From: Microtetraspora glauca
GTDB taxonomy: Bacteria > Actinomycetota > Actinomycetes > Streptosporangiales > Streptosporangiaceae
Assembly: GCA_001570385.1 (NCBI GenBank)
Contig: BBYL01000025.1
Span: 19,718 to 83,717 of the forward strand
Length of the DNA: 64,000 nucleotides
Reading direction: 5' to 3'
The notes under the pieces were generated by a model. That model ran no database searches and was not told the DNA's origin. It saw nothing but the letters and a program-made list of their open reading frames with translations. Numbering within the stretch: position 1 is the first letter of the stretch; every line of letters begins with the position of its first letter. Shown one piece after another: positions 1 through 64,000 of this stretch. The translations under genes and the position numbers were made by a program.

Positions 1-157
1 CCGCCATAACGTGCAGGCGGGCTCCGCCAAGCCGCCGTTGAAGGTGGCCGCTGCGGCCGAGACCCGATGCGTCGGCCGCAAGGTGATGGTGACGGTACGC
101 GTCACGAACAAGGAGAAGGTGCACGTGTCGGCGTCGGCGGAGTCGGCGTACGGGTAG
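1..157 (+). CDS. C-terminal end of a secreted-enzyme-like protein (partial)
   Basis: The reading frame is open from base 2 to a TAG at 155-157, giving the last 51 residues of a protein that begins outside the window. The tail has the pattern TRC-x-GKV-x-VTV-x-TN, ending AESAYG. This resembles the beta-sandwich domain that closes many actinomycete extracellular glycosidases. That assignment is from memory of the family and is weak; no catalytic residues are visible. It converges on the arabinoxylan operon and shares the hairpin at 197-220 with it. No other function can be read from so short a piece. Confidence 0.5.
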   Translation, partial: RHNVQAGSAKPPLKVAAAAETRCVGRKVMVTVRVTNKEKVHVSASAESAYG

Positions 158-196
158 AAGCCGCTTCCGTGCGGCATGCTCCTGCCGTTGACGGAG

Positions 197-220
197 GGCG
201 GCCCGGACCGCCGGGCCGCC
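197..220. terminator. Bidirectional hairpin terminator
   Basis: GGCGGCCCGG at 197-206 pairs perfectly with CCGGGCCGCC at 211-220 around the loop ACCG. It sits between two convergent stop codons (157 on plus, 231 on minus). There is no T-run, which is usual in actinomycetes. Confidence 0.7.
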
Positions 221-230
221 TGTCACGCCA

Positions 231-1682
231 TCAGCGCTGCAGTGTCAGCAGACCCGGCCGGTAGGGCAGGAGGCCGTAGTCGCCGCTGGAACTGGGGCTG
301 CGTCCCTGGTAGAGCAATTGCAGGTTGCAGGGATCGACGGGCATGGTCTGATCGGCGCTGGTGCGGACCAGCTCGCCGTGACTGATGTCGTTGGTCCAGG
401 TGGCACCGCTGTTGGCCTTGCCGGCGAAGGGGTTGCCCTCGGTGGCGGCCTGGGGTGTCCACGAACCGTTCAAGCTGGTGGCGGTGAACGAGCGGAAGTA
501 GCGGCCCTGCGAGCCGATCGCCTCGACGATCATGAGGTATCGGTTCTGGCCCTGGAGCTTGTAGACCTGAACGGCTTCGAACAGGTTGTTCGTCGTGTCG
601 CTCATGACCACCGTCGATGTCGTGCCGAAACTGCCCGGGAAATTCCCGATGGGCATACTGGCCCGGTAGATCTTGCCGTTGTCGCCGGCGAAGAACAGGT
701 ACATGTTCGTGCCGTCACCGATGACCGTCTGGTCGATGGGTCCCGTACCGGAGCCGGAGATGCTGCCGGAGAAGAGCGTCTGCTGCGCTGACCAGCCGTT
801 GGGGTTGGTGGGGTCGCTGGAGGTCCGGTAGGAGAACGCGGTCCCGCCCCATTGGTAGGCGAGCACCCAGATGTTCTTCGGGGCGAAGTAGAAGAGCGTG
901 GGCGCGACCGTGGCAGAAGACATCGTGTTCTGGCTGGCCGAGGCCATGTCGGACCAGTTGGTGAAGGGGCTGAAGTTCATCGAGCCCCACTTCGTTCCCG
1001 TGTCGTGGGTCGTGGCGTAGACGAGATGCCGGCCGTTGTAGGGGGCGACGGTGAAGTCCTTGAGCGAGACCCATCCCGACTTCGGGGTCGCCAGCGGGCC
1101 CGTCGAGGTCCAGCGGTACGTCGACGGCAGGTCGCACGTACCGGGGTTGCCGCCGCCGACCTGGACGAGTTGCCACTGCTGGTTGGCGCCGCCCCAGTCG
1201 TCGTACTGGACGATGTTCGCGCCGTCGGCGGTGGAGGCGCCCTGGACCTCCAGCGCCTTGCTGCTGTGGCGCGAGATGAACCTCACGTAGCCGTCCGAGC
1301 TGTCGGCCAGCCGCCACTGCTGGTTGGTGCCGTTGCCGTCGGCCCATTGCACGATCGCGCCGCCGTTGGCGGTGGAGAAGTTGTAGACGTCGAGCACCTT
1401 GCCGGAGTGGCGGGACTTGATGCGGTAGTAGCCGCCGCCGGAGTCGACGAACTGCCACTGCTGCTGGTTCTGGTCGTTCCTGGTCCACTGGGTGATGCGG
1501 CCGCCGTCGGCGGTGGACAGGTTGTAGACGTCCAGGGCCTTGCCGCTGTTGCGGTTGACCAGGACGTACCAGGCGTTGGTGTCGACGGTGGCCGCGTTGG
1601 CGGCCTGAGTCTGCATGGCGACGAACAGGCTCGCCAGTAAGGTGGCCACCGTCGCGAGGACGGCCAGCGATCTGAATCTCAC
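231..1682 (-). CDS. Secreted GH62 alpha-L-arabinofuranosidase with N-terminal ricin-type (CBM13-like) module
   Basis: This 483-residue exported enzyme should remove arabinofuranosyl side groups from arabinoxylan outside the cell. A signal peptide covers about residues 1-30 (cleavage near QAANA). Residues 33-173 form three ricin-type repeats with QQW motifs, and the GH62 domain follows from about 184 to the end. The expected acidic triad is present: D209 (LKDFT), D317 (GPIDQT) and E369 (NLFEAVQVY), with the spacing usual for the family. The start is GTG, preceded by GGAG. It is the last gene of the GH127-GH43-GH10-GH62 operon, 13 bp after the xylanase. Putting the binding module before the catalytic domain reverses the xylanase's order. 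The family call is firm; arabinoxylan as substrate rests on family and context. Confidence 0.93.
1150..1590 (-). repeat. Ricin-module DNA repeat, copy 1
   Basis: This stretch of about 435 bp encodes the ricin trefoil of the GH62 gene. It is near-identical at DNA level to 1699-2130 and 4690-5112, including silent positions around QWRLADS and the YDDW-GANQQW block, so the copies look recently duplicated or homogenised. Confidence 0.8.
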
Positions 1683-1695
1683 GATGTGCTCCGAT

Positions 1696-3168
<1,473 letters not shown>

Positions 3169-5190
3169 TCACGGGGTGGTGAGGTCGAAGCGGCGCACGG
3201 TCACCGCGCCGCCGAGGGACTGGGTGGCGTAGTTGAAGATCCCGAAGCGGTAGCCCATGAAGAACTGCCAGGCGTTGTTCAACGTGAAGGCCGGGCCGAG
3301 GCTCACAAAGGTGCTGCCGTCGGTGCTGTAAGAGAAGCGGGCCTGCCTGCCGGAGCCGGGGCGGATGTCGGCGTTGACCCGCAACCAGATCCGGCCGCCC
3401 GAGATGTTCGCGCTCGCCGCCTCGGCGCCGGTGCCGGTGGTCTGCCACGAGCTGTTCATCGTCAGGCCGTTGGTCATCACGACCCGGGTGACGCCGTTGT
3501 CGCGTTTGACGCCGATCCAGGCCGACTGGTCGCGCAGCATGGCCAGCCCGGCGCGGTCGCCGTTGGTCATCTGCGAGTAGTCGAGCTCGATCGTCGCCGT
3601 GGACGACGGGCCCTGGATGCGGTGGGTCAGGGTGTTACGGGCGTTGTAGAGGTCGCCTGTGACGGTGGCGGTCTGCAGGCGCAGGCCGTTGCCGGTGGAG
3701 AAGCGGCTGGTGTCGGGGTTGTGGTTCCACTCCCAGCGGTGGCTGAGGCTGCCCGAGGTGAAGGTGTCGGGGCCGATCATGGACGTCACGGTCCGGTTGG
3801 TCTGGATGTTCGGCTTCGGGTAGGTGGCTCCCCAGCCGCCGTTGACGGTCTGCACGGTCGGCCAGTCGCCGGTCCAGGTGATCGGTGCGAGCGCCGGTAC
3901 GCGGCCGCCGGGGTAGGCGTCGACGAACGACATGTAGTACCAGTCGCCGTTCTGCGTCTGGACGAGCCCGCCCTGATGGGGGACGCCGCCGCCGGAGATG
4001 GGGCCGGGCATGTTGAGCAGGACCTGGCGCATCTCGTACGGGCCCCATGGTGAGGTGGAGCGGAGGACGTACTGGCCGTTGGCGGGGCGGGTCAGCCAGA
4101 TGTAGTAGTAGCCGCCCCGCTTGTAGAAGCGGGCGCCCTCCAGGGTGCCGACGCTGCTCGGGGTCTGGAACACCTGCTGGGCGCGTACCTGGCTGAGCCC
4201 GTCGGCCGAGAGTTGGGCGACGCTGATGGTGCCGTTGCCATAGGCGACGTACATGGTGTCGTCGGTGTCGATCAGGAGGCCGGCGTCGTAGTAGCAGTTG
4301 TTGATCTGTGAGCGCTTGGTCCAGGTGCCGTCCACGGCGGAGGCGGTGTAGACGTAGGTGCGGTTGAACTCGACGCAGCCGATCCAGTAGTAGGTGCTGT
4401 TGCTGGGCCGGTAGTTCAGGGTCGAGGCCCAGATGCCCTTCACGTACGCCCGGCCGCCGCTGAGGTCGTAGGCGCCCGAGTTGAAATCGAGCCTCGGGAC
4501 CGAATGCCCGGCGTACTCCCAGTCGACCAGGTTGTAGGAGCGCAGGATCGGCGCGCCCGGCGAGTAGTGCATGGTCGAGGCCGAGTAGTAGTAGGCGTCG
4601 CCGACACGGATGATGTCGCCGTCGGCGAAGTCCTGCCAAACGACCGGGTTCGTGTAGGTGCCGCCCGGATCAGGGTTGCTGCCGACGGGGACGAGCTGCC
4701 ATTGCTGGTTGGCGCCGCCCCAGTCGTCGTACTGGACGATGTTCGCACCGTCGGCGGTGGAGGCGTTCTGGACCTCCAGGGCCTTGTCGCTGTTGCGATT
4801 GATCAGCCGGATGTAGCCGCCGGCGGAGTCGGCGAGTCTCCATTGCTGGTTGGTGCCGTTGCCGTCGGCCCATTGGACGATGGAGGCGCCGTTGGCGGTG
4901 GAGAAGTTGTAGACGTCCAGGACCTTGCCGGAGTGGCGGGACTTCAGCCGGTAGTAGCCGCCGCCGGAGTCGACGAACTGCCACTGCTGCTGGTCGCCGT
5001 TGTTACGCGTCCACTGGGTGATCCGGCCGCCGTCGGCGGTGGACAGGTTGTACACGTCCAGGGCCTTGCCGCTGTTGCGGTTGACCAGGACGTACCACGC
5101 ACTGGTGTCGACCGTCGCGGCCGACGCCGTGGGCGTGAGTAACACGCCCACAAGAAGCACTGACGAGAGAACCGCGAGCACGCGTCTCAC
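3169..5190 (-). CDS. Secreted GH43 beta-xylosidase/alpha-arabinofuranosidase with ricin-type module
   Basis: This 673-residue glycosidase has a signal peptide (1-25), a ricin-type trefoil (27-170), a five-bladed GH43 domain (about 178-480) and a C-terminal concanavalin-like sandwich (about 490-673). Candidate catalytic acids are D187 or D190 (WQDFADGD), D302 (YYDAGLLID) and E351 (TLEGARFY). The GTG start at 5190 overlaps the TGA of the GH127 gene (GTGA) and has GGAGG five bases upstream. The reading frame is open further upstream, but only inside the GH127 gene. Such enzymes remove xylose or arabinose from xylo-oligomers; xylosidase versus arabinofuranosidase activity cannot be decided from sequence. 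Confidence 0.9.
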   Translation of the reverse strand: MRRVLAVLSSVLLVGVLLTPTASAATVDTSAWYVLVNRNSGKALDVYNLSTADGGRITQWTRNNGDQQQWQFVDSGGGYYRLKSRHSGKVLDVYNFSTANGASIVQWADGNGTNQQWRLADSAGGYIRLINRNSDKALEVQNASTADGANIVQYDDWGGANQQWQLVPVGSNPDPGGTYTNPVVWQDFADGDIIRVGDAYYYSASTMHYSPGAPILRSYNLVDWEYAGHSVPRLDFNSGAYDLSGGRAYVKGIWASTLNYRPSNSTYYWIGCVEFNRTYVYTASAVDGTWTKRSQINNCYYDAGLLIDTDDTMYVAYGNGTISVAQLSADGLSQVRAQQVFQTPSSVGTLEGARFYKRGGYYYIWLTRPANGQYVLRSTSPWGPYEMRQVLLNMPGPISGGGVPHQGGLVQTQNGDWYYMSFVDAYPGGRVPALAPITWTGDWPTVQTVNGGWGATYPKPNIQTNRTVTSMIGPDTFTSGSLSHRWEWNHNPDTSRFSTGNGLRLQTATVTGDLYNARNTLTHRIQGPSSTATIELDYSQMTNGDRAGLAMLRDQSAWIGVKRDNGVTRVVMTNGLTMNSSWQTTGTGAEAASANISGGRIWLRVNADIRPGSGRQARFSYSTDGSTFVSLGPAFTLNNAWQFFMGYRFGIFNYATQSLGGAVTVRRFDLTTP
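4690..5112 (-). repeat. Ricin-module DNA repeat, copy 3
   Basis: This is the N-terminal trefoil of the GH43 gene. The three copies in the same orientation within 4 kb could recombine and delete the genes between them. Confidence 0.8.
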
Positions 5191-7913
5191 AGGAACCTCC
5201 AGAGGTTGTTGTTCGCGCCGTTGTCGTCGGTGAGTACGACCTGCGCGCCCTGCGACGTACCACCAAGGCCGAGGACCCGGCCGCCGTTGGCGCACTGGAT
5301 GCGGAAGGCGGCGCCCGACCCGTAGCGCAGCCGCCAGCGATGGTCGGCGGTGCCGTTGTCGGTCCACTGCACGACGCGCGACCCGGAAGCGGTGCCCATG
5401 TTCTCCACGCCCAGCACCTTCTGGCTGTTGGAATTACGCAGCCGCAGGTAGCCGCCGGTGTCGACGATCGCCGTCCACAGGTGGTCGGTGGTGCCGGTGT
5501 CGCCCCACTGGACGACGAGCGCGCCGTCGGTCGTGGACATGCCGGTGACGCCGAGCACCATGCCGGTGCCCACGTTCTGGAGGCGCCGCGCGCCGTTCGG
5601 CACGAACCGCCACTGGTTGTCCGCGCTGCCGTTGTCGGAGTCCTGGACCACCTGGGCGCCGTTGGCGGTCGACCCGTTCTGGACGCCGAGCAGCTTGGAG
5701 CTGTGGACGTTGCGGATTCTGACGGAGCCGTCGCCGGCATCGACGATCGTCCATCGGTGGTCGGCGGTGCCGGTGTCACCCCACTGGAGCACCCGAGCGT
5801 TGTCGGCGGTGGACATGTTCTCCACGCCCAGGACCTTGCCGCTGTTGACGTTGCGCAGGCGCAGGGCGTCGCCGTCCACGATGGGTACCCAGTCATGGTC
5901 GGCGGTGCCGTTGTCGGTCCATTGGAGGGCCGGGCCGCCGTCGGCGGTGGACATGTTCTGGATGCCGAGGGCCAGCCCGCTGGCCGCGTTGACCAGCCGG
6001 AAGCTCGCCGTGCCGGTACCGCCCTGGCCACCGGTGTTCCAGTAGACGACGTAGTTGTGGTCGTGAGCGTCGTAGAACGGCCCCAGCCGCACCGACGCTC
6101 CGTCGGCAGTGGCCGTGAAAGCCAGGGAGGAGGCGCTGGTCCGGGTGATCGAGGAGGGGGTCAGGGCAGGGGCCGATGACAGGCCCGCGTTGCCGTAGTC
6201 GCCCGACAACACGACGGGGCCGTAGGTGACGGCCTGCACGCCGGGGTTGTCGTTGGCGGCCTTCATGACCACCCGCATGGGCAGCCGCACGGTCACGGTG
6301 TCGCCCGGCACCCACGACCGGGTGAGGTCGGCGTAGGTGCCCGGCGCGGTGGTGATGCTCTGCTGGACTCCGTTGACGCTGATCGTCGCGCCCTGGGTCC
6401 AGGCCGGGATGCGGACGCGCATCGTCCAAGATCCGCTCACGTTGCCGGTGACCTGCAGCGACGTGGTGTCGCCGACCGGGTAGGAGGTGGTCTGGGTGAC
6501 GGTGATGCCGCGCTGGCTCCAGTTGAGCGTGGAGGGCGTGAACAGGTTCACGAACAGTGTGGTGCCGTTGTGGAAGTAGATCGAGTCCATCAGCTTGGTG
6601 TTGGTCTCGATCCCGGTGCCCTGGCAGCACCAGAAGGAGTTGTAGTCCGTGCTCCAGGTGCCGCCGCCCCAGGCCGGGCCGACGCCCCGGCGCCCGCCGG
6701 GATCGAGCGGGGTGAAGTAGGTGACGTGCCCGTGTGCGTCTGCCGGGTTCTGCTGCCCGATCAGGTGGTTGAACAGGGCGTTCTCGTAGTAGTCGAAGTA
6801 GTCGGCCCGGCCCGGCGACAGCAGCCACAGCTCCCGGGTCAGCTTGAGCATGTTGTAGGTGTTGCACGCCTCGCCGGTGTCCCTGGTCAGGTGGGCGGCA
6901 ATCGCGTTGGGGGCGCGGAAGTGCTCGGCCTGACTGTTGGAGCCGTTCACGTACGTGTGCGCGCCGACGGTGATGGACCAGGCGTTGGCGGCGATGTCGC
7001 GGTAGCGGGTCGTGCCTGTCGCCTTGTACTCGCGGGCCGCCCCGATCCACTTGGGCACCTGCGTGTTGGCGTGCAACCCGTTGAACAGGTCCTGGCCCGC
7101 GGCCAGCGGGTCGAACACGGCCGCGTGGTCGAACCGCTGGGCCGTGGCCAGCCAGCGGGAGTCGCCGGTTGTCTGGTACAGGTCCGTCAGCACGGCGTTC
7201 ATGCCGCCGAACTCGGTGCCGAGCATGGCCTGCATCCGGCTGGGGCTGAGTCGCGACGTGCGGGCGTCCACCCACCCCGCCAGAGCCAGCAGCACGGTCC
7301 TGGCCTGGGTGTTGCCGATCAGTCGCCAGACGTCCAGCAGCCCGGCCAGGGTCTTGTGGATGCAGTAGTACGGCACGTTGCCGTTGGTCAGGGTGCGGTT
7401 CTCCACGGCCGTGATGTCCGACTCGGGGAAACCTGACAGGTAGCCGCTGGTGAAGCCGGTGGCACCGTTGTTCGCCTGACATCGGGCCAGCTCGGCCACC
7501 ATGTGGTCGGCCTTGTCCCGGCAGGTGGTGTCGCCGAGCACAGCGTAGGCCTGCGCCCACGCCGTCAGGAAATGGCCCTGCATGTGAGACCGGAACGGGA
7601 AGCTCGGCGCGTCCCAGCCGCCGTTGGCCGCCGCGCCGTTGGTGGACAGCCGGTGGTTGACCCGGAAGACGTACAGGAGCCGGTCGACATCGACGAAGCG
7701 CAGGTAGTTGAGGGTGCGGTTCTGGTTGTCCAGCAGGCGGCCGGAGGTCAGCCGGACCAGGCCGAGGTCGAATTCGTAGGCCGCGACGCCGATGTCGGAT
7801 CTGGCCTGGGGGAGTGCGGCCAGAGCGGGGGATGTACCGGCTACCTGGCCGGTGACCGAGAGCGCGGCGGTCGCGCCTGCGGCCTGAAAGAGCTGACGAC
7901 GGCTCAAGGACAT
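5187..7913 (-). CDS. Tat-exported GH127 beta-L-arabinofuranosidase with C-terminal ricin-type repeats
   Basis: This 908-residue protein is the first gene of the arabinoxylan operon. The ATG at 7913 is chosen because GAGGAG lies six bases upstream and the protein then opens with a twin-arginine signal (SRRQLFQAAG). The GH127 region covers about 35-640. The zinc/cysteine centre is intact: E348 and C350 (TGEAC), and C429-C430 (FWCCQGTG), where the first of the pair is the expected nucleophile. From about 655 there are two sets of ricin-like repeats with the recurring pattern ADHxW, replacing the usual QQW. GH127 enzymes act on beta-L-arabinofuranosides, so the presence here suggests an arabinose-rich plant polymer. 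The GH family is firm; the true substrate is not tested by sequence. Confidence 0.9.
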   Translation of the reverse strand: MSLSRRQLFQAAGATAALSVTGQVAGTSPALAALPQARSDIGVAAYEFDLGLVRLTSGRLLDNQNRTLNYLRFVDVDRLLYVFRVNHRLSTNGAAANGGWDAPSFPFRSHMQGHFLTAWAQAYAVLGDTTCRDKADHMVAELARCQANNGATGFTSGYLSGFPESDITAVENRTLTNGNVPYYCIHKTLAGLLDVWRLIGNTQARTVLLALAGWVDARTSRLSPSRMQAMLGTEFGGMNAVLTDLYQTTGDSRWLATAQRFDHAAVFDPLAAGQDLFNGLHANTQVPKWIGAAREYKATGTTRYRDIAANAWSITVGAHTYVNGSNSQAEHFRAPNAIAAHLTRDTGEACNTYNMLKLTRELWLLSPGRADYFDYYENALFNHLIGQQNPADAHGHVTYFTPLDPGGRRGVGPAWGGGTWSTDYNSFWCCQGTGIETNTKLMDSIYFHNGTTLFVNLFTPSTLNWSQRGITVTQTTSYPVGDTTSLQVTGNVSGSWTMRVRIPAWTQGATISVNGVQQSITTAPGTYADLTRSWVPGDTVTVRLPMRVVMKAANDNPGVQAVTYGPVVLSGDYGNAGLSSAPALTPSSITRTSASSLAFTATADGASVRLGPFYDAHDHNYVVYWNTGGQGGTGTASFRLVNAASGLALGIQNMSTADGGPALQWTDNGTADHDWVPIVDGDALRLRNVNSGKVLGVENMSTADNARVLQWGDTGTADHRWTIVDAGDGSVRIRNVHSSKLLGVQNGSTANGAQVVQDSDNGSADNQWRFVPNGARRLQNVGTGMVLGVTGMSTTDGALVVQWGDTGTTDHLWTAIVDTGGYLRLRNSNSQKVLGVENMGTASGSRVVQWTDNGTADHRWRLRYGSGAAFRIQCANGGRVLGLGGTSQGAQVVLTDDNGANNNLWRFL

Positions 7914-7990
7914 GCGGAGCTCCTCGGAGATGGGGGGTGGTGACCGGCCGCCCATGGCTGTCGGGGCGGAGACGCCGCTCTCGAACCCGG

Positions 7991-8004
7991 TGTTAGCGCT
8001 AACA
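7991..8004. promoter_or_regulatory. LacI-type operator palindrome upstream of GH127
   Basis: TGTTAGCGCTAACA is a perfect 14-bp palindrome centred on CG, as is typical of LacI-family operators. It lies 78 bp upstream of the GH127 start. No LacI regulator is encoded in the window. Confidence 0.75.
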
Positions 8005-8192
8005 TTTCGCGCACGCGATCACCAGGAAGGTGGGGGAACCGCAGCTGTCACGGCTGTTCTGGAGGCCGACCCGTTGACTGATATGGAGCTGTGGCGGTCG
8101 TGGCACGCCGGCGAACGGTCTGTCCTGTGCCGCCGCCGGGGATGTGGGGGGACATCCGGGGCTCCTTGACTAGATGGCAGATGGCCTAATAT

Positions 8193-8206
8193 TGTTAGCG
8201 TTAACA
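8193..8206. promoter_or_regulatory. Second LacI-type operator of the arabinoxylan operon
   Basis: TGTTAGCGTTAACA differs from the perfect site at 7991 by one central base. The two sites are 202 bp centre to centre, a spacing that would allow looping by a LacI tetramer (inference). Confidence 0.65.
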
Positions 8207-8655
8207 TTGATCTTGTAGAGCTGTACGGCCTGCTCTGGTGAACGCGTTGTCGCAGAGTAGATCCGACGGTCCGGCCCGGCGTCAACGAGGGGTCCCGTGC
8301 CGACCTGGACGTTGCCGTCAGAACGCTATCCCGCCTGGAGTTTTGCCTCCGTGGAGATCGCGCCGGACTGCTCGTGCATGTGAAAGTTTCATAGAAGTCA
8401 CCGGTTGGCACCAGGGTGATCTGCGACGGATCACAAATCACGAAACGCGGCACCTCGGCGCTGTACACGGTTGCGTCCACGGAAGTGGTGTAAGAGTTTC
8501 CGCTGGTAGAGGCGTGGCGTTGTGAACTGGGGCCACTGGCCTGGAAGGTCAACTACTGGGCGCGTGGCCATGTGGGCGCCGAACAACAGCACCCAGTGGA
8601 CGATCACGGGCGTGTGACGGCCGCTGGGCCGCTTGGGAGTGTGAGAACCGCTGTT
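8207..8655. other. Long leader/intergenic region without a convincing gene
   Basis: About 450 bp lie between the operators of the GH127 operon and the terminator of the second xylanase. A minus-strand frame is open at 8019-8552, but its composition is not protein-like and it would run through both LacI-type sites. I see only the inverted repeat at 8381-8391 here. Confidence 0.5.
8381..8391. promoter_or_regulatory. TGAAAGTTTCA inverted repeat
   Basis: This 11-bp inverted repeat (TGAAA-G-TTTCA) also occurs at 10574-10584 in the other xylanase control region. Similar GAAA/TTTC repeats have been reported at actinomycete xylanase promoters; I recall this from the literature and could not check it. 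Confidence 0.5.
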
Positions 8656-8690
8656 GAGCCACACCCGGCCGCTTCGGACGGGCGTGGCTC
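8656..8690 (-). terminator. Hairpin after the second xylanase gene
   Basis: GAGCCACACCCG (8656-8667) pairs with CGGGCGTGGCTC (8679-8690), with one mismatch and an 11-base loop. It lies 117 bp beyond the GH10 stop codon. Confidence 0.55.
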
Positions 8691-8806
8691 ACCCTCACTC
8701 GGCCTCTTCACCGGGGCCGGGGGGAAGGTCGCACCGGGGTGCGGTCAGCAGGTGGAGCCGGTCCGGGTCACCAGGCCCAGGCGCCAGGGCGACCAGCCGG
8801 TGAAGC

Positions 8807-10291
<1,485 letters not shown>

Positions 10292-10429
10292 TCATGGGGA
10301 AAGGATCGTGCGGGACACACCCGCGGGACCGACGCCGCGCCCCGGTGGGGACGCACACCACAGGCGCCGGGACGGCAGTTTCTCTGTTGAGCACCACCGA
10401 GCCGGTAGGGAAGACCACCTCGGGCACTC

Positions 10430-10458
10430 AGTGTGGGAATCTCGTCGAAAATTGTCAA
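10430..10458 (-). promoter_or_regulatory. Possible promoter of the second xylanase gene
   Basis: On the minus strand TTGACA (10458-10453) is followed after 17 bases by CACACT. The -10 element is poor. It lies about 160 bp before the GH10 start, in a locally AT-richer stretch, downstream of several GAAAC half-sites. Confidence 0.35.
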
Positions 10459-10572
10459 TAATGTAGTAAAAAGTTTCGGCGAATGCCTGTCTCTGCCTGC
10501 GCCGGGTGTGCACCCAATTTGGGGATTGTGGTCCTTGAAATGTTTCGGTCGGGCTCGCCGGGTCGGGCTGAG

Positions 10573-10585
10573 ATGAAAGTTTCAT
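10573..10585. promoter_or_regulatory. ATGAAAGTTTCAT inverted repeat upstream of the second xylanase
   Basis: This is a perfect inverted repeat, ATGAAA-G-TTTCAT, whose core matches 8381-8391. Two related degenerate sites follow on the minus strand (CGAAACATTTCA near 10540-10551 and CGAAACTTTTT near 10469-10479), all upstream of the candidate promoter at 10430-10458. Confidence 0.5.
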
Positions 10586-10766
10586 GGCGACGCTCTCGCC
10601 GGCCGTCTGCGGCTGGACTTGATAACCCGAGGTGAGCGCGTTCGGCCGGTGCCCCCTCCGACCCGCCGCAAGCTACGGCGCTCTTGACGACACCTTTCCG
10701 ACTCCTATTTGCTCCGTCCCACCACCACCTCTACAGGCCCGAGGGGAGCTCCCCAGGACCGCGGTT

Positions 10767-12131
<1,365 letters not shown>

Positions 12132-12149
12132 CCACGGCCCGCCCCGCCG

Positions 12150-12481
12150 GACGCGGTCCAACGATGACCGCACCGCGTAGCCCAGGGCGTGATGGAACAC
12201 GGCCCGCGTGTGCTCGGCGTCTTCCAATGCGGTCAGAGGCAGCGAGGCCGCTTCCAGCCAGCGCAGTGCGCCCGCGATCTCCGGAGTCTGCGGGGGCCGG
12301 CGATCGGCCGGGACGAACGCGAACTCACGCAACGCCCGCCGCAGGGTCTCGTCATCCGGTCGGCCTGGCCGGTCGGAGGTGAGTACGGGGTGACCCTGGA
12401 CAGCGCGTCCGTCGTGCCCTCGCGGGTCTTGGTGGCGGAGTGAGGCCAGCGGGTTTTCACGAAGGCCACCGCGAAGGCGTA
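12150..12481 (-). pseudogene. Tyrosine integrase relic (frameshifted, both ends missing)
   Basis: Read on the minus strand, one frame gives YAFAVAFVKTRWPH and continues through KTREGTTDALSRVTP to about 12385. It then resumes one frame over with VLTSDRPGRPDDETLRRAL and runs to HHALGYAVRSSL. Together these match the N-terminal part of actinomycete tyrosine integrases of integrative conjugative elements. The recombinase catalytic domain is missing, cut off just past the esterase stop. The call is from recognition of the sequence pattern. Confidence 0.6.
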
Positions 12482-12484
12482 TTA

Positions 12485-12715
12485 GCGGAGCCAGTTCGGG
12501 CAGGTCGGCGAGCACAGCTCGTAGCGCAGTGCGTTCCCCAGGCGTTCCGCGTGCTCCCGTTGCGCGGAATCATCGGGGTCGAGGCTGTCAGCGATGGACT
12601 TGGTCAGGGACTATGTCCGCGTCGGTGCCTGGTCGAGTTCGTCGAGGGCTTCATCCCAGGTGGGCAGGACCTCACCGGTTTCCGGGTCGAGGTAGCCTGA
12701 CCCGTCCTCCCATAC
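12485..12715 (-). pseudogene. RepSA-like replication initiator relic
   Basis: The minus strand reads VWEDGSGYLDPETGEVLP followed by TWDEALDELDQAP. After a TAG it continues in the same frame with SLTKSIADSLDPDD, then RLGNALRYELCSPTCPNWLR. Both pieces match conserved C-terminal parts of RepSA-type initiators of pSAM2-like elements, with the stretch between them deleted. The frame then passes a TAA straight into the integrase relic, so two deletions have brought rep and int together. Confidence 0.6.
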
Positions 12716-12976
12716 GCTGCCGGCAGGTGCTCCCCCTCGAGTCACGATCACCAGATTCACATGCTCAGACAGGGGATCGTTCGCTTAAGGAGCGAGGATG
12801 TGGGCGGGCCGGGCGCTGTCGCGGGCCCGGATGGCGAGCCTGAATGCGTTCGCTGCCGCAGCCGTGCCGGTTTCGGGCGGGATCACCAGGAGCTCCCAGC
12901 GCCTATGGCCGGTCCCGGTCATGATCACGTCCTGCGGCTGTCATGACGCACAGAAGGCGGCGTGGTGGGCTGGGAT
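12716..12976. other. Upstream flank of the element relic
   Basis: A 45-codon minus-strand ORF (ATG at 12922, stop at 12785) stays in frame with the rep relic and may be its decayed upstream part, but I do not recognise it. Nothing else stands out. Confidence 0.3.
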
Positions 12977-13144
12977 TCAGCGGCCGGGCCGGGTGCCTCC
13001 TTGCCGGAACCGCACAAGCGCGAAGATGAGGTCGGCCACCAAGATGACCACACCGATGGTCAGCAGGTAGAACAGGCCCTTGACGACGACGCCGATGATT
13101 CCCAGGGCAATCGCCACGATGAGGAGTAACAGGAACAGTGCCAT
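12977..13144 (-). CDS. Small integral membrane protein (55 aa)
   Basis: The ATG at 13144 has a strong AAGGAGG six bases upstream. The product is almost entirely hydrophobic from residue 1 to 45 (two short helices, MALFLLLLIVAIALG and a second around LFYLLTIGVVILVADL), with a basic tail RFRQGGTRPGR. No known domain is recognised. It lies 33 bp downstream of a PRC-barrel gene on the same strand, so the two may share a transcript. It is short enough to be missed by automatic gene callers. Confidence 0.7.
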   Translation of the reverse strand: MALFLLLLIVAIALGIIGVVVKGLFYLLTIGVVILVADLIFALVRFRQGGTRPGR

Positions 13145-13177
13145 CGCCGACCTCCTTCCCAGTCCTGTGTGGTGGTG

Positions 13178-13534
13178 TCAGCGGCGGGCAAGGCGCCGTT
13201 CACCACCCGCGCCCGGGGCGTAGCTCATCGCGTAGTGCCTGAAGACGGCTTCTTCGTCCTCGGCCGGCAATTCCCCGTCGATGCCGATCGCGGGAGCTCG
13301 CCTTACGCGGCTGCGTGGGTGGGCGACCTTCAGGTAGCTCGGGCCCACGGTCGCTCCGGCAAGCGGGACGAACACCAGGCGGCGCCGCGTGGGCAGGCCG
13401 ACCGTGACGGTCGCGAAGGCGGGACGGTCGGTGGCGGTGTCCACGTAGATGGACTCCAGCGTGCCGATCTTGTGGCCCTCGATGTCGACGACATCGTGAC
13501 GGCGCCATTCCCGGATGTCACCTGCTTGGAACAC
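13178..13534 (-). CDS. PRC-barrel domain protein
   Basis: This 118-residue protein opens with VFQAGDIREWRRHDVVD and then IEGHKIGTLESIYVDT, the typical PRC-barrel start. Motifs FATVTVG and LVFVPLAGATVG follow, with a C-terminal segment GELPAEDEEAVFRHY. The GTG at 13534 is preferred to a farther ATG because GGGGAGG lies seven bases before it. PRC-barrels are small scaffold or RNA-linked domains; in actinomycetes such stand-alone proteins are usually called stress-related. Function here is unknown. Confidence 0.8.
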   Translation of the reverse strand: MFQAGDIREWRRHDVVDIEGHKIGTLESIYVDTATDRPAFATVTVGLPTRRRLVFVPLAGATVGPSYLKVAHPRSRVRRAPAIGIDGELPAEDEEAVFRHYAMSYAPGAGGERRLARR

Positions 13535-13646
13535 CGCTGGCCTCCCCTTTGTCCTCTTCCGTCCTCCTGCCACCTGGCCACTGCGCCGCGCCTCGGTGCT
13601 GTGGGGCATACGTCCAGCTGAGTGACGGCCGCTGAACTCCCCGCCG

Positions 13647-13907
13647 TCATAGGTATTGGCCCGCCTCAGCGCTGGATGTCTTCAGCACCCGCACCGACAC
13701 CACGTTGGCCAGGTTGATGACCACGCCGTTGAGGTCACTCTCGCCGCCGTACCTCGCCTGGGTCAGCACCAGACTGCGCCTCTCGTCCAGAGCGCGTGCG
13801 ATCGCCTCCAGCGCCTCGGGCTCCCCACTGAAATCTCCACTCACCACGGAGACGTCTTCGCCGCTCACCAGGTGAAACCGCATGATCAGCATGATGTTGC
13901 CAGGCAC
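13647..13907 (-). CDS. Small conserved hypothetical protein (86 aa)
   Basis: The GTG at 13907 follows AAGGGGG by six bases. The protein reads VPGNIMLIMRFHLVSGEDV, then a glutamate-rich helix (GEPEALEAIARALDE) and a beta segment VVINLANVVSVRVLK. The alternation suggests a small alpha/beta fold, and the NLANVVSVRV strand is typical of short proteins that fold around bound cofactors or RNA, but I do not recognise a family. A longer frame upstream (to 14390) runs antisense to the next gene and is ignored. Confidence 0.55.
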   Translation of the reverse strand: MPGNIMLIMRFHLVSGEDVSVVSGDFSGEPEALEAIARALDERRSLVLTQARYGGESDLNGVVINLANVVSVRVLKTSSAEAGQYL

Positions 13908-14295
13908 GGGCGGCCCCCTTCCGCCAGAATTCCCCAAGGCCACCTGCCCAGCGGCCGACACTCTAAGCGGGTGCCCTCTGCGTCGATCTGCCCACAATGC
14001 GGATCTGGACGTTCTGAAATGGTCGGCGGTGCCCTCTCGCTCGGCTTGATCTAACGCGGCGGCCAGCGCGCGCGCCCGCAGGGTACGCGCGCTCCACAGC
14101 TTTGCGGGCCACCGCATCACCTCTGCCCGGGGCTCGCGGGTATGGCGAGGGGGAGACCGCATCCGGCTATGCGCCCACGCCGCAGTGTCCACGGCTTGCT
14201 GCCGGCCGAAGTAGCGTGCACTGGTGGGGGCCGCATCTTCACCCCGGACCAAGCAAGATCCGGTATTTCCGATGTACCCCTCCAGGGAGGCGGTC

Positions 14296-15006
14296 GTGAC
14301 ACGGGAACGCCAACTGACCGATTCGTTCGCCGAACTGACGGACACACTCGTCCGGGACTTCGACGTCGTCGACTTGTTGCACCAGCTCACCCTGCGCTGC
14401 GTGCAACTGCTGGATGTCGATGCGGCGGGGCTGCTGCTGGCCGATCAACAAGGGCGGCTGCGTCCGATGGCGGCCTCTACTGAGCAGGCCCGCATGCTGA
14501 AGCTGCTACAGCTCCAGGACTCGGAAGGCCCCGGTCTGGACTGTTACCGCACCGGCGGGCCGGTGACCTGTGTCGATCTCGCAGCTGGGGGAGGGCGGTG
14601 GCCTCGCTTCGCCGCTGCGGCGCAGCATGCCGGCTTCATCGCGGTCCAGGCGCTGCCGATGCGTTGCGGTGAAAAGGTCATCGGCGCGTTGAGTCTTCTG
14701 CGCACGGCGACCGGCCAGCTGACCGCAGACAATCTGCACATCGCGCAGGCGCTGGCCAATGTGGCCACCATCAGCATCCTGCACCAGCGTGCGCTGGAGC
14801 AGCCCGAGGCGACCACCGAGCAGCTGCGGGCCGCACTGAGCAGTCGCGTGCTCATCGAACAAGCCAAAGGAGTGCTGGCCGAACGGCGCCACATCGACAT
14901 GGACCGGGCCTTCGACTCCTTGTGTATCTACGCGCGTAGCCGCGACCTGCGTCTGTCCGCGGTAGCCGATGCCGTCGTCCACGGCAAGATCGACATCGCC
15001 GACTGA
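14296..15006 (+). CDS. GAF-ANTAR domain regulator (putative RNA antiterminator)
   Basis: This 236-residue protein has an N-terminal GAF sensor (about 10-160, LLHQLTLRCVQLLDVDAAGL through VIGALSLLRT). A C-terminal ANTAR helix bundle (about 175-230) contains SSRVLIEQAKGVLAERR and the AFDSLCIYAR helix. ANTAR domains bind paired RNA hairpins to prevent termination; the ligand of the GAF domain is unknown. The GTG at 14296 is chosen for the GGGAGG five bases upstream. An ATG at 14272 is possible. It stands alone, divergent from the 86-aa gene. Confidence 0.85.
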   Translation: MTRERQLTDSFAELTDTLVRDFDVVDLLHQLTLRCVQLLDVDAAGLLLADQQGRLRPMAASTEQARMLKLLQLQDSEGPGLDCYRTGGPVTCVDLAAGGGRWPRFAAAAQHAGFIAVQALPMRCGEKVIGALSLLRTATGQLTADNLHIAQALANVATISILHQRALEQPEATTEQLRAALSSRVLIEQAKGVLAERRHIDMDRAFDSLCIYARSRDLRLSAVADAVVHGKIDIAD

Positions 15007-15576
15007 GCCCACCGTGTGTCCCTGTCGGGCTCACTCCATTTCTTCCTTCACATTCGCCGTGATCGGCCGAAGGCGAGGACGAACACGTCGACGGGGATCC
15101 TCGCGAGGTAGCGCCACCGATCACACACTTTCCCACCGCAGGAGGCGTTGGCGTCGGTCTGCGGCTTGGGTCGGCGCTACACCAGCAGTCTCGTCCTGGC
15201 TAGCGGAGGGCCATGGCACGCCAAAGGCCTGATTGCAAGCTCATCCGTGACATTGAGCAGCTCCGCCGCATTGCCGAAACCCGGCCCAGCGAGAGCGTCT
15301 GGAGGAGCCCCGCATACACCCACCTCGACCGCGACACCCCTGGGTGACATCCGGGCCCTCAACGCCGTGCCGGATCAACTCGGGCAACGAGGCAGTTCTG
15401 TGCGTCTGGGTTGACCCTCGGGAAGGTGGATGTTCCACGGTCCTCGGCTCAGCACAATTGCTCGCCCCCGAGAACCATCGCCCATCTGAATGTTGACGAT
15501 CTATGTCCTCCTTGAGGAACGCCGCCCGTGGCCAAGGGCGGGCACGGGTAGTTCCCGTCTGGAAGGAGGACCCTTT
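15007..15576. other. Intergenic stretch with one small ORF
   Basis: A 44-codon plus-strand ORF at 15213-15347 (start MARQRPDCKLIRDIEQL) has GGAGGG very close to its ATG. Its coding status is doubtful. The only clear signal is AGGAGG at 15564-15569, which belongs to the next gene. Confidence 0.35.
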
Positions 15577-16668
15577 ATGACTGGCCCGGCCAGAACTCCG
15601 ATCGAGGATGTCACGCTGCGCCTGGCGGACACAGTCGCCTGGCTGACGACGCCGCTCATGCCCGAGGACTACCTCACTCTGATCAACCCTTTGTGGTCCT
15701 CACGAGAGCTCCGCGGCCGCGTCGAGGCGGTCCGCCCTGAGACCAAGGACGTGGCGAGCCTCGTCATCCGTCCCGGCAGGGGCTGGAGCGCGCATCGAGC
15801 CGGCCAGTTCATCAGGGTGGGCGTCGATGTCGACGGCGTACGGCACTGGCGTACGTACTCGTTGTCCTCTGCGCCGGAGCGCGGCGCCGGTCGCGTCACG
15901 ATCACGGTGAAAGCGGTCCCCGGCGGTGTCGTCTCCACTCATCTCGTTCATCGGACCAAACCAGGCACCATCGTCGGCCTGACCCGGCCGCAGGGCGACT
16001 TCGTGCTGCCGGAGCCGGTTCCGTCCCGCCTGCTGTTCGTGACCGCGGGAAGCGGCATCACGCCGGTGATGGCGATGCTGCGCAGCCTGGCACGGATTGG
16101 GGAGATGCCGGATGCGATCGTCCTGCACTCGGCGCCCACCCGCGAGGAGGTCATCTTCGGGCCCGAACTCCGCACGTTGGCGAGCCGGTTCCCGAACCTG
16201 CTCCTGCACGAGCGTCACACCAGGTCGAGCGGTCGGCTGGACCTGTCGCAGTTGCCCGACCTGTGCCCGGACTGGTCAGAACGCCATGTCTGGGCGTGCG
16301 GGCCGACCGGGATGCTGCGCGAGGCCGAGACGTATTGGCGCGAGGCAGGCGTCGTCGACCGGCTTCATGTGGAGCACTTCCGCCCAGTCCTGACGGGATC
16401 GACTGCGGGCGGCGCCGGGCATGTCCGTTTTCTTGCGAGCGGCCGGGAGGCGGACACCGACGGCGCTACTCCGTTGCTGGTCGTGGGCGAAAACGCGGGG
16501 ATCCTCATGTCAAGCGGCTGCCGTATGGGCATCTGTTACAGCTGCACGGGACGGCTGCGGTCGGGTCGCGTTCGTGACCTGCGGACGGGACGCGAATACG
16601 GGGAAGAGGGAGAAATCGTCCAGACCTGTGTGTCGGCCGCTGTCGGCAATGTCGAGATCGAGCTTTGA
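15577..16668 (+). CDS. Ferredoxin-fused flavin reductase, electron donor to the adjacent desaturase
   Basis: This 363-residue protein has an FAD-binding barrel (about 45-140, motif HWRTYSLSSAP), an NAD(P)H domain (about 150-265, TAGSGITPVMAMLR and WACGPTGML) and a C-terminal plant-type [2Fe-2S] ferredoxin. The cluster ligands are C315, C320, C323 and C351. The order matches stearoyl-CoA desaturase reductases such as mycobacterial Rv3230c. The ATG at 15577 follows AGGAGG by seven bases. The desaturase gene starts nine bases after its stop, so electrons probably go from NAD(P)H through this protein to that enzyme. Confidence 0.9.
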   Translation: MTGPARTPIEDVTLRLADTVAWLTTPLMPEDYLTLINPLWSSRELRGRVEAVRPETKDVASLVIRPGRGWSAHRAGQFIRVGVDVDGVRHWRTYSLSSAPERGAGRVTITVKAVPGGVVSTHLVHRTKPGTIVGLTRPQGDFVLPEPVPSRLLFVTAGSGITPVMAMLRSLARIGEMPDAIVLHSAPTREEVIFGPELRTLASRFPNLLLHERHTRSSGRLDLSQLPDLCPDWSERHVWACGPTGMLREAETYWREAGVVDRLHVEHFRPVLTGSTAGGAGHVRFLASGREADTDGATPLLVVGENAGILMSSGCRMGICYSCTGRLRSGRVRDLRTGREYGEEGEIVQTCVSAAVGNVEIEL

Positions 16669-16677
16669 GGTGGATTC

Positions 16678-17847
16678 ATGCAGACCTTCAGTGAGGCGGA
16701 TGTCGAGGAGTTCGGCCGTGAGCTGGACAAGATCCGCGATGATGTGATCGCGAGCCGGGGCGAGGATGACGCGAGGTATATACGGCGCGTCATCGCCGTG
16801 CAGCGTGCCCTGGAGGTGAGCGGCCGTACGCTGCTCTTCGCCTCCGTCCTGCCTCCGGCCTGGCTCGCCGGGACCGCCGCGTTGGCCACCGCCAAGATCC
16901 TGGAGAACATGGAGATCGGCCACAACGTCCTGCACGGGCAGTGGGACTGGATGCGTGACCCCGAGATCCACTCCAGCACGTGGGAGTGGGATCTGGTGTC
17001 CCCGGCCGGCCATTGGAAGTACACCCACAACTATCTGCATCACACGTGGACGAACGTGCTCGGCAAGGACCGGGACATCGGTTTCGTCCTGCTGCGTCTC
17101 AGCCCCGAGCAGCCGTGGCATCCCTACTACCTTGGTCAGCCTCTCTACAACGCGGTCCTGGCGCCCTTTTTCGAGTGGGGGGTGGCGCTGCACGATCTCG
17201 AGGTGGAGCGCCTACGCGGCGGGGACAAGAGCTGGACCGAGGTGTTCACCCAGCTTCGCGAGATCCTCCGCAAGGCCGGACGCCAAGCCGTCAAGGACTA
17301 TATGGCGTTTCCTCTGCTCGCCGGGCCGTTGTTCTTTCCCGTTCTGGTCGGCAACCTCACCGCCAACATGACGCGCAACGTGTGGGCGCACACCGTCATC
17401 TTCTGCGGTCATTTCCCCGACGAGGCCGCGACCTTCTCCGAGGAACAGATCGAGGGCGAGACGCGCGGCGAGTGGTACCTGCGCCAACTTCTCGGCTCCT
17501 GCAACCTCACCGGTGGTCCGCTCTTCCACATCATGACCGGGAATCTCAGCCACCAGATCGAGCACCACCTCTTCCCGGATCTCCCGAGCAATCGGTATGC
17601 CGAGATAGCGCCCCGTGTACGCGCCCTGTGCGAGCGGTTCGGGCTTCCTTACAACACCGGTTCATTGCTCCGCCAGACCGCCCGGGTCTGGAAACGCGTT
17701 TTCCGGTTGGCGCTGCCCACGCCCAAACAAAGGCCCGAGCCGGACGCCGCGCCCGCTCGCCTGCAGACGGTGCCGGCGCCCGCCGGCTACACGACGGGCA
17801 TCGACGTTCTGGGACGCGCGCCCGCTCTGCGCGGTGCCTCAGGCTAG
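16678..17847 (+). CDS. Membrane fatty-acid (acyl-CoA) desaturase
   Basis: This 389-residue desaturase has the three histidine boxes that bind the di-iron centre: H82-x3-H86 (GHNVLHGQ), H117-x3-H121-H122 (HNYLHH) and H292-x3-H296-H297 (HQIEHH). Hydrophobic segments at about 52-75, 155-172 and 210-245 fit membrane insertion. The resemblance is to DesA3-type stearoyl-CoA delta-9 desaturases. It is co-transcribed with the reductase. Its last nine bases overlap the convergent STAS gene. Confidence 0.9.
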   Translation: MQTFSEADVEEFGRELDKIRDDVIASRGEDDARYIRRVIAVQRALEVSGRTLLFASVLPPAWLAGTAALATAKILENMEIGHNVLHGQWDWMRDPEIHSSTWEWDLVSPAGHWKYTHNYLHHTWTNVLGKDRDIGFVLLRLSPEQPWHPYYLGQPLYNAVLAPFFEWGVALHDLEVERLRGGDKSWTEVFTQLREILRKAGRQAVKDYMAFPLLAGPLFFPVLVGNLTANMTRNVWAHTVIFCGHFPDEAATFSEEQIEGETRGEWYLRQLLGSCNLTGGPLFHIMTGNLSHQIEHHLFPDLPSNRYAEIAPRVRALCERFGLPYNTGSLLRQTARVWKRVFRLALPTPKQRPEPDAAPARLQTVPAPAGYTTGIDVLGRAPALRGASG

Positions 17848-18246
17848 CGGTGCCTCAGGCAGGCGCACGGGATCGCGATGTCCGGACGCGATCGCGCTGG
17901 ACAGCGTGGGGTGGATGGTGAAGCTGTGGTCCAGTCCCGTGATGCGCAGCAGATCGACCATCCGGGGGGTCGGTGCGGCGAGCCGGAGCGTGATGCCGAA
18001 CTCCCTGGTCCTGCGCTGGATGCCGACCAGCACGGCCAGCCCGGAGGCGTCGCAGAAGGACAACCCGGACAGATCGAGGATGAGTACGTTCTCGGCCCGT
18101 TGGAGCGCGTTGCGTAGACGCATGCGCAGCGCCGGGCTTGTGGCGATGTCGATCTCGCCGTGCAGTCCGATGATGGTATGGGCGGGCCGACACGCGGCCA
18201 GCAGGCGCGCGTGCGTACGGGCCCTGGAGTGGACGGTGGTGGTCAT
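17839..18246 (-). CDS. STAS-domain anti-sigma factor antagonist
   Basis: This 135-residue protein has one STAS domain (about 22-118) with the strand IIGLHGEIDIATSPAL and the phosphorylation loop LSFCDASGLAVL, where the serine of DASG is the expected kinase target. Such proteins release a sigma factor by binding its anti-sigma kinase. No partner kinase or sigma gene is next to it. It overlaps the convergent desaturase by nine bases at the 3' ends. Confidence 0.88.
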   Translation of the reverse strand: MTTTVHSRARTHARLLAACRPAHTIIGLHGEIDIATSPALRMRLRNALQRAENVLILDLSGLSFCDASGLAVLVGIQRRTREFGITLRLAAPTPRMVDLLRITGLDHSFTIHPTLSSAIASGHRDPVRLPEAPLA

Positions 18247-18329
18247 GAGATCTCCGATGACGAGAAGCTGAAGATTGGGTATGCCGCGCCCCTGGTGTAA
18301 GGGGCCGCCGGCCGTGGTCGAGCGTGCCT

Positions 18330-18728
18330 TCAGGCGGCTGACGCGTTCACGGCGCCAGGGGCCATCAGCAACAGGCTGGTGTGGCCGGCGCTCGTTGTGG
18401 TCAGTCCGACCAGGTGAGAGTCGATGTCCCGCGAGTCGTTCACCTCGACAAGGCGGCCCCGGGCCGGAAAGTCACGCGGGATGTCGTCCCAGACGTCAGG
18501 GTTGAGGTCCACCCGGACGGTCACCCCGCCCAGTCGCTGGTCGACGGCTGCGATGAGACGGGGCAGTTCCGCGGCGGCGTCCCGCGAACTCGGCCACCAC
18601 ATGCCATCCACGGTGCGGCGGCTGTCAGGGACGGAGTCGAGATTCAGTCGCACAACGTGTGGGTCCGTCATCACGGTGACGGAAAACGGCGTGGACGGTC
18701 GGATGCGGTACAGGAGTTGCGGCGTCAT
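18330..18728 (-). CDS. DUF5994-like protein
   Basis: The product is 132 residues if it starts at the ATG at 18728. The signature is TVDGMWWPSSRDAAAELPRL, a paired-tryptophan WWP followed by an amphipathic helix, and then FRA-like strands. This pattern is what I recall for actinomycete DUF5994 proteins. No ribosome-binding site is obvious at this ATG and the frame stays open upstream to 19010, so the start is uncertain. Function unknown. Confidence 0.6.
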   Translation of the reverse strand: MTPQLLYRIRPSTPFSVTVMTDPHVVRLNLDSVPDSRRTVDGMWWPSSRDAAAELPRLIAAVDQRLGGVTVRVDLNPDVWDDIPRDFPARGRLVEVNDSRDIDSHLVGLTTTSAGHTSLLLMAPGAVNASAA

Positions 18729-19451
18729 GGTCGGCCGGTCTATCTCGGTTTTCGGGACCGTGTTTACTATCGCCTCGGGCGACGCCGACCCTGATGCCAA
18801 CGCACGAAAAGTCCTTGGTATGTCCAATCTATCCGTCAAAGTGACCACAGATGGGCCCGAGGCGGGCAACTCGACGGAGATCTTCACATACTCGCCGACA
18901 GCGCCGGTGAACTCGGAACACCCCCCGCCGTGCCGGGCTCGTCCTGAGACCGGCCAAGATCGCGAAGGTTCTCGCCGGTCTCGCCTGAGACGCGCTGGGA
19001 CCAGGAACACCGCATCCTCCCGGCTCGGCGCCTCAACACCCGCTGGGGGGTCGTGGCCTTCCTGCCAGTTGGGCGGTTACCGCAGACATCAAGGCGCTCG
19101 TGTCCACACGCGCCGGGTGCCACCAGCACCCCGGCTGTCCCGGCGGGGGGAAGACGTTGAAAGCGTACAGCCAAGAAAACAAACGACGGCGGAACTCAGC
19201 GGACGTCCACGGACACCACATCCGCAGGTCGGAGCCTCGGACCTCGATCGAATCGACTTCTTTAATCCGCAGGCGTCCTGACCTGCTCAGCTTGCGAGCT
19301 CGGTGCGCAGGTAGTCGTCGAATTCCCGCACCTGCCGTGCGGTCCGGTACGGCGCAAGCTTCGCAGAAAAGAAGTGCACCTTTCCAACGGCACGGTCTGA
19401 GGAGCCCCGCGTTCTCCGGACAGCTTCCTGATGATCACTTCACGCTGTTGC
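18729..19451. other. Intergenic region with gene remnants
   Basis: No complete gene is seen. On the minus strand just before 19288 a frame ends KVHFFSAKLAPYRTARQV and then REFDDYLRTELAS. It looks like the tail of a once-real protein I cannot identify. The element at 19164-19275 is described separately. Confidence 0.4.
19164..19275 (+). repeat. Integrase-tail-like repeat, copy A
   Basis: About 110 bp matches 28642-28753 at roughly 80% with one indel. Both copies read the same protein tail in the plus strand (VQPR, then TTAEL, then RTP-PQV and SDLDRIDF). It resembles the poorly conserved C-terminal tails of actinomycete integrases ending AVQPRVQP, from memory. An internal near-palindrome AGGTC-N9-GACCT sits at 19227-19245. 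Confidence 0.55.
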
Positions 19452-20264
19452 CTATACCTGTTGCCCGGCGTCCAGGGCGAGCAGTTCGGTGAGGCGGGGG
19501 ACAGCAAAGGACACGAAGGGTTGTACGGGGATCAAGCGGCAGGGAGCGTCACCGACCATGACCTCGAGGATGCCGGCGTGCTCTTCGAACTCGTGGCCGA
19601 CGGTGGGGAAGTGCGTGTCATTGTCGTTACCGACGTCGAGTGTCTCCAGCCAGACTCGTTCGCCGTCGATGTCCATCGGAAAGCGGCGTACCTTCAGGCG
19701 GGGGTGGGGCGTCAAGGTCTCGGCGTAGTGCAGGAACGTGTTGCGATTGTGGCCGACGCCGATGAGAAGGATGTAGCCGCCGATGTCGTGCAGACGGCCG
19801 AACGGCGATGTACGACCTACGGCGAATCCCAGTGTCTGGCGACCCACGATGGTGGCGGCATCAGCACCGACGGCGGCCACGGATGCCTGAGGGTGCGGAC
19901 TGCGAACGCTGTCGGGCAGGGAGCGCAAGGCCTCGGGTATCGCGCCCATGCTGGACGACAGGTCAACATCGAAGATCGGCACCGCCGCACGTCGTTCGCG
20001 TACGGCGGAGCTGGGCGTGCCGACATGGGCGGGGTCGGGGTCGGCGACTTGCCAGGTGAACGTGGGCGTCACGATCGTCCCTGTGGGGCCGACCGCGGTC
20101 CGCAGGCTTTCGACCACGGTCGCCGCACCGCCTTCGACGTGGCCAAGGCTGGACAGCGAAGAATGCACGATCAGGGCCATGCCTTCCTCGACCCCGACCT
20201 TGCACCAGCCCTCCACCAGTTCGGCTGCGGTGAGCCCGCCGGTCCGCGGCTTCGTCGTCGTCAT
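19452..20264 (-). CDS. AAC(3)-family aminoglycoside N-acetyltransferase
   Basis: This 270-residue protein matches the antibiotic N-acetyltransferase fold of the AAC(3) family. The N-terminal motif is HSSLSSLGHVEGGAATVVE, then GPTGTIVTPTFTW, with the later signature LLIGVGHNRNTFLHYAE. The family transfers acetyl from acetyl-CoA to the 3-amino group of 2-deoxystreptamine aminoglycosides, though many chromosomal members have other or unknown substrates. The second ATG (20264) is chosen because GGAG lies nine bases upstream; the first ATG abuts it. It sits alone beside gene remnants, which suggests acquisition. Confidence 0.85.
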   Translation of the reverse strand: MTTTKPRTGGLTAAELVEGWCKVGVEEGMALIVHSSLSSLGHVEGGAATVVESLRTAVGPTGTIVTPTFTWQVADPDPAHVGTPSSAVRERRAAVPIFDVDLSSSMGAIPEALRSLPDSVRSPHPQASVAAVGADAATIVGRQTLGFAVGRTSPFGRLHDIGGYILLIGVGHNRNTFLHYAETLTPHPRLKVRRFPMDIDGERVWLETLDVGNDNDTHFPTVGHEFEEHAGILEVMVGDAPCRLIPVQPFVSFAVPRLTELLALDAGQQV

Positions 20265-20379
20265 ACTCAGCATCTCCTATCGTGAGATCGGCGCCGTCCG
20301 AGAACGTATCCAAGCGCTACGTGCAGATAGTCGGGTGAACCGGCGGGGACCAGGCCTTCGGCGGTGCGCCGGACGCCCG

Positions 20380-21341
20380 TCACCCTGCCAGGGTCCCGCG
20401 GAGGAACTCGAGGATCTCCGCCCGGGCGGCCTCGGCCTGCTGCTCCACGCCCGGCATGGAAAGGAACGCGTGCCTCGCTCGCGGGTATTCGGTGAGCCGC
20501 ACGGATGTCCCGGCGGCCCGCAGTCGTTCGGCGTAGCGGCGGCCGTGATCGGCCACCGCGTCCTGGGTCGGCACCACCACGAGCGCCGGGGCCAGACCGT
20601 TCAGGTTGTCGGCATACAGCGGCGAGAGCGCGCGAGCGTCGGTTCCCGGTGGAACGGCGAGCCGCTGGAACAAGCGCAACTGCGGCCCGGCGAGGGTCGG
20701 GCTGTCCCCGTACTCGGCGATCGAGGCGTAGTCGAACATCGTCTCGGTCACATCGACGGCGGGGTTGACCAGCACCTGCGCCTTGAGTCGCAGACCGGCC
20801 TCCCTGGCCCGTATGGCAGCCAGCGCGCTGATCAGCGCACCGCAGCTCTCGCCGAACACGGCCGTGCGCGCGGGGTCGATGCGCCACTGCGCGGCGTGCT
20901 GCGCCACGTGCCGGAGCACGTCCCAGGCGTCGTCGGCGGCCGCCGACAGCGGGGTTGCCGCATCGAGGAGGCGGTGCTCGACCGAGACGACGATGGCGGG
21001 CAGCCGGGCGGCGAGGTGGCTGTTGGTCCAGTCGCACTGCACCGCCGTGCCCACGAAGCTGCCTCCGTGCACGTGGAGCACGAGCGGTAGCTCGGCCGGA
21101 GCGGCCTCCCCAGCGCGGTTCTCGGCGGCCGGCCGGTACACCCGGACCGGGAGGTCGCGGTCGGGCAGCGTCACCTCCTGCCAGTCGATCGCGGCGCCCG
21201 GATCCGGATCCCCGGTGATCGCCCGTGCCGCACTGGAGGCCCGGAAGCGGTTCTCCGCACACGGTAGGCGATCAGTTCCTCGGCCGTTATCGCCGACCAG
21301 TCCGGCTCCGTCGGCCGCATCGTAGCGGTGGGCTCGCTCAT
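20380..21341 (-). pseudogene. Alpha/beta-hydrolase (HSL-type esterase), frameshifted near its N-terminus
   Basis: The natural start is the ATG at 21341 (GGGAG upstream): MSEPTATMRPTEPDW, then SAITAEELIAYR. Near 21250 the frame must shift: the same strand resumes with ENRFRASSAARAITGDP and runs to VTLPDRDLPVRVYRPA. From there the hormone-sensitive-lipase core is intact, with oxyanion motif HVHGGSF, nucleophile GESCGA, and a histidine in RHAFLSM. A single-base loss (or sequencing error) at about 21248-21253 explains it. An internal GTG could still make the core alone. It is divergent from a TetR gene with an operator between, so it was probably TetR-controlled. Confidence 0.65.
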
Positions 21342-21445
21342 GTCTCCCTCTCCCCTCCCCGGCCGGCTGCCGGGTGTGTCGTGGTGGTCACGCATGTCGG
21401 GCATAGCGCAGGTCGTGCAGTCTCCGGAAAGTGCACGTCCTCAAT

Positions 21446-21464
21446 ATGCACGCGGTGCGTGCAT
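21446..21464. promoter_or_regulatory. Probable TetR operator between esterase and tetR
   Basis: ATGCACGC-GGT-GCGTGCAT is a perfect 8-3-8 inverted repeat, 55 bp before the tetR ATG and 104 bp before the esterase ATG. Extra GTGCA half-sites flank it at 21431 and 21471. Confidence 0.7.
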
Positions 21465-21518
21465 GAGCAAGTGCATAGGTTAGGCTGAGTCACGACGAGT
21501 AGCAGCGAGAGGGGCGAG

Positions 21519-22172
21519 ATGGCAGGCCGAAGGCGTTGGTCGACCGAGGAGATCCTGGACACCGCGGCGGAGTTGCTGCGCACGAGCGACGCCGAGTCGT
21601 TCAGCGTGCGCAAGCTCGCCGCAGCGCTCGGGACCGACTCCTCCAGCCTCTACCGGCACTTCCGCAACAAGACCGAGCTGCTACGCGCGGTCGCCGACCG
21701 CATCCTCACGGCCGCCATGGACGGCTACCGCCCCGAGGGCGACTGGAAACAGCGCATCACCACCCTGGCTCTGCGCTTGAGAGAGTCATTCGGCGAGCAA
21801 CCCCAACTCGCCGCAATCTGGGGACGCTACGCGTCAGGCGGCACCGGCTCCCGACTCGTCATGGAGGAGCTGCTCCAGGCACTGCGCGCATCGGGCCTGC
21901 CCGACGAGAAGATCCCGGCGCGCTACCACCGGATCGCGATCCTCATTGCGGCGCTGATCTCCTCCGAGGCCGGGGTCGGCGCCATCACCCCCAAAGAGTA
22001 CGAACAGGGCATGGAACAGTTCCGCGTCGCGGTCCTGGGCGCCGACCCCGAACACTTCCCCGCCCTGGCCCATTTCGCCCGCGACATCCGCCCCCTCGGG
22101 GCCGACCGCCGCGCCGCGTTCGAGGAGATCCTCGCCGCCCAACTCGCCCACATCGAGGCACAGATCCCCTGA
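21519..22172 (+). CDS. TetR/AcrR-family repressor
   Basis: This 217-residue protein has a helix-turn-helix at about 8-55 (EILDTAAELLRTSDAESFS, then VRKLAAALGTDSSSLYRHF). A mostly helical ligand domain follows, ending in a TetR_C-like region rich in aromatic and acidic residues. The ATG has GAGAGGGGCGAG upstream. Divergence from the esterase and the palindrome at 21446-21464 suggest it represses both. The ligand is unknown, possibly an ester substrate or product. Confidence 0.88.
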   Translation: MAGRRRWSTEEILDTAAELLRTSDAESFSVRKLAAALGTDSSSLYRHFRNKTELLRAVADRILTAAMDGYRPEGDWKQRITTLALRLRESFGEQPQLAAIWGRYASGGTGSRLVMEELLQALRASGLPDEKIPARYHRIAILIAALISSEAGVGAITPKEYEQGMEQFRVAVLGADPEHFPALAHFARDIRPLGADRRAAFEEILAAQLAHIEAQIP

Positions 22173-22912
22173 CGTGCCCTCACGGTTCGTGTGGACGCCG
22201 GCCTTGGTCACTTCGCCACATGCGAGCGTCCCGAACGCAGCTATGACTTCGATGCCGTGATTGGAGCTGCCGCCTGGCCATACATCCTCGTGGCTATCCA
22301 TACGCCGCCACGTCCGTCCGGGATGGCTTGGCGGAGGTCGAGGCCGCGAAGCCCGAGGTCGAAAAGATTCCAGACGTGACCGTCCCAGTGCACAAGCGTC
22401 CCGTCCGGACCGGTTTGATCGCCTGGAGCCCCGAGCCGCGTGCTCCACCCCGAGATCCAGATGCCATCAGAGTCCGTGCCGGTGACGGTTGCGTCCCCGA
22501 TTTGGAGATCTTCTGGGAGCGGCGGGGTCGCTTTCAGCCAGCGCTTCCCAGCCAGCGTGCCGCTTTCAGGCCGCCGTGGCTCACGCTGAGCACCCCTAGA
22601 TCATCCAGTAGCCGGCACCTACGTATCGCCGATCTTTCCGCGTCATTGGGATCACGTGATGATCACTTCGGCGGGGCATGTCCGAAACCGTCGCGTTCTG
22701 GAAGTCTCTCGGCTACTCGAGGCAGCGGGCCGAAGCCGGGACCTACGCGTCTCCCCAACTGCTGCACATCACGCTCGACCAACTCGAAAGCGACTACGCA
22801 GCTTCGACGGTTTCGTGAGATACGACCGTGGTTGATCTTTCGGAGGCCGATGTACAGACGCTGCGCGACGCCTATGTGAGTCGATGAGCGGACTTCCCGC
22901 GAACACAATGGT
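22173..22912. other. 740-bp degenerate region, no intact gene
   Basis: A short plus frame at 22679-22822 begins MSETVAFWKSLGY, which resembles the opening of a VOC/glyoxalase protein. Shortly after, a frame ends VVDLSEADVQTLRDAYVSR at 22887. These look like two shards of one small gene. The strong terminator at 22913-22951 would have served it. Confidence 0.4.
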
Positions 22913-22951
22913 GAACCGCCGCTGCCACGTCGTTTGTGGCAGCGGCGGTTC
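22913..22951 (+). terminator. Strong hairpin terminator
   Basis: GAACCGCCGCTGCCAC (22913-22928) pairs perfectly over 16 bp with 22936-22951 around the loop GTCGTTT. Confidence 0.7.
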
Positions 22952-23106
22952 TCGCCGTCGTCGGCCGGCGCGGGGCCGAGTCAGCCACCTCGTTGAGGAG
23001 GTCCTACCCGCCCGATAGCGCCAGCGTGCGATGTGCTCGGGCCCTTCCGGGGGCCACGCAGGGTGGCCGTTCTACCGGCAGGGACCGATCGCGATCACGA
23101 TCGCGA

Positions 23107-23622
23107 TCACGATGACGGCGACGCGGCGCCGCCCTCGCCATGCCCGGGCCACTTCGGCCGGCTGAGGTCCGCGATAAGCGCGGCGGGGGCGGAGGTGCCC
23201 TTCCCGACGGCGACCACCAGTGCGTTGTCACCGGTTGTGATCTCGGTCAGCCCCATGCGCCCCGCGGAGACACGGCTGGAGTCGGTGATGGCGTACTTCT
23301 GCGCGAAGCCGTCCTGACTCTTGATCTCGATGGAATTCTGGTCGACCGATGTCACGGTGCCGCTCTGCACGGTGAGGGTCTGCTGGCCGCCGCCCTTCTT
23401 CGTGATGGTCAGTTCACCGTGGACGGAGCCAGTGGAGCCCTCCGCCGGGTGTCCGCTGGGCGTCTCCTCACGTGGAGACAGCCCTGTCTGGGCGGCGGCC
23501 ACGCCCGTACCCATGGTGAGTAGCAGCACGGTGGCGGCTCCGAGAAGGAGTCCGTGGCGAGCCGCGCGTCGTGCCGGTTTGGTGGCGGGGAGGTCGATTC
23601 GGCTGATCTCGGGATCGGTCAT
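23107..23622 (-). CDS. Secreted or membrane-anchored DUF5666-like protein
   Basis: This 171-residue protein has a cytoplasmic start (MTDPEISRIDLPATKPARR), a hydrophobic segment at about 24-45 (GLLLGAATVLLLTMGTG) ending AAAQ, then a beta-rich domain. The domain core reads TLTVQSGTVTSVDQNSIEI and continues with DGFAQKYAITDSSRVS, the pattern of DUF5666 domains, which often accompany two-component systems. The C-terminus is GHGEGG-rich. The ATG at 23622 has GGA five bases upstream. Two 12-bp tandem copies of GATCGCGATCAC abut its 3' end. Function unknown. Confidence 0.7.
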   Translation of the reverse strand: MTDPEISRIDLPATKPARRAARHGLLLGAATVLLLTMGTGVAAAQTGLSPREETPSGHPAEGSTGSVHGELTITKKGGGQQTLTVQSGTVTSVDQNSIEIKSQDGFAQKYAITDSSRVSAGRMGLTEITTGDNALVVAVGKGTSAPAALIADLSRPKWPGHGEGGAASPSS

Positions 23623-24237
23623 AGGCTTCCAGGGGCGGAGAACCCCGCCTCCGTCTGCGAGGTGGGGAAGATCGCCCCTCCTCCTTTCGGGCTCCCGTTG
23701 TGCGGTATCCGTGGTGTTCGGGTCCGCACGCGGTGTGGCTGCCCAGCTACCCGGCTGAGGACGATGTTGACGGCTGTCTCGGTAAAGTCCTCGTCGAGAG
23801 GGAGCTGCCGGAACAGCACTCGCAGTCACACGGCATCGGCATCGGCATCGGCATCGCCGCCGTCGCCCTCGTACCCCCTGGTGAGCCGGTCGGGGCCGTC
23901 GAGCCGGCCTGCGCGGCGGCGGGACTGGGCGTGTACGCCTCTACCCACTCGGCGTCGAACCCGGGCAGACCGCCGAGGATCTCGTCCAGGGGGACGGGTT
24001 CTGCTGTCGGAACGGTCTGCTGGGCCGGCCTCTCCTGCGCCTCGGCGGCTGTCGCCCTTTCGTACTCGCCGCCGTCGACGGTCCGGGACGCGCCGGGCGG
24101 GGGCGTCCTCCGGCTCCCGCGTCAATGCGGCGTCAACGTTTGGGCGTTCCCCGTCGGGATCTCGTAGCGATCAGGCTCGATGTCCTCCTCGCGGCTCTAG
24201 CGTCCTTTCTCGTACGAGTTCTCCCCAGGAGGAAGTC
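23623..24237. other. 615-bp region, possibly a decayed minus-strand gene
   Basis: Minus-strand frames contain protein-like segments in different phases: EPVPLDEILGGLPGFDAEW (about 23950-24010) and FRQLPLDEDFTETAVNIVL (about 23755-23815), separated by a hexanucleotide repeat at 23832-23855. This suggests one gene broken by frameshift. I cannot name it. Confidence 0.35.
23832..23855. repeat. GGCATC tandem repeat, four units
   Basis: Four perfect 6-bp units lie where minus-strand coding-like frames change phase. It keeps the frame in whole units, so slippage would add or remove two residues at a time. Confidence 0.7.
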
Positions 24238-24498
24238 ATGTCCGAAGTGCCGTTGTATGTACCGGTTCGGAAGGGTGCGTTCGCGATGTCGTTGCGCCTC
24301 TTCAGGACCGCGTCAGGCAGGAGAACGGCGGTCGCCTTCTCCTCGCCGCTCCGCCTGACCAAGGTACTGGGCACCGACCAGCGCTGGATCCGGCTCAGCG
24401 AGGCCGCGCTCCGGCGCATGATCGAGGAGCTGGACGTCGTCGGCATCGTCGTCGACCCCATGGGGACGATGGCCGGCACGACCGCGCGGGTCGCGTGA
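24238..24498 (+). CDS. SAV_915-like small protein (86 aa)
   Basis: The ATG at 24238 follows AGGAGG closely. The protein reads SEVPLYVPVRKGAFAMSL, then FRTASGRRTAVAFSSPLRL, then QRWIRLSEAALRRMIEEL and ends VDPMGTMAGTTARVA. I recognise this as the small SseB/SAV_915-like family of streptomycetes, of unknown role. Its stop overlaps the start of the LysA-like gene (TGATG), so the two are translationally coupled. Confidence 0.75.
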   Translation: MSEVPLYVPVRKGAFAMSLRLFRTASGRRTAVAFSSPLRLTKVLGTDQRWIRLSEAALRRMIEELDVVGIVVDPMGTMAGTTARVA

Positions 24499-25820
24499 TG
24501 TGCGTTCTCCGACAGGACCTGGCCGCCGAGCCGGCGGCCGAGGGCGAACCCTGGTCGTCCACCACGCGCTTCGAGCCCGACGGGGCCGCTTCGGTCGGTG
24601 GCGTCTCCCTCATGCGGATCGCCGCCGACCACGGCACCCCGGCCTACGTCCTGGACGAGAGCGACGTCCGCCGGCGGTGCCGCGCCTACCGCGCCGCCCT
24701 GCCGGACGCCGAGATCGCCTACTCGGCCAAGGCGTTCCTGTGCCGGGCGATGGTCGGCTGGGTCCACGAGGAGGGCCTCAGCCTGAACGTGTGCTCGGGA
24801 GGCGAGCTGACCTTCGCCCTCGCCGCCGGCTTCCCCGCCGAGCGGATCATCTTCCACGGAACCGCCAAGACGCCCCAGGAGATCCACACCGCCATCGAGG
24901 TGGGGGTCGGGCGCATCGTGGTCGACAACGCCGCCGAGATCAACCGGCTGGCCGCGCTCGTCCCTCCGGGGCGCCGCCAGAAGATACTGCTCCGCGTCAT
25001 TCCCGACATCGAGGCCGGCGCGTTGGAAGCGGCAGGAGAACAGAGGTTCGGCCTGTCCATCGCCACCGGAGCGGCCGGACAGGCCGTGGCCAGGGTTCTG
25101 GGCCAACCCCGCCTGGAACTGGCCGGCCTACACTGCCATCTCGGCTCCCAGATCTGCGAGGCCCAGCCGTACGAGAGGGTGGCCCGCACCCTGATCGAGC
25201 AGATGGTGCGGATCAGGGACGCCCACGGGGTGGTCCTGCCCGAGCTTGATCTGGGCGGCGGCCACGGCATCGCCTACCTGGAGTCGGAGCACGGGTTGGA
25301 TCCGCGCCGCTACGCCGCCGCGATCACCGCGGCCGTGGCGCAGCGCTGCGCGGGGCTGGGCCTGCCCGTTCCCCGGCTGGTCGTGGAACCGGGGCGCGCG
25401 ATCAGCGGCCCCGCCGGGCTCACGTTGTACCGGGTCATCTCCATCAAGCGGGGCATGACCCACATCTACGTCGCCGTCGACGGAGGGATGAGCGACAACC
25501 CTCACCCCTCCCCGTACGGCTCCGGCCACACGGCCAGGATGATCGGCCGCCGTTCCACCGCCGGCACCCGCGAGATGACCGTGATCGGCCACCACAGCGC
25601 GGCCGAGGACGTCATCGCCCAGGGCGTGGAACTCCCCGCCGACCTGCGCCCCGGCGATCTGATCGTGGTGGCCGCTACCGGCGCCTACCACCACTCCATG
25701 GCGTCCACGTACACCATGACGGCTCGGCCGCCTGTCGTCGCCGTCGCCGACGGGCAGGCGCGGCTGGTGGTCCGCCGGGAGGAGCCGGAGGACCTGATGC
25801 GCAGGGAGGTCGGTCTCTAA
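24498..25820 (+). CDS. Diaminopimelate/ornithine decarboxylase-family PLP protein (LysA-like), altered active site
   Basis: This 440-residue fold-III PLP enzyme has Schiff-base lysine K78 (IAYSAKAF), the HCHLGSQ loop (212-218), the GGGHG phosphate loop (253-257) and the EPGR motif (297-300). The block that supplies the catalytic cysteine from the other subunit, normally C-E-S-G-D, reads S367-A-A-E-D here, while TGAYHHSMAS replaces the usual TGAY-x-SMAS. So the PLP site is kept but the substrate-side cysteine and glutamate are gone. It is coupled to the SAV_915-like gene. It may be a paralogue with a new substrate. True lysine synthesis is unlikely to depend on it. Confidence 0.8.
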   Translation: MCVLRQDLAAEPAAEGEPWSSTTRFEPDGAASVGGVSLMRIAADHGTPAYVLDESDVRRRCRAYRAALPDAEIAYSAKAFLCRAMVGWVHEEGLSLNVCSGGELTFALAAGFPAERIIFHGTAKTPQEIHTAIEVGVGRIVVDNAAEINRLAALVPPGRRQKILLRVIPDIEAGALEAAGEQRFGLSIATGAAGQAVARVLGQPRLELAGLHCHLGSQICEAQPYERVARTLIEQMVRIRDAHGVVLPELDLGGGHGIAYLESEHGLDPRRYAAAITAAVAQRCAGLGLPVPRLVVEPGRAISGPAGLTLYRVISIKRGMTHIYVAVDGGMSDNPHPSPYGSGHTARMIGRRSTAGTREMTVIGHHSAAEDVIAQGVELPADLRPGDLIVVAATGAYHHSMASTYTMTARPPVVAVADGQARLVVRREEPEDLMRREVGL

Positions 25821-25971
25821 TTCGAAAATCGGACGGTTCGTGGGCAGGCGGCAGCGAACCCCAGGATGCGCACCGCTCCAGCCCGAAACTCCGGATCAAA
25901 CCGGCGCCTCGTGGTACCTGCCACGACCAAACCTCTCCCGGTTCGATCTCCACGCTAGGAGGGGAAGCGCA

Positions 25972-26193
25972 GATCGTCCTGTGGCAGTTGGAGCGCAACA
26001 GGACCAAGTCGTCGAGCGTGGTAGCCGTCGCACCTGACGCATGGAGCGGGACCATGTGATGGCACTCGATGTAGCCAGTGCCACGAGGGCCGTAGACGCG
26101 TTCGAAGTTGAAGGTGCGGCGCTCGCAAGAGATCTCACCGACCTGAACCCGCACCATCGCGACTTTCTTGGCGCGAAGCTTGCTGCTGCGCAC
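25972..26193 (-). pseudogene. HNH endonuclease remnant
   Basis: The minus strand reads CERRTFNFERVYGPRG, then GYIECHHMVPLHASG, then TTLDDLVLLRSNCHRTI, the core of McrA-like HNH nucleases. The N-terminal domain is missing, the first zinc pair has lost its second cysteine (CERR for CxxC), and the frame departs from the family after CHRTI. Confidence 0.6.
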
Positions 26194-26321
26194 TCATATC
26201 ACATGCTGGCGAAGGAGTAGTCGCCCTTCCGTACACCAACCGCACTCCGGGCCTCGCGACCGACAACAAGACCATCGCCAAGACCGCCACCATCCTGGCC
26301 CGCGGACTCGGCAAGCTCTGA
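26193..26321 (+). pseudogene. C-terminal fragment of an unidentified protein
   Basis: A plus frame reads LISHAGEGVVALPYTNRTPG, then TIAKTATILARGLGKL and stops. It looks like the genuine end of a protein, perhaps a serine hydrolase, joined directly to the HNH remnant. Confidence 0.35.
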
Positions 26322-26660
26322 GGTCGCGCACCGTGGTTGAAGCACGCGAACGCACCGGCGGTAGTCTCTGAACGGAAGAAATCGGCGGAGCGACGTGCGA
26401 GCTCAGCGGCCAGTGGTCTCCCCAGACCAGGCAGCTCTGATCGACATGATCGAAGCTGGGCCTCGAGGCGCGCCGTGAGCATCTGCTGGGCTGCCGTTGC
26501 CACGTACTTCGGGCCCGAGACGCACGACCCTGTTGTCTACTTCGAGAGCGACTGGGGCGAGCGAGGAGTGGACGCGTCGGCACACAGCTCCGCACCGCCG
26601 ACACCCGCAATCGGTGCCCGGCCCGGCACCGGCTGAATAACCCCCGACAGGAGAACGACG
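26322..26660. other. 340-bp region without a recognisable gene
   Basis: Only short open frames occur on both strands, none of which I recognise. The ribosome-binding site for the next gene (GACAGGAGAACGACG) ends it. Confidence 0.4.
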
Positions 26661-28022
26661 ATGAGCACCAGTCCCGCCTACCAGGTGACCGACCCGGCGA
26701 CGGGCGAGGTCGTCGAGACCTTCGAGCCGGCGACCGACGCGGACGTCGAGGCCGCGCTGACGGCCGCCGCCGCGGCGTACGCGACGTGGAAGGACGTCCC
26801 GATCACCCGACGCGCCGAGATCGTCAGCAAGGTCGGAGCATTGTTCGCCGAGCGTGCGGATGAGCTCGCCGCGATCGCGGCCCAGGAGATGGGCAAGCCG
26901 GTCTCGGAGGGAGTGGGGGAGGTCGAGTTCTGCCAGGCGATCTTCGACTACTTCGCGACCGAGGGCCCGACGCTCGCTGCGGACCAGCCGATCAAGACGT
27001 TCTCGGGCGGAAAGGCGGTCGTGCAGAAGCTGCCGATCGGTGCCCTGCTCGGGATCATGCCGTGGAACTTCCCGTTCTACCAGATCGCCCGTTTCGCGGC
27101 GCCCAACCTGATGCTGGGCAACACGATCATCCTCAAGCACGCCGAGTCGGTGCCGCGGTCGGCGCTCGCAGTCGAGCAGATCATGAAGGATGCCGGCGTG
27201 CCGGAGGGCGCGTACGTCAACCTGTTCGCGACCCACGAGCAGATCGAGACGATCATCGCCGACCCGCGGGTGCAGGGCGTCTCGCTGACCGGATCCGAGC
27301 GGGCCGGTGCGATCGTCGCGTCGCTCGCGGGGAAGCACCTGAAGAAGTGCGTGCTCGAGCTGGGAGGCTCGGACCCTTACGTGATCCTCGACAGCGACGA
27401 CGTCGCGGAGGCGGCGGAGACAGCGTGGGGCACCCGCATGTACAACATGGGCCAGGCCTGCAACTCCAACAAGCGCATGATCGTGATGCATGACATCTTC
27501 GATGACTTCGTCTCGGAGCTCACCCGGAAGGCGCTCGCGATCGAGCCGGGGTCATTCGCCCCGATGTCATCTCGGGCGGCTGCGGAGACGCTCGCGGCCC
27601 AGGTCGACGACGCGGTCAGCAAGGGAGCGACACTGCATGCAGGCGGTGTGCTCAGTGACGCCCCGGCGGCGTACTACTCGCCTGCCGTCCTCACGGGTGT
27701 CACCCCGGACATGCGGGCCTATAGCGAAGAGTTGTTCGGGCCGGTCGCCGTGGTCTACAAGGTCGGCAGCGACGAGGAGGCCCTGGAGCTGGCGAACGAC
27801 ACGCAGTACGGACTGGGTGGCGCGGTGTTCAGCACCGACGTGGATCGAGCCACATCCGTGGCCTCACTGCTCGAGACCGGGATGGCGAACGTGAACACCC
27901 CTGCCGGGGAAGGCGCAGAAGTTCCGTTCGGTGGGGTGAAGCGCTCCGGGTTCGGCCGCGAGCTCGGTCCCCTCGGCATGGACGAGTTCGTCAACAAGCG
28001 GATGTTCTTCGTCGCGGACTGA
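26661..28022 (+). CDS. NAD(P)-dependent succinate-semialdehyde dehydrogenase
   Basis: This 453-residue aldehyde dehydrogenase has the cofactor region MPWNFPFYQIARF, the glutamate motif VLELGGSDP and the catalytic cysteine in GQACNSNKRMI. The ending SGFGRELGPLGMDEFVNKR is typical of the short GabD-like subgroup. The family oxidises succinate semialdehyde to succinate; related aldehydes are possible. It has its own ribosome-binding site and a strong terminator, and lies alone between decayed sequences, so it may have arrived as a single cassette. Confidence 0.85.
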   Translation: MSTSPAYQVTDPATGEVVETFEPATDADVEAALTAAAAAYATWKDVPITRRAEIVSKVGALFAERADELAAIAAQEMGKPVSEGVGEVEFCQAIFDYFATEGPTLAADQPIKTFSGGKAVVQKLPIGALLGIMPWNFPFYQIARFAAPNLMLGNTIILKHAESVPRSALAVEQIMKDAGVPEGAYVNLFATHEQIETIIADPRVQGVSLTGSERAGAIVASLAGKHLKKCVLELGGSDPYVILDSDDVAEAAETAWGTRMYNMGQACNSNKRMIVMHDIFDDFVSELTRKALAIEPGSFAPMSSRAAAETLAAQVDDAVSKGATLHAGGVLSDAPAAYYSPAVLTGVTPDMRAYSEELFGPVAVVYKVGSDEEALELANDTQYGLGGAVFSTDVDRATSVASLLETGMANVNTPAGEGAEVPFGGVKRSGFGRELGPLGMDEFVNKRMFFVAD

Positions 28023-28034
28023 CAGCGCCGCCGT

Positions 28035-28075
28035 GTGATGAGGCCGACGGATACAGGAGCCGTCGGCCTCATCAC
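28035..28075 (+). terminator. Hairpin terminator of the aldehyde dehydrogenase gene
   Basis: GTGATGAGGCCGACGG (28035-28050) pairs perfectly over 16 bp with 28060-28075 around a nine-base loop, 13 bp after the stop. Confidence 0.8.
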
Positions 28076-28641
28076 GCCCCCGCTCTCGAAGCTGAGCCCT
28101 CAGTCGCCTTCCTGCTGTGGACGGGTGCGTCGGGGAAGACCCGCCGCCCGAGTGGCACCCGACCTGACCTGGTGTCCACGGAACGCGCCGCCGGGCGGTC
28201 GGTGATGACGCCGGAGAGCTGCTGCCTCGTCGGCCTCACCTGCGAGGCGCCGTCTTGGATCCGAAGCCTCGAACCGCCTAAAGATCTGGGTCCTCAGCGT
28301 CAGCTGGGCGTGGGTGATCCGGCTCCATGTGACAACGGCAGTACCGGGATGCGCATGGTGAGAGTGCCCGCGGTGGGAAAGCGGAAGGTGACGTCGATCG
28401 GGGTCGCGCCAAGCGGCCGGTGGATGCGGATCAGCTCCAGGTGCGGGCGAAAAGGGGCCGTCGATCTCGATCATGTGGCTCACTCTGCCCACGGCGTCGA
28501 GGTACCGCAACGGGGGCATACGACGGCTCACGTCCGCACCAGCACTGGTCAGGGGCCAGGTTCCGACCCTGAAGCACGGCCGGGACAGTTCTGATAAGGA
28601 AGTGATCAGGCCGTTGAGGGAGCCTTGGCCGTACAGCCACG
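28076..28641. other. Degenerate region before repeat copy B
   Basis: A minus frame near 28330-28460 reads HLELIRIHRPLGATPIDVTF, then PTAGTLTMRIPVLPLS, clearly protein-like. Upstream it continues only in another phase (PPLRYLDAVGRVSHMIEID), so it looks like a frameshifted gene. I do not recognise it. Confidence 0.4.
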
Positions 28642-28753
28642 AGTACAGCCAAGGGGACGAACGACGGCGGAACTCGGCGAACGCCTACGAACACCGCGAC
28701 CGCAGGTCAGAGTCTCTGACCTTGATCGAATCGACTTCCTCTGATCCGCAGGT
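28642..28753 (+). repeat. Integrase-tail-like repeat, copy B
   Basis: This matches 19164-19275. It reads LAVQPRVQPRGRTTAEL and ends SDLDRIDFL before a TGA. Two 9-bp GTACAGCCA units stand at 28631 and 28643. The centre is a perfect inverted repeat AGGTCAGAG-T-CTCTGACCT (28705-28723), whereas copy A has a mismatch there. Confidence 0.55.
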
Positions 28754-28792
28754 TCATGAGCTGACCTTCGGACTCGCTTCTCTTGTGGGAGA

Positions 28793-29056
28793 TCACTCCC
28801 AGGAGCCTGGTGCGCCAACGATGAGATCTTCAGGCCGTGGGAGCGTGGCCAGCTCATCTTCGATGGAGTAGACCTCAAGACACGAAAGATGGCCTTCTTG
28901 GACGAAGAGCAAGACGCCATCACTGCGCCCACGTACGTCGGCAGAGATCAGTACGCCGTCTTGCACCAGTGAGGCGAGTGCGCGAGGTCGTGCTCCCGCG
29001 CGAGGCGAGATCCCGGGGCTGGCCGCCTTCGCCGCGGCGAACGGCTCCAGCCGCAT
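28793..29056 (-). CDS. Conserved hypothetical protein, perhaps truncated (87 aa)
   Basis: The C-terminal 55 residues are clearly protein-like: ALASLVQDGVLISADVRGRS, GVLLFVQEGHLSCLEVYS, LPRPEDLIVG. I recall this strand-rich block from small actinomycete proteins of unknown function, normally with a longer N-terminus. Here the preceding segment (MRLEPFAAAKAASPGISP) looks unrelated, so the gene may have lost its front. No good ribosome-binding site is visible. Confidence 0.45.
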   Translation of the reverse strand: MRLEPFAAAKAASPGISPRAGARPRALASLVQDGVLISADVRGRSDGVLLFVQEGHLSCLEVYSIEDELATLPRPEDLIVGAPGSWE

Positions 29057-29112
29057 CCTCGGGCACGCCAGAGCCCTGCATGAGCAGCTGAGTTCCGGGT
29101 GAGATCCGGCTG

Positions 29113-29799
29113 TTACCCGGTGAGGCCGAACTCGCCCGCGCGCAGCCCGGCCTGGAACCGGGAATCGGCCTCCAGCGTGGCCATGAGCTCCGCGACCCGC
29201 CTCCGGTAGGTGCGCAACGAGAGGCCGAGATGCCGGGCCGCGGTCTCGTCGGTGTATCCCGCGCCGAGAGCGCGGAGCACGGCCCGGCTGCCGGCGTCGA
29301 GGTGCGGCGCGTCGCCGCGCAGATAGGCGGCCAGGTCGGTGGCGCTCTCCCAGGCTGCCCGGAACAGGGCGTACACGCCGTCGACGAGGGCGGGCGAGGT
29401 GGTCACGGTGAACTCGCGCGGGCCCGGCCCGTCGCGCCCGGCGAGGATCATCACCCGCCGGTCGATGATGATCGTCTCGTGGGGCAGCGGTGCCGAGCTG
29501 ATCCGCACCCGGGCGCCCCTGGCCGCGACCTGGTGGAGGTGCAGCCGTGCGGCCTCGTCGGCGAGGGCGGCCGGAGTGAGCAGCTTGTCGACCGTGAAGC
29601 CGGCCACGCCGTTCCCATGTATCCGGTCGCTGATCGCCTGCCGCGCCTCGGGCTGGGACCACGTGTCGAGATCACGAGCCGCGCACACGAATTCGCGCTG
29701 AGTCCCGGAGAACAGGTGACCGGCCCGCGCGACGAGTTCCGCGTCACCGCGGACGGTGATGACCTGATCGGCTGTCACCCGCTCATTATGACCACCCAT
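29113..29799 (-). CDS. LuxR-type HTH transcriptional regulator
   Basis: The 228-residue product has an N-terminal region with a PLD-like nuclease-fold flavour (VISSAPLPHETIIIDRRV-type strands) and a C-terminal LuxR helix-turn-helix: LRALGAGYTDETAARHLGLS, then LRTYRRRVAELM. This layout matches the TrmB/LuxR-type response regulators of actinomycetes without a receiver domain. The start is uncertain (ATG 29799 or GTG 29778). It is divergent from an aldo-keto reductase gene 74 bp away and is its likely regulator. Confidence 0.75.
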   Translation of the reverse strand: MGGHNERVTADQVITVRGDAELVARAGHLFSGTQREFVCAARDLDTWSQPEARQAISDRIHGNGVAGFTVDKLLTPAALADEAARLHLHQVAARGARVRISSAPLPHETIIIDRRVMILAGRDGPGPREFTVTTSPALVDGVYALFRAAWESATDLAAYLRGDAPHLDAGSRAVLRALGAGYTDETAARHLGLSLRTYRRRVAELMATLEADSRFQAGLRAGEFGLTG

Positions 29800-29872
29800 G
29801 AGGGGGCCCGCGCGGTGGCAGCTTGCTGCCATCCCGTTGGCCCGCGTCCTCGTCCGCGCGAGGCTGACGGGC

Positions 29873-30766
29873 ATGACGAAGAACACGAACGCGGACTCGA
29901 CGACCCACGCCGCCCTCACCGGCGAGTTCCTTCTCGGGGGAGACCTTCCGGTCCACCGGCTCGGTTTCGGCGCCATGCGGCTCCCGACCGGCACCTTCCA
30001 AGGGCCCGCCCGTGACCCCGAGACGGGTGTCGCGGTACTGCGCCGCGCGGTCGAGCTCGGCGTGAACCACATCGACACGGCGTGGTTCTACCGGCGGGAG
30101 GGGGTGGTGGCCAACGAGCTGATCCGCGCGGCGCTCGCGCCCTACGCGGACGACCTGGTGATCGCGACGAAGGTCGGGCCGTTGCTCGACTCCGACGGCG
30201 TTCCGAGGGGCGAGGCGGGCCCGGCCGAGTTGCGCGGCCTGGTGGAGGACAACCTGCGCACTCTCGGCGTCGACCGGCTCGACCTCGTGTACCTGCGGGT
30301 GGGTGGCATGAGCGCACCGGGCGGCGTGTCGATCGCCGACCGGTTCGCGGCCCTCGCCGAGCTGCGCGAGGAGGGGCTGATCCGGCACCTGGGCGTCAGC
30401 AACGTCGATGCCGCGCAGCTGGCCGAGGCGCGGGCGATCGCTCCGGTGGCGGCCGTGCAGAACAGCTTCCACGTGCAGGATCGGGGTGACGCCGGGCTGC
30501 TGGCGCGATGCGAGAAGGACGGGATCGCTTTCGTCCCCTTCTTCCCGCTCGGTGGCGGATACCGTCCGATCGACGCGACCGCGATGGCGGCGGTCACGGC
30601 CCGGCATCAGGCGACGGCGGCCCAGGTCGCGCTCGCGTGGTTGCTGGCGAGCTCGCCCGTGATGCTGGCGATCCCCGGAACGGGTTCTCTCGGCCACCTG
30701 GAGGAGAACATGGAAGCCGGACGTATCCGCCTGACACCGGACGACTTCGTCGCGCTCGGAGATTGA
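29873..30766 (+). CDS. Aldo/keto reductase
   Basis: This 297-residue TIM-barrel oxidoreductase has the family motif GFGAMRLPTG, the catalytic aspartate and tyrosine in NHIDTAWFY, and the lysine in IATKVG. The fourth tetrad residue, normally histidine, is replaced in LDLVYLRVG, as in the YdbC-like branch. The NADPH site GTGSLGHLEENM lies near the C-terminus. The ATG at 29873 has GAGG nine bases upstream. Substrate unknown; divergence from the LuxR gene suggests induction by a carbonyl compound. Confidence 0.87.
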   Translation: MTKNTNADSTTHAALTGEFLLGGDLPVHRLGFGAMRLPTGTFQGPARDPETGVAVLRRAVELGVNHIDTAWFYRREGVVANELIRAALAPYADDLVIATKVGPLLDSDGVPRGEAGPAELRGLVEDNLRTLGVDRLDLVYLRVGGMSAPGGVSIADRFAALAELREEGLIRHLGVSNVDAAQLAEARAIAPVAAVQNSFHVQDRGDAGLLARCEKDGIAFVPFFPLGGGYRPIDATAMAAVTARHQATAAQVALAWLLASSPVMLAIPGTGSLGHLEENMEAGRIRLTPDDFVALGD

Positions 30767-31050
30767 GCGCCCGACCGGCACGGGGTCGTACGGATGGGGA
30801 ATGTCAGGCGGGCGGAGGGCATGCGCTCGAACAAGGACAGGATGTCATGATCGACATAAAGTCCGGATATGGCGGCGCCCTGTGCCGAACCGGTGGTCGT
30901 CGGCTCCCGTGCGTTCTCCCTGCTCAGGCGTGGCCCCGTCGGCCGCGTATGCCCTGATGGGCCGGACCTCACTGATCAGCGGGACGTGATGGGTGCTCTC
31001 AACGGACGTGTGCCGCGATAGTGCCCTTGATCCGTACGAACTCGGCGAAG
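30767..31050. other. Intergenic region, nothing recognised
   Basis: Several short ORFs on both strands lack ribosome-binding sites and family features. Confidence 0.5.
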
Positions 31051-31079
31051 TTGCACATACATTCCATCTCGCCTATAGG
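31051..31079 (+). promoter_or_regulatory. Promoter of the uORF-PBP unit
   Basis: TTGCAC (31051-31056) and TATAGG (31074-31079) are separated by 17 bases, a good vegetative-type promoter in an AT-rich patch, about 30 bp before the uORF ribosome-binding site. Confidence 0.65.
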
Positions 31080-31116
31080 TTTAGGGCTTCGTCCTAATTC
31101 TGATAGGGGGAGAATT

Positions 31117-31239
31117 ATGTACACGACCGTCGCAAGCCTCCCGGCGGGTACGCCCGGCCGGGAGCACCTGGCGGCTCTGCCGGCCACGGGCCGGTGGGCC
31201 GGGCAGGTGGACGGCACGGTGCGGGCGAGCGTCCGGTGA
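31117..31239 (+). CDS. 40-codon upstream ORF coupled to the PBP gene
   Basis: The ATG follows AGGGGGAG closely, a much better site than any before the PBP start. The peptide begins MYTTVASLPAGTPGREHL and ends GTVRASVR, and its TGA overlaps the PBP GTG (GTGA at 31236-31239). It has no recognised domain. It may be a leader that feeds ribosomes to the PBP start or senses translation. Confidence 0.5.
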   Translation: MYTTVASLPAGTPGREHLAALPATGRWAGQVDGTVRASVR

Positions 31240-33446
31240 ACATCTTCGACGAGCCCGGACAGGCCGACGGCTGGGACCCGCGTCGCGCGGGTGAGGCCAA
31301 GGCCAGGAAGTCGGCCGGGAAGAACGTCGCGCGACTGTTGGGAGCGGGCGCGCTCGCGGGGCTGCTGGCCGCCGCCCTCGCGCTTCCGGCCGTCGGCGGG
31401 ACGGGAGCCGTGATCCTCTCGGCGTCGGACGGGCTGAACCTCAAGGCGGAGGACCTCAAGGAGCCCCCGCTGGCCGAGAAGACGACGGTCCTGGACGCCA
31501 GGGGCAACCCGATCGCGCAGTTCTACGAGGAGTACCGCGAGGTCGTCCCGCTCAGCAAGGTCGCCGAGGTGATGAGGACGGCGATCGTCTCGATCGAGGA
31601 CTACCGGTTCTACGAGCACGGCGCGATCGACCTCGAAGGAACCTCCCGGGCCCTCGTGAAGAACCTCGCCTCGGGCGGGGTCAGCCAGGGTGGGTCGAGC
31701 ATCACCCAGCAGTACGTCAAGCAGGTGCTCCTCAACACAGCGGTCACCACGAAGGACAAGAACAAGGCGCTTGAGGCCAGCTACGGGCGCAAGCTGAACG
31801 AGCTGCGCTACGCGATGGCGGTCGAGCAGAAGTACTCCAAGGACCAGATCCTGGAGAAGTACCTCAACATCGCCTACTTCGGCGCGGGGGCCAACGGCGT
31901 GCAGGCCGCGGCCAAGCGGTTCTTCGGAGTGAACGCGTCCGACCTGGACCTGGCGCAGGCGGCGACTCTGGCGGGGGCCGTGCAGTTGCCGAACAGCACC
32001 GACCCCGAGGCCGGCAGGAAGGCCCAGAAACAGCTGCTCAAACGGCGCAACGTCGTCCTCGACCGGATGGCCGAACTGAAGAAGATCACGCCGGAGCAGG
32101 CCCAGGAGGCCAAGGCCAAGAAGCTGGGCTACAAGGGCACGCCGCTGCCCGGCGGGTGCGGCGCCAGCCCCTACCCGTACTTCTGCATGTACGTGCGGAA
32201 CGAGATTCTCAAGAATCCGAGTTTCGGCAAGACGGAGAAGAGCCGTACGCAGTTCCTCAACCGCGGCGGTCTGACGATCAAGACGACGATCGACCCCAAG
32301 ATGCAGGCGGCGGCGGAGCGGGCGATCAGGAAGCGGGTGCACGCGTCGGACAACGCGGTCGCCTCCGAGGCGCTGATCCAGCCGGGCACCGGCATGATCA
32401 AGGCGATGGCGGCCAGCCGGAAGTACGGCCAGAACGCGCGCAAGAACGAGATGTCGTACAACGTCGTGGCCGACGCGGCCCACGGCGGCGGCGTCGGTTT
32501 CCAGGCGGGTTCGACGTTCAAGACCTTCACGTTGCTCACGGCCCTGAAGAAGGGCATGAAGATCAGCGACGGGTTCAGCGTCGGCGCCGGATACCGTGCG
32601 CCCGGGTACTCCACCTTCAAGAACTGCAAGGGTGAGAACATCGGGGACCCGACGCACACCGTCACCAACGACGAGGGATCCGGCGGCTTCAAGACGCTGC
32701 AGACGGGCACCTGGGGGTCGGTCAACACCTTCTTCATGGAGCTGGAGCAGCGCGTCGGCCTGTGCGACACGGTGCAGACCGCCAAGTCGCTGGGCATCAA
32801 GCGCTCCGACGGCCTGAAGCTGCAGGAGTACGAGACCTTCACCCTCGGCATCAACGAGATGGACCCGGTGACCGTCGCCAACGCGTACGCCGCGATCGGC
32901 GCGCGCGGCAAGTACTGCGCGCCCATGGCCATCTCGCAGATCACCGACAGGAACGGCAAGGTGACCGACTACCAGCCGCAGTGCCGCCAGGCGCTGGACC
33001 CGGAGGTGGCGGACGCCGCGGCGAACATCCTGTCGGGAGTGTTCACCAAGGGCACGATGCGCGGCGTGGGCGGCATCGGCCGTGACGCGGCGGGCAAGAC
33101 CGGCACCACCGACAACCAGGCCACCGCGTGGTTCGCCGGGTTCACCCCGGACCTGGCCGCCGCGGTGAGCATCGGCGACCCGCGCGGCTCGACCACGCAC
33201 AAGCTGAACGGCGTCACCATCGGCGGTACGTACTACGGCGCGGTCTTCGGGGCCACCATCCCGGGCCCGATCTGGAAGGACACCATGCTGAGCGCGTTGA
33301 GGGGCGTGAAGGCCACGTCCTTCCATCCGGTCAACTCGTCGCGCTTCGGCGGATGCGGCTCGCACTGCGGCGGGTCGGTCATCGGCGGCAACGGCCGCGG
33401 CGGAGGCGGCGGGGACCCCGTGACCGTGGTCCCGGCCGATATGTGA
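31236..33446 (+). CDS. Class A penicillin-binding protein (glycosyltransferase plus transpeptidase)
   Basis: This 736-residue bifunctional enzyme builds peptidoglycan outside the membrane. A short cytoplasmic segment is followed by a transmembrane helix (about 31-62). The GT51 domain has E121 in SIEDYRFYEHGAID and the motif QGGSSITQQY (151-160). The transpeptidase has S426-T-F-K429, S495-V-N497 and K621-T-G-T624. The tail is glycine-rich (GGNGRGGGGGDP). The GTG start is chosen from its GTGA overlap with the coupled uORF. A terminator follows at 33486. Not part of the catabolic cluster next door. Confidence 0.93.
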   Translation: MNIFDEPGQADGWDPRRAGEAKARKSAGKNVARLLGAGALAGLLAAALALPAVGGTGAVILSASDGLNLKAEDLKEPPLAEKTTVLDARGNPIAQFYEEYREVVPLSKVAEVMRTAIVSIEDYRFYEHGAIDLEGTSRALVKNLASGGVSQGGSSITQQYVKQVLLNTAVTTKDKNKALEASYGRKLNELRYAMAVEQKYSKDQILEKYLNIAYFGAGANGVQAAAKRFFGVNASDLDLAQAATLAGAVQLPNSTDPEAGRKAQKQLLKRRNVVLDRMAELKKITPEQAQEAKAKKLGYKGTPLPGGCGASPYPYFCMYVRNEILKNPSFGKTEKSRTQFLNRGGLTIKTTIDPKMQAAAERAIRKRVHASDNAVASEALIQPGTGMIKAMAASRKYGQNARKNEMSYNVVADAAHGGGVGFQAGSTFKTFTLLTALKKGMKISDGFSVGAGYRAPGYSTFKNCKGENIGDPTHTVTNDEGSGGFKTLQTGTWGSVNTFFMELEQRVGLCDTVQTAKSLGIKRSDGLKLQEYETFTLGINEMDPVTVANAYAAIGARGKYCAPMAISQITDRNGKVTDYQPQCRQALDPEVADAAANILSGVFTKGTMRGVGGIGRDAAGKTGTTDNQATAWFAGFTPDLAAAVSIGDPRGSTTHKLNGVTIGGTYYGAVFGATIPGPIWKDTMLSALRGVKATSFHPVNSSRFGGCGSHCGGSVIGGNGRGGGGGDPVTVVPADM

Positions 33447-33485
33447 CCGGCACGGCCTGAACGGCACGCGCCGCTGAACGACACA

Positions 33486-33514
33486 GGGCGAGGAGGACAT
33501 CCGCCTCCTCGCCC
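33486..33514. terminator. Bidirectional hairpin terminator
   Basis: GGGCGAGGAGG pairs with CCTCCTCGCCC around a seven-base loop, followed by TTGT. It separates the PBP gene from the convergent catabolic operon. Confidence 0.75.
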
Positions 33515-33539
33515 TTGTCATGCGCGGGTTCCGCTCACG

Positions 33540-34988
33540 TCACCGCGTGACGGTCTCCGCGTGCTCCCCGGCGGCGAGGCGGCGGCCGAGCAGCCGTCCG
33601 AACGTGATCGCGGGCGTGACCAGCATGCCGGAGCAGAAGCTCTGGCCGCAGGTGGCCGCCGCGCCGATCACCTCGCCGATGGCGTACAGGTTCGGCACCG
33701 AGGTGCCGTCGGTACGCCGTACCCGGAGGTCGGAGTCGATGTCGAGCCCGGCGAACGTGACGAGCGAGATGCCGTGGTTGCGTATCGCGTAGTACGGCGC
33801 ACGCTCCAGCGGAAGCGGCAGATGGGTGCGGCCGAAGTCGGGGTCGGCGCCCGCGGCGACGGCCTCGTTGTACCGGGCCGCCGACGCGACCAGACCGGCC
33901 GGATCGATGCCCGCGATCACGGCCAGCTCCTCCAGCGTTCCGGCGGAGTGCACCCCGGCCCGCTGGTTGGCACGGGCGCGCAGGTCGTCGGGCGTCCACC
34001 CGACCACGAGCGGGCGGCCCGACCGCGTCGACTCCAGCATCGCGTCGTCGAAGACGGTCCAGAAGGTCATGTCCTCGATGCGGGTGAGCGCGCGTTCCTT
34101 GACGTCGATCGAGAGCTCGTCCTCGGCGACCCAGCGCCGCCCTCCCTTGTCGACATAGATCTCCACGGGAGGACGCTCGGCCGCGATGAGGAGCTGCCGG
34201 TCCGACCAGTTGGCCTTCCCCGGCGTGGTCGGGTCGGGCAGCCCGCCGAACGTGGGCAGGTACGAACCCGTTCCCGCTACGGCGGCCCCCAGCTCCTGGG
34301 CGAGCAGGATCCCGTCGCCGGTCGAGGTCGGGTACGCCGCCGAGACGAGCGGCGCGCCCTCCAGCTCCAGGAACAGCTCGGGCTCCGCGGCGAAGCCGCC
34401 CGTGGCCAGCACCACGTCCCGCGCCCGCACGCGCACGTCCTGGCCGCCACGCAGCACGGTCACCCCGGTGACCGCGCCGTCGTCATCGGTGTCGAGGCCG
34501 ATGACGGGGGCGTTCTTCCACAGCTCCAGCCGGCCCGTGGCGATCGCCTCGTCCAGCAGGCGCTCGAACACCTCCAGGATCGACAACGCCTCGTCGGCCC
34601 CGTAGTAGGTACGCGCGGTCGCGTACGGCTCGTGCCCGTAGATGATCCGCGGCGTCTCGGGAGCGAACCGGAAGCCGCGGTCGTCCAGCCAGTCGATGGT
34701 CTCCGCGGCGTTCTCGGCGACGACGCGGACCAGGTCGGCGCGTGCGGTGCCGTCGCTGATCCGGTGGATGTCGGCCAGGTGGGCCTCGACGGAGTCGGTG
34801 ATCCCGCGCTCGGCCTGCCGTCGTGTCCCTGCCGCCGCCATGTGGCCGCCGGAGATGTGCATGGTGCCGCCGATCCGCTGGTCCTTCTCGACCAGCAGGA
34901 CCCTGGCGCCGCCGAGGGCCGCCTCGGCCGCGCAGGGAATGCCGGCGGTGCCCGCGCCGACGACCACGAGGTCGTAACTGAGTTCCAC
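33540..34988 (-). CDS. FAD-dependent dehydrogenase/fumarate-reductase-like flavoprotein
   Basis: This 482-residue protein has an N-terminal dinucleotide-binding fold (DLVVVGAGTAGIPCAAEAAL) and a substrate-cap domain. A C-terminal FAD-closing motif reads NLYAIGEVIGAAATCGQS. Family members include fumarate reductases and 3-ketosteroid delta-1-dehydrogenases; here it probably inserts or removes a C=C bond. A GTG start with AGGAG eight bases upstream is used. It is last in a four-gene minus-strand unit (nitrilase-like, ALDH, lipocalin-like, FAD) and is a paralogue of 38996-40489 in the divergent unit. The ligand is unknown. Confidence 0.85.
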   Translation of the reverse strand: MELSYDLVVVGAGTAGIPCAAEAALGGARVLLVEKDQRIGGTMHISGGHMAAAGTRRQAERGITDSVEAHLADIHRISDGTARADLVRVVAENAAETIDWLDDRGFRFAPETPRIIYGHEPYATARTYYGADEALSILEVFERLLDEAIATGRLELWKNAPVIGLDTDDDGAVTGVTVLRGGQDVRVRARDVVLATGGFAAEPELFLELEGAPLVSAAYPTSTGDGILLAQELGAAVAGTGSYLPTFGGLPDPTTPGKANWSDRQLLIAAERPPVEIYVDKGGRRWVAEDELSIDVKERALTRIEDMTFWTVFDDAMLESTRSGRPLVVGWTPDDLRARANQRAGVHSAGTLEELAVIAGIDPAGLVASAARYNEAVAAGADPDFGRTHLPLPLERAPYYAIRNHGISLVTFAGLDIDSDLRVRRTDGTSVPNLYAIGEVIGAAATCGQSFCSGMLVTPAITFGRLLGRRLAAGEHAETVTR

Positions 34989-35021
34989 CAGTGGATCTCC
35001 TGTAGTGATGTGCGTGTTCGG

Positions 35022-35483
35022 TCAGGCGTTCGTGGCAGGGACGTACCAGCGCTCGGGCTCGACGCCCGGCAGGCGGCGTTCCTCGATCACCGTGAGCCGG
35101 CTGAGCCGTCCGTCCTCGAAGTGCTGCCACAACCGGGTGCGGTAGTCCTCGGTCGGCATCGACATCTCGACGATGCGCTCACCCGGCCGCGTGTTCCAGC
35201 CGAAGGTGAACAGGATGGCCTGGTCGCCGGCGCGGCTGGTCGTCCCCCACATCTCCTCGTCGACGAACGTGACGTCGTCGCCGTCCACGATCGCGCGGTA
35301 GTGGCGGACCGCCGGTTCTGCGCCGTCCCGCAGGTAGACGACCTTCTCCGTCCAGTCGGTGCCCTCCATCCGGCCCTCCTGCCGGCTGGCGAAGCGCTCC
35401 AGAAGGGCGCCGTCGGCGCCGAGCACGGTGTACGTGCCCTCCCATACGCCCGACATGTCGGTCAGGATGTCGGCGATCGTCAT
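35022..35483 (-). CDS. Lipocalin-like (DUF3598-type) small protein, paralogue 1
   Basis: This 153-residue protein opens with the signature MSGVWEGTYTVLGADGALLE and continues RFASRQEGR. Beta strands ending in SRLTVIEERRLPG follow. Two relatives lie in this cluster (49660-50115, 60840-61313). The GVWEGTYT opening and all-beta pattern fit a calycin/DUF3598-like barrel, which binds small hydrophobic ligands, but the assignment is by resemblance. The ATGA overlap with the ALDH gene shows tight coupling. Confidence 0.55.
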   Translation of the reverse strand: MTIADILTDMSGVWEGTYTVLGADGALLERFASRQEGRMEGTDWTEKVVYLRDGAEPAVRHYRAIVDGDDVTFVDEEMWGTTSRAGDQAILFTFGWNTRPGERIVEMSMPTEDYRTRLWQHFEDGRLSRLTVIEERRLPGVEPERWYVPATNA

Positions 35484-36922
35484 CGTTCCTCCGTCTCAGT
35501 GGTGGCGGCGTCGTAGTACCAGGGCCGGGGGCCGGCCGTTTCGCGGACGAGCAGGGCGCGCCTGCGCAGGAACCGCCGGACCGAGGGCGGTCCCATCCGC
35601 GACGCGCCGAGCCCGGACATCTTGAAGGAGTTCTTCTCGGCCTCGGGGACCATGCCGGTGAGGCAGACGTCGTTGACGCTGACCCCTCCCGCGTCGATCC
35701 GGTGCCCGATCGCCATCGCCTCCTCCGCCGTACCGGCGAAGACGGCGGCGCTGAGCCCGAACTCCGTGTCGTTCGCGAGCGCGACCGCCTCGTCCTCGCC
35801 GTCGAACGTCATGACCGGGATGATCGGCCCGAAGGTCTCCTCCCGCATCAGCCGCATGGAGTGGTCGACACCGGTGACCACCGTCGGCCGCAGATAGCAG
35901 CCGCCGTCGAGGACCTCGATCGAGCCGCCGGTCCGGATCGTGGCGCCCTTCGCGACGGCGTCGTCCAGGTGCTCCCGGATGGTCGTCACCTGGGCGCCGG
36001 TGATGATCGGGCCGATCTGCCCGTCGGCGGGTTCGGGGTGGGCCAGCCGTACCCGCTCGGCCTTGGCGACCAGCGTCTCCACGAACGCGTCGGCGACGCG
36101 GTGGTCCACGTACACGCGCTCGATCGACATGCAGGCGTGCCCGGAGTTGATGGTCGAGCCCCACAGGAGGGCGGACGCGGCGCTGTCGAGGTCGGCGGAG
36201 GCGGTGACGACCGCCGGGTCCTTCCCGCCGAGCTCCAGGAACGCCGGGATGAACCGCTCGGCCGCCGCACGGGCGACCGCGCGCCCGGTGGGCACGCTGC
36301 CGGTGAAGCACACGGCGTCCGCCGCGTCGATCATCGCCGCGCCGGTGGCGCCGTCGCCCTCGACCACCGTGAAGACGTCGGAGAGGCCGGCGGCCTCCGC
36401 GACGCACTCGCGCAGCGTCGGGATGAAGCGCGGAGTCATCTCGCTCGGCTTCAGCATCACGGCCGATCCGGCGAGGAGGGCGGGAACCACGTCGATGAGC
36501 GCGAGCTGGAACGGGAAGTTCCACGGGGAGATCGCGGCGACGAGCGGGTAGGCCACCAGGTCGCCCGTCGTCCGTACCGTCGGGTCCCCCGTGGGGGAGA
36601 GGTCCGCGGGCGCGAAGGTCTCCTCGGCGAAGCGGGACGCCCGGTCGATCCCGGCCAGGACGGCGTCCACCTCGAGCACCGAGACCTGCAGGCGGCCGGT
36701 GTCGGTCACCAGTACGCGGATGAGGTCGTCGCGCCGTCGCGCGACGGCGTCGCGGAACTCCCGCAGGACGGCGATCCTCCGCTGGACGGGCCACGCCGCC
36801 CAGGCGCGCTGGCCGGCGCGCAGCCGGTCCGCCTCCGCCGCGATCCGGGCGGCGTCCATCGCGGTGATCTCGTAGTCCGTCTCGCCGGTGCGCGGGTTGC
36901 GGACGGGAATCTGCTTGGTCAC
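35480..36922 (-). CDS. Aldehyde dehydrogenase
   Basis: This 480-residue enzyme has the cofactor motif SPWNFPFQLAL, the glutamate in AFLELGGKDP and the catalytic cysteine in NSGHACMSIERV. It should oxidise an aldehyde to an acid with NAD(P). The C-terminus SFKMSGLGASRMGPPSVRRF differs from the usual betaine or benzaldehyde groups. The GTG start follows GGAG by eight bases. It lies between the nitrilase-like and lipocalin-like genes in one unit. Substrate unknown. Confidence 0.88.
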   Translation of the reverse strand: MTKQIPVRNPRTGETDYEITAMDAARIAAEADRLRAGQRAWAAWPVQRRIAVLREFRDAVARRRDDLIRVLVTDTGRLQVSVLEVDAVLAGIDRASRFAEETFAPADLSPTGDPTVRTTGDLVAYPLVAAISPWNFPFQLALIDVVPALLAGSAVMLKPSEMTPRFIPTLRECVAEAAGLSDVFTVVEGDGATGAAMIDAADAVCFTGSVPTGRAVARAAAERFIPAFLELGGKDPAVVTASADLDSAASALLWGSTINSGHACMSIERVYVDHRVADAFVETLVAKAERVRLAHPEPADGQIGPIITGAQVTTIREHLDDAVAKGATIRTGGSIEVLDGGCYLRPTVVTGVDHSMRLMREETFGPIIPVMTFDGEDEAVALANDTEFGLSAAVFAGTAEEAMAIGHRIDAGGVSVNDVCLTGMVPEAEKNSFKMSGLGASRMGPPSVRRFLRRRALLVRETAGPRPWYYDAATTETEER

Positions 36923-36934
36923 GTGGGGGGCTCC

Positions 36935-37981
36935 TCAGATCAGGCCGTCGGCGGCCAGCCGGTCGATCACAGCACGCTGCGTCGTCGCGAAGTGCGCGCG
37001 CGCGGTCTCGCCCGCCCGCACTGTGTTCGGCGGATAGAACGAGGTGCCCGCGTAGCTCGGCGCGTACAGCTCGAACCGCTGACGGGGAAGGAGGTTCATC
37101 ATCTCGGGGGCCCTGCGCGCGCGGCGCAGGGCGGCCAGGTCGATCTCGGCGTTGGCCGCCATCGACTCACCCTGGCCGGCCTTGGCCAGGACGGTGCCGC
37201 GGTAGTCGATGATCTGGCTGCCGCCGTCGGCCGACTCCGCCGGCAGGCCCATGCCGTACACGCCCGAGGTGTTGGCGGACACGACGTACGCCCCGTTCTC
37301 CACGGCGCGCGCGAGCTTGGCCACGTTCTTCGGCGACAGCAGCGCGCTGCACACCTCGGAGGAGCCGTGCAGGAACACCTCCGCGCCGCGCATGGCGAGG
37401 CAGCGGGCGACCTCGGGGAAGAGGATCTCCTCGGAGGCGATGGCGGCGAGGTTGCCGATCTCGGTCCGCGCGACGGGGAAGAGCGCGTCGTCGCCGTAGA
37501 TCGACAGGTAGCGGTCGAGGACGTCGTGCGGGGTCACGGCGAACATCGAGTTGAGCCGCCGGTATCGAAGGACGGTCTCGCCGCGCGGGTCGAGGACGAC
37601 CGACGCCTGGAAGTAGAGGCCGGGGAAGTGCTCGTCCAGCTCGTACGCGTTGACGCAGATGAACAGACCGGTGTCCCGGCTGATGTCGGCCAGCCGCGCG
37701 TACTCCTCGCCGTCGGGGGCGAGGGCCGCCCGCTCGCACCACTCGGGGAGTGGCTCGCCGATCGGATGCCCGGTGAGGAGATACTCGGGGAGCACCACGA
37801 GCTTGAGTCCTCCGACGAACCGCTGGGTCGCCGAGATCTGGTCGTGCACCCGGTCGATCGCGGCCCGGATCAGGTCGCGGCTCGCCCCGGGGCTCTCGGC
37901 CCGGTTGACGGCATGGCACGCGCTCTGGAGCGCGACCGCCCGGAAGGCGGTCACCGGCTCACCCGCAAGATCTTGACTCAC
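36935..37981 (-). CDS. Nitrilase-superfamily protein lacking the catalytic cysteine
   Basis: This 348-residue carbon-nitrogen-hydrolase fold is first in the minus unit. The glutamate is kept at E66 (LVVLPEYLLTG). The catalytic lysine position is arginine (R142, YRRLNSM). The nucleophile region, normally I-C-Y/W-E/D-x-x-FPE, reads IAS183EEILFPE, so cysteine is serine. With two of three catalytic residues changed, amide or nitrile hydrolysis by the usual route is unlikely. The GTG start at 37981 is chosen for GAGG six bases upstream. It is controlled by the operator at 37993-38017. Confidence 0.75.
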   Translation of the reverse strand: MSQDLAGEPVTAFRAVALQSACHAVNRAESPGASRDLIRAAIDRVHDQISATQRFVGGLKLVVLPEYLLTGHPIGEPLPEWCERAALAPDGEEYARLADISRDTGLFICVNAYELDEHFPGLYFQASVVLDPRGETVLRYRRLNSMFAVTPHDVLDRYLSIYGDDALFPVARTEIGNLAAIASEEILFPEVARCLAMRGAEVFLHGSSEVCSALLSPKNVAKLARAVENGAYVVSANTSGVYGMGLPAESADGGSQIIDYRGTVLAKAGQGESMAANAEIDLAALRRARRAPEMMNLLPRQRFELYAPSYAGTSFYPPNTVRAGETARAHFATTQRAVIDRLAADGLI

Positions 37982-37992
37982 GCCCCACCTCT

Positions 37993-38017
37993 GTTCCGCA
38001 TATCGAAACACTGTTTC
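37993..38017 (-). promoter_or_regulatory. Cluster operator, site 1
   Basis: On the minus strand the site is GAAAC-AGT-GTTTCG-ATATG-CGGAAC, the same 25-bp layout as five other sites. It ends 11 bp before the nitrilase-like gene start and lies just after the -10 element. Confidence 0.75.
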
Positions 38018-38025
38018 TGGTTGGG

Positions 38026-38054
38026 ACTATAGGGAGAGTGTCCCGCTTTGGGAA
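38026..38054 (-). promoter_or_regulatory. Promoter of the minus-strand nitrilase-ALDH-FAD unit
   Basis: TATAGT (38031-38026, minus) with TTCCCA 17 bases upstream. The following operator would cover the transcription start. Confidence 0.5.
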
Positions 38055-38069
38055 GTCTCGCGCACCTCA

Positions 38070-38099
38070 TTGACACGAGACTTCCGGCGCCCCTAGCGT
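38070..38099 (+). promoter_or_regulatory. Promoter of the VOC-FAD-VOC unit
   Basis: TTGACA (38070-38075) and TAGCGT (38094-38099), 18-base spacer. A perfect 10-bp inverted repeat (GGAAGTCTCG at 38051, CGAGACTTCC at 38076) encloses the -35 element. Confidence 0.65.
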
Positions 38100-38124
38100 G
38101 AAACGGCGTTCCGTAGATCGGAAC
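38100..38124 (+). promoter_or_regulatory. Cluster operator, site 2
   Basis: GAAAC-GGC-GTTCCG-TAGAT-CGGAAC, directly after the -10 box of the VOC-FAD-VOC promoter and 17 bp before the first start codon. Confidence 0.8.
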
Positions 38125-38141
38125 ATCGCGAGGACGGAGGC

Positions 38142-38999
38142 GTGATCTTGTCGCTTGGAGCGGTCGTCGAGGCGGTCATCGTGTGCCGGGACGTCGAGGC
38201 GTCGGCCGGTTTTCACACCCGCGCCTTCGACCTCGACGTGATCGAGCGGGACGGCGCGGAGGTGCTTCTCGGCGTCAAGGGCGTCGAAACGGGCCGGATC
38301 CGGCTCGTGCCCGCGCCCTCGGGAGCGGAGACGGCCGAGACCGCCGAGGACCCCCGGGTCTGGGACATCGGCCCCCGGCTGCTCGGCATGTACTCGCGTG
38401 ACCTCGACCGGTCCGTCCGGTCGATCGACGACGCGGGCGGCCGGTCCAGGGAACCGGTGACCTACCCGTACGGCTCCGCCTCGCTGAGCGAGTGCGTGGC
38501 ACTCGGTAGCGACGGCGTGTGGTGGACGCTGCCGAAGGCGGGCGCCGGCCACCGGCCGAGCCCCGCGCTGGAGGGCGACCCGGACCGCCTGCACGGCGAG
38601 CTGCACACGGCCGTCATCGTGCCCGCCGACCACGAGGAGGCGCTGCGCTTCTTCACCGAGGGCGGCGGGCTGACCGTCGTGTTCGACGGGGAGATGAGCG
38701 GCGAGCCGTTCGAGCGGATGATCGGCATGCCGTCCGGCGCGAGCCTGCGGCTGTCCTTCCTGGTGTCCGCCGACCAGGCCCCCGCCCGTCTGGAGATCAT
38801 GTCGTTCACCGGCGTCGACGCGGCCGACCTGTCGGACCGGCCGCTCGGGCTGCGCAGGGTCGTGTTCGCCGCCGAGGACCCGGTCTCCCTGATCACCGCG
38901 CTGGAGGCGTGCGGCGGTGACCGCGTCGGCGAGCACGTCGTACGCGGACCCGGGGGCCTTGAGGTGGAGCTGCGGGCCACGCCCGGAGCGGCGTCGTGA
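38142..38999 (+). CDS. VOC-fold (glyoxalase/extradiol-type) protein, paralogue 1
   Basis: The 285-residue product (GTG 38142; a TTG at 38148 is better spaced from GGAGG) has two VOC half-modules, about 6-125 and 138-275. The second begins LHTAVIVPADHEEALRFFTE. Metal-ligand histidines and glutamates typical of active VOC enzymes are sparse, so catalysis is uncertain. A second relative follows two genes later. VOC proteins act in ring cleavage, isomerisation and thiol conjugation. Coupled by GTGA to the FAD gene. Confidence 0.7.
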   Translation: MILSLGAVVEAVIVCRDVEASAGFHTRAFDLDVIERDGAEVLLGVKGVETGRIRLVPAPSGAETAETAEDPRVWDIGPRLLGMYSRDLDRSVRSIDDAGGRSREPVTYPYGSASLSECVALGSDGVWWTLPKAGAGHRPSPALEGDPDRLHGELHTAVIVPADHEEALRFFTEGGGLTVVFDGEMSGEPFERMIGMPSGASLRLSFLVSADQAPARLEIMSFTGVDAADLSDRPLGLRRVVFAAEDPVSLITALEACGGDRVGEHVVRGPGGLEVELRATPGAAS

Positions 39000-40489
39000 C
39001 GGTGGGGCGGACGGCGGAGCGGACGGTGGAGCACCTCGGGCGCTTCGACGTCGTGGTGGTCGGCGCGGGCGCGGGCGGGTTGTGCGTCGCCATCGAGGCG
39101 GCCGAAGGAGGCGCCCGCGTCCTTGTGATCGACAAGCTGCCCGACGTGGGCGGCATGCTCCACATCGCCAACGGCGAGTTCAGCGGGGCGGGCAGCCGCC
39201 GCCAGGCCGCGCACGGCATCGAGGACACCCCCGAGCGCCACTTCGCCGACGTGATGCGGCTGTCCCACGGTAAGGCGGACGAGGACCTCGTCTGGCGCAC
39301 GGTGCGCGCGCAGGGAGAAACGGTCGACTGGCTGGAGAGCCTCGGCTTCGACTTCGACCCCGCCACCCCCGGACTGGTGCACGGGCACGAGGTCTACTCG
39401 GTGCCCCGGACCTACTGGGGCGTGGACCTCGGCAGGTCGCTGCTGCGGTTGCTGCGCGCGCGGCTGGAGGAGGTCGTCCGTACGGGCGCGGTGCGCCTGC
39501 TGCTGGGCACCCGGGTCGGGAGCGCCGTCGTGTCGGACGGGCGGGTGGTCGGCGTGACCGGGACGCGCGCCGACGGCGCCGAGGTGGTCGCGCACGGCGA
39601 CGCCGTCGTCCTGGCCACCGGCGGGTACGACGCCAACCCCGAGGTCCGCAACCGCTTCCTGCCGCCCGGCTGCGAGGACGCGCTGATCGCCTGCCTCGAC
39701 CACGCGACCGGTGACGGCCTGACGCTGGCCGCCGGGCTCGGCGCCGACGTCAGCGGAGACGGGTACTTCATCCCGGTGATGGGGCTCATCCCCGACCCCG
39801 GCAGGCCCGGGTTCGCGGTGGACTACCGGGAGGCGTTCGTCGAGGTCGCCCCGGCCTACCGGACCCCGCACGAGATCTGGGTCAACCGCGACGGCGAGCG
39901 CTTCGTGGCGGAGGACACCACGAGCCCCGAACACCGGGAGCGGGCGCTGCTGCGCCAGCCGGGGATCGCGATGCACGTCATCTGGGACCGCGCCATCGCC
40001 GAGACCGCCGAGCCGCTGATCAGGAACGGCGCGGGCGACTGGACTCGCGAGCGCATGCTGGCCGAGTACGACGGCGGCCGGTGGATCGTCGCGGCCGACA
40101 CCCTTCAGGAACTCGCCGAGCGGCTCGGCGTGGACGCCGACGGCCTGGCCGAGACCGTACGGCGCTACAACGAGTCGGTCAGGGACGGGACCGATCCCGA
40201 CCACGGGCGGGCGGTCATGCCCATGCCCATCGAGGCTCCTCCGTTCTACGGGCTGACCTCCGTCGCGGCCTCCCTGCTCAGCCGGGACGGCCTGCGGGTG
40301 AACGGCGACCTCGCGGTGCTCGACCGCGCGGGCGCCCCGATCCCCGGCCTGTACGCGGTGGGCGAGGTGCTCGGCAACAACGTCTTCGCCGGAGACAACT
40401 ACGTCGGCGGCATGAGCGTGACGCCCGCGATGACGCTCGGGCGCGAGCTCGGAGCGACCCTCGCGCGGGCCGGACGGGACGCGGGGTGA
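38996..40489 (+). CDS. FAD-dependent dehydrogenase/fumarate-reductase-like flavoprotein, second copy
   Basis: This 497-residue paralogue of the product at 33540-34988 has FAD motif DVVVVGAGAGGLCVAIEAAE, a reductase cap and closing motif GLYAVGEVLGNNVFAGDN. The GTG start overlaps the previous stop (GTGA). It lies between two VOC genes in one unit. The two flavoproteins sit in divergent units under adjacent operators, so both should be induced together. Family members form or reduce C=C bonds next to carbonyls. Confidence 0.85.
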   Translation: MTVGRTAERTVEHLGRFDVVVVGAGAGGLCVAIEAAEGGARVLVIDKLPDVGGMLHIANGEFSGAGSRRQAAHGIEDTPERHFADVMRLSHGKADEDLVWRTVRAQGETVDWLESLGFDFDPATPGLVHGHEVYSVPRTYWGVDLGRSLLRLLRARLEEVVRTGAVRLLLGTRVGSAVVSDGRVVGVTGTRADGAEVVAHGDAVVLATGGYDANPEVRNRFLPPGCEDALIACLDHATGDGLTLAAGLGADVSGDGYFIPVMGLIPDPGRPGFAVDYREAFVEVAPAYRTPHEIWVNRDGERFVAEDTTSPEHRERALLRQPGIAMHVIWDRAIAETAEPLIRNGAGDWTRERMLAEYDGGRWIVAADTLQELAERLGVDADGLAETVRRYNESVRDGTDPDHGRAVMPMPIEAPPFYGLTSVAASLLSRDGLRVNGDLAVLDRAGAPIPGLYAVGEVLGNNVFAGDNYVGGMSVTPAMTLGRELGATLARAGRDAG

Positions 40490-40499
40490 GGGAGATCCC

Positions 40500-41468
40500 A
40501 TGAACGAGGAACCGCTGATGGAGAGTGTCACGTCGGCGGTGCTCGGCGTGACCGACTTCGGGCCCCACATCGACCTCTTCTGCGGTGAGCTCGGATTCGA
40601 GGTCGCGAACGAGGGGGTCGTGCGGGAGGCCGACGCGGCCCGGTTGTGGGGCGACGGCGTCGGCGACGTCGAGACCCGGCTCCTCACCGCCGCGGGCGCC
40701 CGTACCGGCCGGATCCACCTGCTGAAGGTGGCCGACCCGGTGGCGCCGGCGGAGCATCCGCACACGCTGGACCTCGGCCTCGCCGGCCTCAATCTCTACA
40801 CGCGGGACATCGAGGCGTCCCATGACCGCCTGGTGGCCGTGGGGCATCCCTGGACCACCGCTCCGTCGACGTACGAGGTGCCTCTGGGCGACACGGTCGT
40901 GTCGGTCACGGAGGGCTTCTGCTTCGGGCCGGACGGGGTCGACGTCGTCTTCGTCCAGCCGGCCAACGCCCGCGGCACGGAGGCGTGGAGCGCCGATCCG
41001 CTACGGCCCTACACGGAGCTGACGTCCGTCGTGTGCCACGTCCCCGACTTCGAGGCGGAACTGCGCTTCTGGGGGCCGGAGGGGCTCGGCCTGTCCGCCC
41101 GGTACGACGTGACGTTCAGCTCTCCGGGGCTGGAGGCGATGGCGGAACTACCCGAGGGAACCGTGCTGCGGCTCGCCTTCGTCACGGGCGCGGGGGGCGG
41201 CACCACCCGCATCGAGATGATCCATGTCGCGGACAACGTCCGCGGGGTGGACCGGCGCCCGGCGCAGCGGCCCGCACGCGATCTCGGGCACACCGGCTGG
41301 TCCGTACGGACCCGGGACGTCGAGGCGGCCGTGGCGCGCGCCGAGGAGACCGGGGGCCGGGTGTCGTGCCGCCCGTTCGACGCCGTCACCCCGCTGCACG
41401 GGGCGGCGCGGCTCGCCGTCGTGGACACGCCGAACGGGATCTCCGTCGAGCTCTGGCAGCCGAGCTGA
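40500..41468 (+). CDS. VOC-fold protein, paralogue 2
   Basis: This 322-residue double VOC protein has segments VTSAVLGVTDFGPHIDLFCG and LTSVVCHVPDFEAELRFWG, and ends DTPNGISVELWQPS. It is related to 38142-38999 (same two-module layout). The ATG has GGGAG upstream. It closes the VOC-FAD-VOC unit, followed by a small hairpin. Confidence 0.72.
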   Translation: MNEEPLMESVTSAVLGVTDFGPHIDLFCGELGFEVANEGVVREADAARLWGDGVGDVETRLLTAAGARTGRIHLLKVADPVAPAEHPHTLDLGLAGLNLYTRDIEASHDRLVAVGHPWTTAPSTYEVPLGDTVVSVTEGFCFGPDGVDVVFVQPANARGTEAWSADPLRPYTELTSVVCHVPDFEAELRFWGPEGLGLSARYDVTFSSPGLEAMAELPEGTVLRLAFVTGAGGGTTRIEMIHVADNVRGVDRRPAQRPARDLGHTGWSVRTRDVEAAVARAEETGGRVSCRPFDAVTPLHGAARLAVVDTPNGISVELWQPS

Positions 41469-41471
41469 CAG

Positions 41472-41487
41472 TCCGCCAACTGGCGGA
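41472..41487 (+). terminator. Short hairpin after the VOC-FAD-VOC unit
   Basis: TCCGCC-AACT-GGCGGA followed by TTAAA. The stem is only six pairs, so it is weak. Confidence 0.4.
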
Positions 41488-41506
41488 TTAAACATCAGAC
41501 CAATTC

Positions 41507-41535
41507 TTGACGCAGAGGTGGCCGGTTTCTAGGCT
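41507..41535 (+). promoter_or_regulatory. Promoter of the solute-receptor unit
   Basis: TTGACG (41507-41512) and TAGGCT (41530-41535) with a 17-base spacer. The operator follows after four bases. Confidence 0.7.
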
Positions 41536-41539
41536 CCTC

Positions 41540-41564
41540 GTAACGCTGTTCCGCATAACGGAAT
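41540..41564 (+). promoter_or_regulatory. Cluster operator, site 3
   Basis: GTAAC-GCT-GTTCCG-CATAA-CGGAAT, overlapping the expected transcription start of the solute-receptor unit. Confidence 0.8.
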
Positions 41565-41600
41565 TCATCCATTCGGGGGCCAGGAAACAGGAGGTGGCAC

Positions 41601-42833
41601 GTGCGCAGGTCCACGGTTAAATGGACGGTCGCCGCGGCCGTGAGCGCGTTGGTGCTCTCCGGCTGCGCGAGCAAGGAAGAGCGCGCGGGCGCGTCGGCCG
41701 GAGCGGCGAGCGCCGGATGGAACAAGGAATCAGGCACGGTCAAGATCGGGCTCATCTCGCCGATGACCGGCCCCTACGCGATCCTCGGGATTCTCCAGCA
41801 GAACTCGATCCAGGTCGAGATGGACCGGATCAACCAGGCGGGCGGTGTCGGAGGGGCCAAGCTGGAGCTGGTGGTCCGGGACTCCGCGCTCGACCCGGGC
41901 AAGGCCGTGCAGGCGGCCAACGAGCTGGTCGGCGACGGCCAGGTGCGCATGGTCATCGGTCCGTCGCTCTCGGCGTTCTACAACGCCGCGAAGGGCATCT
42001 ACGAGCAGAACAGGAAGCTCAACTGCCAGCCGGGCGTCGGCACGGGCGACTTCAGCGTGCTGAAGTACGGATTCCGCTCCCAGGACCCGAACGACATCGG
42101 CATCGAGAAGCTGATGCAGTACTTCCAGGGCCAGGGGGTGAAGTCCGTCGGGCTCGTCTACGAGGCCGACGACACCGGCAAGGCGATGGACGGGTTCATC
42201 CGGGAACTGGCTCCGAAGTACGGAATCACATATCGGGGCTTCCAGCAGACCCGCCCCGACGACCAGTCGCACCGGCCGTACATCGACAAGCTCAAGGACG
42301 CCGGGGCCATCGTGGTCTCCAGCAACGCCAGCGGCGCCAAGACGATGGCGGCGGCGGACGAGGCGGGATACAAGGGCGTGATGGCCGGTACCTCGGGCCT
42401 GCAGAACGTCTCCTTCCTCGACGCGGCCGGGGACCTGGCGATCGGCTCGGTGTTCTCCGCGGTGAACGTCCAGTTCAACATCCGTGACCAGGCGACCTGG
42501 AAGCCCGGCTACAAGGCCCACGTCGATACCATCGTGAAGAAGTTCGGAGTCGTCGAGGGGACGAAGTCCGGCGCGAAGATGCCCAAGGGCACCGCGATCG
42601 CGGCCGACTGTGTCACCGCTTTCGCCGCGGCGGCGGAGAACGCGAAGTCCCTTGACCCGGACAAGCTCGCGGCGGCGATGACGGCGCTCGACATCCCCAA
42701 CACCGAGACCCCGTCCGGCAACCGGATCAAGCCCGCGGACCACGAGTTCTTCCACGTCGAGGACCTGCACATCTATCGCTGGGACAAGGACGACAAGGGC
42801 TGGTTCATCACGGACGCCACGCCGAAGTCCTGA
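41601..42833 (+). CDS. ABC transporter solute-binding lipoprotein, branched-chain amino-acid (LivJ) type, copy 1
   Basis: This 410-residue extracytoplasmic receptor has lipobox ALVLSGC22. The mature domain has the type-I periplasmic-binding fold: VKIGLISPMTGPYAILGIL, then DSALDPGKAVQAANELV. Such receptors bind amino acids, amides or aromatic acids. The GTG follows AGGAGGTGGCAC. No permease or ATPase gene is in the window. It is the first gene after operator site 3, so import is part of the regulon. Confidence 0.9.
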   Translation: MRRSTVKWTVAAAVSALVLSGCASKEERAGASAGAASAGWNKESGTVKIGLISPMTGPYAILGILQQNSIQVEMDRINQAGGVGGAKLELVVRDSALDPGKAVQAANELVGDGQVRMVIGPSLSAFYNAAKGIYEQNRKLNCQPGVGTGDFSVLKYGFRSQDPNDIGIEKLMQYFQGQGVKSVGLVYEADDTGKAMDGFIRELAPKYGITYRGFQQTRPDDQSHRPYIDKLKDAGAIVVSSNASGAKTMAAADEAGYKGVMAGTSGLQNVSFLDAAGDLAIGSVFSAVNVQFNIRDQATWKPGYKAHVDTIVKKFGVVEGTKSGAKMPKGTAIAADCVTAFAAAAENAKSLDPDKLAAAMTALDIPNTETPSGNRIKPADHEFFHVEDLHIYRWDKDDKGWFITDATPKS

Positions 42834-42892
42834 CCCGCCGGTGCCCCGGAGCCGGCCTTCCGCCATCCCATTCCCCCGAGAGGAACACCCGC

Positions 42893-44122
42893 ATGACCGT
42901 CAACGCCGGACGTAAGATCACGGCGCTCCTCGGCGCCGCACTGCTGCTCACCGCCTGCGCGAGCAAGGAAGAACGAGCCGGAGTGGCCCAGGCGTCATCC
43001 GGCGACGGATGGAGCGCCGGCCGCCCCGTCGTGAAGGTCGGCCTGATCGGCCCGATGACGGGCGCGCTCGCCGTGGTGGGCATCGCCCAGGAGAACTCGG
43101 TCAAGGTCGAGATCGACCGGCTCAACGCGGCGGGCGGTGTCGGCGGCGCCAAGTACGAGCTGGTGGTCCGCGACACCGCCCTCGACCCGGCGAAGGCCGT
43201 CCAGGCCGCCAACGAGTTCGCCGGCGACGAGAGCGTCGGCCTGGTGATCGGGCCCGCGCTGTCGGCGTTCTACAACGCCGCCAAGGGCACCCTGGAGAGC
43301 AGCAAGAAGGTCAACTGCCAGCCGCTCGTCGCCACCGGCGACTTCGGCGGCCTCACGTACGGCTTCCGCGCCCAGGACCCGGTCAGCCTCGACGTGGCCA
43401 AGATGGTAGCCCACATCAAGGCCGAGGGGGTCACCTCGATCGGCGTCGTCTACGAGGGAGACGACGCGGGCAAGGGCACCGCGGACGAGGTGAAGAAGCA
43501 GGCCGAGGCGGCGGGCCTCACCTGGAAGGGCTTCGAGGCCACCCGGGCCGACGACCAGTCGCACCGGCCGTACATCGACAAGCTCAAGGACGCCGGGGCG
43601 ATCTGGATCTCCAACTCCTCCGGCGGCGCCAAGACCATGGCCGCCGCGAGCGAGGCCGGCTACAAGGGCCTCATCGTCGGCGGTTCGGGCGCGCGCAACA
43701 TCTCGTTCGTCGAGGCGGCCGGTGACGCCGCCGACGGCACGCTCTTCAGCGCCACCTACTACCCCTATCCGAGCCGCGACAGCCGGGACACCTGGAAGCC
43801 GGGCTTCCGGCAGCACATCGAGGAGACCGAGAAGCGGTTCGGCAAGAACGCCGGACCGAAGACCGGCGCCGAGTCGCCCAAGGCCGCCGAGATCGCGGCC
43901 GACTGCGTGCTCGCCTACACGCGGGCCGCCGAGAAGGCCAAGTCGCTCGACCCCGACGCCGTCGCCGCCGCGCTCGACACGATCGAGATCTCGGATCAGG
44001 AGACCCCGTCCGGCAACTCGATCTCGCCGGAGAAGCACGAGTTCTTCGGCCTGGACGACATCCACATCTACCAGTGGAAGAAGGACGACAAGGGCTGGAG
44101 CACCGTCGAGATCACCCACTGA
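42893..44122 (+). CDS. ABC transporter solute-binding lipoprotein, LivJ type, copy 2
   Basis: This 409-residue paralogue of the preceding receptor has lipobox LLLTAC22 and the same mature start CASKEERAG. The pattern VGLIGPMTGALAVVGIAQEN and the later DDQSHRPYIDKLKDAGA are shared with copy 1. Two receptors side by side suggest duplication followed by drift in ligand. It is 59 bp after copy 1 and 13 bp before the hydrolase-like gene. Confidence 0.9.
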   Translation: MTVNAGRKITALLGAALLLTACASKEERAGVAQASSGDGWSAGRPVVKVGLIGPMTGALAVVGIAQENSVKVEIDRLNAAGGVGGAKYELVVRDTALDPAKAVQAANEFAGDESVGLVIGPALSAFYNAAKGTLESSKKVNCQPLVATGDFGGLTYGFRAQDPVSLDVAKMVAHIKAEGVTSIGVVYEGDDAGKGTADEVKKQAEAAGLTWKGFEATRADDQSHRPYIDKLKDAGAIWISNSSGGAKTMAAASEAGYKGLIVGGSGARNISFVEAAGDAADGTLFSATYYPYPSRDSRDTWKPGFRQHIEETEKRFGKNAGPKTGAESPKAAEIAADCVLAYTRAAEKAKSLDPDAVAAALDTIEISDQETPSGNSISPEKHEFFGLDDIHIYQWKKDDKGWSTVEITH

Positions 44123-44135
44123 CCGGGGGCCGTAC

Positions 44136-45794
44136 ATGGAACGGCACCTCGTCACGGTCGGCGACCGGCAGGTCCACTACGCGCGGGCGGGGCGCGGCCG
44201 GCCGGTCGTGCTCCTCCACGCCTCGCCCGGCACGTGGCGGCCGCTGCGCGCCCTCGCGGAGGAGCTCGCCCGCCGGTTCGCGGTGTACGCGCTCGACACG
44301 CCGGGACACGGCGGGTCGGACCCGCTGCCGGTCGCGGAACCCGCCATGGCCGACTACGCGGACGCCCTGGACGAGACGCTGGCCGCGCTCGGGCTCGACC
44401 GGGTCCACCTGTACGGCACGCACACCGGCGCGAAGATCGCGCTCACGCTCGCCGTCACCCGGCCGGACCGGGTCGCCTCTCTCGTGCTGGACGGGCTGGG
44501 GGTGTCCACCCCCGAGGAGCGGGCCGACCAGCTCGCGAACTACCTGCCGCCCGTCGTGCCGCGCGGGGACGGCACCCACCTCGTCGCGGCGTGGCATCAG
44601 GTACGCAACATGTTCCTGTTCTGGCCCTGGTACGACGAACGGGCCGGGGCGCGGCTGCCGGGGACGGTGCCGCCGCCGCAGCACCTGCACGACGTGACGG
44701 CCGGGCTGCTCGACGCCGGCGACGCCTACCCGCTCGCCTACCGTGCGGCGTTCACCTGCGATCCGGTGCCGCTGCTCGGGCGGCTCGCCGTACCGTCGCT
44801 CGTCCTGGCCGCGTCCGATGACCCGCTGCACGCGCACCTGGACCGGATCCCCGAGCCGGCCGCCCGGATCCGGATCGAGGGCCGTGTCGCGGGGGACGAT
44901 TCGCCGCGCGCGTTGGCGGCGCGCGTGTGCGCCCACGCCGCGGAGCATCCGGACGGCGTGACCGACGCGCCCGCGCCGCCACCCGTACACGTCGCCGGGG
45001 CGCTGACCCGCCGCTACGTCCCGACCCGGCTGGGCCAGGTCCTGGTCAGGTGGACGGGGCCGGAGGGGACGGGCCGGCCGCTGGTTGTCCTTCCGCCCGC
45101 TCCCGCGTCGGGCCGGGCCGCCGAGGAGGTGCTCCGCCAGGTCAAGGGGGTCACGGGCGGCAGGCTCAGGCCCGCCTTCGCGGTGGATCTCCCCGGGACC
45201 GGCGACTCGGATCTGCGCGCCGACCCTGACACCCACCTCGGCGTCGACCTCGCGGACGTGGCCGGCGCGGTCGAGGACGTGCTGGACGCCCTCGGTCCGG
45301 ACTCGGCCGACCTGTACGGCACCGGCGCGGGCGGCACGATCGCCGCGGCCGTCGCCGCGCGTGACCGGGCCCGCGCGCACGCGCTCGCGCTGGCCGCGCC
45401 GTACGCCGGAGGGACACCGGGGGATCGGCTCGCGGCACGCACGCCGTCGCTGGCGCCCGACGACCACGGCACCCACCTGCTCCGGGCGTGGCACCTGCTC
45501 CGGGACGGCGCGCTGCGCGCGGGCGGCCGGGAGAGGTTCCCGGACCCGGTGCTCCTGCACGACAGGGTGCTCGACATCGTGAGGGCGTGGCCCACGTATG
45601 GCGCCGCCTTCCGGGCCGCCGTGCTCGGCGCCGCCACCTCGCGGACCGAAAGCCCGCACACGCCGGTCGTCGTCGTGGACCCGATCTGGGACCCGTTCGC
45701 GTCCGGTGCGGAGGCCGCGCCTCCGTCCCCGTACGGCGACGGCCGGGGCGGCGTGCTCAGAATGCTCGAAGCTCTGGACGAGGTGAGAACGTGA
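44136..45794 (+). CDS. Tandem alpha/beta-hydrolase fold protein with no nucleophile serine
   Basis: This 552-residue protein has two alpha/beta-hydrolase domains in one chain (about 1-270 and 290-552). The shared strand motifs are LDTPGHGGSDPL (53-64) and VDLPGTGDSDLR (350-361). The nucleophile elbows read G94-T-H96-T-G98 and G395-T-G397-A-G399, so the expected serine is histidine in one and glycine in the other. Classic ester hydrolysis is therefore unlikely. An aldolase-like, lyase or binding role is possible. The ATG at 44136 has GGGGG six bases upstream, and the stop overlaps the next start (GTGA). Confidence 0.75.
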   Translation: MERHLVTVGDRQVHYARAGRGRPVVLLHASPGTWRPLRALAEELARRFAVYALDTPGHGGSDPLPVAEPAMADYADALDETLAALGLDRVHLYGTHTGAKIALTLAVTRPDRVASLVLDGLGVSTPEERADQLANYLPPVVPRGDGTHLVAAWHQVRNMFLFWPWYDERAGARLPGTVPPPQHLHDVTAGLLDAGDAYPLAYRAAFTCDPVPLLGRLAVPSLVLAASDDPLHAHLDRIPEPAARIRIEGRVAGDDSPRALAARVCAHAAEHPDGVTDAPAPPPVHVAGALTRRYVPTRLGQVLVRWTGPEGTGRPLVVLPPAPASGRAAEEVLRQVKGVTGGRLRPAFAVDLPGTGDSDLRADPDTHLGVDLADVAGAVEDVLDALGPDSADLYGTGAGGTIAAAVAARDRARAHALALAAPYAGGTPGDRLAARTPSLAPDDHGTHLLRAWHLLRDGALRAGGRERFPDPVLLHDRVLDIVRAWPTYGAAFRAAVLGAATSRTESPHTPVVVVDPIWDPFASGAEAAPPSPYGDGRGGVLRMLEALDEVRT

Positions 45795-46486
45795 GCCGGT
45801 ACCGGTACGGAGTCATCGACTACGTGGGCGACGACGTCGGCGTACGCGGCCGTGAGGAGTGGACCCTCAGTGTCGCCGAGGACGGCACCCGCACGCTACG
45901 CGCGCACTGCCGCATGTGGGACACCGAGATCGAACGCGACGTGGTGCACACGGCGTCGGCCGAATTCCGTCCGCTGCGGTCCTTCATCAGCCACCGGGTG
46001 GCCGGAGAGTTCCTCGGCGAGGGCTGGTTCGTGTTCGGGGCGGAGACGCTGGAGTCGGAGCTGCTGCTGGGCGGGACCCGGCGATCGCAGCGGGTCGCCC
46101 TGACGACCCCGCCGCCCTTCTTCGTCCCGCACGCCGTGTGCTGCGACGCCTGGATCGTCCCGTCCTACGACGTGGCCGCTGGAGGCTCGCAGCGGCTCAG
46201 CGGAGGCTTCCGGTCCTCGCCCCGGCCCAACGGCGCCACCGGCCCGTACGCAGAGGAGATGAGCGACATCACCGCGACCCTCCTCGGCGAGGAGACGATC
46301 ACCGTGCCCGCGGGGACGTTCCTCACCTGGCACTTCCTGCTGACCAGCGACGGCGGCGCGCGGGAAGACCTGTGGACGAGCCGGGACGGGGACTGGCTCA
46401 TGGTGCGGCTGCGCTCCGACCGGCTCTCCTCGACCTACGAGCTCACGGAGCTGCGGGAGGAAGCTGACCGAGGTCGAGGCGAGTGA
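45791..46486 (+). CDS. Beta-rich protein of unknown function (DUF3108-like)
   Basis: This 231-residue protein has motifs EFRPLRSFISHRVAGEF, then VPHAVCCDAWIVPSYD, then GEETITVPAGTFLTWHF. This pattern recalls DUF3108-type barrels, but weakly. The GTG at 45791 has GAGG upstream and overlaps the hydrolase-like stop. Its last 44 bases overlap the convergent SDR gene. Confidence 0.5.
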   Translation: MSRYRYGVIDYVGDDVGVRGREEWTLSVAEDGTRTLRAHCRMWDTEIERDVVHTASAEFRPLRSFISHRVAGEFLGEGWFVFGAETLESELLLGGTRRSQRVALTTPPPFFVPHAVCCDAWIVPSYDVAAGGSQRLSGGFRSSPRPNGATGPYAEEMSDITATLLGEETITVPAGTFLTWHFLLTSDGGAREDLWTSRDGDWLMVRLRSDRLSSTYELTELREEADRGRGE

Positions 46487-47174
46487 CCACGGCGGGACCT
46501 TCGAGCGCGACCAGGCTCCGCACCAGCTCCCCGACCACGGAGGCGGGCAGCCGGTCGGCGACGATCCGGTTCGACAGCTCGCTCTCCACCATGGCCGCGA
46601 CCACGAGGTCGGTCACCTTCACCAGGTGGTCGGCGACCTCCTGGCGGAGCGTGTCGGACAGGCCGAGCAGTCCGAACTTCGACGCGGAGTACGCCGCCCC
46701 GGTGGGGTAGCCGCGCAGCCCGGCGCCGGAGTTCACGTTGACGATGTGACCGCGCTTGCCCGCGACGGGCTCCTGCCCGGCCATCAGCCCGGCCGCGGCG
46801 CGGGCGCAGTTGAAGGCTCCGGTGAGGTTCGCGTCCAGGGTCTCCCGCCACGCCTCGTCGGACAGGGTCAGGATCTCGCCCTTGCGGAACACCCCGGCGT
46901 TGTTGACCAGCACGTCGAGCCGGCCGTACTCCTCGGCGACGCCCGCGACCGCGGCCTCCACCTGGTCGGACGCCCTGACGTCGAGCGGTACGGCGGACGC
47001 GGCGCCTCCGGCGGCGCGGATCGCACCGGCCACCTCGGCCACCCGGTCCGCGCGCCGCCCGGCGCAGACGACCGTGTACCGGGCCTTCGCCAGGGACGCG
47101 GCGACGGCCGCCCCGATGCCGCTTCCCGCGCCGGTCACCAGGGCGACGCCCGGACTCACGGGCACCGGGGTCAC
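46443..47174 (-). CDS. Short-chain dehydrogenase/reductase
   Basis: This 243-residue classic SDR has nucleotide motif VTGAGSGIGAAVA, the NNAG motif (LVNNAGVF) and the catalytic tetrad with N, S, Y and K (Y-SASK in AAYSASKFG). It should interconvert an alcohol and a ketone with NAD(P)H. The GTG at 47174 overlaps the VOC stop (GTGA). It is third in the NTF2-VOC-SDR unit and overlaps the plus-strand gene by 44 bases at the 3' ends. Confidence 0.88.
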   Translation of the reverse strand: MTPVPVSPGVALVTGAGSGIGAAVAASLAKARYTVVCAGRRADRVAEVAGAIRAAGGAASAVPLDVRASDQVEAAVAGVAEEYGRLDVLVNNAGVFRKGEILTLSDEAWRETLDANLTGAFNCARAAAGLMAGQEPVAGKRGHIVNVNSGAGLRGYPTGAAYSASKFGLLGLSDTLRQEVADHLVKVTDLVVAAMVESELSNRIVADRLPASVVGELVRSLVALEGPAVVTRLDLGQLPPAAP

Positions 47175-48103
47175 AGGCACTGGTAGAACTCCAGGACCTC
47201 GCCGTCCGGCCCGAAGAAGGTCTGGACGAGCGCCGGGCCGTACGGCGGCAGGTCCAGCTCGACCGGCGCGCACACCGGCTCGGCGCCCAGCCCCGTGACC
47301 AGGGCGGCGGTGGCCGCGAGGTCGTCGGTGGCGAGGGAGACGGAGAGGATCCCGATGTTCGGCGGGACGGCGCGGTCGTGCTGCCGCGAGCCGGGGAAGC
47401 CGACGTACTGGGCGATCTCCACCCGGCCGTTCAGGGTGTCGCCGGGGACGTACATGTTGATGTTGTGCAGCGCGGTCCCCGGCGGCAGCCGGAAGAAGGA
47501 CTCCATGCCCTCGATGAGCTTGTCGTACAGCTCCACGTAACCGAGCGCGGCGTAGAAGTCCGCGGACGCGCGGGCGTCGCCGACGTGGATCGCGACCGTC
47601 TGGAGCTCGCTCGGCCGCCCGTCGTACCCCGCGAGGGCCGACCCTTCGGCGGGTTCGAGCTGGAACACGTCCAGTACGACGCCGTCGGGGTCGTATGACA
47701 ACGAGTCCCACGCGGACAGATCCGGCATCACCGTCCAGTGGGTGGGCTCCGACTTGGCGCGGCCCCCGGCGGCGCGCAGCCGGCCGATCGCCGCGTGGAT
47801 GTCCTCCACCCGGATGTTGAGCGCGTAGTGCCCGTAGTCCTGGGCCCGCGAGTAGTCGCCCCAGTAGGGCTCACCCGGTGCGTCGAACTCCACCAGGCGC
47901 AGCAGCCCGGTGGTGGCGCCCGCCGGCCCCAGGACGGCCACGCGCCCGGTGAGGCCGGCCGGCATCTGCCAGGCGAGCTCCGCGGCCGGGCCGCCGACCG
48001 TGGCCGCGGCCAGCCGGTCGTATCCGAACGTGTCCATATAGAACGAACACGAACGCTCCAGATCCGAGACGGCCACCGTGGTCACGCGCAGCTCGCTGAT
48101 CAT
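47171..48103 (-). CDS. VOC-fold protein, two modules
   Basis: The 310-residue protein has two VOC modules (about 5-145 and 160-305): ISELRVTTVAVSDLERS, then LQTVAIHVGDARASADFYAAL. Candidate metal ligands include H in DYGHYALNIRV, H in VAIHVGD and E in GEVLEFYQ, more complete than in the two VOC proteins at 38-41 kb. The fold suits isomerase, dioxygenase or glyoxalase chemistry. It sits between NTF2-like and SDR genes. Confidence 0.75.
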   Translation of the reverse strand: MISELRVTTVAVSDLERSCSFYMDTFGYDRLAAATVGGPAAELAWQMPAGLTGRVAVLGPAGATTGLLRLVEFDAPGEPYWGDYSRAQDYGHYALNIRVEDIHAAIGRLRAAGGRAKSEPTHWTVMPDLSAWDSLSYDPDGVVLDVFQLEPAEGSALAGYDGRPSELQTVAIHVGDARASADFYAALGYVELYDKLIEGMESFFRLPPGTALHNINMYVPGDTLNGRVEIAQYVGFPGSRQHDRAVPPNIGILSVSLATDDLAATAALVTGLGAEPVCAPVELDLPPYGPALVQTFFGPDGEVLEFYQCL

Positions 48104-48121
48104 GGGCTTGCCTTTCTCCGT

Positions 48122-48559
48122 TCAGGACAGTGGAGTCGCGCCCTCGGGCCACCAGTCCCCGGCGCCGTACGGGTCGGCCAGCGGCTGGGAGCCGTGCTCG
48201 TGGACGATGCGCCACTCGTCGTTCTCGCGGCGGACCAGCCAGGTCATCCGCATGCGCAGCCGCCCGACCTTGCCGTCGCCCACGATGTCGTAGTCGACGA
48301 CGCCGCAGACCTGGGCGAGGGTGTCGCTCTCGAAGGTGAACGGACCCTCGACCCAGCGGAACGCGGTGATGCTGATCGGCGCCTCGAAGTAGGCCCGCCA
48401 GCCGGCCGCGATCCGGTCGCCGCCGCGGGTGGTCCAGCGCGGACCCTCGACGAAGACGTACGCGTCGGCCTCCGGGGAGAACGTCTCCAGCACGCCGTCC
48501 AGGCTCCGGTTCATGACTGCGGTGAGCATGGCCTCCGCCGTGCCGAGCGGTGTCCTCAT
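48122..48559 (-). CDS. SnoaL/NTF2-like protein
   Basis: This 145-residue cone-shaped fold has strands TTRGGDRIAAGWRAYF, ITAFRWVEGPFTFES and the closing EWRIVHEHGSQPL. Members include ketosteroid isomerase, dehydratases and polyketide cyclases, and many only bind ligands. It is first in its unit behind operator site 4. The SD GGGAAAGG lies eight bases before the ATG. Confidence 0.8.
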   Translation of the reverse strand: MRTPLGTAEAMLTAVMNRSLDGVLETFSPEADAYVFVEGPRWTTRGGDRIAAGWRAYFEAPISITAFRWVEGPFTFESDTLAQVCGVVDYDIVGDGKVGRLRMRMTWLVRRENDEWRIVHEHGSQPLADPYGAGDWWPEGATPLS

Positions 48560-48587
48560 CAGTAGCGCCTTTCCCCGAACTCAATTG

Positions 48588-48612
48588 ATTCCACTATGTG
48601 GAACGATGTTTC
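48588..48612 (-). promoter_or_regulatory. Cluster operator, site 4
   Basis: On the minus strand GAAAC-ATC-GTTCCA-CATAG-TGGAAT, four bases after the -10 box at 48617-48622 and 29 bp before the NTF2-like start. Confidence 0.8.
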
Positions 48613-48616
48613 GAGG

Positions 48617-48646
48617 AGACTAATTGTCTGAGGTATCAGGGGTCAA
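48617..48646 (-). promoter_or_regulatory. Promoter of the NTF2-VOC-SDR unit
   Basis: On the minus strand TTGACC (48646-48641) and TAGTCT (48622-48617), 18-base spacer, in an AT-rich gap. Confidence 0.65.
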
Positions 48647-48667
48647 GGGTGCGGGCTCCGTGCGGGC

Positions 48668-49663
48668 TCATTCGGGGGCGACCCGGACGATCGCCTTGCC
48701 GACGTTGCGGCCGGCCATGAGCCGGCAGAACGCGGCGGGCGCCGCGTCGAGGCCCTCGTGGACGTCCTCCAGCAGGCGGAGCCGCCCGTCCGCGACGAGC
48801 GCGCCGACCCTGCGGGTGAACCGGGGCCGCAGGTCCTCGTGGTCGTAGACGACGAACCCGTGCACGACGGCCCGCGTCCGCATCAGCAGCCCGGCGGGCA
48901 GGACGGTCTGGCCGCCCACCTCGTTGGCGTGCTCCGGAAGCCCGCACAACACCACCCGGGCGCCGACAGCCAGCCGGTCGAGCACGCCGTCAAGGACCGC
49001 GCGCCCCGCCATGTGGAGGTATCCGTCCACGCCGTCCGGGCAGGCCGCGGTGAGGGCCTCCGTCCAGGACGGATCGTGGCGGTCCACGGCCGCCGCGTAG
49101 CCGAACCGCTCGACCGCGATCCGGCACTTCTCCGGGCCGCCGGCGATCGCGACCGTACGGGCTCCCGCGAGCGCGGCGAGTTGTCCGGCCACGCCGCCGA
49201 CGCCGCCGGTCGCCGAGGACACCACGACGGTGTCGCCCACCGTGGGGCGCAGCAGCCGGGTGACCGTCGCGTACGCGGTCAGGCCGGGCGAGCCGAGCGC
49301 GCCGAGTACGGCGGTGCGCGGCACGCCGGGAGGCGTGGTCGCCGGGCGCAGCGACGCGGCGGGGACGGCGGCGTACTCCTGCCAGCCGGTCTCGGCCACG
49401 ACCCACTCGCCCGTGTCCACGACCCGGGCGATGGCCCGCCCGGGTACGAGGTCGCCGGGACGCACGGGCGGATGGCCGAGGTCCCTGCCGGTCAGCGTGC
49501 CCCTGATGTACGGGTCCAGGGAGAGGTCGACGGTGCGGACCAGCACCTCTCCCGGGCCCGGCGGCACGAGCCCGACCGTCTCCACGCGGAAGTCGGCCGG
49601 GGCGGGCACGCCTTCCGGGCGCCGGGCGAGGACGATCCTGCGCTGGGTGGCAGGGAGGGTCAT
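48668..49663 (-). CDS. Zinc-independent medium-chain (MDR) NADPH oxidoreductase
   Basis: This 331-residue protein has the quinone-reductase/2-alkenal-reductase layout: VDLSLDPYIRGTL near the N-terminus and NADPH motif VVSSATGGVGGVAGQLA, with no catalytic zinc cysteine cluster. The family reduces alpha,beta-unsaturated ketones or aldehydes. The ATG at 49663 overlaps the lipocalin-like stop (ATGA), so the two are coupled. Confidence 0.85.
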   Translation of the reverse strand: MTLPATQRRIVLARRPEGVPAPADFRVETVGLVPPGPGEVLVRTVDLSLDPYIRGTLTGRDLGHPPVRPGDLVPGRAIARVVDTGEWVVAETGWQEYAAVPAASLRPATTPPGVPRTAVLGALGSPGLTAYATVTRLLRPTVGDTVVVSSATGGVGGVAGQLAALAGARTVAIAGGPEKCRIAVERFGYAAAVDRHDPSWTEALTAACPDGVDGYLHMAGRAVLDGVLDRLAVGARVVLCGLPEHANEVGGQTVLPAGLLMRTRAVVHGFVVYDHEDLRPRFTRRVGALVADGRLRLLEDVHEGLDAAPAAFCRLMAGRNVGKAIVRVAPE

Positions 49664-50115
49664 GCGATCCGCTTCTCGTTGATCAGAGTGCGCTTCACGC
49701 AGACGCCGTTCTCCAGCCACTGCCAGACGCGGGTCCTGTTGTCGCCGTCGTCGCTGAGGACGATCATCTCGAACAGCCGCTGGTCCAGCTCGTCGTCGGC
49801 GGCCTTGAACCGCCAGGTGAGGTACGCGGTGTTGTCGTCGAGGCACCAGGTCACGCCCTTGATGCGCTCGGTGTCGAAGTACAGGCGGCCGCCGCCGTCG
49901 TAGGTGCCGGGGAAGGTGTACTCCTCGGTCCGGCCGTCCTCCCAGCGGTACCGGTTGACCTGCACGTACTGATCCGGGCGCTCCGGCGGGAACACACAGC
50001 TCAGGTGGGACGCGTGCTGGTCGACGATCGTTCCCGAGCGGTCCACGTGGGTGTAGGTGCCCTCCCACTCACCCTCGTGCCTGGCGAGCAGCGGCATGCC
50101 TTCGCGAATGTTCAC
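49660..50115 (-). CDS. Lipocalin-like (DUF3598-type) small protein, paralogue 2
   Basis: This 151-residue protein begins NIREGMPLLARHEGEWEGT and has the strands YVQVNRYRWEDGRTEEYTF and TRVWQWLENGVCVKRTLI. It shares the WEGTYTH signature and the closing TLINEKRI with paralogues 1 and 3. It starts at GTG 50115 and is coupled to the MDR gene. Operator site 5 lies 51 bp upstream. Confidence 0.55.
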   Translation of the reverse strand: MNIREGMPLLARHEGEWEGTYTHVDRSGTIVDQHASHLSCVFPPERPDQYVQVNRYRWEDGRTEEYTFPGTYDGGGRLYFDTERIKGVTWCLDDNTAYLTWRFKAADDELDQRLFEMIVLSDDGDNRTRVWQWLENGVCVKRTLINEKRIA

Positions 50116-50165
50116 GCGTCACTCTTTCTCTCTGGTCACGCTTGCCGAGCCCAGAGTTACACGAT

Positions 50166-50190
50166 GAAACGCCGTTCCGCTAGAGGGAAC
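50166..50190 (+). promoter_or_regulatory. Cluster operator, site 5
   Basis: GAAAC-GCC-GTTCCG-CTAGA-GGGAAC, between the divergent lipocalin-like gene and gntR. It can serve both, including autoregulation. Confidence 0.75.
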
Positions 50191-50231
50191 ATGAGGCTGA
50201 GTTTCGCGCCCACTGTGGTTAGGCTGGGGGC

Positions 50232-50969
50232 GTGTCCACCGATCGTGTTTTGGCACCCGCGTACCAGGACCTGGCCGACCGACTGCGTGAGCAGATCCTC
50301 GCCGGGGAGCTCCAGCCGGGGGACCGGCTTCCCGTGGAGCCCGAGTTGTGCGCGATCTACGGCGTGAGCCGGAGCACCGTGCGCGAGGCGCTGCGGGTCC
50401 TCTCCAGCGAGCGCCTGCTCGTCACCCGGCGAGGGGTGGCCGGGGGGAGCTTCGTCGTCCACCCCGAGCCCGAGCACATCAGCAGCTACCTGCGCTCCAG
50501 CCTCGCGCTGTTCACCGACTCGGGTTCGGTCGCCAACCTGCTGGAGGTGCGCGGCCTGCTGGAGGTGCCCGCGGCGGGGCTGGCCGCCGCGCGCCGGACG
50601 CCGGAGCAGCTCGACGCCCTGCGGCGCACGCTGTTCGATCCGGGGCGGCTTTCTGGCGAGCACACCTACGCGGCGAACCGGCAGTTCCACAAGGCGCTGC
50701 TGGAGGCGGCGGGCAACCCGCTGCTCGACGCGGTGGCCGCGCCCGTGTTCGGCGTGCTGGAGGGCCGGTTCGCCAGGAACGAGGCGGACGACGGCTTCTG
50801 GGACCGAGTCGACAAGGACCACCGGGAGATTTACGCGTGCGTCGAGGCCGGGGACTCCCGCGGAGCGGAGCGGGCCCAGAGCGAGCACCTGGAGCATCTG
50901 CGCGCCACGTACTCCCGCATCGACCGCGAGCGGCGGGGCGAACCCGGAGAACCCACATCGCAAAACTGA
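50232..50969 (+). CDS. GntR-family regulator, FadR (FCD) subgroup
   Basis: This 245-residue protein has a winged helix at about 10-80 (GDRLPVEPELCAIYGVSRST, then VREALRVLSSERLLVTRR) and a helical FCD ligand domain (about 95-230) with FHKALLEAAGNPLLDA. FCD domains sense organic acids or acyl-CoAs. It sits at the centre of the catabolic region and ends two bases into operator site 6. It is the only candidate regulator of region 5 in the window. The repeat type seen here would also fit an IclR regulator encoded elsewhere. Confidence 0.87.
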   Translation: MSTDRVLAPAYQDLADRLREQILAGELQPGDRLPVEPELCAIYGVSRSTVREALRVLSSERLLVTRRGVAGGSFVVHPEPEHISSYLRSSLALFTDSGSVANLLEVRGLLEVPAAGLAAARRTPEQLDALRRTLFDPGRLSGEHTYAANRQFHKALLEAAGNPLLDAVAAPVFGVLEGRFARNEADDGFWDRVDKDHREIYACVEAGDSRGAERAQSEHLEHLRATYSRIDRERRGEPGEPTSQN

Positions 50970-50992
50970 AACGCTGTTAACGTCAGCGGAAC
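50968..50992 (+). promoter_or_regulatory. Cluster operator, site 6
   Basis: GAAAC-GCT-GTTAAC-GTCAG-CGGAAC. One inner half is degenerate. Unlike the other sites it lies upstream of its promoter's -35 box. Confidence 0.65.
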
Positions 50993-50998
50993 AAGCCC

Positions 50999-51027
50999 TT
51001 GACCCTCAAACATCAGACCTTTAGGCT
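50999..51027 (+). promoter_or_regulatory. Promoter of the 13-gene CoA-catabolism operon
   Basis: TTGACC (50999-51004) and TAGGCT (51022-51027), 17-base spacer. The -10 is identical to that at 41530. The spacer holds AAACATCAGACC (51008-51019), also present at 41490-41501. Confidence 0.65.
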
Positions 51028-51063
51028 CTGCCGCGTAAGGACAGGTCTGGGTAAGGGGCGTCA

Positions 51064-51585
51064 ATGGGTGTCAAGCCAGGGTGGCAAGGTCGGTTCTTCG
51101 AGGACTTCGAGATCGGCGACGTCTATCAGCATCCGCTCGGCAGAACGGTGTCCGAGGCGGACAACACCTGGTTCACGTTGCTGACGATGAACACCAACCA
51201 GATGCACTTCAACTCCGAGTACGCGGCGCGTTCGGAGTTCGGCCGGCCGCTCGTCGTCTCCACCTTCACGGTGGCGATCGCGGTCGGCCAGAGCGTCACC
51301 GACCTCACCCAGAACGCGTTCGCCAACCTCGGCTGGGGCGACATCCGGATGACCCATCCGGTGTTCGCGGGCGACACGCTCTGGAGCGAGTCGATCGTGC
51401 TGGAGAAGCGCGAGTCGGCCAGCCGCCCGCACGCCGGCATCGTCACCGTGCGCACCCGCACCATCAACCAGGACGGCAAGGAGGTCTGCTCGTTCAAGCG
51501 GACCTTCTACGTCTACCGGCGCGGCGCCGAGCAGATCGAGGGCGTGTTCCCGACGGCCGAGCAGCCGCTCACGCTGGAGGACTGA
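51064..51585 (+). CDS. MaoC-type (hot-dog) acyl-CoA hydratase
   Basis: This 173-residue hot-dog protein begins GRFFEDFEIGDVYQHPLGRT. The hydratase motif reads DNTWFTLLTMNTNQMHFN, with catalytic N and H, and later RPHAGIVTVRTRTINQDG. This form resembles hydratases that work beside CitE lyases on branched or dicarboxylic enoyl-CoAs. It opens the 13-gene operon that runs to 61933 with almost no gaps. Confidence 0.85.
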   Translation: MGVKPGWQGRFFEDFEIGDVYQHPLGRTVSEADNTWFTLLTMNTNQMHFNSEYAARSEFGRPLVVSTFTVAIAVGQSVTDLTQNAFANLGWGDIRMTHPVFAGDTLWSESIVLEKRESASRPHAGIVTVRTRTINQDGKEVCSFKRTFYVYRRGAEQIEGVFPTAEQPLTLED

Positions 51586-52619
51586 TGCGCATCACGTACG
51601 GCCCCTGGGGCGAGACGCTGGAGGAGCTCGCGGACGCGGCGCGCGCGGCCGAGCGGGCCGGCGCCGAGATCGTGTGGGTTCCCGAGATGCACCGCAGCGC
51701 GATCGGCTCGGCCGCGGCGCTGACCCAGGCCACCCGCACCGCCGGCATCGGAACGGCCATCGCGCTCGCCTTCACGCGCAGCCCCATGGTGACCGCGCTC
51801 GAGGCGCTCGACATCGACGAGCTGTGCGGCGGCAGGTTCGTCCTCGGCCTGGGCACGGGCGTGCAGCGGCTCAACGAGGACTGGCACAACGTCCCGTGGG
51901 GCAAGCCGGTCGGACGGCTCCGCGAGACCGTCCGCGACATCCGGCACTTCTGGGCCAACTGCACCACCGGCGAGCCGATGCTCCTTTCGGGCGAGCACGC
52001 CCCGATGCGGATCCGCGGCTACCGCCGCCCGTTCCCGGTCACGCGCACCGACATCCCGATCTACCTCGCGGCGGTCGGCCCCGCCATGACCAGGCTCGCC
52101 GCCGAGATCGGCGACGGCTGGATCTCGCACGAGCTGTGCTCCCCGGCGTACCTCGCCGAGCGCATCCTCCCGGAGGTGGAGGCGGGGCTCGCCAAGGCGC
52201 CGGGCAAGGAGCGCGGCGACCTCGACCTCGTGGTCTCCGCCTGCTGCTCCGTGGACGCGGACGCGTCCGTCGCGCGCCGCCGGGTCGCGGGGCTCGTCGG
52301 CTTCTACGCCAGCGTGCGCAGCTACGCCGACTTCTTCGCCTTCCACGGACTCGCGGAGGAGCAGGCCGCCGTGGTCGAGACCTTCAGATCGGGACGCGGC
52401 GCCGACCACCTCGCCGACGTCGTGCCGGACCGGATGGCCGACGCGGTCACGCTCTCCGGCAGCCCGGACGACGTGCGGGCCCGGCTCGCCGCGTACGAGG
52501 GCCTCGCCGACACCGTCAAGCTCACCCCGCCCACGCACGGCCTTCCCGGGGCCGAGACCAGGGCGGCGCAGAAGTCGATCATCCAGCTCATCGCCGACAT
52601 CACAGGAGGGCGCGCGTGA
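51585..52619 (+). CDS. LLM-class (F420-dependent type) oxidoreductase
   Basis: This 344-residue TIM-barrel flavin/F420 enzyme has motifs AGAEIVWVPEMHRSA, GGRFVLGLGTGVQRLNEDW and IPIYLAAVGPAMTRLAAEIG. F420 rather than FMN is likely in an actinomycete, but the cofactor cannot be read from sequence. The ATG overlaps the hydratase stop (TGATG). It could reduce an enoyl or imine intermediate. Confidence 0.85.
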   Translation: MRITYGPWGETLEELADAARAAERAGAEIVWVPEMHRSAIGSAAALTQATRTAGIGTAIALAFTRSPMVTALEALDIDELCGGRFVLGLGTGVQRLNEDWHNVPWGKPVGRLRETVRDIRHFWANCTTGEPMLLSGEHAPMRIRGYRRPFPVTRTDIPIYLAAVGPAMTRLAAEIGDGWISHELCSPAYLAERILPEVEAGLAKAPGKERGDLDLVVSACCSVDADASVARRRVAGLVGFYASVRSYADFFAFHGLAEEQAAVVETFRSGRGADHLADVVPDRMADAVTLSGSPDDVRARLAAYEGLADTVKLTPPTHGLPGAETRAAQKSIIQLIADITGGRA

Positions 52620-53818
52620 GACCGCTCGAAGACGTCAGGATCATCGCCGTCGAGCAGTACGGCGCCGGCCCGTTCGGCAGCGTGCACCTCGCCGACCTCG
52701 GCGCCGAGATCATCAAGATCGAGGACCCGCGCGTCGGCGGTGACGTGGGGCGCTACGTGCCTCCGTACACCGAGGGCGAGGACTCGCTCTTCTTCGAGGC
52801 GTTCAACCGGGGCAAGCGGAGCCTGTCCCTCGACCTCGGCACCGAGGAGGGGCGGGCGGTCTTCGAGGACCTCGTACGCGTCAGCGACGCCGTCTACAGC
52901 AACCTGCGCGGCGACGTGCCGGCCAAGATGCGCATCACCTACGACGACCTGAAGCACCTCAACCCAGCGATCGTCTGCTGCTCGCTCACCGGGTTCGGCA
53001 TGAGCGGCCCCCGGCGGCGCGAGCCCGGATACGACTACATCCTGCAGGGACTCGCCGGATGGATGGACATCACCGGCGAGCCCGAGGGGCCCCCGACGAA
53101 GTCGGGACTGTCGATGGTCGACTACTCCGGAGGCTTCGTCGCGGCGATCTCGCTGCTCGCCGGGCTGCACGCGGCGCGCAGGGACGGCGTGGGCATGGAC
53201 TGCGACGTCAGCCTGTACGACACCGCCATCGGGCTGCTGACCTACCCCGCCGCCTGGCATCTCAACGAGGGCTTCGTCCCGGTCCGCACGCGGCACTCCG
53301 CCCACCCGTCGCTGGTGCCGTTCCAGGCGTTCGAGGCGCGGGACGGCTGGCTCGTCGTCGGGTGCGCCAAGGAGAAGTTCTGGCAGCGGCTCACCGAGGT
53401 CATCGGGCACCCCGAGTGGGCGGCCGACCCCCGGTTCGCCACGTTCGCCGACCGCAGGAACAACCAGGACGTCCTGCTGCCCCTGCTTGAAGAGATCTTC
53501 AGGCGGCGCACCGTCGCCGAGTGGCTGCCGCCGCTCTACGCCGCGTCGATCCCGTGCGGCCCGATCAACGACGTCGCGGCGGCCCTGACCGAGGAGCACA
53601 CCCTGGCCAGGGACCTGGTCGTGGAGACCGAGCACCCGGTCTGGGGCACCGTCCGCCAGGTGGCCTCCCCGGTCCGCGTCGGCGACGAGCGCCCGGCCTA
53701 CCGGCGGGCGCCGCGCCGCAACGAGGACTTCGGCCACGTCACGCGCGGCCTGCTCGGGTACGACGACGAGAAGGTGGCGGCGCTGACCGAGGCGGGTGCG
53801 TTCGGGGCGTCCGCGTGA
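52616..53818 (+). CDS. CaiB/BaiF family III CoA-transferase
   Basis: This 400-residue enzyme has the N-terminal motif GAGPFGSVHLADLGAEIIKI and the catalytic aspartate D169 (SGLSMVDYSGG), at the same residue number as in formyl-CoA transferase. It moves CoA between carboxylic acids, so an acid in this pathway is activated without ATP. The GTG has GGAGG five bases upstream and overlaps the previous stop. Confidence 0.9.
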   Translation: MRPLEDVRIIAVEQYGAGPFGSVHLADLGAEIIKIEDPRVGGDVGRYVPPYTEGEDSLFFEAFNRGKRSLSLDLGTEEGRAVFEDLVRVSDAVYSNLRGDVPAKMRITYDDLKHLNPAIVCCSLTGFGMSGPRRREPGYDYILQGLAGWMDITGEPEGPPTKSGLSMVDYSGGFVAAISLLAGLHAARRDGVGMDCDVSLYDTAIGLLTYPAAWHLNEGFVPVRTRHSAHPSLVPFQAFEARDGWLVVGCAKEKFWQRLTEVIGHPEWAADPRFATFADRRNNQDVLLPLLEEIFRRRTVAEWLPPLYAASIPCGPINDVAAALTEEHTLARDLVVETEHPVWGTVRQVASPVRVGDERPAYRRAPRRNEDFGHVTRGLLGYDDEKVAALTEAGAFGASA

Positions 53819-55224
53819 CCGCCGCACGCGACCTCGCCGAGTGGGCGACGCGCCTGCGCCCGGACGACGTGCCCGGGGACGTGCGCGACGCGGCGTGCCG
53901 GCACCTGCTCGACGGGTTCGGCACCGCGCTCGCCGCCGGCCGTACCGGAGCGGCGGCCCCCGCGCTCGCGGTCGCCCGAGGGCTCGGCGGCGCCCCCGAG
54001 TCGGCGTTGCTCGGCACGGGAGAGCGAGGGTCCGCCGTCGCGGCGGCCCTCGCCACCGGCACGCTCGTGCACGCGCTCGACTTCGACGACACCCATGCCG
54101 GAGGGCTCGTGCACGCCACCGCCGTGGTGCTGCCCGCGGCCCTCGCCGTCGGCGAGCAGGTCGGCGCGTCCGGCGCCGAGGTCCTGGCCGCCGCCGTGGC
54201 GGGCTACGAGGCGGTGTGCCGCGTCGCGGCCGCCGCGCCGCACGCCTTCCACGCGCGCGGCCTGCACGCGACCATGACGTGCGGCGTGCTGTCCGCGGCG
54301 GTCGTCGCGGCCCGGCTGCTGCGGCTCGGCCCCGAGACGACCGTCGACGCGCTGGGCATCGCGGGCAGTCAGGCGGGCGGCCTGCTGGAGTTCCTGTCCA
54401 CGGGCGCGTCCACCAAGCAGCTCCACCCCGGATTCGCCTCGGCCTCGGGCATCCTCGCCGCCCGGCTCGCGGCGGCCGGCGCCAGCGGGCCGGACAGCGT
54501 GCTCGAAGGGCCGCACGGCCTGTACGCGGCGCTCGCCGGTCGGACCGTGGACGCCGCGAGCGTCACGCGCGGGCTGGGGGAGACGTGGGAGACCACCCGC
54601 GTCGGCATCAAGCCGTACCCCGCCTGCCAGCTCATGCACGCGACCCTCGACGCCGTCGCCGAGGCGATGCGCGCGGCGGGCATTCAGCGGATCGAGGCCG
54701 CCGAGGCGGCCGGGCTGGTCGAGGTGATCGCCGACGTGCACCCGGACAGCGCGTCCATCGTGTGCGAGCCCGCGGACCGCAAGGTGGCTCCGCGCACACC
54801 GTACGACGCCAAGTTCTCGTTGCCGTGGAGCGTGGCGGCGCTGCTCCTCGACGGCGAGGTCACGCTCGGCACGTACGCGCCCGGCTCCCTGGAGCGGCCC
54901 GAGGCGGCCGCCCTGGCCACCCGCGTGCGCACGGTCGTCACCCCGGGTGAAGGGGTGGCCGCCGACGCGCACGGACGCGTGCTCCTGCGGTTCGCGGACG
55001 GGCGCGAGATCGAGGGCCGGGTGCCTCGCAGCGTCGGCGGCCCCGACCGCCCGCTCGGCGACGCCGCGCTGCACGCGAAGTTCACCGCCAACGCCGGAGG
55101 CCCGTCCGATGAGGCGGGCGAGCTGGCCCGCAGGGTGCGCGGCCTCGCCGCCGAGCCCGACCTGTCCACCATCGTCGCACTCGCCGACCGGCTCGCCCGG
55201 CCGGTGCCGGAGGAACAGAAATGA
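53815..55224 (+). CDS. MmgE/PrpD-family protein, copy 1
   Basis: This 469-residue protein belongs to the family of 2-methylcitrate dehydratase PrpD and cis-aconitate decarboxylase. Motifs are HALDFDDTHAGGLVHATA, GLHATMTCGVLSAAV and KPYPACQLMHATLDA. The chemistry is dehydration or decarboxylation of a tricarboxylic-like acid. It is coupled by GTGA to the CoA-transferase. A second member lies at 62022-63434 on the other strand. Confidence 0.88.
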   Translation: MTAARDLAEWATRLRPDDVPGDVRDAACRHLLDGFGTALAAGRTGAAAPALAVARGLGGAPESALLGTGERGSAVAAALATGTLVHALDFDDTHAGGLVHATAVVLPAALAVGEQVGASGAEVLAAAVAGYEAVCRVAAAAPHAFHARGLHATMTCGVLSAAVVAARLLRLGPETTVDALGIAGSQAGGLLEFLSTGASTKQLHPGFASASGILAARLAAAGASGPDSVLEGPHGLYAALAGRTVDAASVTRGLGETWETTRVGIKPYPACQLMHATLDAVAEAMRAAGIQRIEAAEAAGLVEVIADVHPDSASIVCEPADRKVAPRTPYDAKFSLPWSVAALLLDGEVTLGTYAPGSLERPEAAALATRVRTVVTPGEGVAADAHGRVLLRFADGREIEGRVPRSVGGPDRPLGDAALHAKFTANAGGPSDEAGELARRVRGLAAEPDLSTIVALADRLARPVPEEQK

Positions 55225-56384
55225 CGCTGAACGCGATCCGTCCGAGCCACTTCCCGTGGTTCCGCTACGACGGTTACTCCTTCTCCCTTGGCCTGACGCA
55301 CGGCGAGGGCGCCTGGCTGTCCGGTCACTCCGCGAGCGAGTACGACCCCGAGTCCGGGCGTATCGTCGTGCGCGGCGGCATGACCGAGCAGGCCAGGACC
55401 GCCTACGCGAAGATCGGCGCGATCCTCGACGCCGCGGGGCTGTCCTTCGCCGACGTCACCCGCGTCACCGAGAACGTCACGGTCGCCGGCCTGGACGCCT
55501 ACGAGGAGGCCGCCGCCGTACGCGCCGAGATCTTCGGCGCGCACAACCCGGCCGTCACCACCGTGATCGTCGAGCGTCTGCTGCGCCCGGCCGCCTTCAT
55601 CGAGGTCGAGGTGCACGCGAGCAAGGGCGGGCCCGCGGCGCTGCCCGGCGGCGTGGCCGAGGCGCCGGACGGGGCGGTCTTCCTGCCCACCGTCCTGCCC
55701 GTCGACGAGCGCGGCGACGTGGTCCACGAGGGCGACCTGGTCGGCCAGTACGCCTACTGCCTCGACCAGGCCGACCGGCTGCTGCGCGGGGCCGGGCTGT
55801 CGCTGGACGCCGCCGTCACGACGTACGACTACACGACGCCGGCCACCCGCGACGTCTACCGCCGCACGCACCGCGTCCGCAAGGAACGGCTCGGCGGCGC
55901 GGGGGTCTTCCCGGGCGCCGGCGGCATCCTCATGAGCCGGCTGCACCGCCCCGGCGTGCTCGTCGCGCTCGACGTCACCGCGTCGCGGCACCCGCTGGAG
56001 GCGGTCAACCCCGGGTGGGCCCGCTACGACACCCTCACCTACACCCCCGGCGTCAAGGCCGGCGACATGCTGTGGATGAGCGGCTTCGCGTCGCTGGACA
56101 TGGAGACCCAGCAGGTCCTGCACCCGGGCGACGTGGTGGCCCAGGCCGAGGTCACGTACGACGCGATCCTCCAGGTCCTGGACGCCGCCGGCACCGGGCC
56201 CGAGCACCTGCTCTCGACGATCGAGTTCGTCTGCCCCGAGGGCCTGGCCGACTACCGCGGCGTCGCCGACGTGCGCAAGCGGCGGCTGCGCGACCCGTGG
56301 CCCGCGTCCACCGGCGCGATCTGCGCGGGGCTGCTCCGGCCGGAGTTCCTGATCGAGGTCTTCCCGGCGGCGGTGCTGCCGTGA
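55221..56384 (+). CDS. Triple RidA (YjgF/YER057c/UK114) domain protein
   Basis: This 387-residue protein has three consecutive RidA-like domains: about 10-135, 140-258 and 262-387. Each ends in the subunit-core strand, as in RLLRPAAFIEVEVHA, RLHRPGVLVALDVTA and LLRPEFLIEVFPA. RidA proteins hydrolyse enamines or imines and normally form trimers of single domains; here one chain may form the whole trimer. Its job may be to clear a nitrogenous or enol intermediate. Overlaps both neighbours by four bases. Confidence 0.75.
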   Translation: MTLNAIRPSHFPWFRYDGYSFSLGLTHGEGAWLSGHSASEYDPESGRIVVRGGMTEQARTAYAKIGAILDAAGLSFADVTRVTENVTVAGLDAYEEAAAVRAEIFGAHNPAVTTVIVERLLRPAAFIEVEVHASKGGPAALPGGVAEAPDGAVFLPTVLPVDERGDVVHEGDLVGQYAYCLDQADRLLRGAGLSLDAAVTTYDYTTPATRDVYRRTHRVRKERLGGAGVFPGAGGILMSRLHRPGVLVALDVTASRHPLEAVNPGWARYDTLTYTPGVKAGDMLWMSGFASLDMETQQVLHPGDVVAQAEVTYDAILQVLDAAGTGPEHLLSTIEFVCPEGLADYRGVADVRKRRLRDPWPASTGAICAGLLRPEFLIEVFPAAVLP

Positions 56385-56881
56385 GCCTGATGACCGAGGA
56401 GATCCGCGCGCTGGTCGGCCGGGAGGTGTCCTACACCGCTCCCGAGGAGCTGGGCCGGGCCGCGATCCGGTACTTCGCCCGCGCCGTCGGCGACGACAAC
56501 CCGCTCTACACCGACGACGCGTACGCCCGCGAGCACGGGTACGACGGCGTCATCGCGCCGCCCACGCTGATCTGCGAGACCAACCAGTACGCCGACCTGC
56601 GGCCGGACGCCGACGGCTACGCCGGACACGACTGGCACATCGACATCCCCGGCAGCCGGAAGGTCCGCGGCGGCAACACCTACACCTTCCACGAGCCGGT
56701 CCGGCCGGACGACGTGATCACCGCGACCTGGCGGCTCGACGGCGTCACCGAGCGGCGGAACTCCGCTGGGCAGGAGATGCTCGTCGTCTCCTCGGTCGCC
56801 ACCTACACCAACCAGCACGGCCGGCTGCTCGTCACGAACGAGGAGACCATCATCTTCGTCGCACTGAAGGAGGAGCGGTGA
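56381..56881 (+). CDS. MaoC-type FAS1-like dehydratase, N-half
   Basis: This 166-residue hot-dog protein begins VGREVSYTAPEELGRAAI and has the active region DDNPLYTDDAYAREHGYDGV followed by IAPPTLICETNQ. It resembles one half of two-subunit hydratases in steroid and fatty-acid degradation. The next gene is its probable partner. Confidence 0.82.
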   Translation: MSLMTEEIRALVGREVSYTAPEELGRAAIRYFARAVGDDNPLYTDDAYAREHGYDGVIAPPTLICETNQYADLRPDADGYAGHDWHIDIPGSRKVRGGNTYTFHEPVRPDDVITATWRLDGVTERRNSAGQEMLVVSSVATYTNQHGRLLVTNEETIIFVALKEER

Positions 56882-57306
56882 CCGGGCCCGAGGTGACGGT
56901 CGGCTCCGAGGTCGCACCCCTGGAGCGGACGATAGAGCTGCGCGACATGGTCGCCTACGCCGGGGCCACCTGGGACTGGCACCGGATGCACTACGACTTC
57001 GAATACCTGCAGAAACGAGGGCTGCCCGCGCCGGTCGTGGACGGGCAGGTCTTCGGCGCGCTGCTCGCCGAGCAGCTCCAGGACTGGCTCGGCCCGCGCG
57101 CCGTCGTGCGCCGCCTGCACTTCCGGTTCAAGAACCTCGTGTTCGCGGGCGAGACCGTCCGCTGCACCGGCCGGGTCATCGCGGTCGAGGGCGACACCCT
57201 CAGGGTGGAGCAGCGGATCGTGATCATCGACGGTGACGAGCCGGAGCGGGTGGCGGTCGAGCCCGCGGGGGCCGAGATCGTCCTGCGCGCCGAGGAGGCG
57301 CCATGA
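56878..57306 (+). CDS. MaoC-type dehydratase, partner half
   Basis: This 142-residue hot-dog protein has the hydratase motif YAGATWDWHRMHYDFEYL, with the usual catalytic aspartate or asparagine near the histidine. VDGQVFGALLAEQLQDWLG follows. Paired with the preceding gene by a GTGA overlap, the two likely form a hetero-oligomeric hydratase like ChsH1/ChsH2 MaoC pairs. Confidence 0.82.
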   Translation: MTGPEVTVGSEVAPLERTIELRDMVAYAGATWDWHRMHYDFEYLQKRGLPAPVVDGQVFGALLAEQLQDWLGPRAVVRRLHFRFKNLVFAGETVRCTGRVIAVEGDTLRVEQRIVIIDGDEPERVAVEPAGAEIVLRAEEAP

Positions 57307-58451
57307 GCACGGGTGTGGCGATCGTCGGAGCCGCCGAGAGCGACCTCGGCGTCACCGGCAGGTCGATCCTGGGCCTGCAGGCCCAGGCCGTCAGCCGGGC
57401 GGTCGAGGACGCCGGCCTCACCCTCGCCGACGTCGACGGCCTGGCGACCACGGGCGTGTCCCGGTTCTCCACGACGCAGGTGGCCGACTACCTCGGGCTG
57501 CGCCCGTCCTGGACCGACTCGACCTTCGCCGGCGGATCCGCGTTCGAGATGTACGTCGCCCGCGCCGCGCAGGCCATCGAGGCCGGCCAGTGCTCGACCG
57601 TCGTCATCTCCTACGCGTCCAACCAGCGCTCCGCCAGGTCGCGGTCGCTGGCCGGGGTGGTGGAGACGCACACGCCCGAGGCGCAGTTCGAGACGCCCTA
57701 CGGGCCGCTCTATCCGATCTCCTACTACGCCATGGCCGCCCAGCAGTACCTCCACCGGTACGGCGGGAGCCGCGAGGCGCTGGCCGAGGTCGCGGTCGCC
57801 GCCCGCGAGTGGGCGCTGCTCAACCCGGCGGCCTTCCGGCACGGTGCCGGCCCGCTGACCGCCGCCGACGTGCTCGCCGCCCCCATGGTGTCGACGCCGC
57901 TGACGACGGCGGACTGCTGCCTGGTCACCGACGGGGGAGGCGCGGTCGTCCTCACCTCGCTGGATCGGGCGCGTGACCTGCCCAAACCGCCGGTACGGGT
58001 GCTGGGCTACGGCGAGTGCACGACCAACACGTCCATGACCGCGGTGGACGATCTGACCGTGACCGGCGCGGTCGAGTCCGGGCGGGCCGCCTTCGCCAGG
58101 GCCGGTCTCGTCCCGGCTGACGTGGACGTCGCCGAGGTCTACGACTCCTTCACCGTCACGGTCGTGCTCACGCTGGAGGCACTCGGGTTCTGCGGCCGGG
58201 GCGAGGCGCTCGACTGGATCGCCGGAGGCCGGATCCGGCCCGGCGGCGACTTCCCGCTCGACACCTCCGGCGGCGGCCTGTCCTACTGCCATCCGGGCCA
58301 GTACGGCGTGCTGCTGCTGGTCGAGGCCGTACGGCAGCTGCGCGGCGAGTGCGGCGCCCGGCAGGTGCCCGGCGCGGAGGTCGCGCTCGCGCACGGCACC
58401 GGCGGCATCCTGTCCACGCACGCTACCGTCCTGCTGGGAGTGGACCGATGA
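57303..58451 (+). CDS. Thiolase-superfamily lipid-transfer (Ltp2-like) protein
   Basis: This 382-residue thiolase-like protein has closing motifs LSYCHPGQYG and AHGTGGILSTHAT. The N-terminal nucleophile region reads DSTFAGGSAFEMY, where thiolases have C-A-S-G; the cysteine position is F75. Losing that cysteine is typical of steroid aldolase Ltp2-type proteins, which work with a DUF35 partner. Such a partner is the very next gene (ATGA overlap). A retro-aldol cleavage role is plausible by this pairing. Confidence 0.82.
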   Translation: MSTGVAIVGAAESDLGVTGRSILGLQAQAVSRAVEDAGLTLADVDGLATTGVSRFSTTQVADYLGLRPSWTDSTFAGGSAFEMYVARAAQAIEAGQCSTVVISYASNQRSARSRSLAGVVETHTPEAQFETPYGPLYPISYYAMAAQQYLHRYGGSREALAEVAVAAREWALLNPAAFRHGAGPLTAADVLAAPMVSTPLTTADCCLVTDGGGAVVLTSLDRARDLPKPPVRVLGYGECTTNTSMTAVDDLTVTGAVESGRAAFARAGLVPADVDVAEVYDSFTVTVVLTLEALGFCGRGEALDWIAGGRIRPGGDFPLDTSGGGLSYCHPGQYGVLLLVEAVRQLRGECGARQVPGAEVALAHGTGGILSTHATVLLGVDR

Positions 58452-58846
58452 GCGCGGAGGTACCCGAGCCCGACGAGGTGACCGGCCCCTGGTGGGAGGC
58501 CACCCGCCGGCGAATCCTGCTCGTCCAGAGCTGCGGCGCCTGCGGGCACACGCAGCACCCGCCGCGCGCGCTGTGCACCGGCTGCGGTTCTGACCGCCAC
58601 CTCGACTGGGTCGAGGCGTCGGGCGCGGCCGTGGTCGACGCGTGCACCGTGGTCGAGCGGGCGATGCCCGGCTTCGCCCCGCCGTACGTCGTGGCGCGGG
58701 TCCGGCTGGCGGAGGGCGTGCTGCTGCTCAGCAACGTGGTCGCCGACGATCCGTACCTGCTGGACACCGGCGATCGGCTCCGCCTCGACTGGCGCCCGCT
58801 GCCCGACGGGCGCGCACTTCCCGTTTTCGTACCTTCCGAGAGGTGA
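58448..58846 (+). CDS. DUF35 zinc-ribbon/OB-fold acyl-CoA partner protein
   Basis: This 132-residue protein has a four-cysteine rubredoxin-like knuckle, C29-x2-C32 and C43-x2-C46, then an OB-fold (GAAVVDACTVVERAM, then PYVVARVRLAEGVLL). These proteins bind acyl-CoA and pair with thiolase-like enzymes. The direct neighbour and overlap support that. Confidence 0.9.
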   Translation: MSAEVPEPDEVTGPWWEATRRRILLVQSCGACGHTQHPPRALCTGCGSDRHLDWVEASGAAVVDACTVVERAMPGFAPPYVVARVRLAEGVLLLSNVVADDPYLLDTGDRLRLDWRPLPDGRALPVFVPSER

Positions 58847-58849
58847 CCC

Positions 58850-60016
58850 GTGGACTTCGAGCTGAACGAGGACCAGCGTGAGTTCCGCGCGCTGCTGCGC
58901 GCGTTCGTCGACAAGGAGATCGTGCCCGTCGCCCGGGACTGGGAGCACTCCGGCCGCTACCCGACCGAGATCGTCGAAGGCTTCAAGCAGATGGGCCTGT
59001 TCGGCGTCACCGTCCCGGAGAGCTACGGCGGGCTCGACCTGGACCCGGTGTCCTTCGCGCTCGTCTTCGAGGAGATCTCGCGCGGCTGGATGGGCGTGGC
59101 CGGGATCCTCGGCAGCCACTCGCTGGCCTGCCGGATGATCGCGACGCACGGCACGGAGGAGCAGAAGGAGCGCTACCTTCCCGAGCTGGCCACCGGCGAG
59201 CGGCGCACCGGGATCGGCCTCACCGAGCCCGACGCGGGCACCGACCTGCAGGGCATCCGGACGACCGCCCGCCTTGAGGGCGACCACTACGTGGTCAACG
59301 GCAGCAAGACGTGGATCACCAACGCCCGGTACGCCGACCCGCTGCCGGTGCTGGTGAAGACCGACCCGGCCGCCAGCCCGGCGCACCGCGGGATGAGCAT
59401 CCTGCTCGTCGACGCGGACACCCCCGGCTACCAGGTCACCAAGGACATCCCGAAGCTGGGATACAAGGGCACCGAGTCCTGCGAGATCGTGCTCGACAAC
59501 GTCCGGGTCCCCGTGGCCAACCTGCTGGGAGGCGTCGAGGGCCGCGGCATGCAGCAGGCGCTGTCCGCGCTCGAATGGGGCCGGGTCAACATCGCGTCCC
59601 GCTCGGTCGGCATCGCGCAGCGCGCCTACGACGAGGCCCTCTCCTACTCCCGGCAGCGCAAGGCGTTCGGGCGGCCCATCGCCGACTTCCAGGCGGTCCA
59701 GCTCCAGCTCGCCTCGCTGGCCACGACGCTCCAGGCCGCCCGGCTCATGGCGTACTGGGCGGCGGACCAGGTGCGGCGCGGCCGGGCCGACACGCAGACG
59801 GGAATGGCCAAGATCTTCTGCTCCGAGGTGGCGCTGCAGGCCGCCATCGACGCGCTGAAGGTCCACGGCGGGTACGGCTACTCCACCGAGTACGAGGTGG
59901 AGCGGCTCTACCGGGACGCGGTGCTGATGAGCATCGGCGAGGGCACCAACGACGTGCTGCGCACCGTCGTGGCCAAGTCCCTCACCCGCGGCGACGCGAA
60001 GGTCGGGTGGGCGTGA
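58850..60016 (+). CDS. Acyl-CoA dehydrogenase
   Basis: This 388-residue flavoenzyme has the family signatures GIGLTEPDAGTDLQGIRTTA, HGGYGYSTEYEVERLYRD and, near the end, SIGEGTNDVLR, whose glutamate is the usual catalytic base. It makes an alpha,beta-enoyl-CoA, a substrate for the MaoC hydratases upstream. Starts at GTG 58850. Confidence 0.92.
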   Translation: MDFELNEDQREFRALLRAFVDKEIVPVARDWEHSGRYPTEIVEGFKQMGLFGVTVPESYGGLDLDPVSFALVFEEISRGWMGVAGILGSHSLACRMIATHGTEEQKERYLPELATGERRTGIGLTEPDAGTDLQGIRTTARLEGDHYVVNGSKTWITNARYADPLPVLVKTDPAASPAHRGMSILLVDADTPGYQVTKDIPKLGYKGTESCEIVLDNVRVPVANLLGGVEGRGMQQALSALEWGRVNIASRSVGIAQRAYDEALSYSRQRKAFGRPIADFQAVQLQLASLATTLQAARLMAYWAADQVRRGRADTQTGMAKIFCSEVALQAAIDALKVHGGYGYSTEYEVERLYRDAVLMSIGEGTNDVLRTVVAKSLTRGDAKVGWA

Positions 60017-60843
60017 TGAGCGCCCGCTCCCACCTCTACGTCCCGGGCGACGCCCCGGAAAAGCTCGCCAAGGCGCTCACCCGGGGCGCGGACGCCCTGA
60101 TCGTGGACCTGGAGGACGCCGTACCGGCCGCAGGGAAGGACGCGGCCAGGGAGGCGGTGGCCGGCTGGCTGCGTACGGCCGATCCGGGGCCGGTGGAGAT
60201 CTGGGTCCGGGTCAACCCCGGCGACCTGCGCGAGGCCGACGTACGGGCCGTCGCCACCGCCCCGGCGTTGACCGGTCTGGTCCTCGCCAAGGTCGAGACG
60301 GCGGAGGAACTCGCCGACGTCGACGCCCTGCTGACCTCCCTCGGCGCGGATCGGCTGCCGGTCGTCCCGCTCCTCGAGTCGGCCGCCGCCGTACTGCGGG
60401 CGCCGCGGATCGCGGCGGCTCCCCGCGTGGCCCGGCTCCAGGTCGGCGAGGCCGACCTGCGCGCCGACGCGGGGATCACTCTCGGCCCCGACGAGCGCGA
60501 GCTGCTCTGGGTCCGCTCCCAGGTGGTGCTGGCCTCGGCGGCGGCGGGCATCGACCCCCCCGTCGGTCCCGTCTCCACCGACTTCCGCGACCTCGACGCG
60601 CTGCGGGACTCGACGGCCGCGCTGGCCCGGCTGGGCTACGTCGGCCGGGCCTGCATCCACCCGGCGCAGATCGCGGTCGTCAACGAGGTCTTCACCCCGG
60701 CGGCCGAGGAGGTCGCCTGGGCCGGCGACCTCGTGGACCGCTTCGAGGCCTCGGGGTCGGGGGTGCTCCTCGACTCCAAGGGACGCATGGTCGACGAGGC
60801 GATCGTGCGCCAGGCACGCAGGGTACTCAGGAGGGCACGTTGA
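60016..60843 (+). CDS. HpcH/HpaI/CitE-family CoA-ester lyase
   Basis: This 275-residue TIM-barrel aldolase begins SHLYVPGDAPEKLAKAL, has the Mg-binding EDAVP motif (VDLEDAVPAAGK), and a glutamate in LLESAAAVLRA. It ends RACIHPAQIAVVNEVF. Relatives cleave citramalyl-, malyl- or methylmalyl-CoA into pyruvate or glyoxylate and a smaller acyl-CoA. In this operon it is the obvious carbon-carbon cutting step. Confidence 0.9.
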   Translation: MSARSHLYVPGDAPEKLAKALTRGADALIVDLEDAVPAAGKDAAREAVAGWLRTADPGPVEIWVRVNPGDLREADVRAVATAPALTGLVLAKVETAEELADVDALLTSLGADRLPVVPLLESAAAVLRAPRIAAAPRVARLQVGEADLRADAGITLGPDERELLWVRSQVVLASAAAGIDPPVGPVSTDFRDLDALRDSTAALARLGYVGRACIHPAQIAVVNEVFTPAAEEVAWAGDLVDRFEASGSGVLLDSKGRMVDEAIVRQARRVLRRAR

Positions 60844-61313
60844 ACACGACCAGCGGGAGCATCACCAGCCTGCGCGAGCGCCTGTCGTCCGTCACCGGGG
60901 TCTGGGAGGGCACCTACACCCACCTCACCCCGGGCGGCACCCTGCTGGAGACGTACGGCTCGCGGCAGGAGACCCGCCTGGAGGGCGACCGCTGGTACGA
61001 GCGGGTCGTCTACCTGCGCGAGGGCGCGGAGCCCGAGGTGCTCGACTTCCGGGCCAGGTTCGAGGGCGAGGACGACCTCGTCTTCGGCTCCACCGACTTC
61101 GAGGGCCGGGCCCGGCTGGTCGAGGGTCGCTTCCTGCTGTTCCCCTACCGGTGGTCGGCCGAGCCGGGCGTCGAGGTGGTCGAGCTGATCACCTTCGCCG
61201 ACGAGGACTACCGGTCGCGGCTCTGGAAGCGGTTCCGCGACCGGCGGCTGGAGCAGATCACCGTCGTCGAGGAGCGCCGCGTGCACGGCGGGATCCCCGA
61301 GGTGTGGCACTGA
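60840..61313 (+). CDS. Lipocalin-like (DUF3598-type) small protein, paralogue 3
   Basis: This 157-residue protein starts at TTG 60840, overlapping the lyase stop (TTGA), with AGGAGG at the right distance. GVWEGTYTHLTPGGTLLE and RLEQITVVEERRVHGG match paralogue 1 closely, and the spacing to the CitE and cupin genes is tight. Unknown ligand. Confidence 0.55.
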   Translation: MNTTSGSITSLRERLSSVTGVWEGTYTHLTPGGTLLETYGSRQETRLEGDRWYERVVYLREGAEPEVLDFRARFEGEDDLVFGSTDFEGRARLVEGRFLLFPYRWSAEPGVEVVELITFADEDYRSRLWKRFRDRRLEQITVVEERRVHGGIPEVWH

Positions 61314-61933
61314 TGGCGGCCGTCCGCGTCGTCGCGCTCGACGACGCCGACCTGCCGTGGATCGACGTGACCATGCCGGCGTCGTCGTCGGCCGTGCGGC
61401 TGGTCAGGCTGCACGCCGACGCGGCGACCGGTGCCTCGGTGTCGCTGGTCCGCTTCCCTCCGGGCTGGACCAGGCCGGGCACGGGCCACTACACCTGCGC
61501 CGAGGAGTTCGTGGCGTTCGACGGCGAGATCTCCGTCAGCGGGTCGCGCTTCGCGGCCGGCGCGTACAAGTACCTGCCGTCCCACGCGAGCAGGGCGGAC
61601 AGCTTCGCGGGCGAGGACGGCTGCCTGGCCGTCGCCTGGTTCTCCGGCCCGCCGGTCTGGCGCGACGGGATCGCGGACGACGCTCCCGGCCCCGACCGGG
61701 CCGCCGCGCCGCTCGGCTCCGCGCCGCTCGGCTCCGCGCCGCTCGGCTCTGTGCTGCTCGGCTCCGTCGCGGAGTTTTCCCGCCGCCTGCCCGGAGACGC
61801 GCGGGACGCCCCGGCCGGGTACGACGCCGTCTTCCTCGACGCGCGCGCCTGGGCGTACGTGCCCGAGGGCGAGCCGTTCCCCGACCTGCCCGGACGGGTC
61901 CTCGTCCGCCGCTGGGGCCGTACCGGCGGCTGA
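61313..61933 (+). CDS. Cupin (ChrR-like) protein with PLGSA repeats
   Basis: This 206-residue protein has a cupin core (about 25-100): SLVRFPPGWTRPGTGHYTC and EEFVAFDGEISVSG, with candidate metal ligands H and E in HYTCAEE. A tandem PLGSA segment (about 131-150) separates it from a C-terminal half (AEFSRRLPG, DAVFLDARAWAYVPEGEP). Cupins include dioxygenases, isomerases and hydrolases. It is the last gene of the 13-gene operon. Confidence 0.7.
   Translation: MAAVRVVALDDADLPWIDVTMPASSSAVRLVRLHADAATGASVSLVRFPPGWTRPGTGHYTCAEEFVAFDGEISVSGSRFAAGAYKYLPSHASRADSFAGEDGCLAVAWFSGPPVWRDGIADDAPGPDRAAAPLGSAPLGSAPLGSVLLGSVAEFSRRLPGDARDAPAGYDAVFLDARAWAYVPEGEPFPDLPGRVLVRRWGRTGG
61706..61765 (+). repeat. 15-bp tandem repeat inside the cupin gene
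   Basis: Four 15-bp units (GCGCCGCTCGGCTCC and variants) encode PLGSA repeats. The period keeps the frame. Confidence 0.8.
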
Positions 61934-61963
61934 TCTACGGAACCACAGCTCCGGAACCACAGG

Positions 61964-61996
61964 GAAGCCCTCCCGGCCTCTGGCCGGGAGGGCTTC
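61964..61996. terminator. Strong bidirectional terminator
   Basis: GAAGCCCTCCCGGCC pairs perfectly over 15 bp with 61982-61996 around TCT, followed by GTTTCTGT. It ends the operon and the convergent MmgE/PrpD unit. Confidence 0.85.
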
Positions 61997-62021
61997 GTTT
62001 CTGTGTCCGCTGTGCCGGTGA

Positions 62022-63434
62022 CTACCAGCCGATCACGGTGGTGTCGAGGAGGCCGGCGACGCTGCCGCGCTCCGCGAGCCCGCGTACCTCGCCCGCGAGC
62101 GCCTCGGCCGCCTCGGACGGCAGCACGCGGGAGGCGTTGAGGGCGTACTTCGTCCGCAGCTCGTCGAACGTCAGCGGGTGCTCCGGCCCGCCCCGCGAGG
62201 AGTGGACCCGGTGCTCCAGGGTGCTCCCGTCCACGGTGCGGACCCGCAACACGGCGGAGAAGGCCCGGGGGAACTCCTCGCCGCACTCTTCGTCGGCCAC
62301 GACGCGCACCTTGGCGGCCAGCGCCAGCCTCCGCTCGTCACGGAAGGCCGACTCGGCGAAGTCGTCGAGGTGCAGGCCGAGGCCGCCGCCCCCGATCAGG
62401 GCGCTGGCCACGGTGTACGGGCCGGAGAACTTGGCGTGGTACGGCGTACGCGGCCGCACCTTCTCCTCGTACGGCTCGCCGATCGTGCGAAGGGGAGCCG
62501 CCGCCACGCCGAGCTCGATCTCCGCCACGTCCTCGGGCCGCAGTCCCTGGGCGCGCAGGGCGAGGGCGGCGTCGATGCCGGGGTGGGTGAAATGGTTCGA
62601 GGGATAGGGCTTGTAGACCGTGCGCAGCAGCTCCCACCGCTCGCCCAGCCCGTCGGTGATCGCGTCACCGTCGTAGCGCCCGTCGAGGAACGCCTCGAAG
62701 AAGCCGAAGCGCCCCTCGAATACCGTCGGAGGACCGGTCACGCCTTCTGCGGCCATGGTGGCGGCGACGACGCCCGCGTGCGCGGCCCAGCCGCAGTGCA
62801 CCCGCTTCACGGTGCCGCCGGTGCGGTTGGCCTCGATGACGCCCGCGCCCATGCTGGCCGCGATGCCCATGGCGTGGCCGATGCCGTCCGCGGAGAGGCC
62901 CATCAGCAGGGCCGCCCCGGCGGCGGCGCCCACCGTCCCGCAGATGGACGTGGCGTGCCAGCCCTTCTCGAAGAAGAGGGAGTTGCGCAGTTCGGGGATG
63001 TAGGAGGCCATCCCCAGCCGGTTGGTGATCTCGTCGCCCACCGCCACGGCACGGCACAGCTCGGCGCCCGACGCGCCCACGGCCTCCGCGACGGCCAGCG
63101 TGGCGGGGACGACGGAGGCCGACGGGTGGAGGACGGAGGGCAGGTGGGTGTCGTCGAAGTCCAGGGCGTGCGCGAGCGTGCCGTTGACCAGCGCCGCCGA
63201 GGGCGCGGGGAGGGACAACCCGCGGCCGATGACGGAGGACTCGCCCGTGCCGCTCCACCGCTTCGCCATCCGCAGCACCGCCTCGTGCGGCTCGGCCGGA
63301 TCGGTGAGCTCCTGGGCGGCGAGGCAGTTCCCGAAGGTGTCGAGCACCCGTCCCGTCACGTCGGCGGCGACGGCGTCCGGCAGTCCCTCGCGGGCGTCGG
63401 CGGCGAATTCGGCCAGCGCCGAGACGATGGTCAT
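62022..63434 (-). CDS. MmgE/PrpD-family protein, copy 2
   Basis: This 470-residue relative of the 53815 product has HALDFDDTHLPSVLHPSA, FFEKGWHATSICGTVGAA and KPYPSNHFTHPGIDA. The two differ in the third block, so substrates may differ. The ATG at 63434 overlaps the cyclase-like stop (ATGA). It is transcribed toward the main operon and ends at the shared terminator. Confidence 0.88.
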   Translation of the reverse strand: MTIVSALAEFAADAREGLPDAVAADVTGRVLDTFGNCLAAQELTDPAEPHEAVLRMAKRWSGTGESSVIGRGLSLPAPSAALVNGTLAHALDFDDTHLPSVLHPSASVVPATLAVAEAVGASGAELCRAVAVGDEITNRLGMASYIPELRNSLFFEKGWHATSICGTVGAAAGAALLMGLSADGIGHAMGIAASMGAGVIEANRTGGTVKRVHCGWAAHAGVVAATMAAEGVTGPPTVFEGRFGFFEAFLDGRYDGDAITDGLGERWELLRTVYKPYPSNHFTHPGIDAALALRAQGLRPEDVAEIELGVAAAPLRTIGEPYEEKVRPRTPYHAKFSGPYTVASALIGGGGLGLHLDDFAESAFRDERRLALAAKVRVVADEECGEEFPRAFSAVLRVRTVDGSTLEHRVHSSRGGPEHPLTFDELRTKYALNASRVLPSEAAEALAGEVRGLAERGSVAGLLDTTVIGW

Positions 63435-64000
63435 GCGGCGAGCACCGCGAGCGGTCGCACCGGCGCGCCGGTGGCGCCCACGACGGGCAGCGGGTTGAGC
63501 ACCAGCAGGAACTCGGCGACGCCGAGGCCGAGCAGTTCGGTGAGGCGCATCGTCTCGACGATGTGCACACCCGCCTCGACGAGCAGGATCCGGTGCACGG
63601 GCAGCGTGGAGTGGCCGCGGCCGGGCGCGATGCGCTCGAACGCGATGGTCTCGCCTCCGGCCACCGCGACGCCGTGGTCGACCAGCCAGCGGGCCGCGTC
63701 GGGGCCGGGGCCGGGCACGCCGCCCTCGTCGCCGACGAACCGGGTCGGCCGGTCCCACTCGCGCGACCAGCCGGTGCCGATCAGTACGGCGTCTCCACGC
63801 TCGACCCGCACGTCCGCCCTGCGCTGCGCGGCTTCCAGATCGTCCGGCGTCACCTCGTAGCCGGGCGGCAGCACGTCCACTCCGTGCACGGCGGCCACGT
63901 CGAGCAGCACACCCCGCCCGACGTACGGCGCGAAGGTCTCGATGCCGTACTGGGACAGGCCGTGGTGCGACTGGATGCCCGCCGCCTCGACCTCGCCGTA
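63431..64000 (-). CDS. Cyclase-family (kynurenine-formamidase-like) metal hydrolase, partial
   Basis: The frame is open to the right edge, so the N-terminus is missing; 189 residues are visible. Motifs are IQSHHGLSQYGIETFAP, RGVLLDVAAVHGVDVLPPG and ADVRVERGDAVLIGTGW, then the later VVETMRLTELLGLG-type end. The family hydrolyses amides or lactones with a metal and includes kynurenine formamidase and isatin hydrolase. It is coupled to MmgE/PrpD copy 2. Confidence 0.8.
   Translation of the reverse strand, partial: YGEVEAAGIQSHHGLSQYGIETFAPYVGRGVLLDVAAVHGVDVLPPGYEVTPDDLEAAQRRADVRVERGDAVLIGTGWSREWDRPTRFVGDEGGVPGPGPDAARWLVDHGVAVAGGETIAFERIAPGRGHSTLPVHRILLVEAGVHIVETMRLTELLGLGVAEFLLVLNPLPVVGATGAPVRPLAVLAA

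Follow-up and report, generated by a model that had tools for sequence, protein, structure and literature searches.

Within a 64,000-nucleotide stretch of DNA (the window) from an actinobacterium of the genus Microtetraspora, whose genome is 9.27 Mb, positions 33,540–64,000 appear to belong to an IclR-type regulon that would couple a lower pathway for branched dicarboxylates to an upper pathway for a possibly nitrogenous precursor, an interpretation in which we place about even confidence. Gene calling filled these positions with 32 consecutive genes, g26–g57, in five strand blocks. Given that same-strand gaps of 94–132 bp at g32/g33, g39/g40 and g42/g43 divide these blocks further, we infer about eight likely transcription units. 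Pfam and NCBIfam profiles identified two Liv-type binding proteins, CaiB, acyl-CoA dehydrogenase, three MaoC proteins, a CitE-type lyase, a thiolase-like/OB pair, MmgE/PrpD, a triple Rid protein and three DUF3598 proteins among g26–g57. The original prediction of about 30 catabolic genes of such families in at least six units was thus borne out, as were its two MmgE/PrpD proteins, of which g46 was found by Pfam and g56 by separate genome and NCBIfam searches. The predicted region of about 30 kb does look catabolic and is part of a larger cluster: it continues past the window end to about window position 84,900, spanning ~51 kb from 33,540, and consists of three modules separable between genomes rather than one conserved block.

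Genes g43–g53 form an 11-gene operon that is conserved in Actinomycetota and recurs in scattered actinobacteria. Its members are as follows.

51064..51585, + strand: g43, MaoC hydratase of the itaconyl/mesaconyl-CoA hydratase type (ICH); RipB_Ich 202 bits, cut-off 340
51585..52619, + strand: g44, luciferase-like oxidoreductase (LLM); PF00296, TIGR03617 194 bits, cut-off 278
52616..53818, + strand: g45, family III CoA-transferase, itaconate CoA-transferase-like (ICT); mesaconate CoA-transferase model 246 bits, cut-off 700
53815..55224, + strand: g46, MmgE/PrpD, methylsuccinate isomerase-like (MSI); PF03972 2.7e-63
55221..56384, + strand: g47, triple Rid protein (3x-RidA); PF01042
56390..57306, + strand: g48 and g49, MaoC pair; domain profiles
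57303..58451, + strand: g50, thiolase-like; PF22691, NF004811 475 bits, above the cut-off of 421
58448..58846, + strand: g51, zinc-ribbon/OB (DUF35, ChsH2-type) partner; PF01796, PF12172
58850..60016, + strand: g52, acyl-CoA dehydrogenase, methylsuccinyl-CoA dehydrogenase-like (MCD); PF00441, 51% to Caballeronia Mcd
60016..60843, + strand: g53, CitE/RipC-type C-C lyase (CCL); RipC_Ccl 173 bits, cut-off 375

The gene order and single strand of the window were kept in 46 of the 49 loci holding at least 9 of the 11 genes. Among Actinomycetota-titled loci, 41 were flanked by 8 kb or more on each side; all of these carried the g45, g46, g48, g49, g50, g51 and g52 types, and 40, 39 and 35 of them carried those of g44, g43 and g53, respectively. 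The 80 loci surveyed were chosen by their triple-Rid protein, and the counts are silent on the frequency of the five dicarboxylate-type genes (g43, g45, g46, g52 and g53) without it. Rhodococcus and Amycolatopsis plasmids carry this five-gene set, or a smaller version of it, without triple-Rid. In 13 proteobacterial/deltaproteobacterial loci, the MaoC pair was always present, an own_13-type ligase was present in 10, and none had four of the five dicarboxylate-type genes; most proteobacterial loci possessed triple-Rid and the MaoC pair and lacked the CoA-transferase, Ich and the lyase. Thus, the upper unit would be separable from the lower pathway. One proteobacterium-titled locus outside the 13, that of Saccharospirillum (L057), has four of the five genes. 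The luciferase-like g44 is possibly F420-dependent; 6 of the 80 loci contained a protein family in which an F420:NADP oxidoreductase domain was recognised (one member scanned).

A palindrome, tGTTCCGn5CGGAACa, was located 5' of most units. Its strong sites in the window, and the regulator gene lying among them, are listed below.

37992..38010, no strand: operator-like palindrome TGTTCCGCATATCGAAACA, between divergent g29 and g30; 26.6 bits
38107..38125, no strand: operator-like palindrome CGTTCCGTAGATCGGAACA, exact core; 23.6 bits
41547..41565, no strand: operator-like palindrome upstream of g33; 24.2 bits
50173..50191, no strand: operator-like palindrome between g41 and g42; 21.1 bits
50232..50969, + strand: g42, GntR/FCD regulator; PF00392, PF07729
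50975..50993, no strand: operator-like palindrome upstream of the g43 operon; 20.6 bits

In 122,999 bp of the contig, 10 sites scored at least 18 bits, all of them intergenic and all at window positions 37,992–78,397 (41 kb), with five beyond the window end, whereas sixty Markov-shuffled copies of the contig gave 2 such hits in total. The matrix was built from seven of the ten sites, and the other three are independent of it. The genome has 9 copies of the exact core GTTCCGN5CGGAAC, 4 of these in the cluster contig region; with two mismatches allowed, the pattern is non-specific (782 genome places vs 524 for the reversed pattern). Some units had no strong site before them: 2 of 8 gaps were without a site, and the g39 promoter had one of only 10 bits. 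Moreover, related clusters of other genera have the palindrome in their intergenic gaps. Sites also lie at the SBP/flavoprotein gap in L039 (compare the g33 site), upstream of the GntR gene in L029 and L032, as at g41/g42, and upstream of the g43 homolog in L028, L029, L032 and L033. The shared operator-like motifs claimed earlier thus stand against the shuffled control, and the cluster is apparently co-regulated. The palindrome is predicted to be bound by own_5, an IclR-type regulator encoded just past the window end; against this, no intergenic palindrome site was found near the IclR-like genes of L101 and L102 (30–31% identity). The g42-type GntR was present in 25 of the 41 well-flanked actinobacterial triple-Rid loci.

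The proposed lower pathway would start from a branched 1,4-dicarboxylate similar in type to methylsuccinate or itaconate, of which g46 would fix the stereocentre and g45 would form the CoA ester; g52 would then dehydrogenate the ester, g43 hydrate it and the CitE-type lyase g53 cleave it to an acyl-CoA and a 2-oxo acid. The gene families support the earlier view that carboxylic acids are made into CoA esters and cut. A five-gene itaconate/methylsuccinate cluster, ict-ich-ccl-mcd-MmgE, has been described in Cupriavidus necator and in Pseudomonas aeruginosa (PA0878–PA0883) (PMC12290011; PMC9875883), and the available text of PMC12290011 places 96.2% of its methylsuccinate isomerases in Pseudomonadota. 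That the region matches no known pathway is not upheld as worded, and the earlier claim of no recognised substrate is right only in part: 5 of the 32 genes fit this cluster by family, and the rest of the region is unexplained by it.

Uncharacterised Caballeronia and Azospirillum homologs stood in for the P. aeruginosa and C. necator enzymes in our comparisons; their five-gene clusters, located on plasmids, were 38–57% and 39–53% identical, respectively, to the window proteins. With the Caballeronia Ict as query, g45 was the top genome match (404 bits vs 197 for the next; 51% identity) and is by this sequence comparison orthologous to the CoA-transferase of the proteobacterial five-gene clusters; it is far from reaching the mesaconate CoA-transferase cut-off. 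The Caballeronia Mcd gave 423 bits with g52 and slightly more, 435 bits, with another genome locus. A genome search at E 1e-10 found two MmgE/PrpD genes, g46 and g56. D169 of g45 was conserved in at least 97% of 47 sequences, R65, E121 and D147 of g53 in at least 97% of 40, and H88, H102 and K203 (Caballeronia numbering) in 53/53 g46-type sequences. According to the available text of PMC12290011, methylsuccinate isomerase binds the dicarboxylate through His/Lys and has a second catalytic Tyr; the text also names Glu91, where the g46 type has Asp. The Tyr was not seen at the aligned site, which holds His in 53/53 g46-type and Phe in 17/17 g56-type sequences (numbering uncertain by one).

Alternatively, the operon may be no more than an actinobacterial version of the itaconate/methylsuccinate cluster, with itaconate or methylsuccinate as substrate and the extra genes serving detoxification or accessory roles. 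All five published families are represented, and plasmids of Rhodococcus and Amycolatopsis carry minimal operons whose CoA-transferases are 68–76% identical. Such a CoA-transferase is present in six records, of which two, L108 and L109, were examined and are without the extra genes. However, the extra genes are found in 40 or 41 of the 41 triple-Rid loci in near-constant order, more regularity than passenger genes would lead one to expect, although one such gene served to select the loci, and both g43 and g53 miss the itaconate equivalog cut-offs by a wide margin. We consider this reading possible though rather unlikely.

The two-part regulon that we favor would include a second hydrate-and-cleave cassette, in which g48/g49 would be the hydratase and g50/g51 a retro-aldolase of the Ltp2/ChsH2-DUF35 type. 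Together with g44 and g47, this cassette would shorten a larger precursor. D33/H38 of g49 are kept in at least 97% of 65 sequences. At the position of the motif His of MaoC hydratases, g48 reads DNPLY; among 72 g48-type sequences, 49 had NPLY, 1 had NPLW and 22 did not match the pattern. C29, C32, C43 and C46 of g51 were conserved in at least 97% of 37 sequences. A thiolase function of g50 appears unlikely, as Gly78 sits at the nucleophilic Cys of thiolase 7yvy. The g50 motif Y280-D-S-F is conserved in at least 97% of 53 sequences, and its Y280 aligns with the YDHF tyrosine of 6ok1; the YDxF tyrosine is catalytic in TcLtp2 (PMC12329534). The counterpart of the second Tyr of 6ok1 is H330, and the motif has Ser instead of Cys304; the second residue of the Ltp2/Sal retro-aldolases, Tyr344 (Ltp2) or Cys304 (Sal), is thus missing from g50. 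The YDSF motif and the Gly78 for Cys replacement suggest that g50 is a retro-aldolase rather than a thiolase.

The AF2 model of g47 (pLDDT 96.1, pTM 0.93) has three Rid domains in one chain, as in 3x-RidA proteins, and g47 is predicted to be a pseudo-trimer. In the fold search, single Rid chains matched repeats one and three, and a chorismatase matched the full-length protein (Z 26 over 286 residues, 3.0 A). A role as a RidA imine deaminase appears unlikely, given that the catalytic Arg after P-A is absent from 3/3 repeats and 52/52 aligned sequences.

Modules B and C, together with two ABC importers, would supply the precursor. The genes upstream of the core operon are as follows.

33540..34988, - strand: g26, FAD_binding_2 flavoprotein, module B; PF00890 8e-58
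35022..35483, - strand: g27, DUF3598 lipocalin-like; PF12204 26.7 bits, cut-off 22, fold borrowed from the g54 model
35480..36922, - strand: g28, aldehyde dehydrogenase; PF00171 2.5e-110
36935..37954, - strand: g29, nitrilase-fold protein; PF00795
38142..38999, + strand: g30, VOC protein, two-domain by length; PF00903
38996..40489, + strand: g31, second FAD_binding_2 flavoprotein; PF00890 4.8e-52, TcuA model 185 bits, cut-off 369
40500..41468, + strand: g32, two-domain VOC protein; PF00903 and PF13669 on separate halves
41601..44122, + strand: g33 and g34, Liv-type substrate-binding proteins; PF13458 8e-45 and 1e-44
44136..46486, + strand: g35, double alpha/beta hydrolase, and g36, weakly like DUF6134/DUF3108; domain profiles
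46443..48559, - strand: g37 SDR, g38 VOC and g39 SnoaL-like; domain profiles
48668..50115, - strand: g40 MDR reductase and g41 DUF3598; domain profiles

The FAD_binding_2 superfamily includes fumarate reductases, tricarballylate dehydrogenase and KstD. For g26, whose orthologs in G001 and G019 are 88% identical, the 25 NCBIfam models listed all stayed below cut-off, the KstD-type model PRK12844 giving 161 bits (cut-off 789). The top NCBIfam model for g40, curcumin reductase, was also below cut-off (278 vs 440 bits). Relatives of g35 (33–39%) were found in triple-Rid loci L082, L083, L085, L101 and L102, and the Liv permease and ATPase genes are located past the window end (L003 5176-8656). The g29-type sequences keep the nitrilase Glu, and Lys is replaced by Arg and Cys by Ser in 7/7 compared, g29 included. 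With this incomplete Glu-Lys-Cys triad, g29 is predicted to lack nitrilase-superfamily amidase activity. The suspicion that some folds are non-catalytic thus gained support from both g29 and g47.

The structure-database matches of g50, to 6ok1 (Ltp2-type, 1e-50) and benzoylsuccinyl-CoA thiolase 7pxp (1.8e-35), are also consistent with the CoA-transferase, dehydrogenase, hydratase and lyase acting on larger alkyl-/aryl-succinates or itaconates, or on a terpenoid/steroid-like side chain that g48–g51 would cleave. Moreover, g50/g51 and g48/g49 resemble ChsH1-ChsH2/Ltp2, g26 and g31 fall in the superfamily containing KstD, and the isomerase site could accommodate larger, C3-modified substrates according to the available text of PMC12290011. 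We regard such substrates as unlikely, however, as neither a ring-hydroxylating oxygenase nor a steroid-specific family was found among the genes scanned and the KstD score of g26 is far under cut-off.

Returning to the branched-dicarboxylate regulon, a possibly nitrogenous character of its precursor is suggested by own_6 and g57. The window genes downstream of the operon are as follows.

60840..61933, + strand: g54 DUF3598 and g55 cupin; domain profiles, structure model for g54
62022..63434, - strand: g56, second MmgE/PrpD, module C; genome search, NF042438 60 bits, cut-off 950
63431..64000, - strand: g57, cyclase-type metal hydrolase, truncated where the window ends; PF04199 7e-30, complete at L003:149-952

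The metal ligands H61, H65, D67 and H71 of g57 were present in 16/16 sequences. In dihydropyrimidinases/hydantoinases, the metal ligands are H, H, carboxylated K, H, H and D; the cyclic amidohydrolase own_6 has H63, H65, K155, H210, H267 and D343 in 6/6 sequences and scores below the dihydropyrimidinase equivalog TIGR02033 (242/393 bits). Because the own_6 and g57 genes are intact, the sequences suggest that the precursor holds a cyclic amide or imide, an argument weakened by the loss of the nitrilase residues in g29. The DUF3598 fold of the g54 model is close to bilin-/haem-binding barrels (CpeS, nitrobindin) among others. In a bolder proposal, which we think quite improbable, triple-Rid and the MaoC pair would be the core of an undescribed cyclic-amide/imide route, with a pseudo-threefold site (Q, E/D, Y and R per domain) for a reaction other than imine hydrolysis and DUF3598 as carrier of a bulky substrate; at its boldest, a tetrapyrrole-derived bilin or substituted maleimide would be opened by own_6/g57 and converted via two MmgE/PrpD-CaiB pairs to substituted succinates for the itaconate-type lower pathway. 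A biosynthetic rather than catabolic cluster would suit the likeness of the g54 model to spirocyclases OssO and OlmO (Z 14.5 and 13.5), the SnoaL-like g39, the chorismatase-like g47 and the thiolase-like fold, but is highly improbable, since no polyketide or peptide synthase was found among the genes scanned, part of those beyond the window included, and two importer systems accompany a full family set for CoA-ester cleavage.

Among known systems, the benzylsuccinate (Bbs) pathway, compared by its order of steps, shares a CaiB CoA-transferase, an acyl-CoA dehydrogenase, a hydratase and a thiolase-like protein with OB partner, and BbsB and the Bbs CoA-transferase were among the matches; however, the BbsB model scored only 132/750 bits, and the CitE lyase and MmgE/PrpD are extra here. 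Similar to g47, the already named 3x-RidA proteins, such as EF_0115 of Enterococcus faecalis, have three tandem Rid domains and are presumed covalent trimers, but the available text of PMC4433059 gives no catabolic operon for them, and the RidA arginine is missing from the g47 repeats. The Toblerone fold of AtzD/barbiturase, a monomer thought to derive from concatenated Rid-like units (PMC3758960, available text), is likewise comparable, whereas PF01042 is the sole Pfam match of g47 and AtzD is not among the fold matches listed. ChsH1-ChsH2/Ltp2 and Shy/Sal combine a MaoC-type hydratase, a thiolase-fold aldolase and a DUF35 zinc-ribbon partner, as here, and share the catalytic YDxF Tyr with g50 (PMC12329534, available text); the window differs from them in the YDSF motif of g50, in His330 at the second Tyr and in the lack of steroid gene context. 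In the itaconate/methylsuccinate cluster, all five families are matched here within one gene run by g45, g43, g53, g52 and g46, the CoA-transferase is of family III in both, and a GntR gene also adjoins the Caballeronia and Azospirillum versions, as g42 does here. Different from that cluster, the set lies here inside an 11-gene operon with LLM, triple-Rid, the MaoC pair and thiolase-like/DUF35, and the importers are Liv and Dpp instead of the TRAP noted for Azospirillum and P. aeruginosa in the available descriptions. By family, the five-gene core resembles the known route for the small acids itaconate and methylsuccinate, and the operon has further enzymes around this core.

The region from 33,540 to 64,000, in which genes were predicted on the unannotated DNA with a purpose-made codon-usage caller, contained 32 consecutive genes (g26–g57) in five strand blocks, likely forming about eight transcription units. 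The window corresponds to positions 19,718–83,717 of the contig in a genome of 9.27 Mb. The upstream neighbor g25, which we take to be a penicillin-binding protein, was excluded from the cluster. Pfam and NCBIfam agreed with the original prediction on the gene families listed for this region, and a search with Rfam at gathering thresholds found no RNA element between 33,400 and 64,000. The cluster extended beyond the window, to near window position 84,900. Past the window end were a second CaiB, an IclR regulator, a dihydropyrimidinase-type amidohydrolase and Liv permease and ATPases, followed by a DUF4437 protein, an acyl-CoA ligase, a fourth DUF3598 protein, a Dpp-type importer and another nitrilase-like protein. 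A further VOC-like protein past the window end was 60% identical to g32. Separately, the window start (231–3132) encodes two xylan-type enzymes, one of GH62 and one of GH10, both of which bear a ricin-type lectin domain.

The genes had been proposed to form one 30-kb system. Modules B (g26–g41), A (g42–g55) and C (g56 onward) stand together here, and the stretches read from relatives showed that they are separable between genomes. All three modules, with the beginning of C in view, were present in one relative of the same genus (G001), while a second (G002) possessed A and C without B. G019, of another genus, possessed A and B, with an order of the A genes that differed from that of the window, and G013 possessed A only. 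Thus, the 30-kb system consists of several separately traveling pieces that are together in this genome.

Within module A, an 11-gene operon (g43–g53) encodes five predicted dicarboxylate proteins, which are a hydratase of ICH type (g43), an ICT-like CoA-transferase (g45), an MmgE/PrpD isomerase-like protein (g46), an Mcd-like acyl-CoA dehydrogenase (g52) and a lyase of CCL type (g53), as well as LLM (g44), a triple-Rid protein (g47), a MaoC pair (g48/g49), a thiolase-like protein (g50) and a DUF35 protein (g51). A genome collection was scanned with the triple-Rid family as query, the best 80 of 109 relatives were taken, and gene presence was counted by frame-free tblastn over all 80 loci, so that every presence count is conditional on the triple-Rid gene. 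The loci were sorted manually by record title into 60 Actinomycetota, two of which bear the title Bifidobacterium breve, and 13 proteobacterial/deltaproteobacterial loci, among them L077 and L085, whose titles are Klebsiella pneumoniae and uncultured bacterium, respectively, with seven excluded from grouping (L055, L057, L088, L090, L096, L103, and L105). The titles of three MAGs named B. breve or K. pneumoniae (L052, L071, and L077), which carried this operon or triple-Rid genes, look wrong for what the records contain.

Forty-one of the Actinomycetota-titled loci had flanks of 8 kb or more on either side. Every one of these 41 contained g45, g46, g48, g49, g50, g51, and g52, while g44 was found in 40, g43 in 39, g53 in 35 and the complete set of five dicarboxylate genes in 33. 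When incomplete contigs were included, at least four of the five were found in 46 of the 60 Actinomycetota-titled loci. The window's gene order was found on a single strand in 46 of all 49 loci having at least nine of the 11 genes. The three exceptions were L053 and L106, with the lyase gene on the opposite strand, and L080, which was rearranged. The 13 proteobacterial/deltaproteobacterial loci all contained the MaoC pair, and ten contained a ligase of the type found past the window end (own_13) and nine a g52-like dehydrogenase. None had four of the five dicarboxylate genes together; one (L087) had a CoA-transferase match of 31%, and the other 12 were without ICH, ICT, and CCL. A clean split between phyla is, however, weakened by the ungrouped loci L057 (titled Saccharospirillum), L055, and L096, each of which held four of the five genes.

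The triple-Rid gene was patchily distributed, being found in 7 of 296 genomes of the class at an E-value of 1e-50, with the window's own genome counted. Searches of plasmids with g47 matched 19 records, none of which spanned 80% of g47. Genes of the operon were also found in records whose titles apparently name lakes (e.g., LacPavin) and in two 1.4-Mb genomes; thus, the substrate may be a compound that is widespread in the environment. In one 1.4-Mb actinobacterial genome (locus L023, G044 C105), the genes for LLM, the CoA-transferase, MmgE/PrpD, triple-Rid and the MaoC pair were on a 5.9-kb contig.

The palindrome tGTTCCGn5CGGAACa occurred at five sites of at least 18 bits in four of the eight intergenic gaps of the window region. 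The remaining four gaps contained one 14.5-bit version, one 10-bit version and, in two of them, none; past the window end, two of the first three gaps inspected had strong sites. The matrix was trained on eight sites from this region. Its scan of 122,999 bp of the contig gave ten sites of at least 18 bits. None lies outside window positions 37,992–78,397 and every one is intergenic, although intergenic sequence makes up only 5% of the cluster; sixty second-order Markov copies gave two matches in total. Of the nine occurrences of the exact core in the genome, four lie in this cluster; with two mismatches allowed, the palindrome was unspecific (782 places in the genome vs. 524 for the reversed pattern). 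Because the matrix was derived from this region, the independent tests are the three of the ten sites outside the training set (near own_12, own_14/own_15, and own_16, all past the window end) and the relatives. For the relatives, 56 of the 80 loci were used, after removal of ten with visibly wrong frames and of those below 62% GC. In these high-GC loci, 21 of 24 matches of at least 17 bits were intergenic, compared with 6.5% intergenic sequence; the matches were spread over 14 loci, and shuffled copies gave 1.3 matches per set. The sites were at corresponding places, including those upstream of ICH and GntR, in the gap next to CAI2, in the gap between the binding-protein (SBP) and flavoprotein genes and beside own_12 homologs. 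The observation itself stands, and the proposal of a shared regulon is firmer now than when it was made.

The IclR regulator own_5 is a candidate for binding the palindrome. Its homologs (58–89% identity) were in view in four loci, L028, L033, L076, and L106, each of which had sites, and two loci with distant homologs (L101 and L102; 30–31%) had no palindrome between genes. Alternatively, the GntR regulator g42 could be the binder instead of own_5. The operator provides a handle for mapping the regulon and seeking its inducer.

The structure model of g47 had a pLDDT of 96. Its best whole-chain fold match was chorismatase (Z 26 over 286 residues, 3.0 Å, 17–19% identity, TM-score about 0.55 by query length), and its single repeats matched RutC and RidA with Z near 19. 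AtzD, still a possible relative of g47 in the light of PMC3758960, was absent among the fold matches listed. Alignment A3 of the triple-Rid proteins used 52 of 69 references. The RidA arginine was missing from every repeat in all 52 sequences, so RidA-type imine deamination is rejected as the default prediction for g47. Q57/Q176/Q308 and R101/R220/R352 were invariant, and Y94, Y213, and Y345 were kept in 52, 51, and 52 sequences, respectively. Because an isochorismatase family was found in 10 of the 80 loci, a Rut-type uracil pathway (LLM, Rid, isochorismatase, and alpha/beta hydrolase) was considered. The 3x-RidA proteins had already been given that name in PMC4433059 (presumably Niehaus et al., 2015).

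By alignment, g50 has Gly78 at the position of the cysteine of thiolase 7yvy. At least 97% of 53 sequences share its YDSF motif, which aligned to the YDHF of the Ltp2-type structure 6ok1, which we take to be TcLtp2, and His330 occupies the site of the second Ltp2 tyrosine. The tyrosine of that YDxF motif serves as the base in CtSal and TcLtp2, according to the part of PMC12329534 available. We infer that g48/g49 would first hydrate the substrate, which g50 would then cleave in a retro-aldol reaction; within the MaoC pair, it is g49 that bears Asp/His. Given that an F420:NADP oxidoreductase-domain family was found in six of the 80 loci, g44 may use F420.

The DUF3598 proteins are, on structural modeling, small calycin barrels. 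The nearest folds to the g54 model were BFA1 (Z 17.3), a DUF3598 protein (15.9) and the phycobiliprotein lyase CpeS (15.0), followed by the spirocyclase OssO (14.5) and nitrobindins (14). Metal ligands were retained in the amidohydrolase own_6 and in g57. The nitrilase-fold protein g29 (36935–37954) does not retain an intact triad, since all 7 members compared have Ser for Cys and Arg for Lys, and nitrilase activity is rejected for it on these residues. The nitrilase-like own_21, outside that count, likewise lacked the Cys when aligned with g29 and kept a Lys nearby.

The itaconate cluster of C. necator and P. aeruginosa has been described (Gonner et al., 2025; PMC12290011), and genetics agree with it (De Witt et al., 2023; PMC9875883). 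The five families of the itaconate/methylsuccinate cluster correspond to g45, g43, g53, g52, and g46. Five-gene clusters of this type were found on one Caballeronia and one Azospirillum plasmid, and the identities to the Caballeronia proteins were 57% for g43, 51% for g45 and g52, and 38% for g46 and g53. The two plasmids examined from Rhodococcus and Amycolatopsis carried smaller versions without the extra operon genes. On that of Rhodococcus pyridinivorans (NC_023144.1, 16576–24080), a GntR-MaoC-CaiB-MmgE/PrpD-acyl-CoA dehydrogenase-CitE run was accompanied by an IS256 transposase next to a short MmgE/PrpD gene; on that of Amycolatopsis sp. AA4 (NZ_CP024895.1, 17474–28529), two MaoC and two CitE-type genes surrounded aminotransferase and lysine 2,3-aminomutase genes. 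Four of the five genes, without MmgE/PrpD, were found in a Burkholderiales locus (L124; one usable stretch of four).

Three results argue against full membership of the window's genes in this route. Scores here fell below the equivalog cut-offs for the itaconate-route families, the isomerase tyrosine was not seen in the g46 alignment, and g52 was not the unique match to the Caballeronia Mcd in the window's own genome. A second group of CaiB and acyl-CoA dehydrogenase genes lies at C6:500974–505551 of that genome, and one dehydrogenase there was slightly closer than g52 to the Caballeronia Mcd.

The original prediction had recognized no known pathway. That holds for the upper pathway, which is new and whose substrate is not readable from the sequence, but not for the center, which resembles the described dicarboxylate route and is thus not wholly unrecognized. 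Also new is the constant association of this route with the triple-Rid protein, hydratase and retro-aldolase cassette in triple-Rid-bearing actinobacteria. The open-licence literature yielded no relevant account of the gene combination and nothing usable on cyclic imides. The described five-gene dicarboxylate route is now linked to an operon of actinobacteria that is larger and well conserved and that also encodes a triple-Rid protein and a predicted retro-aldolase with an unusual motif.
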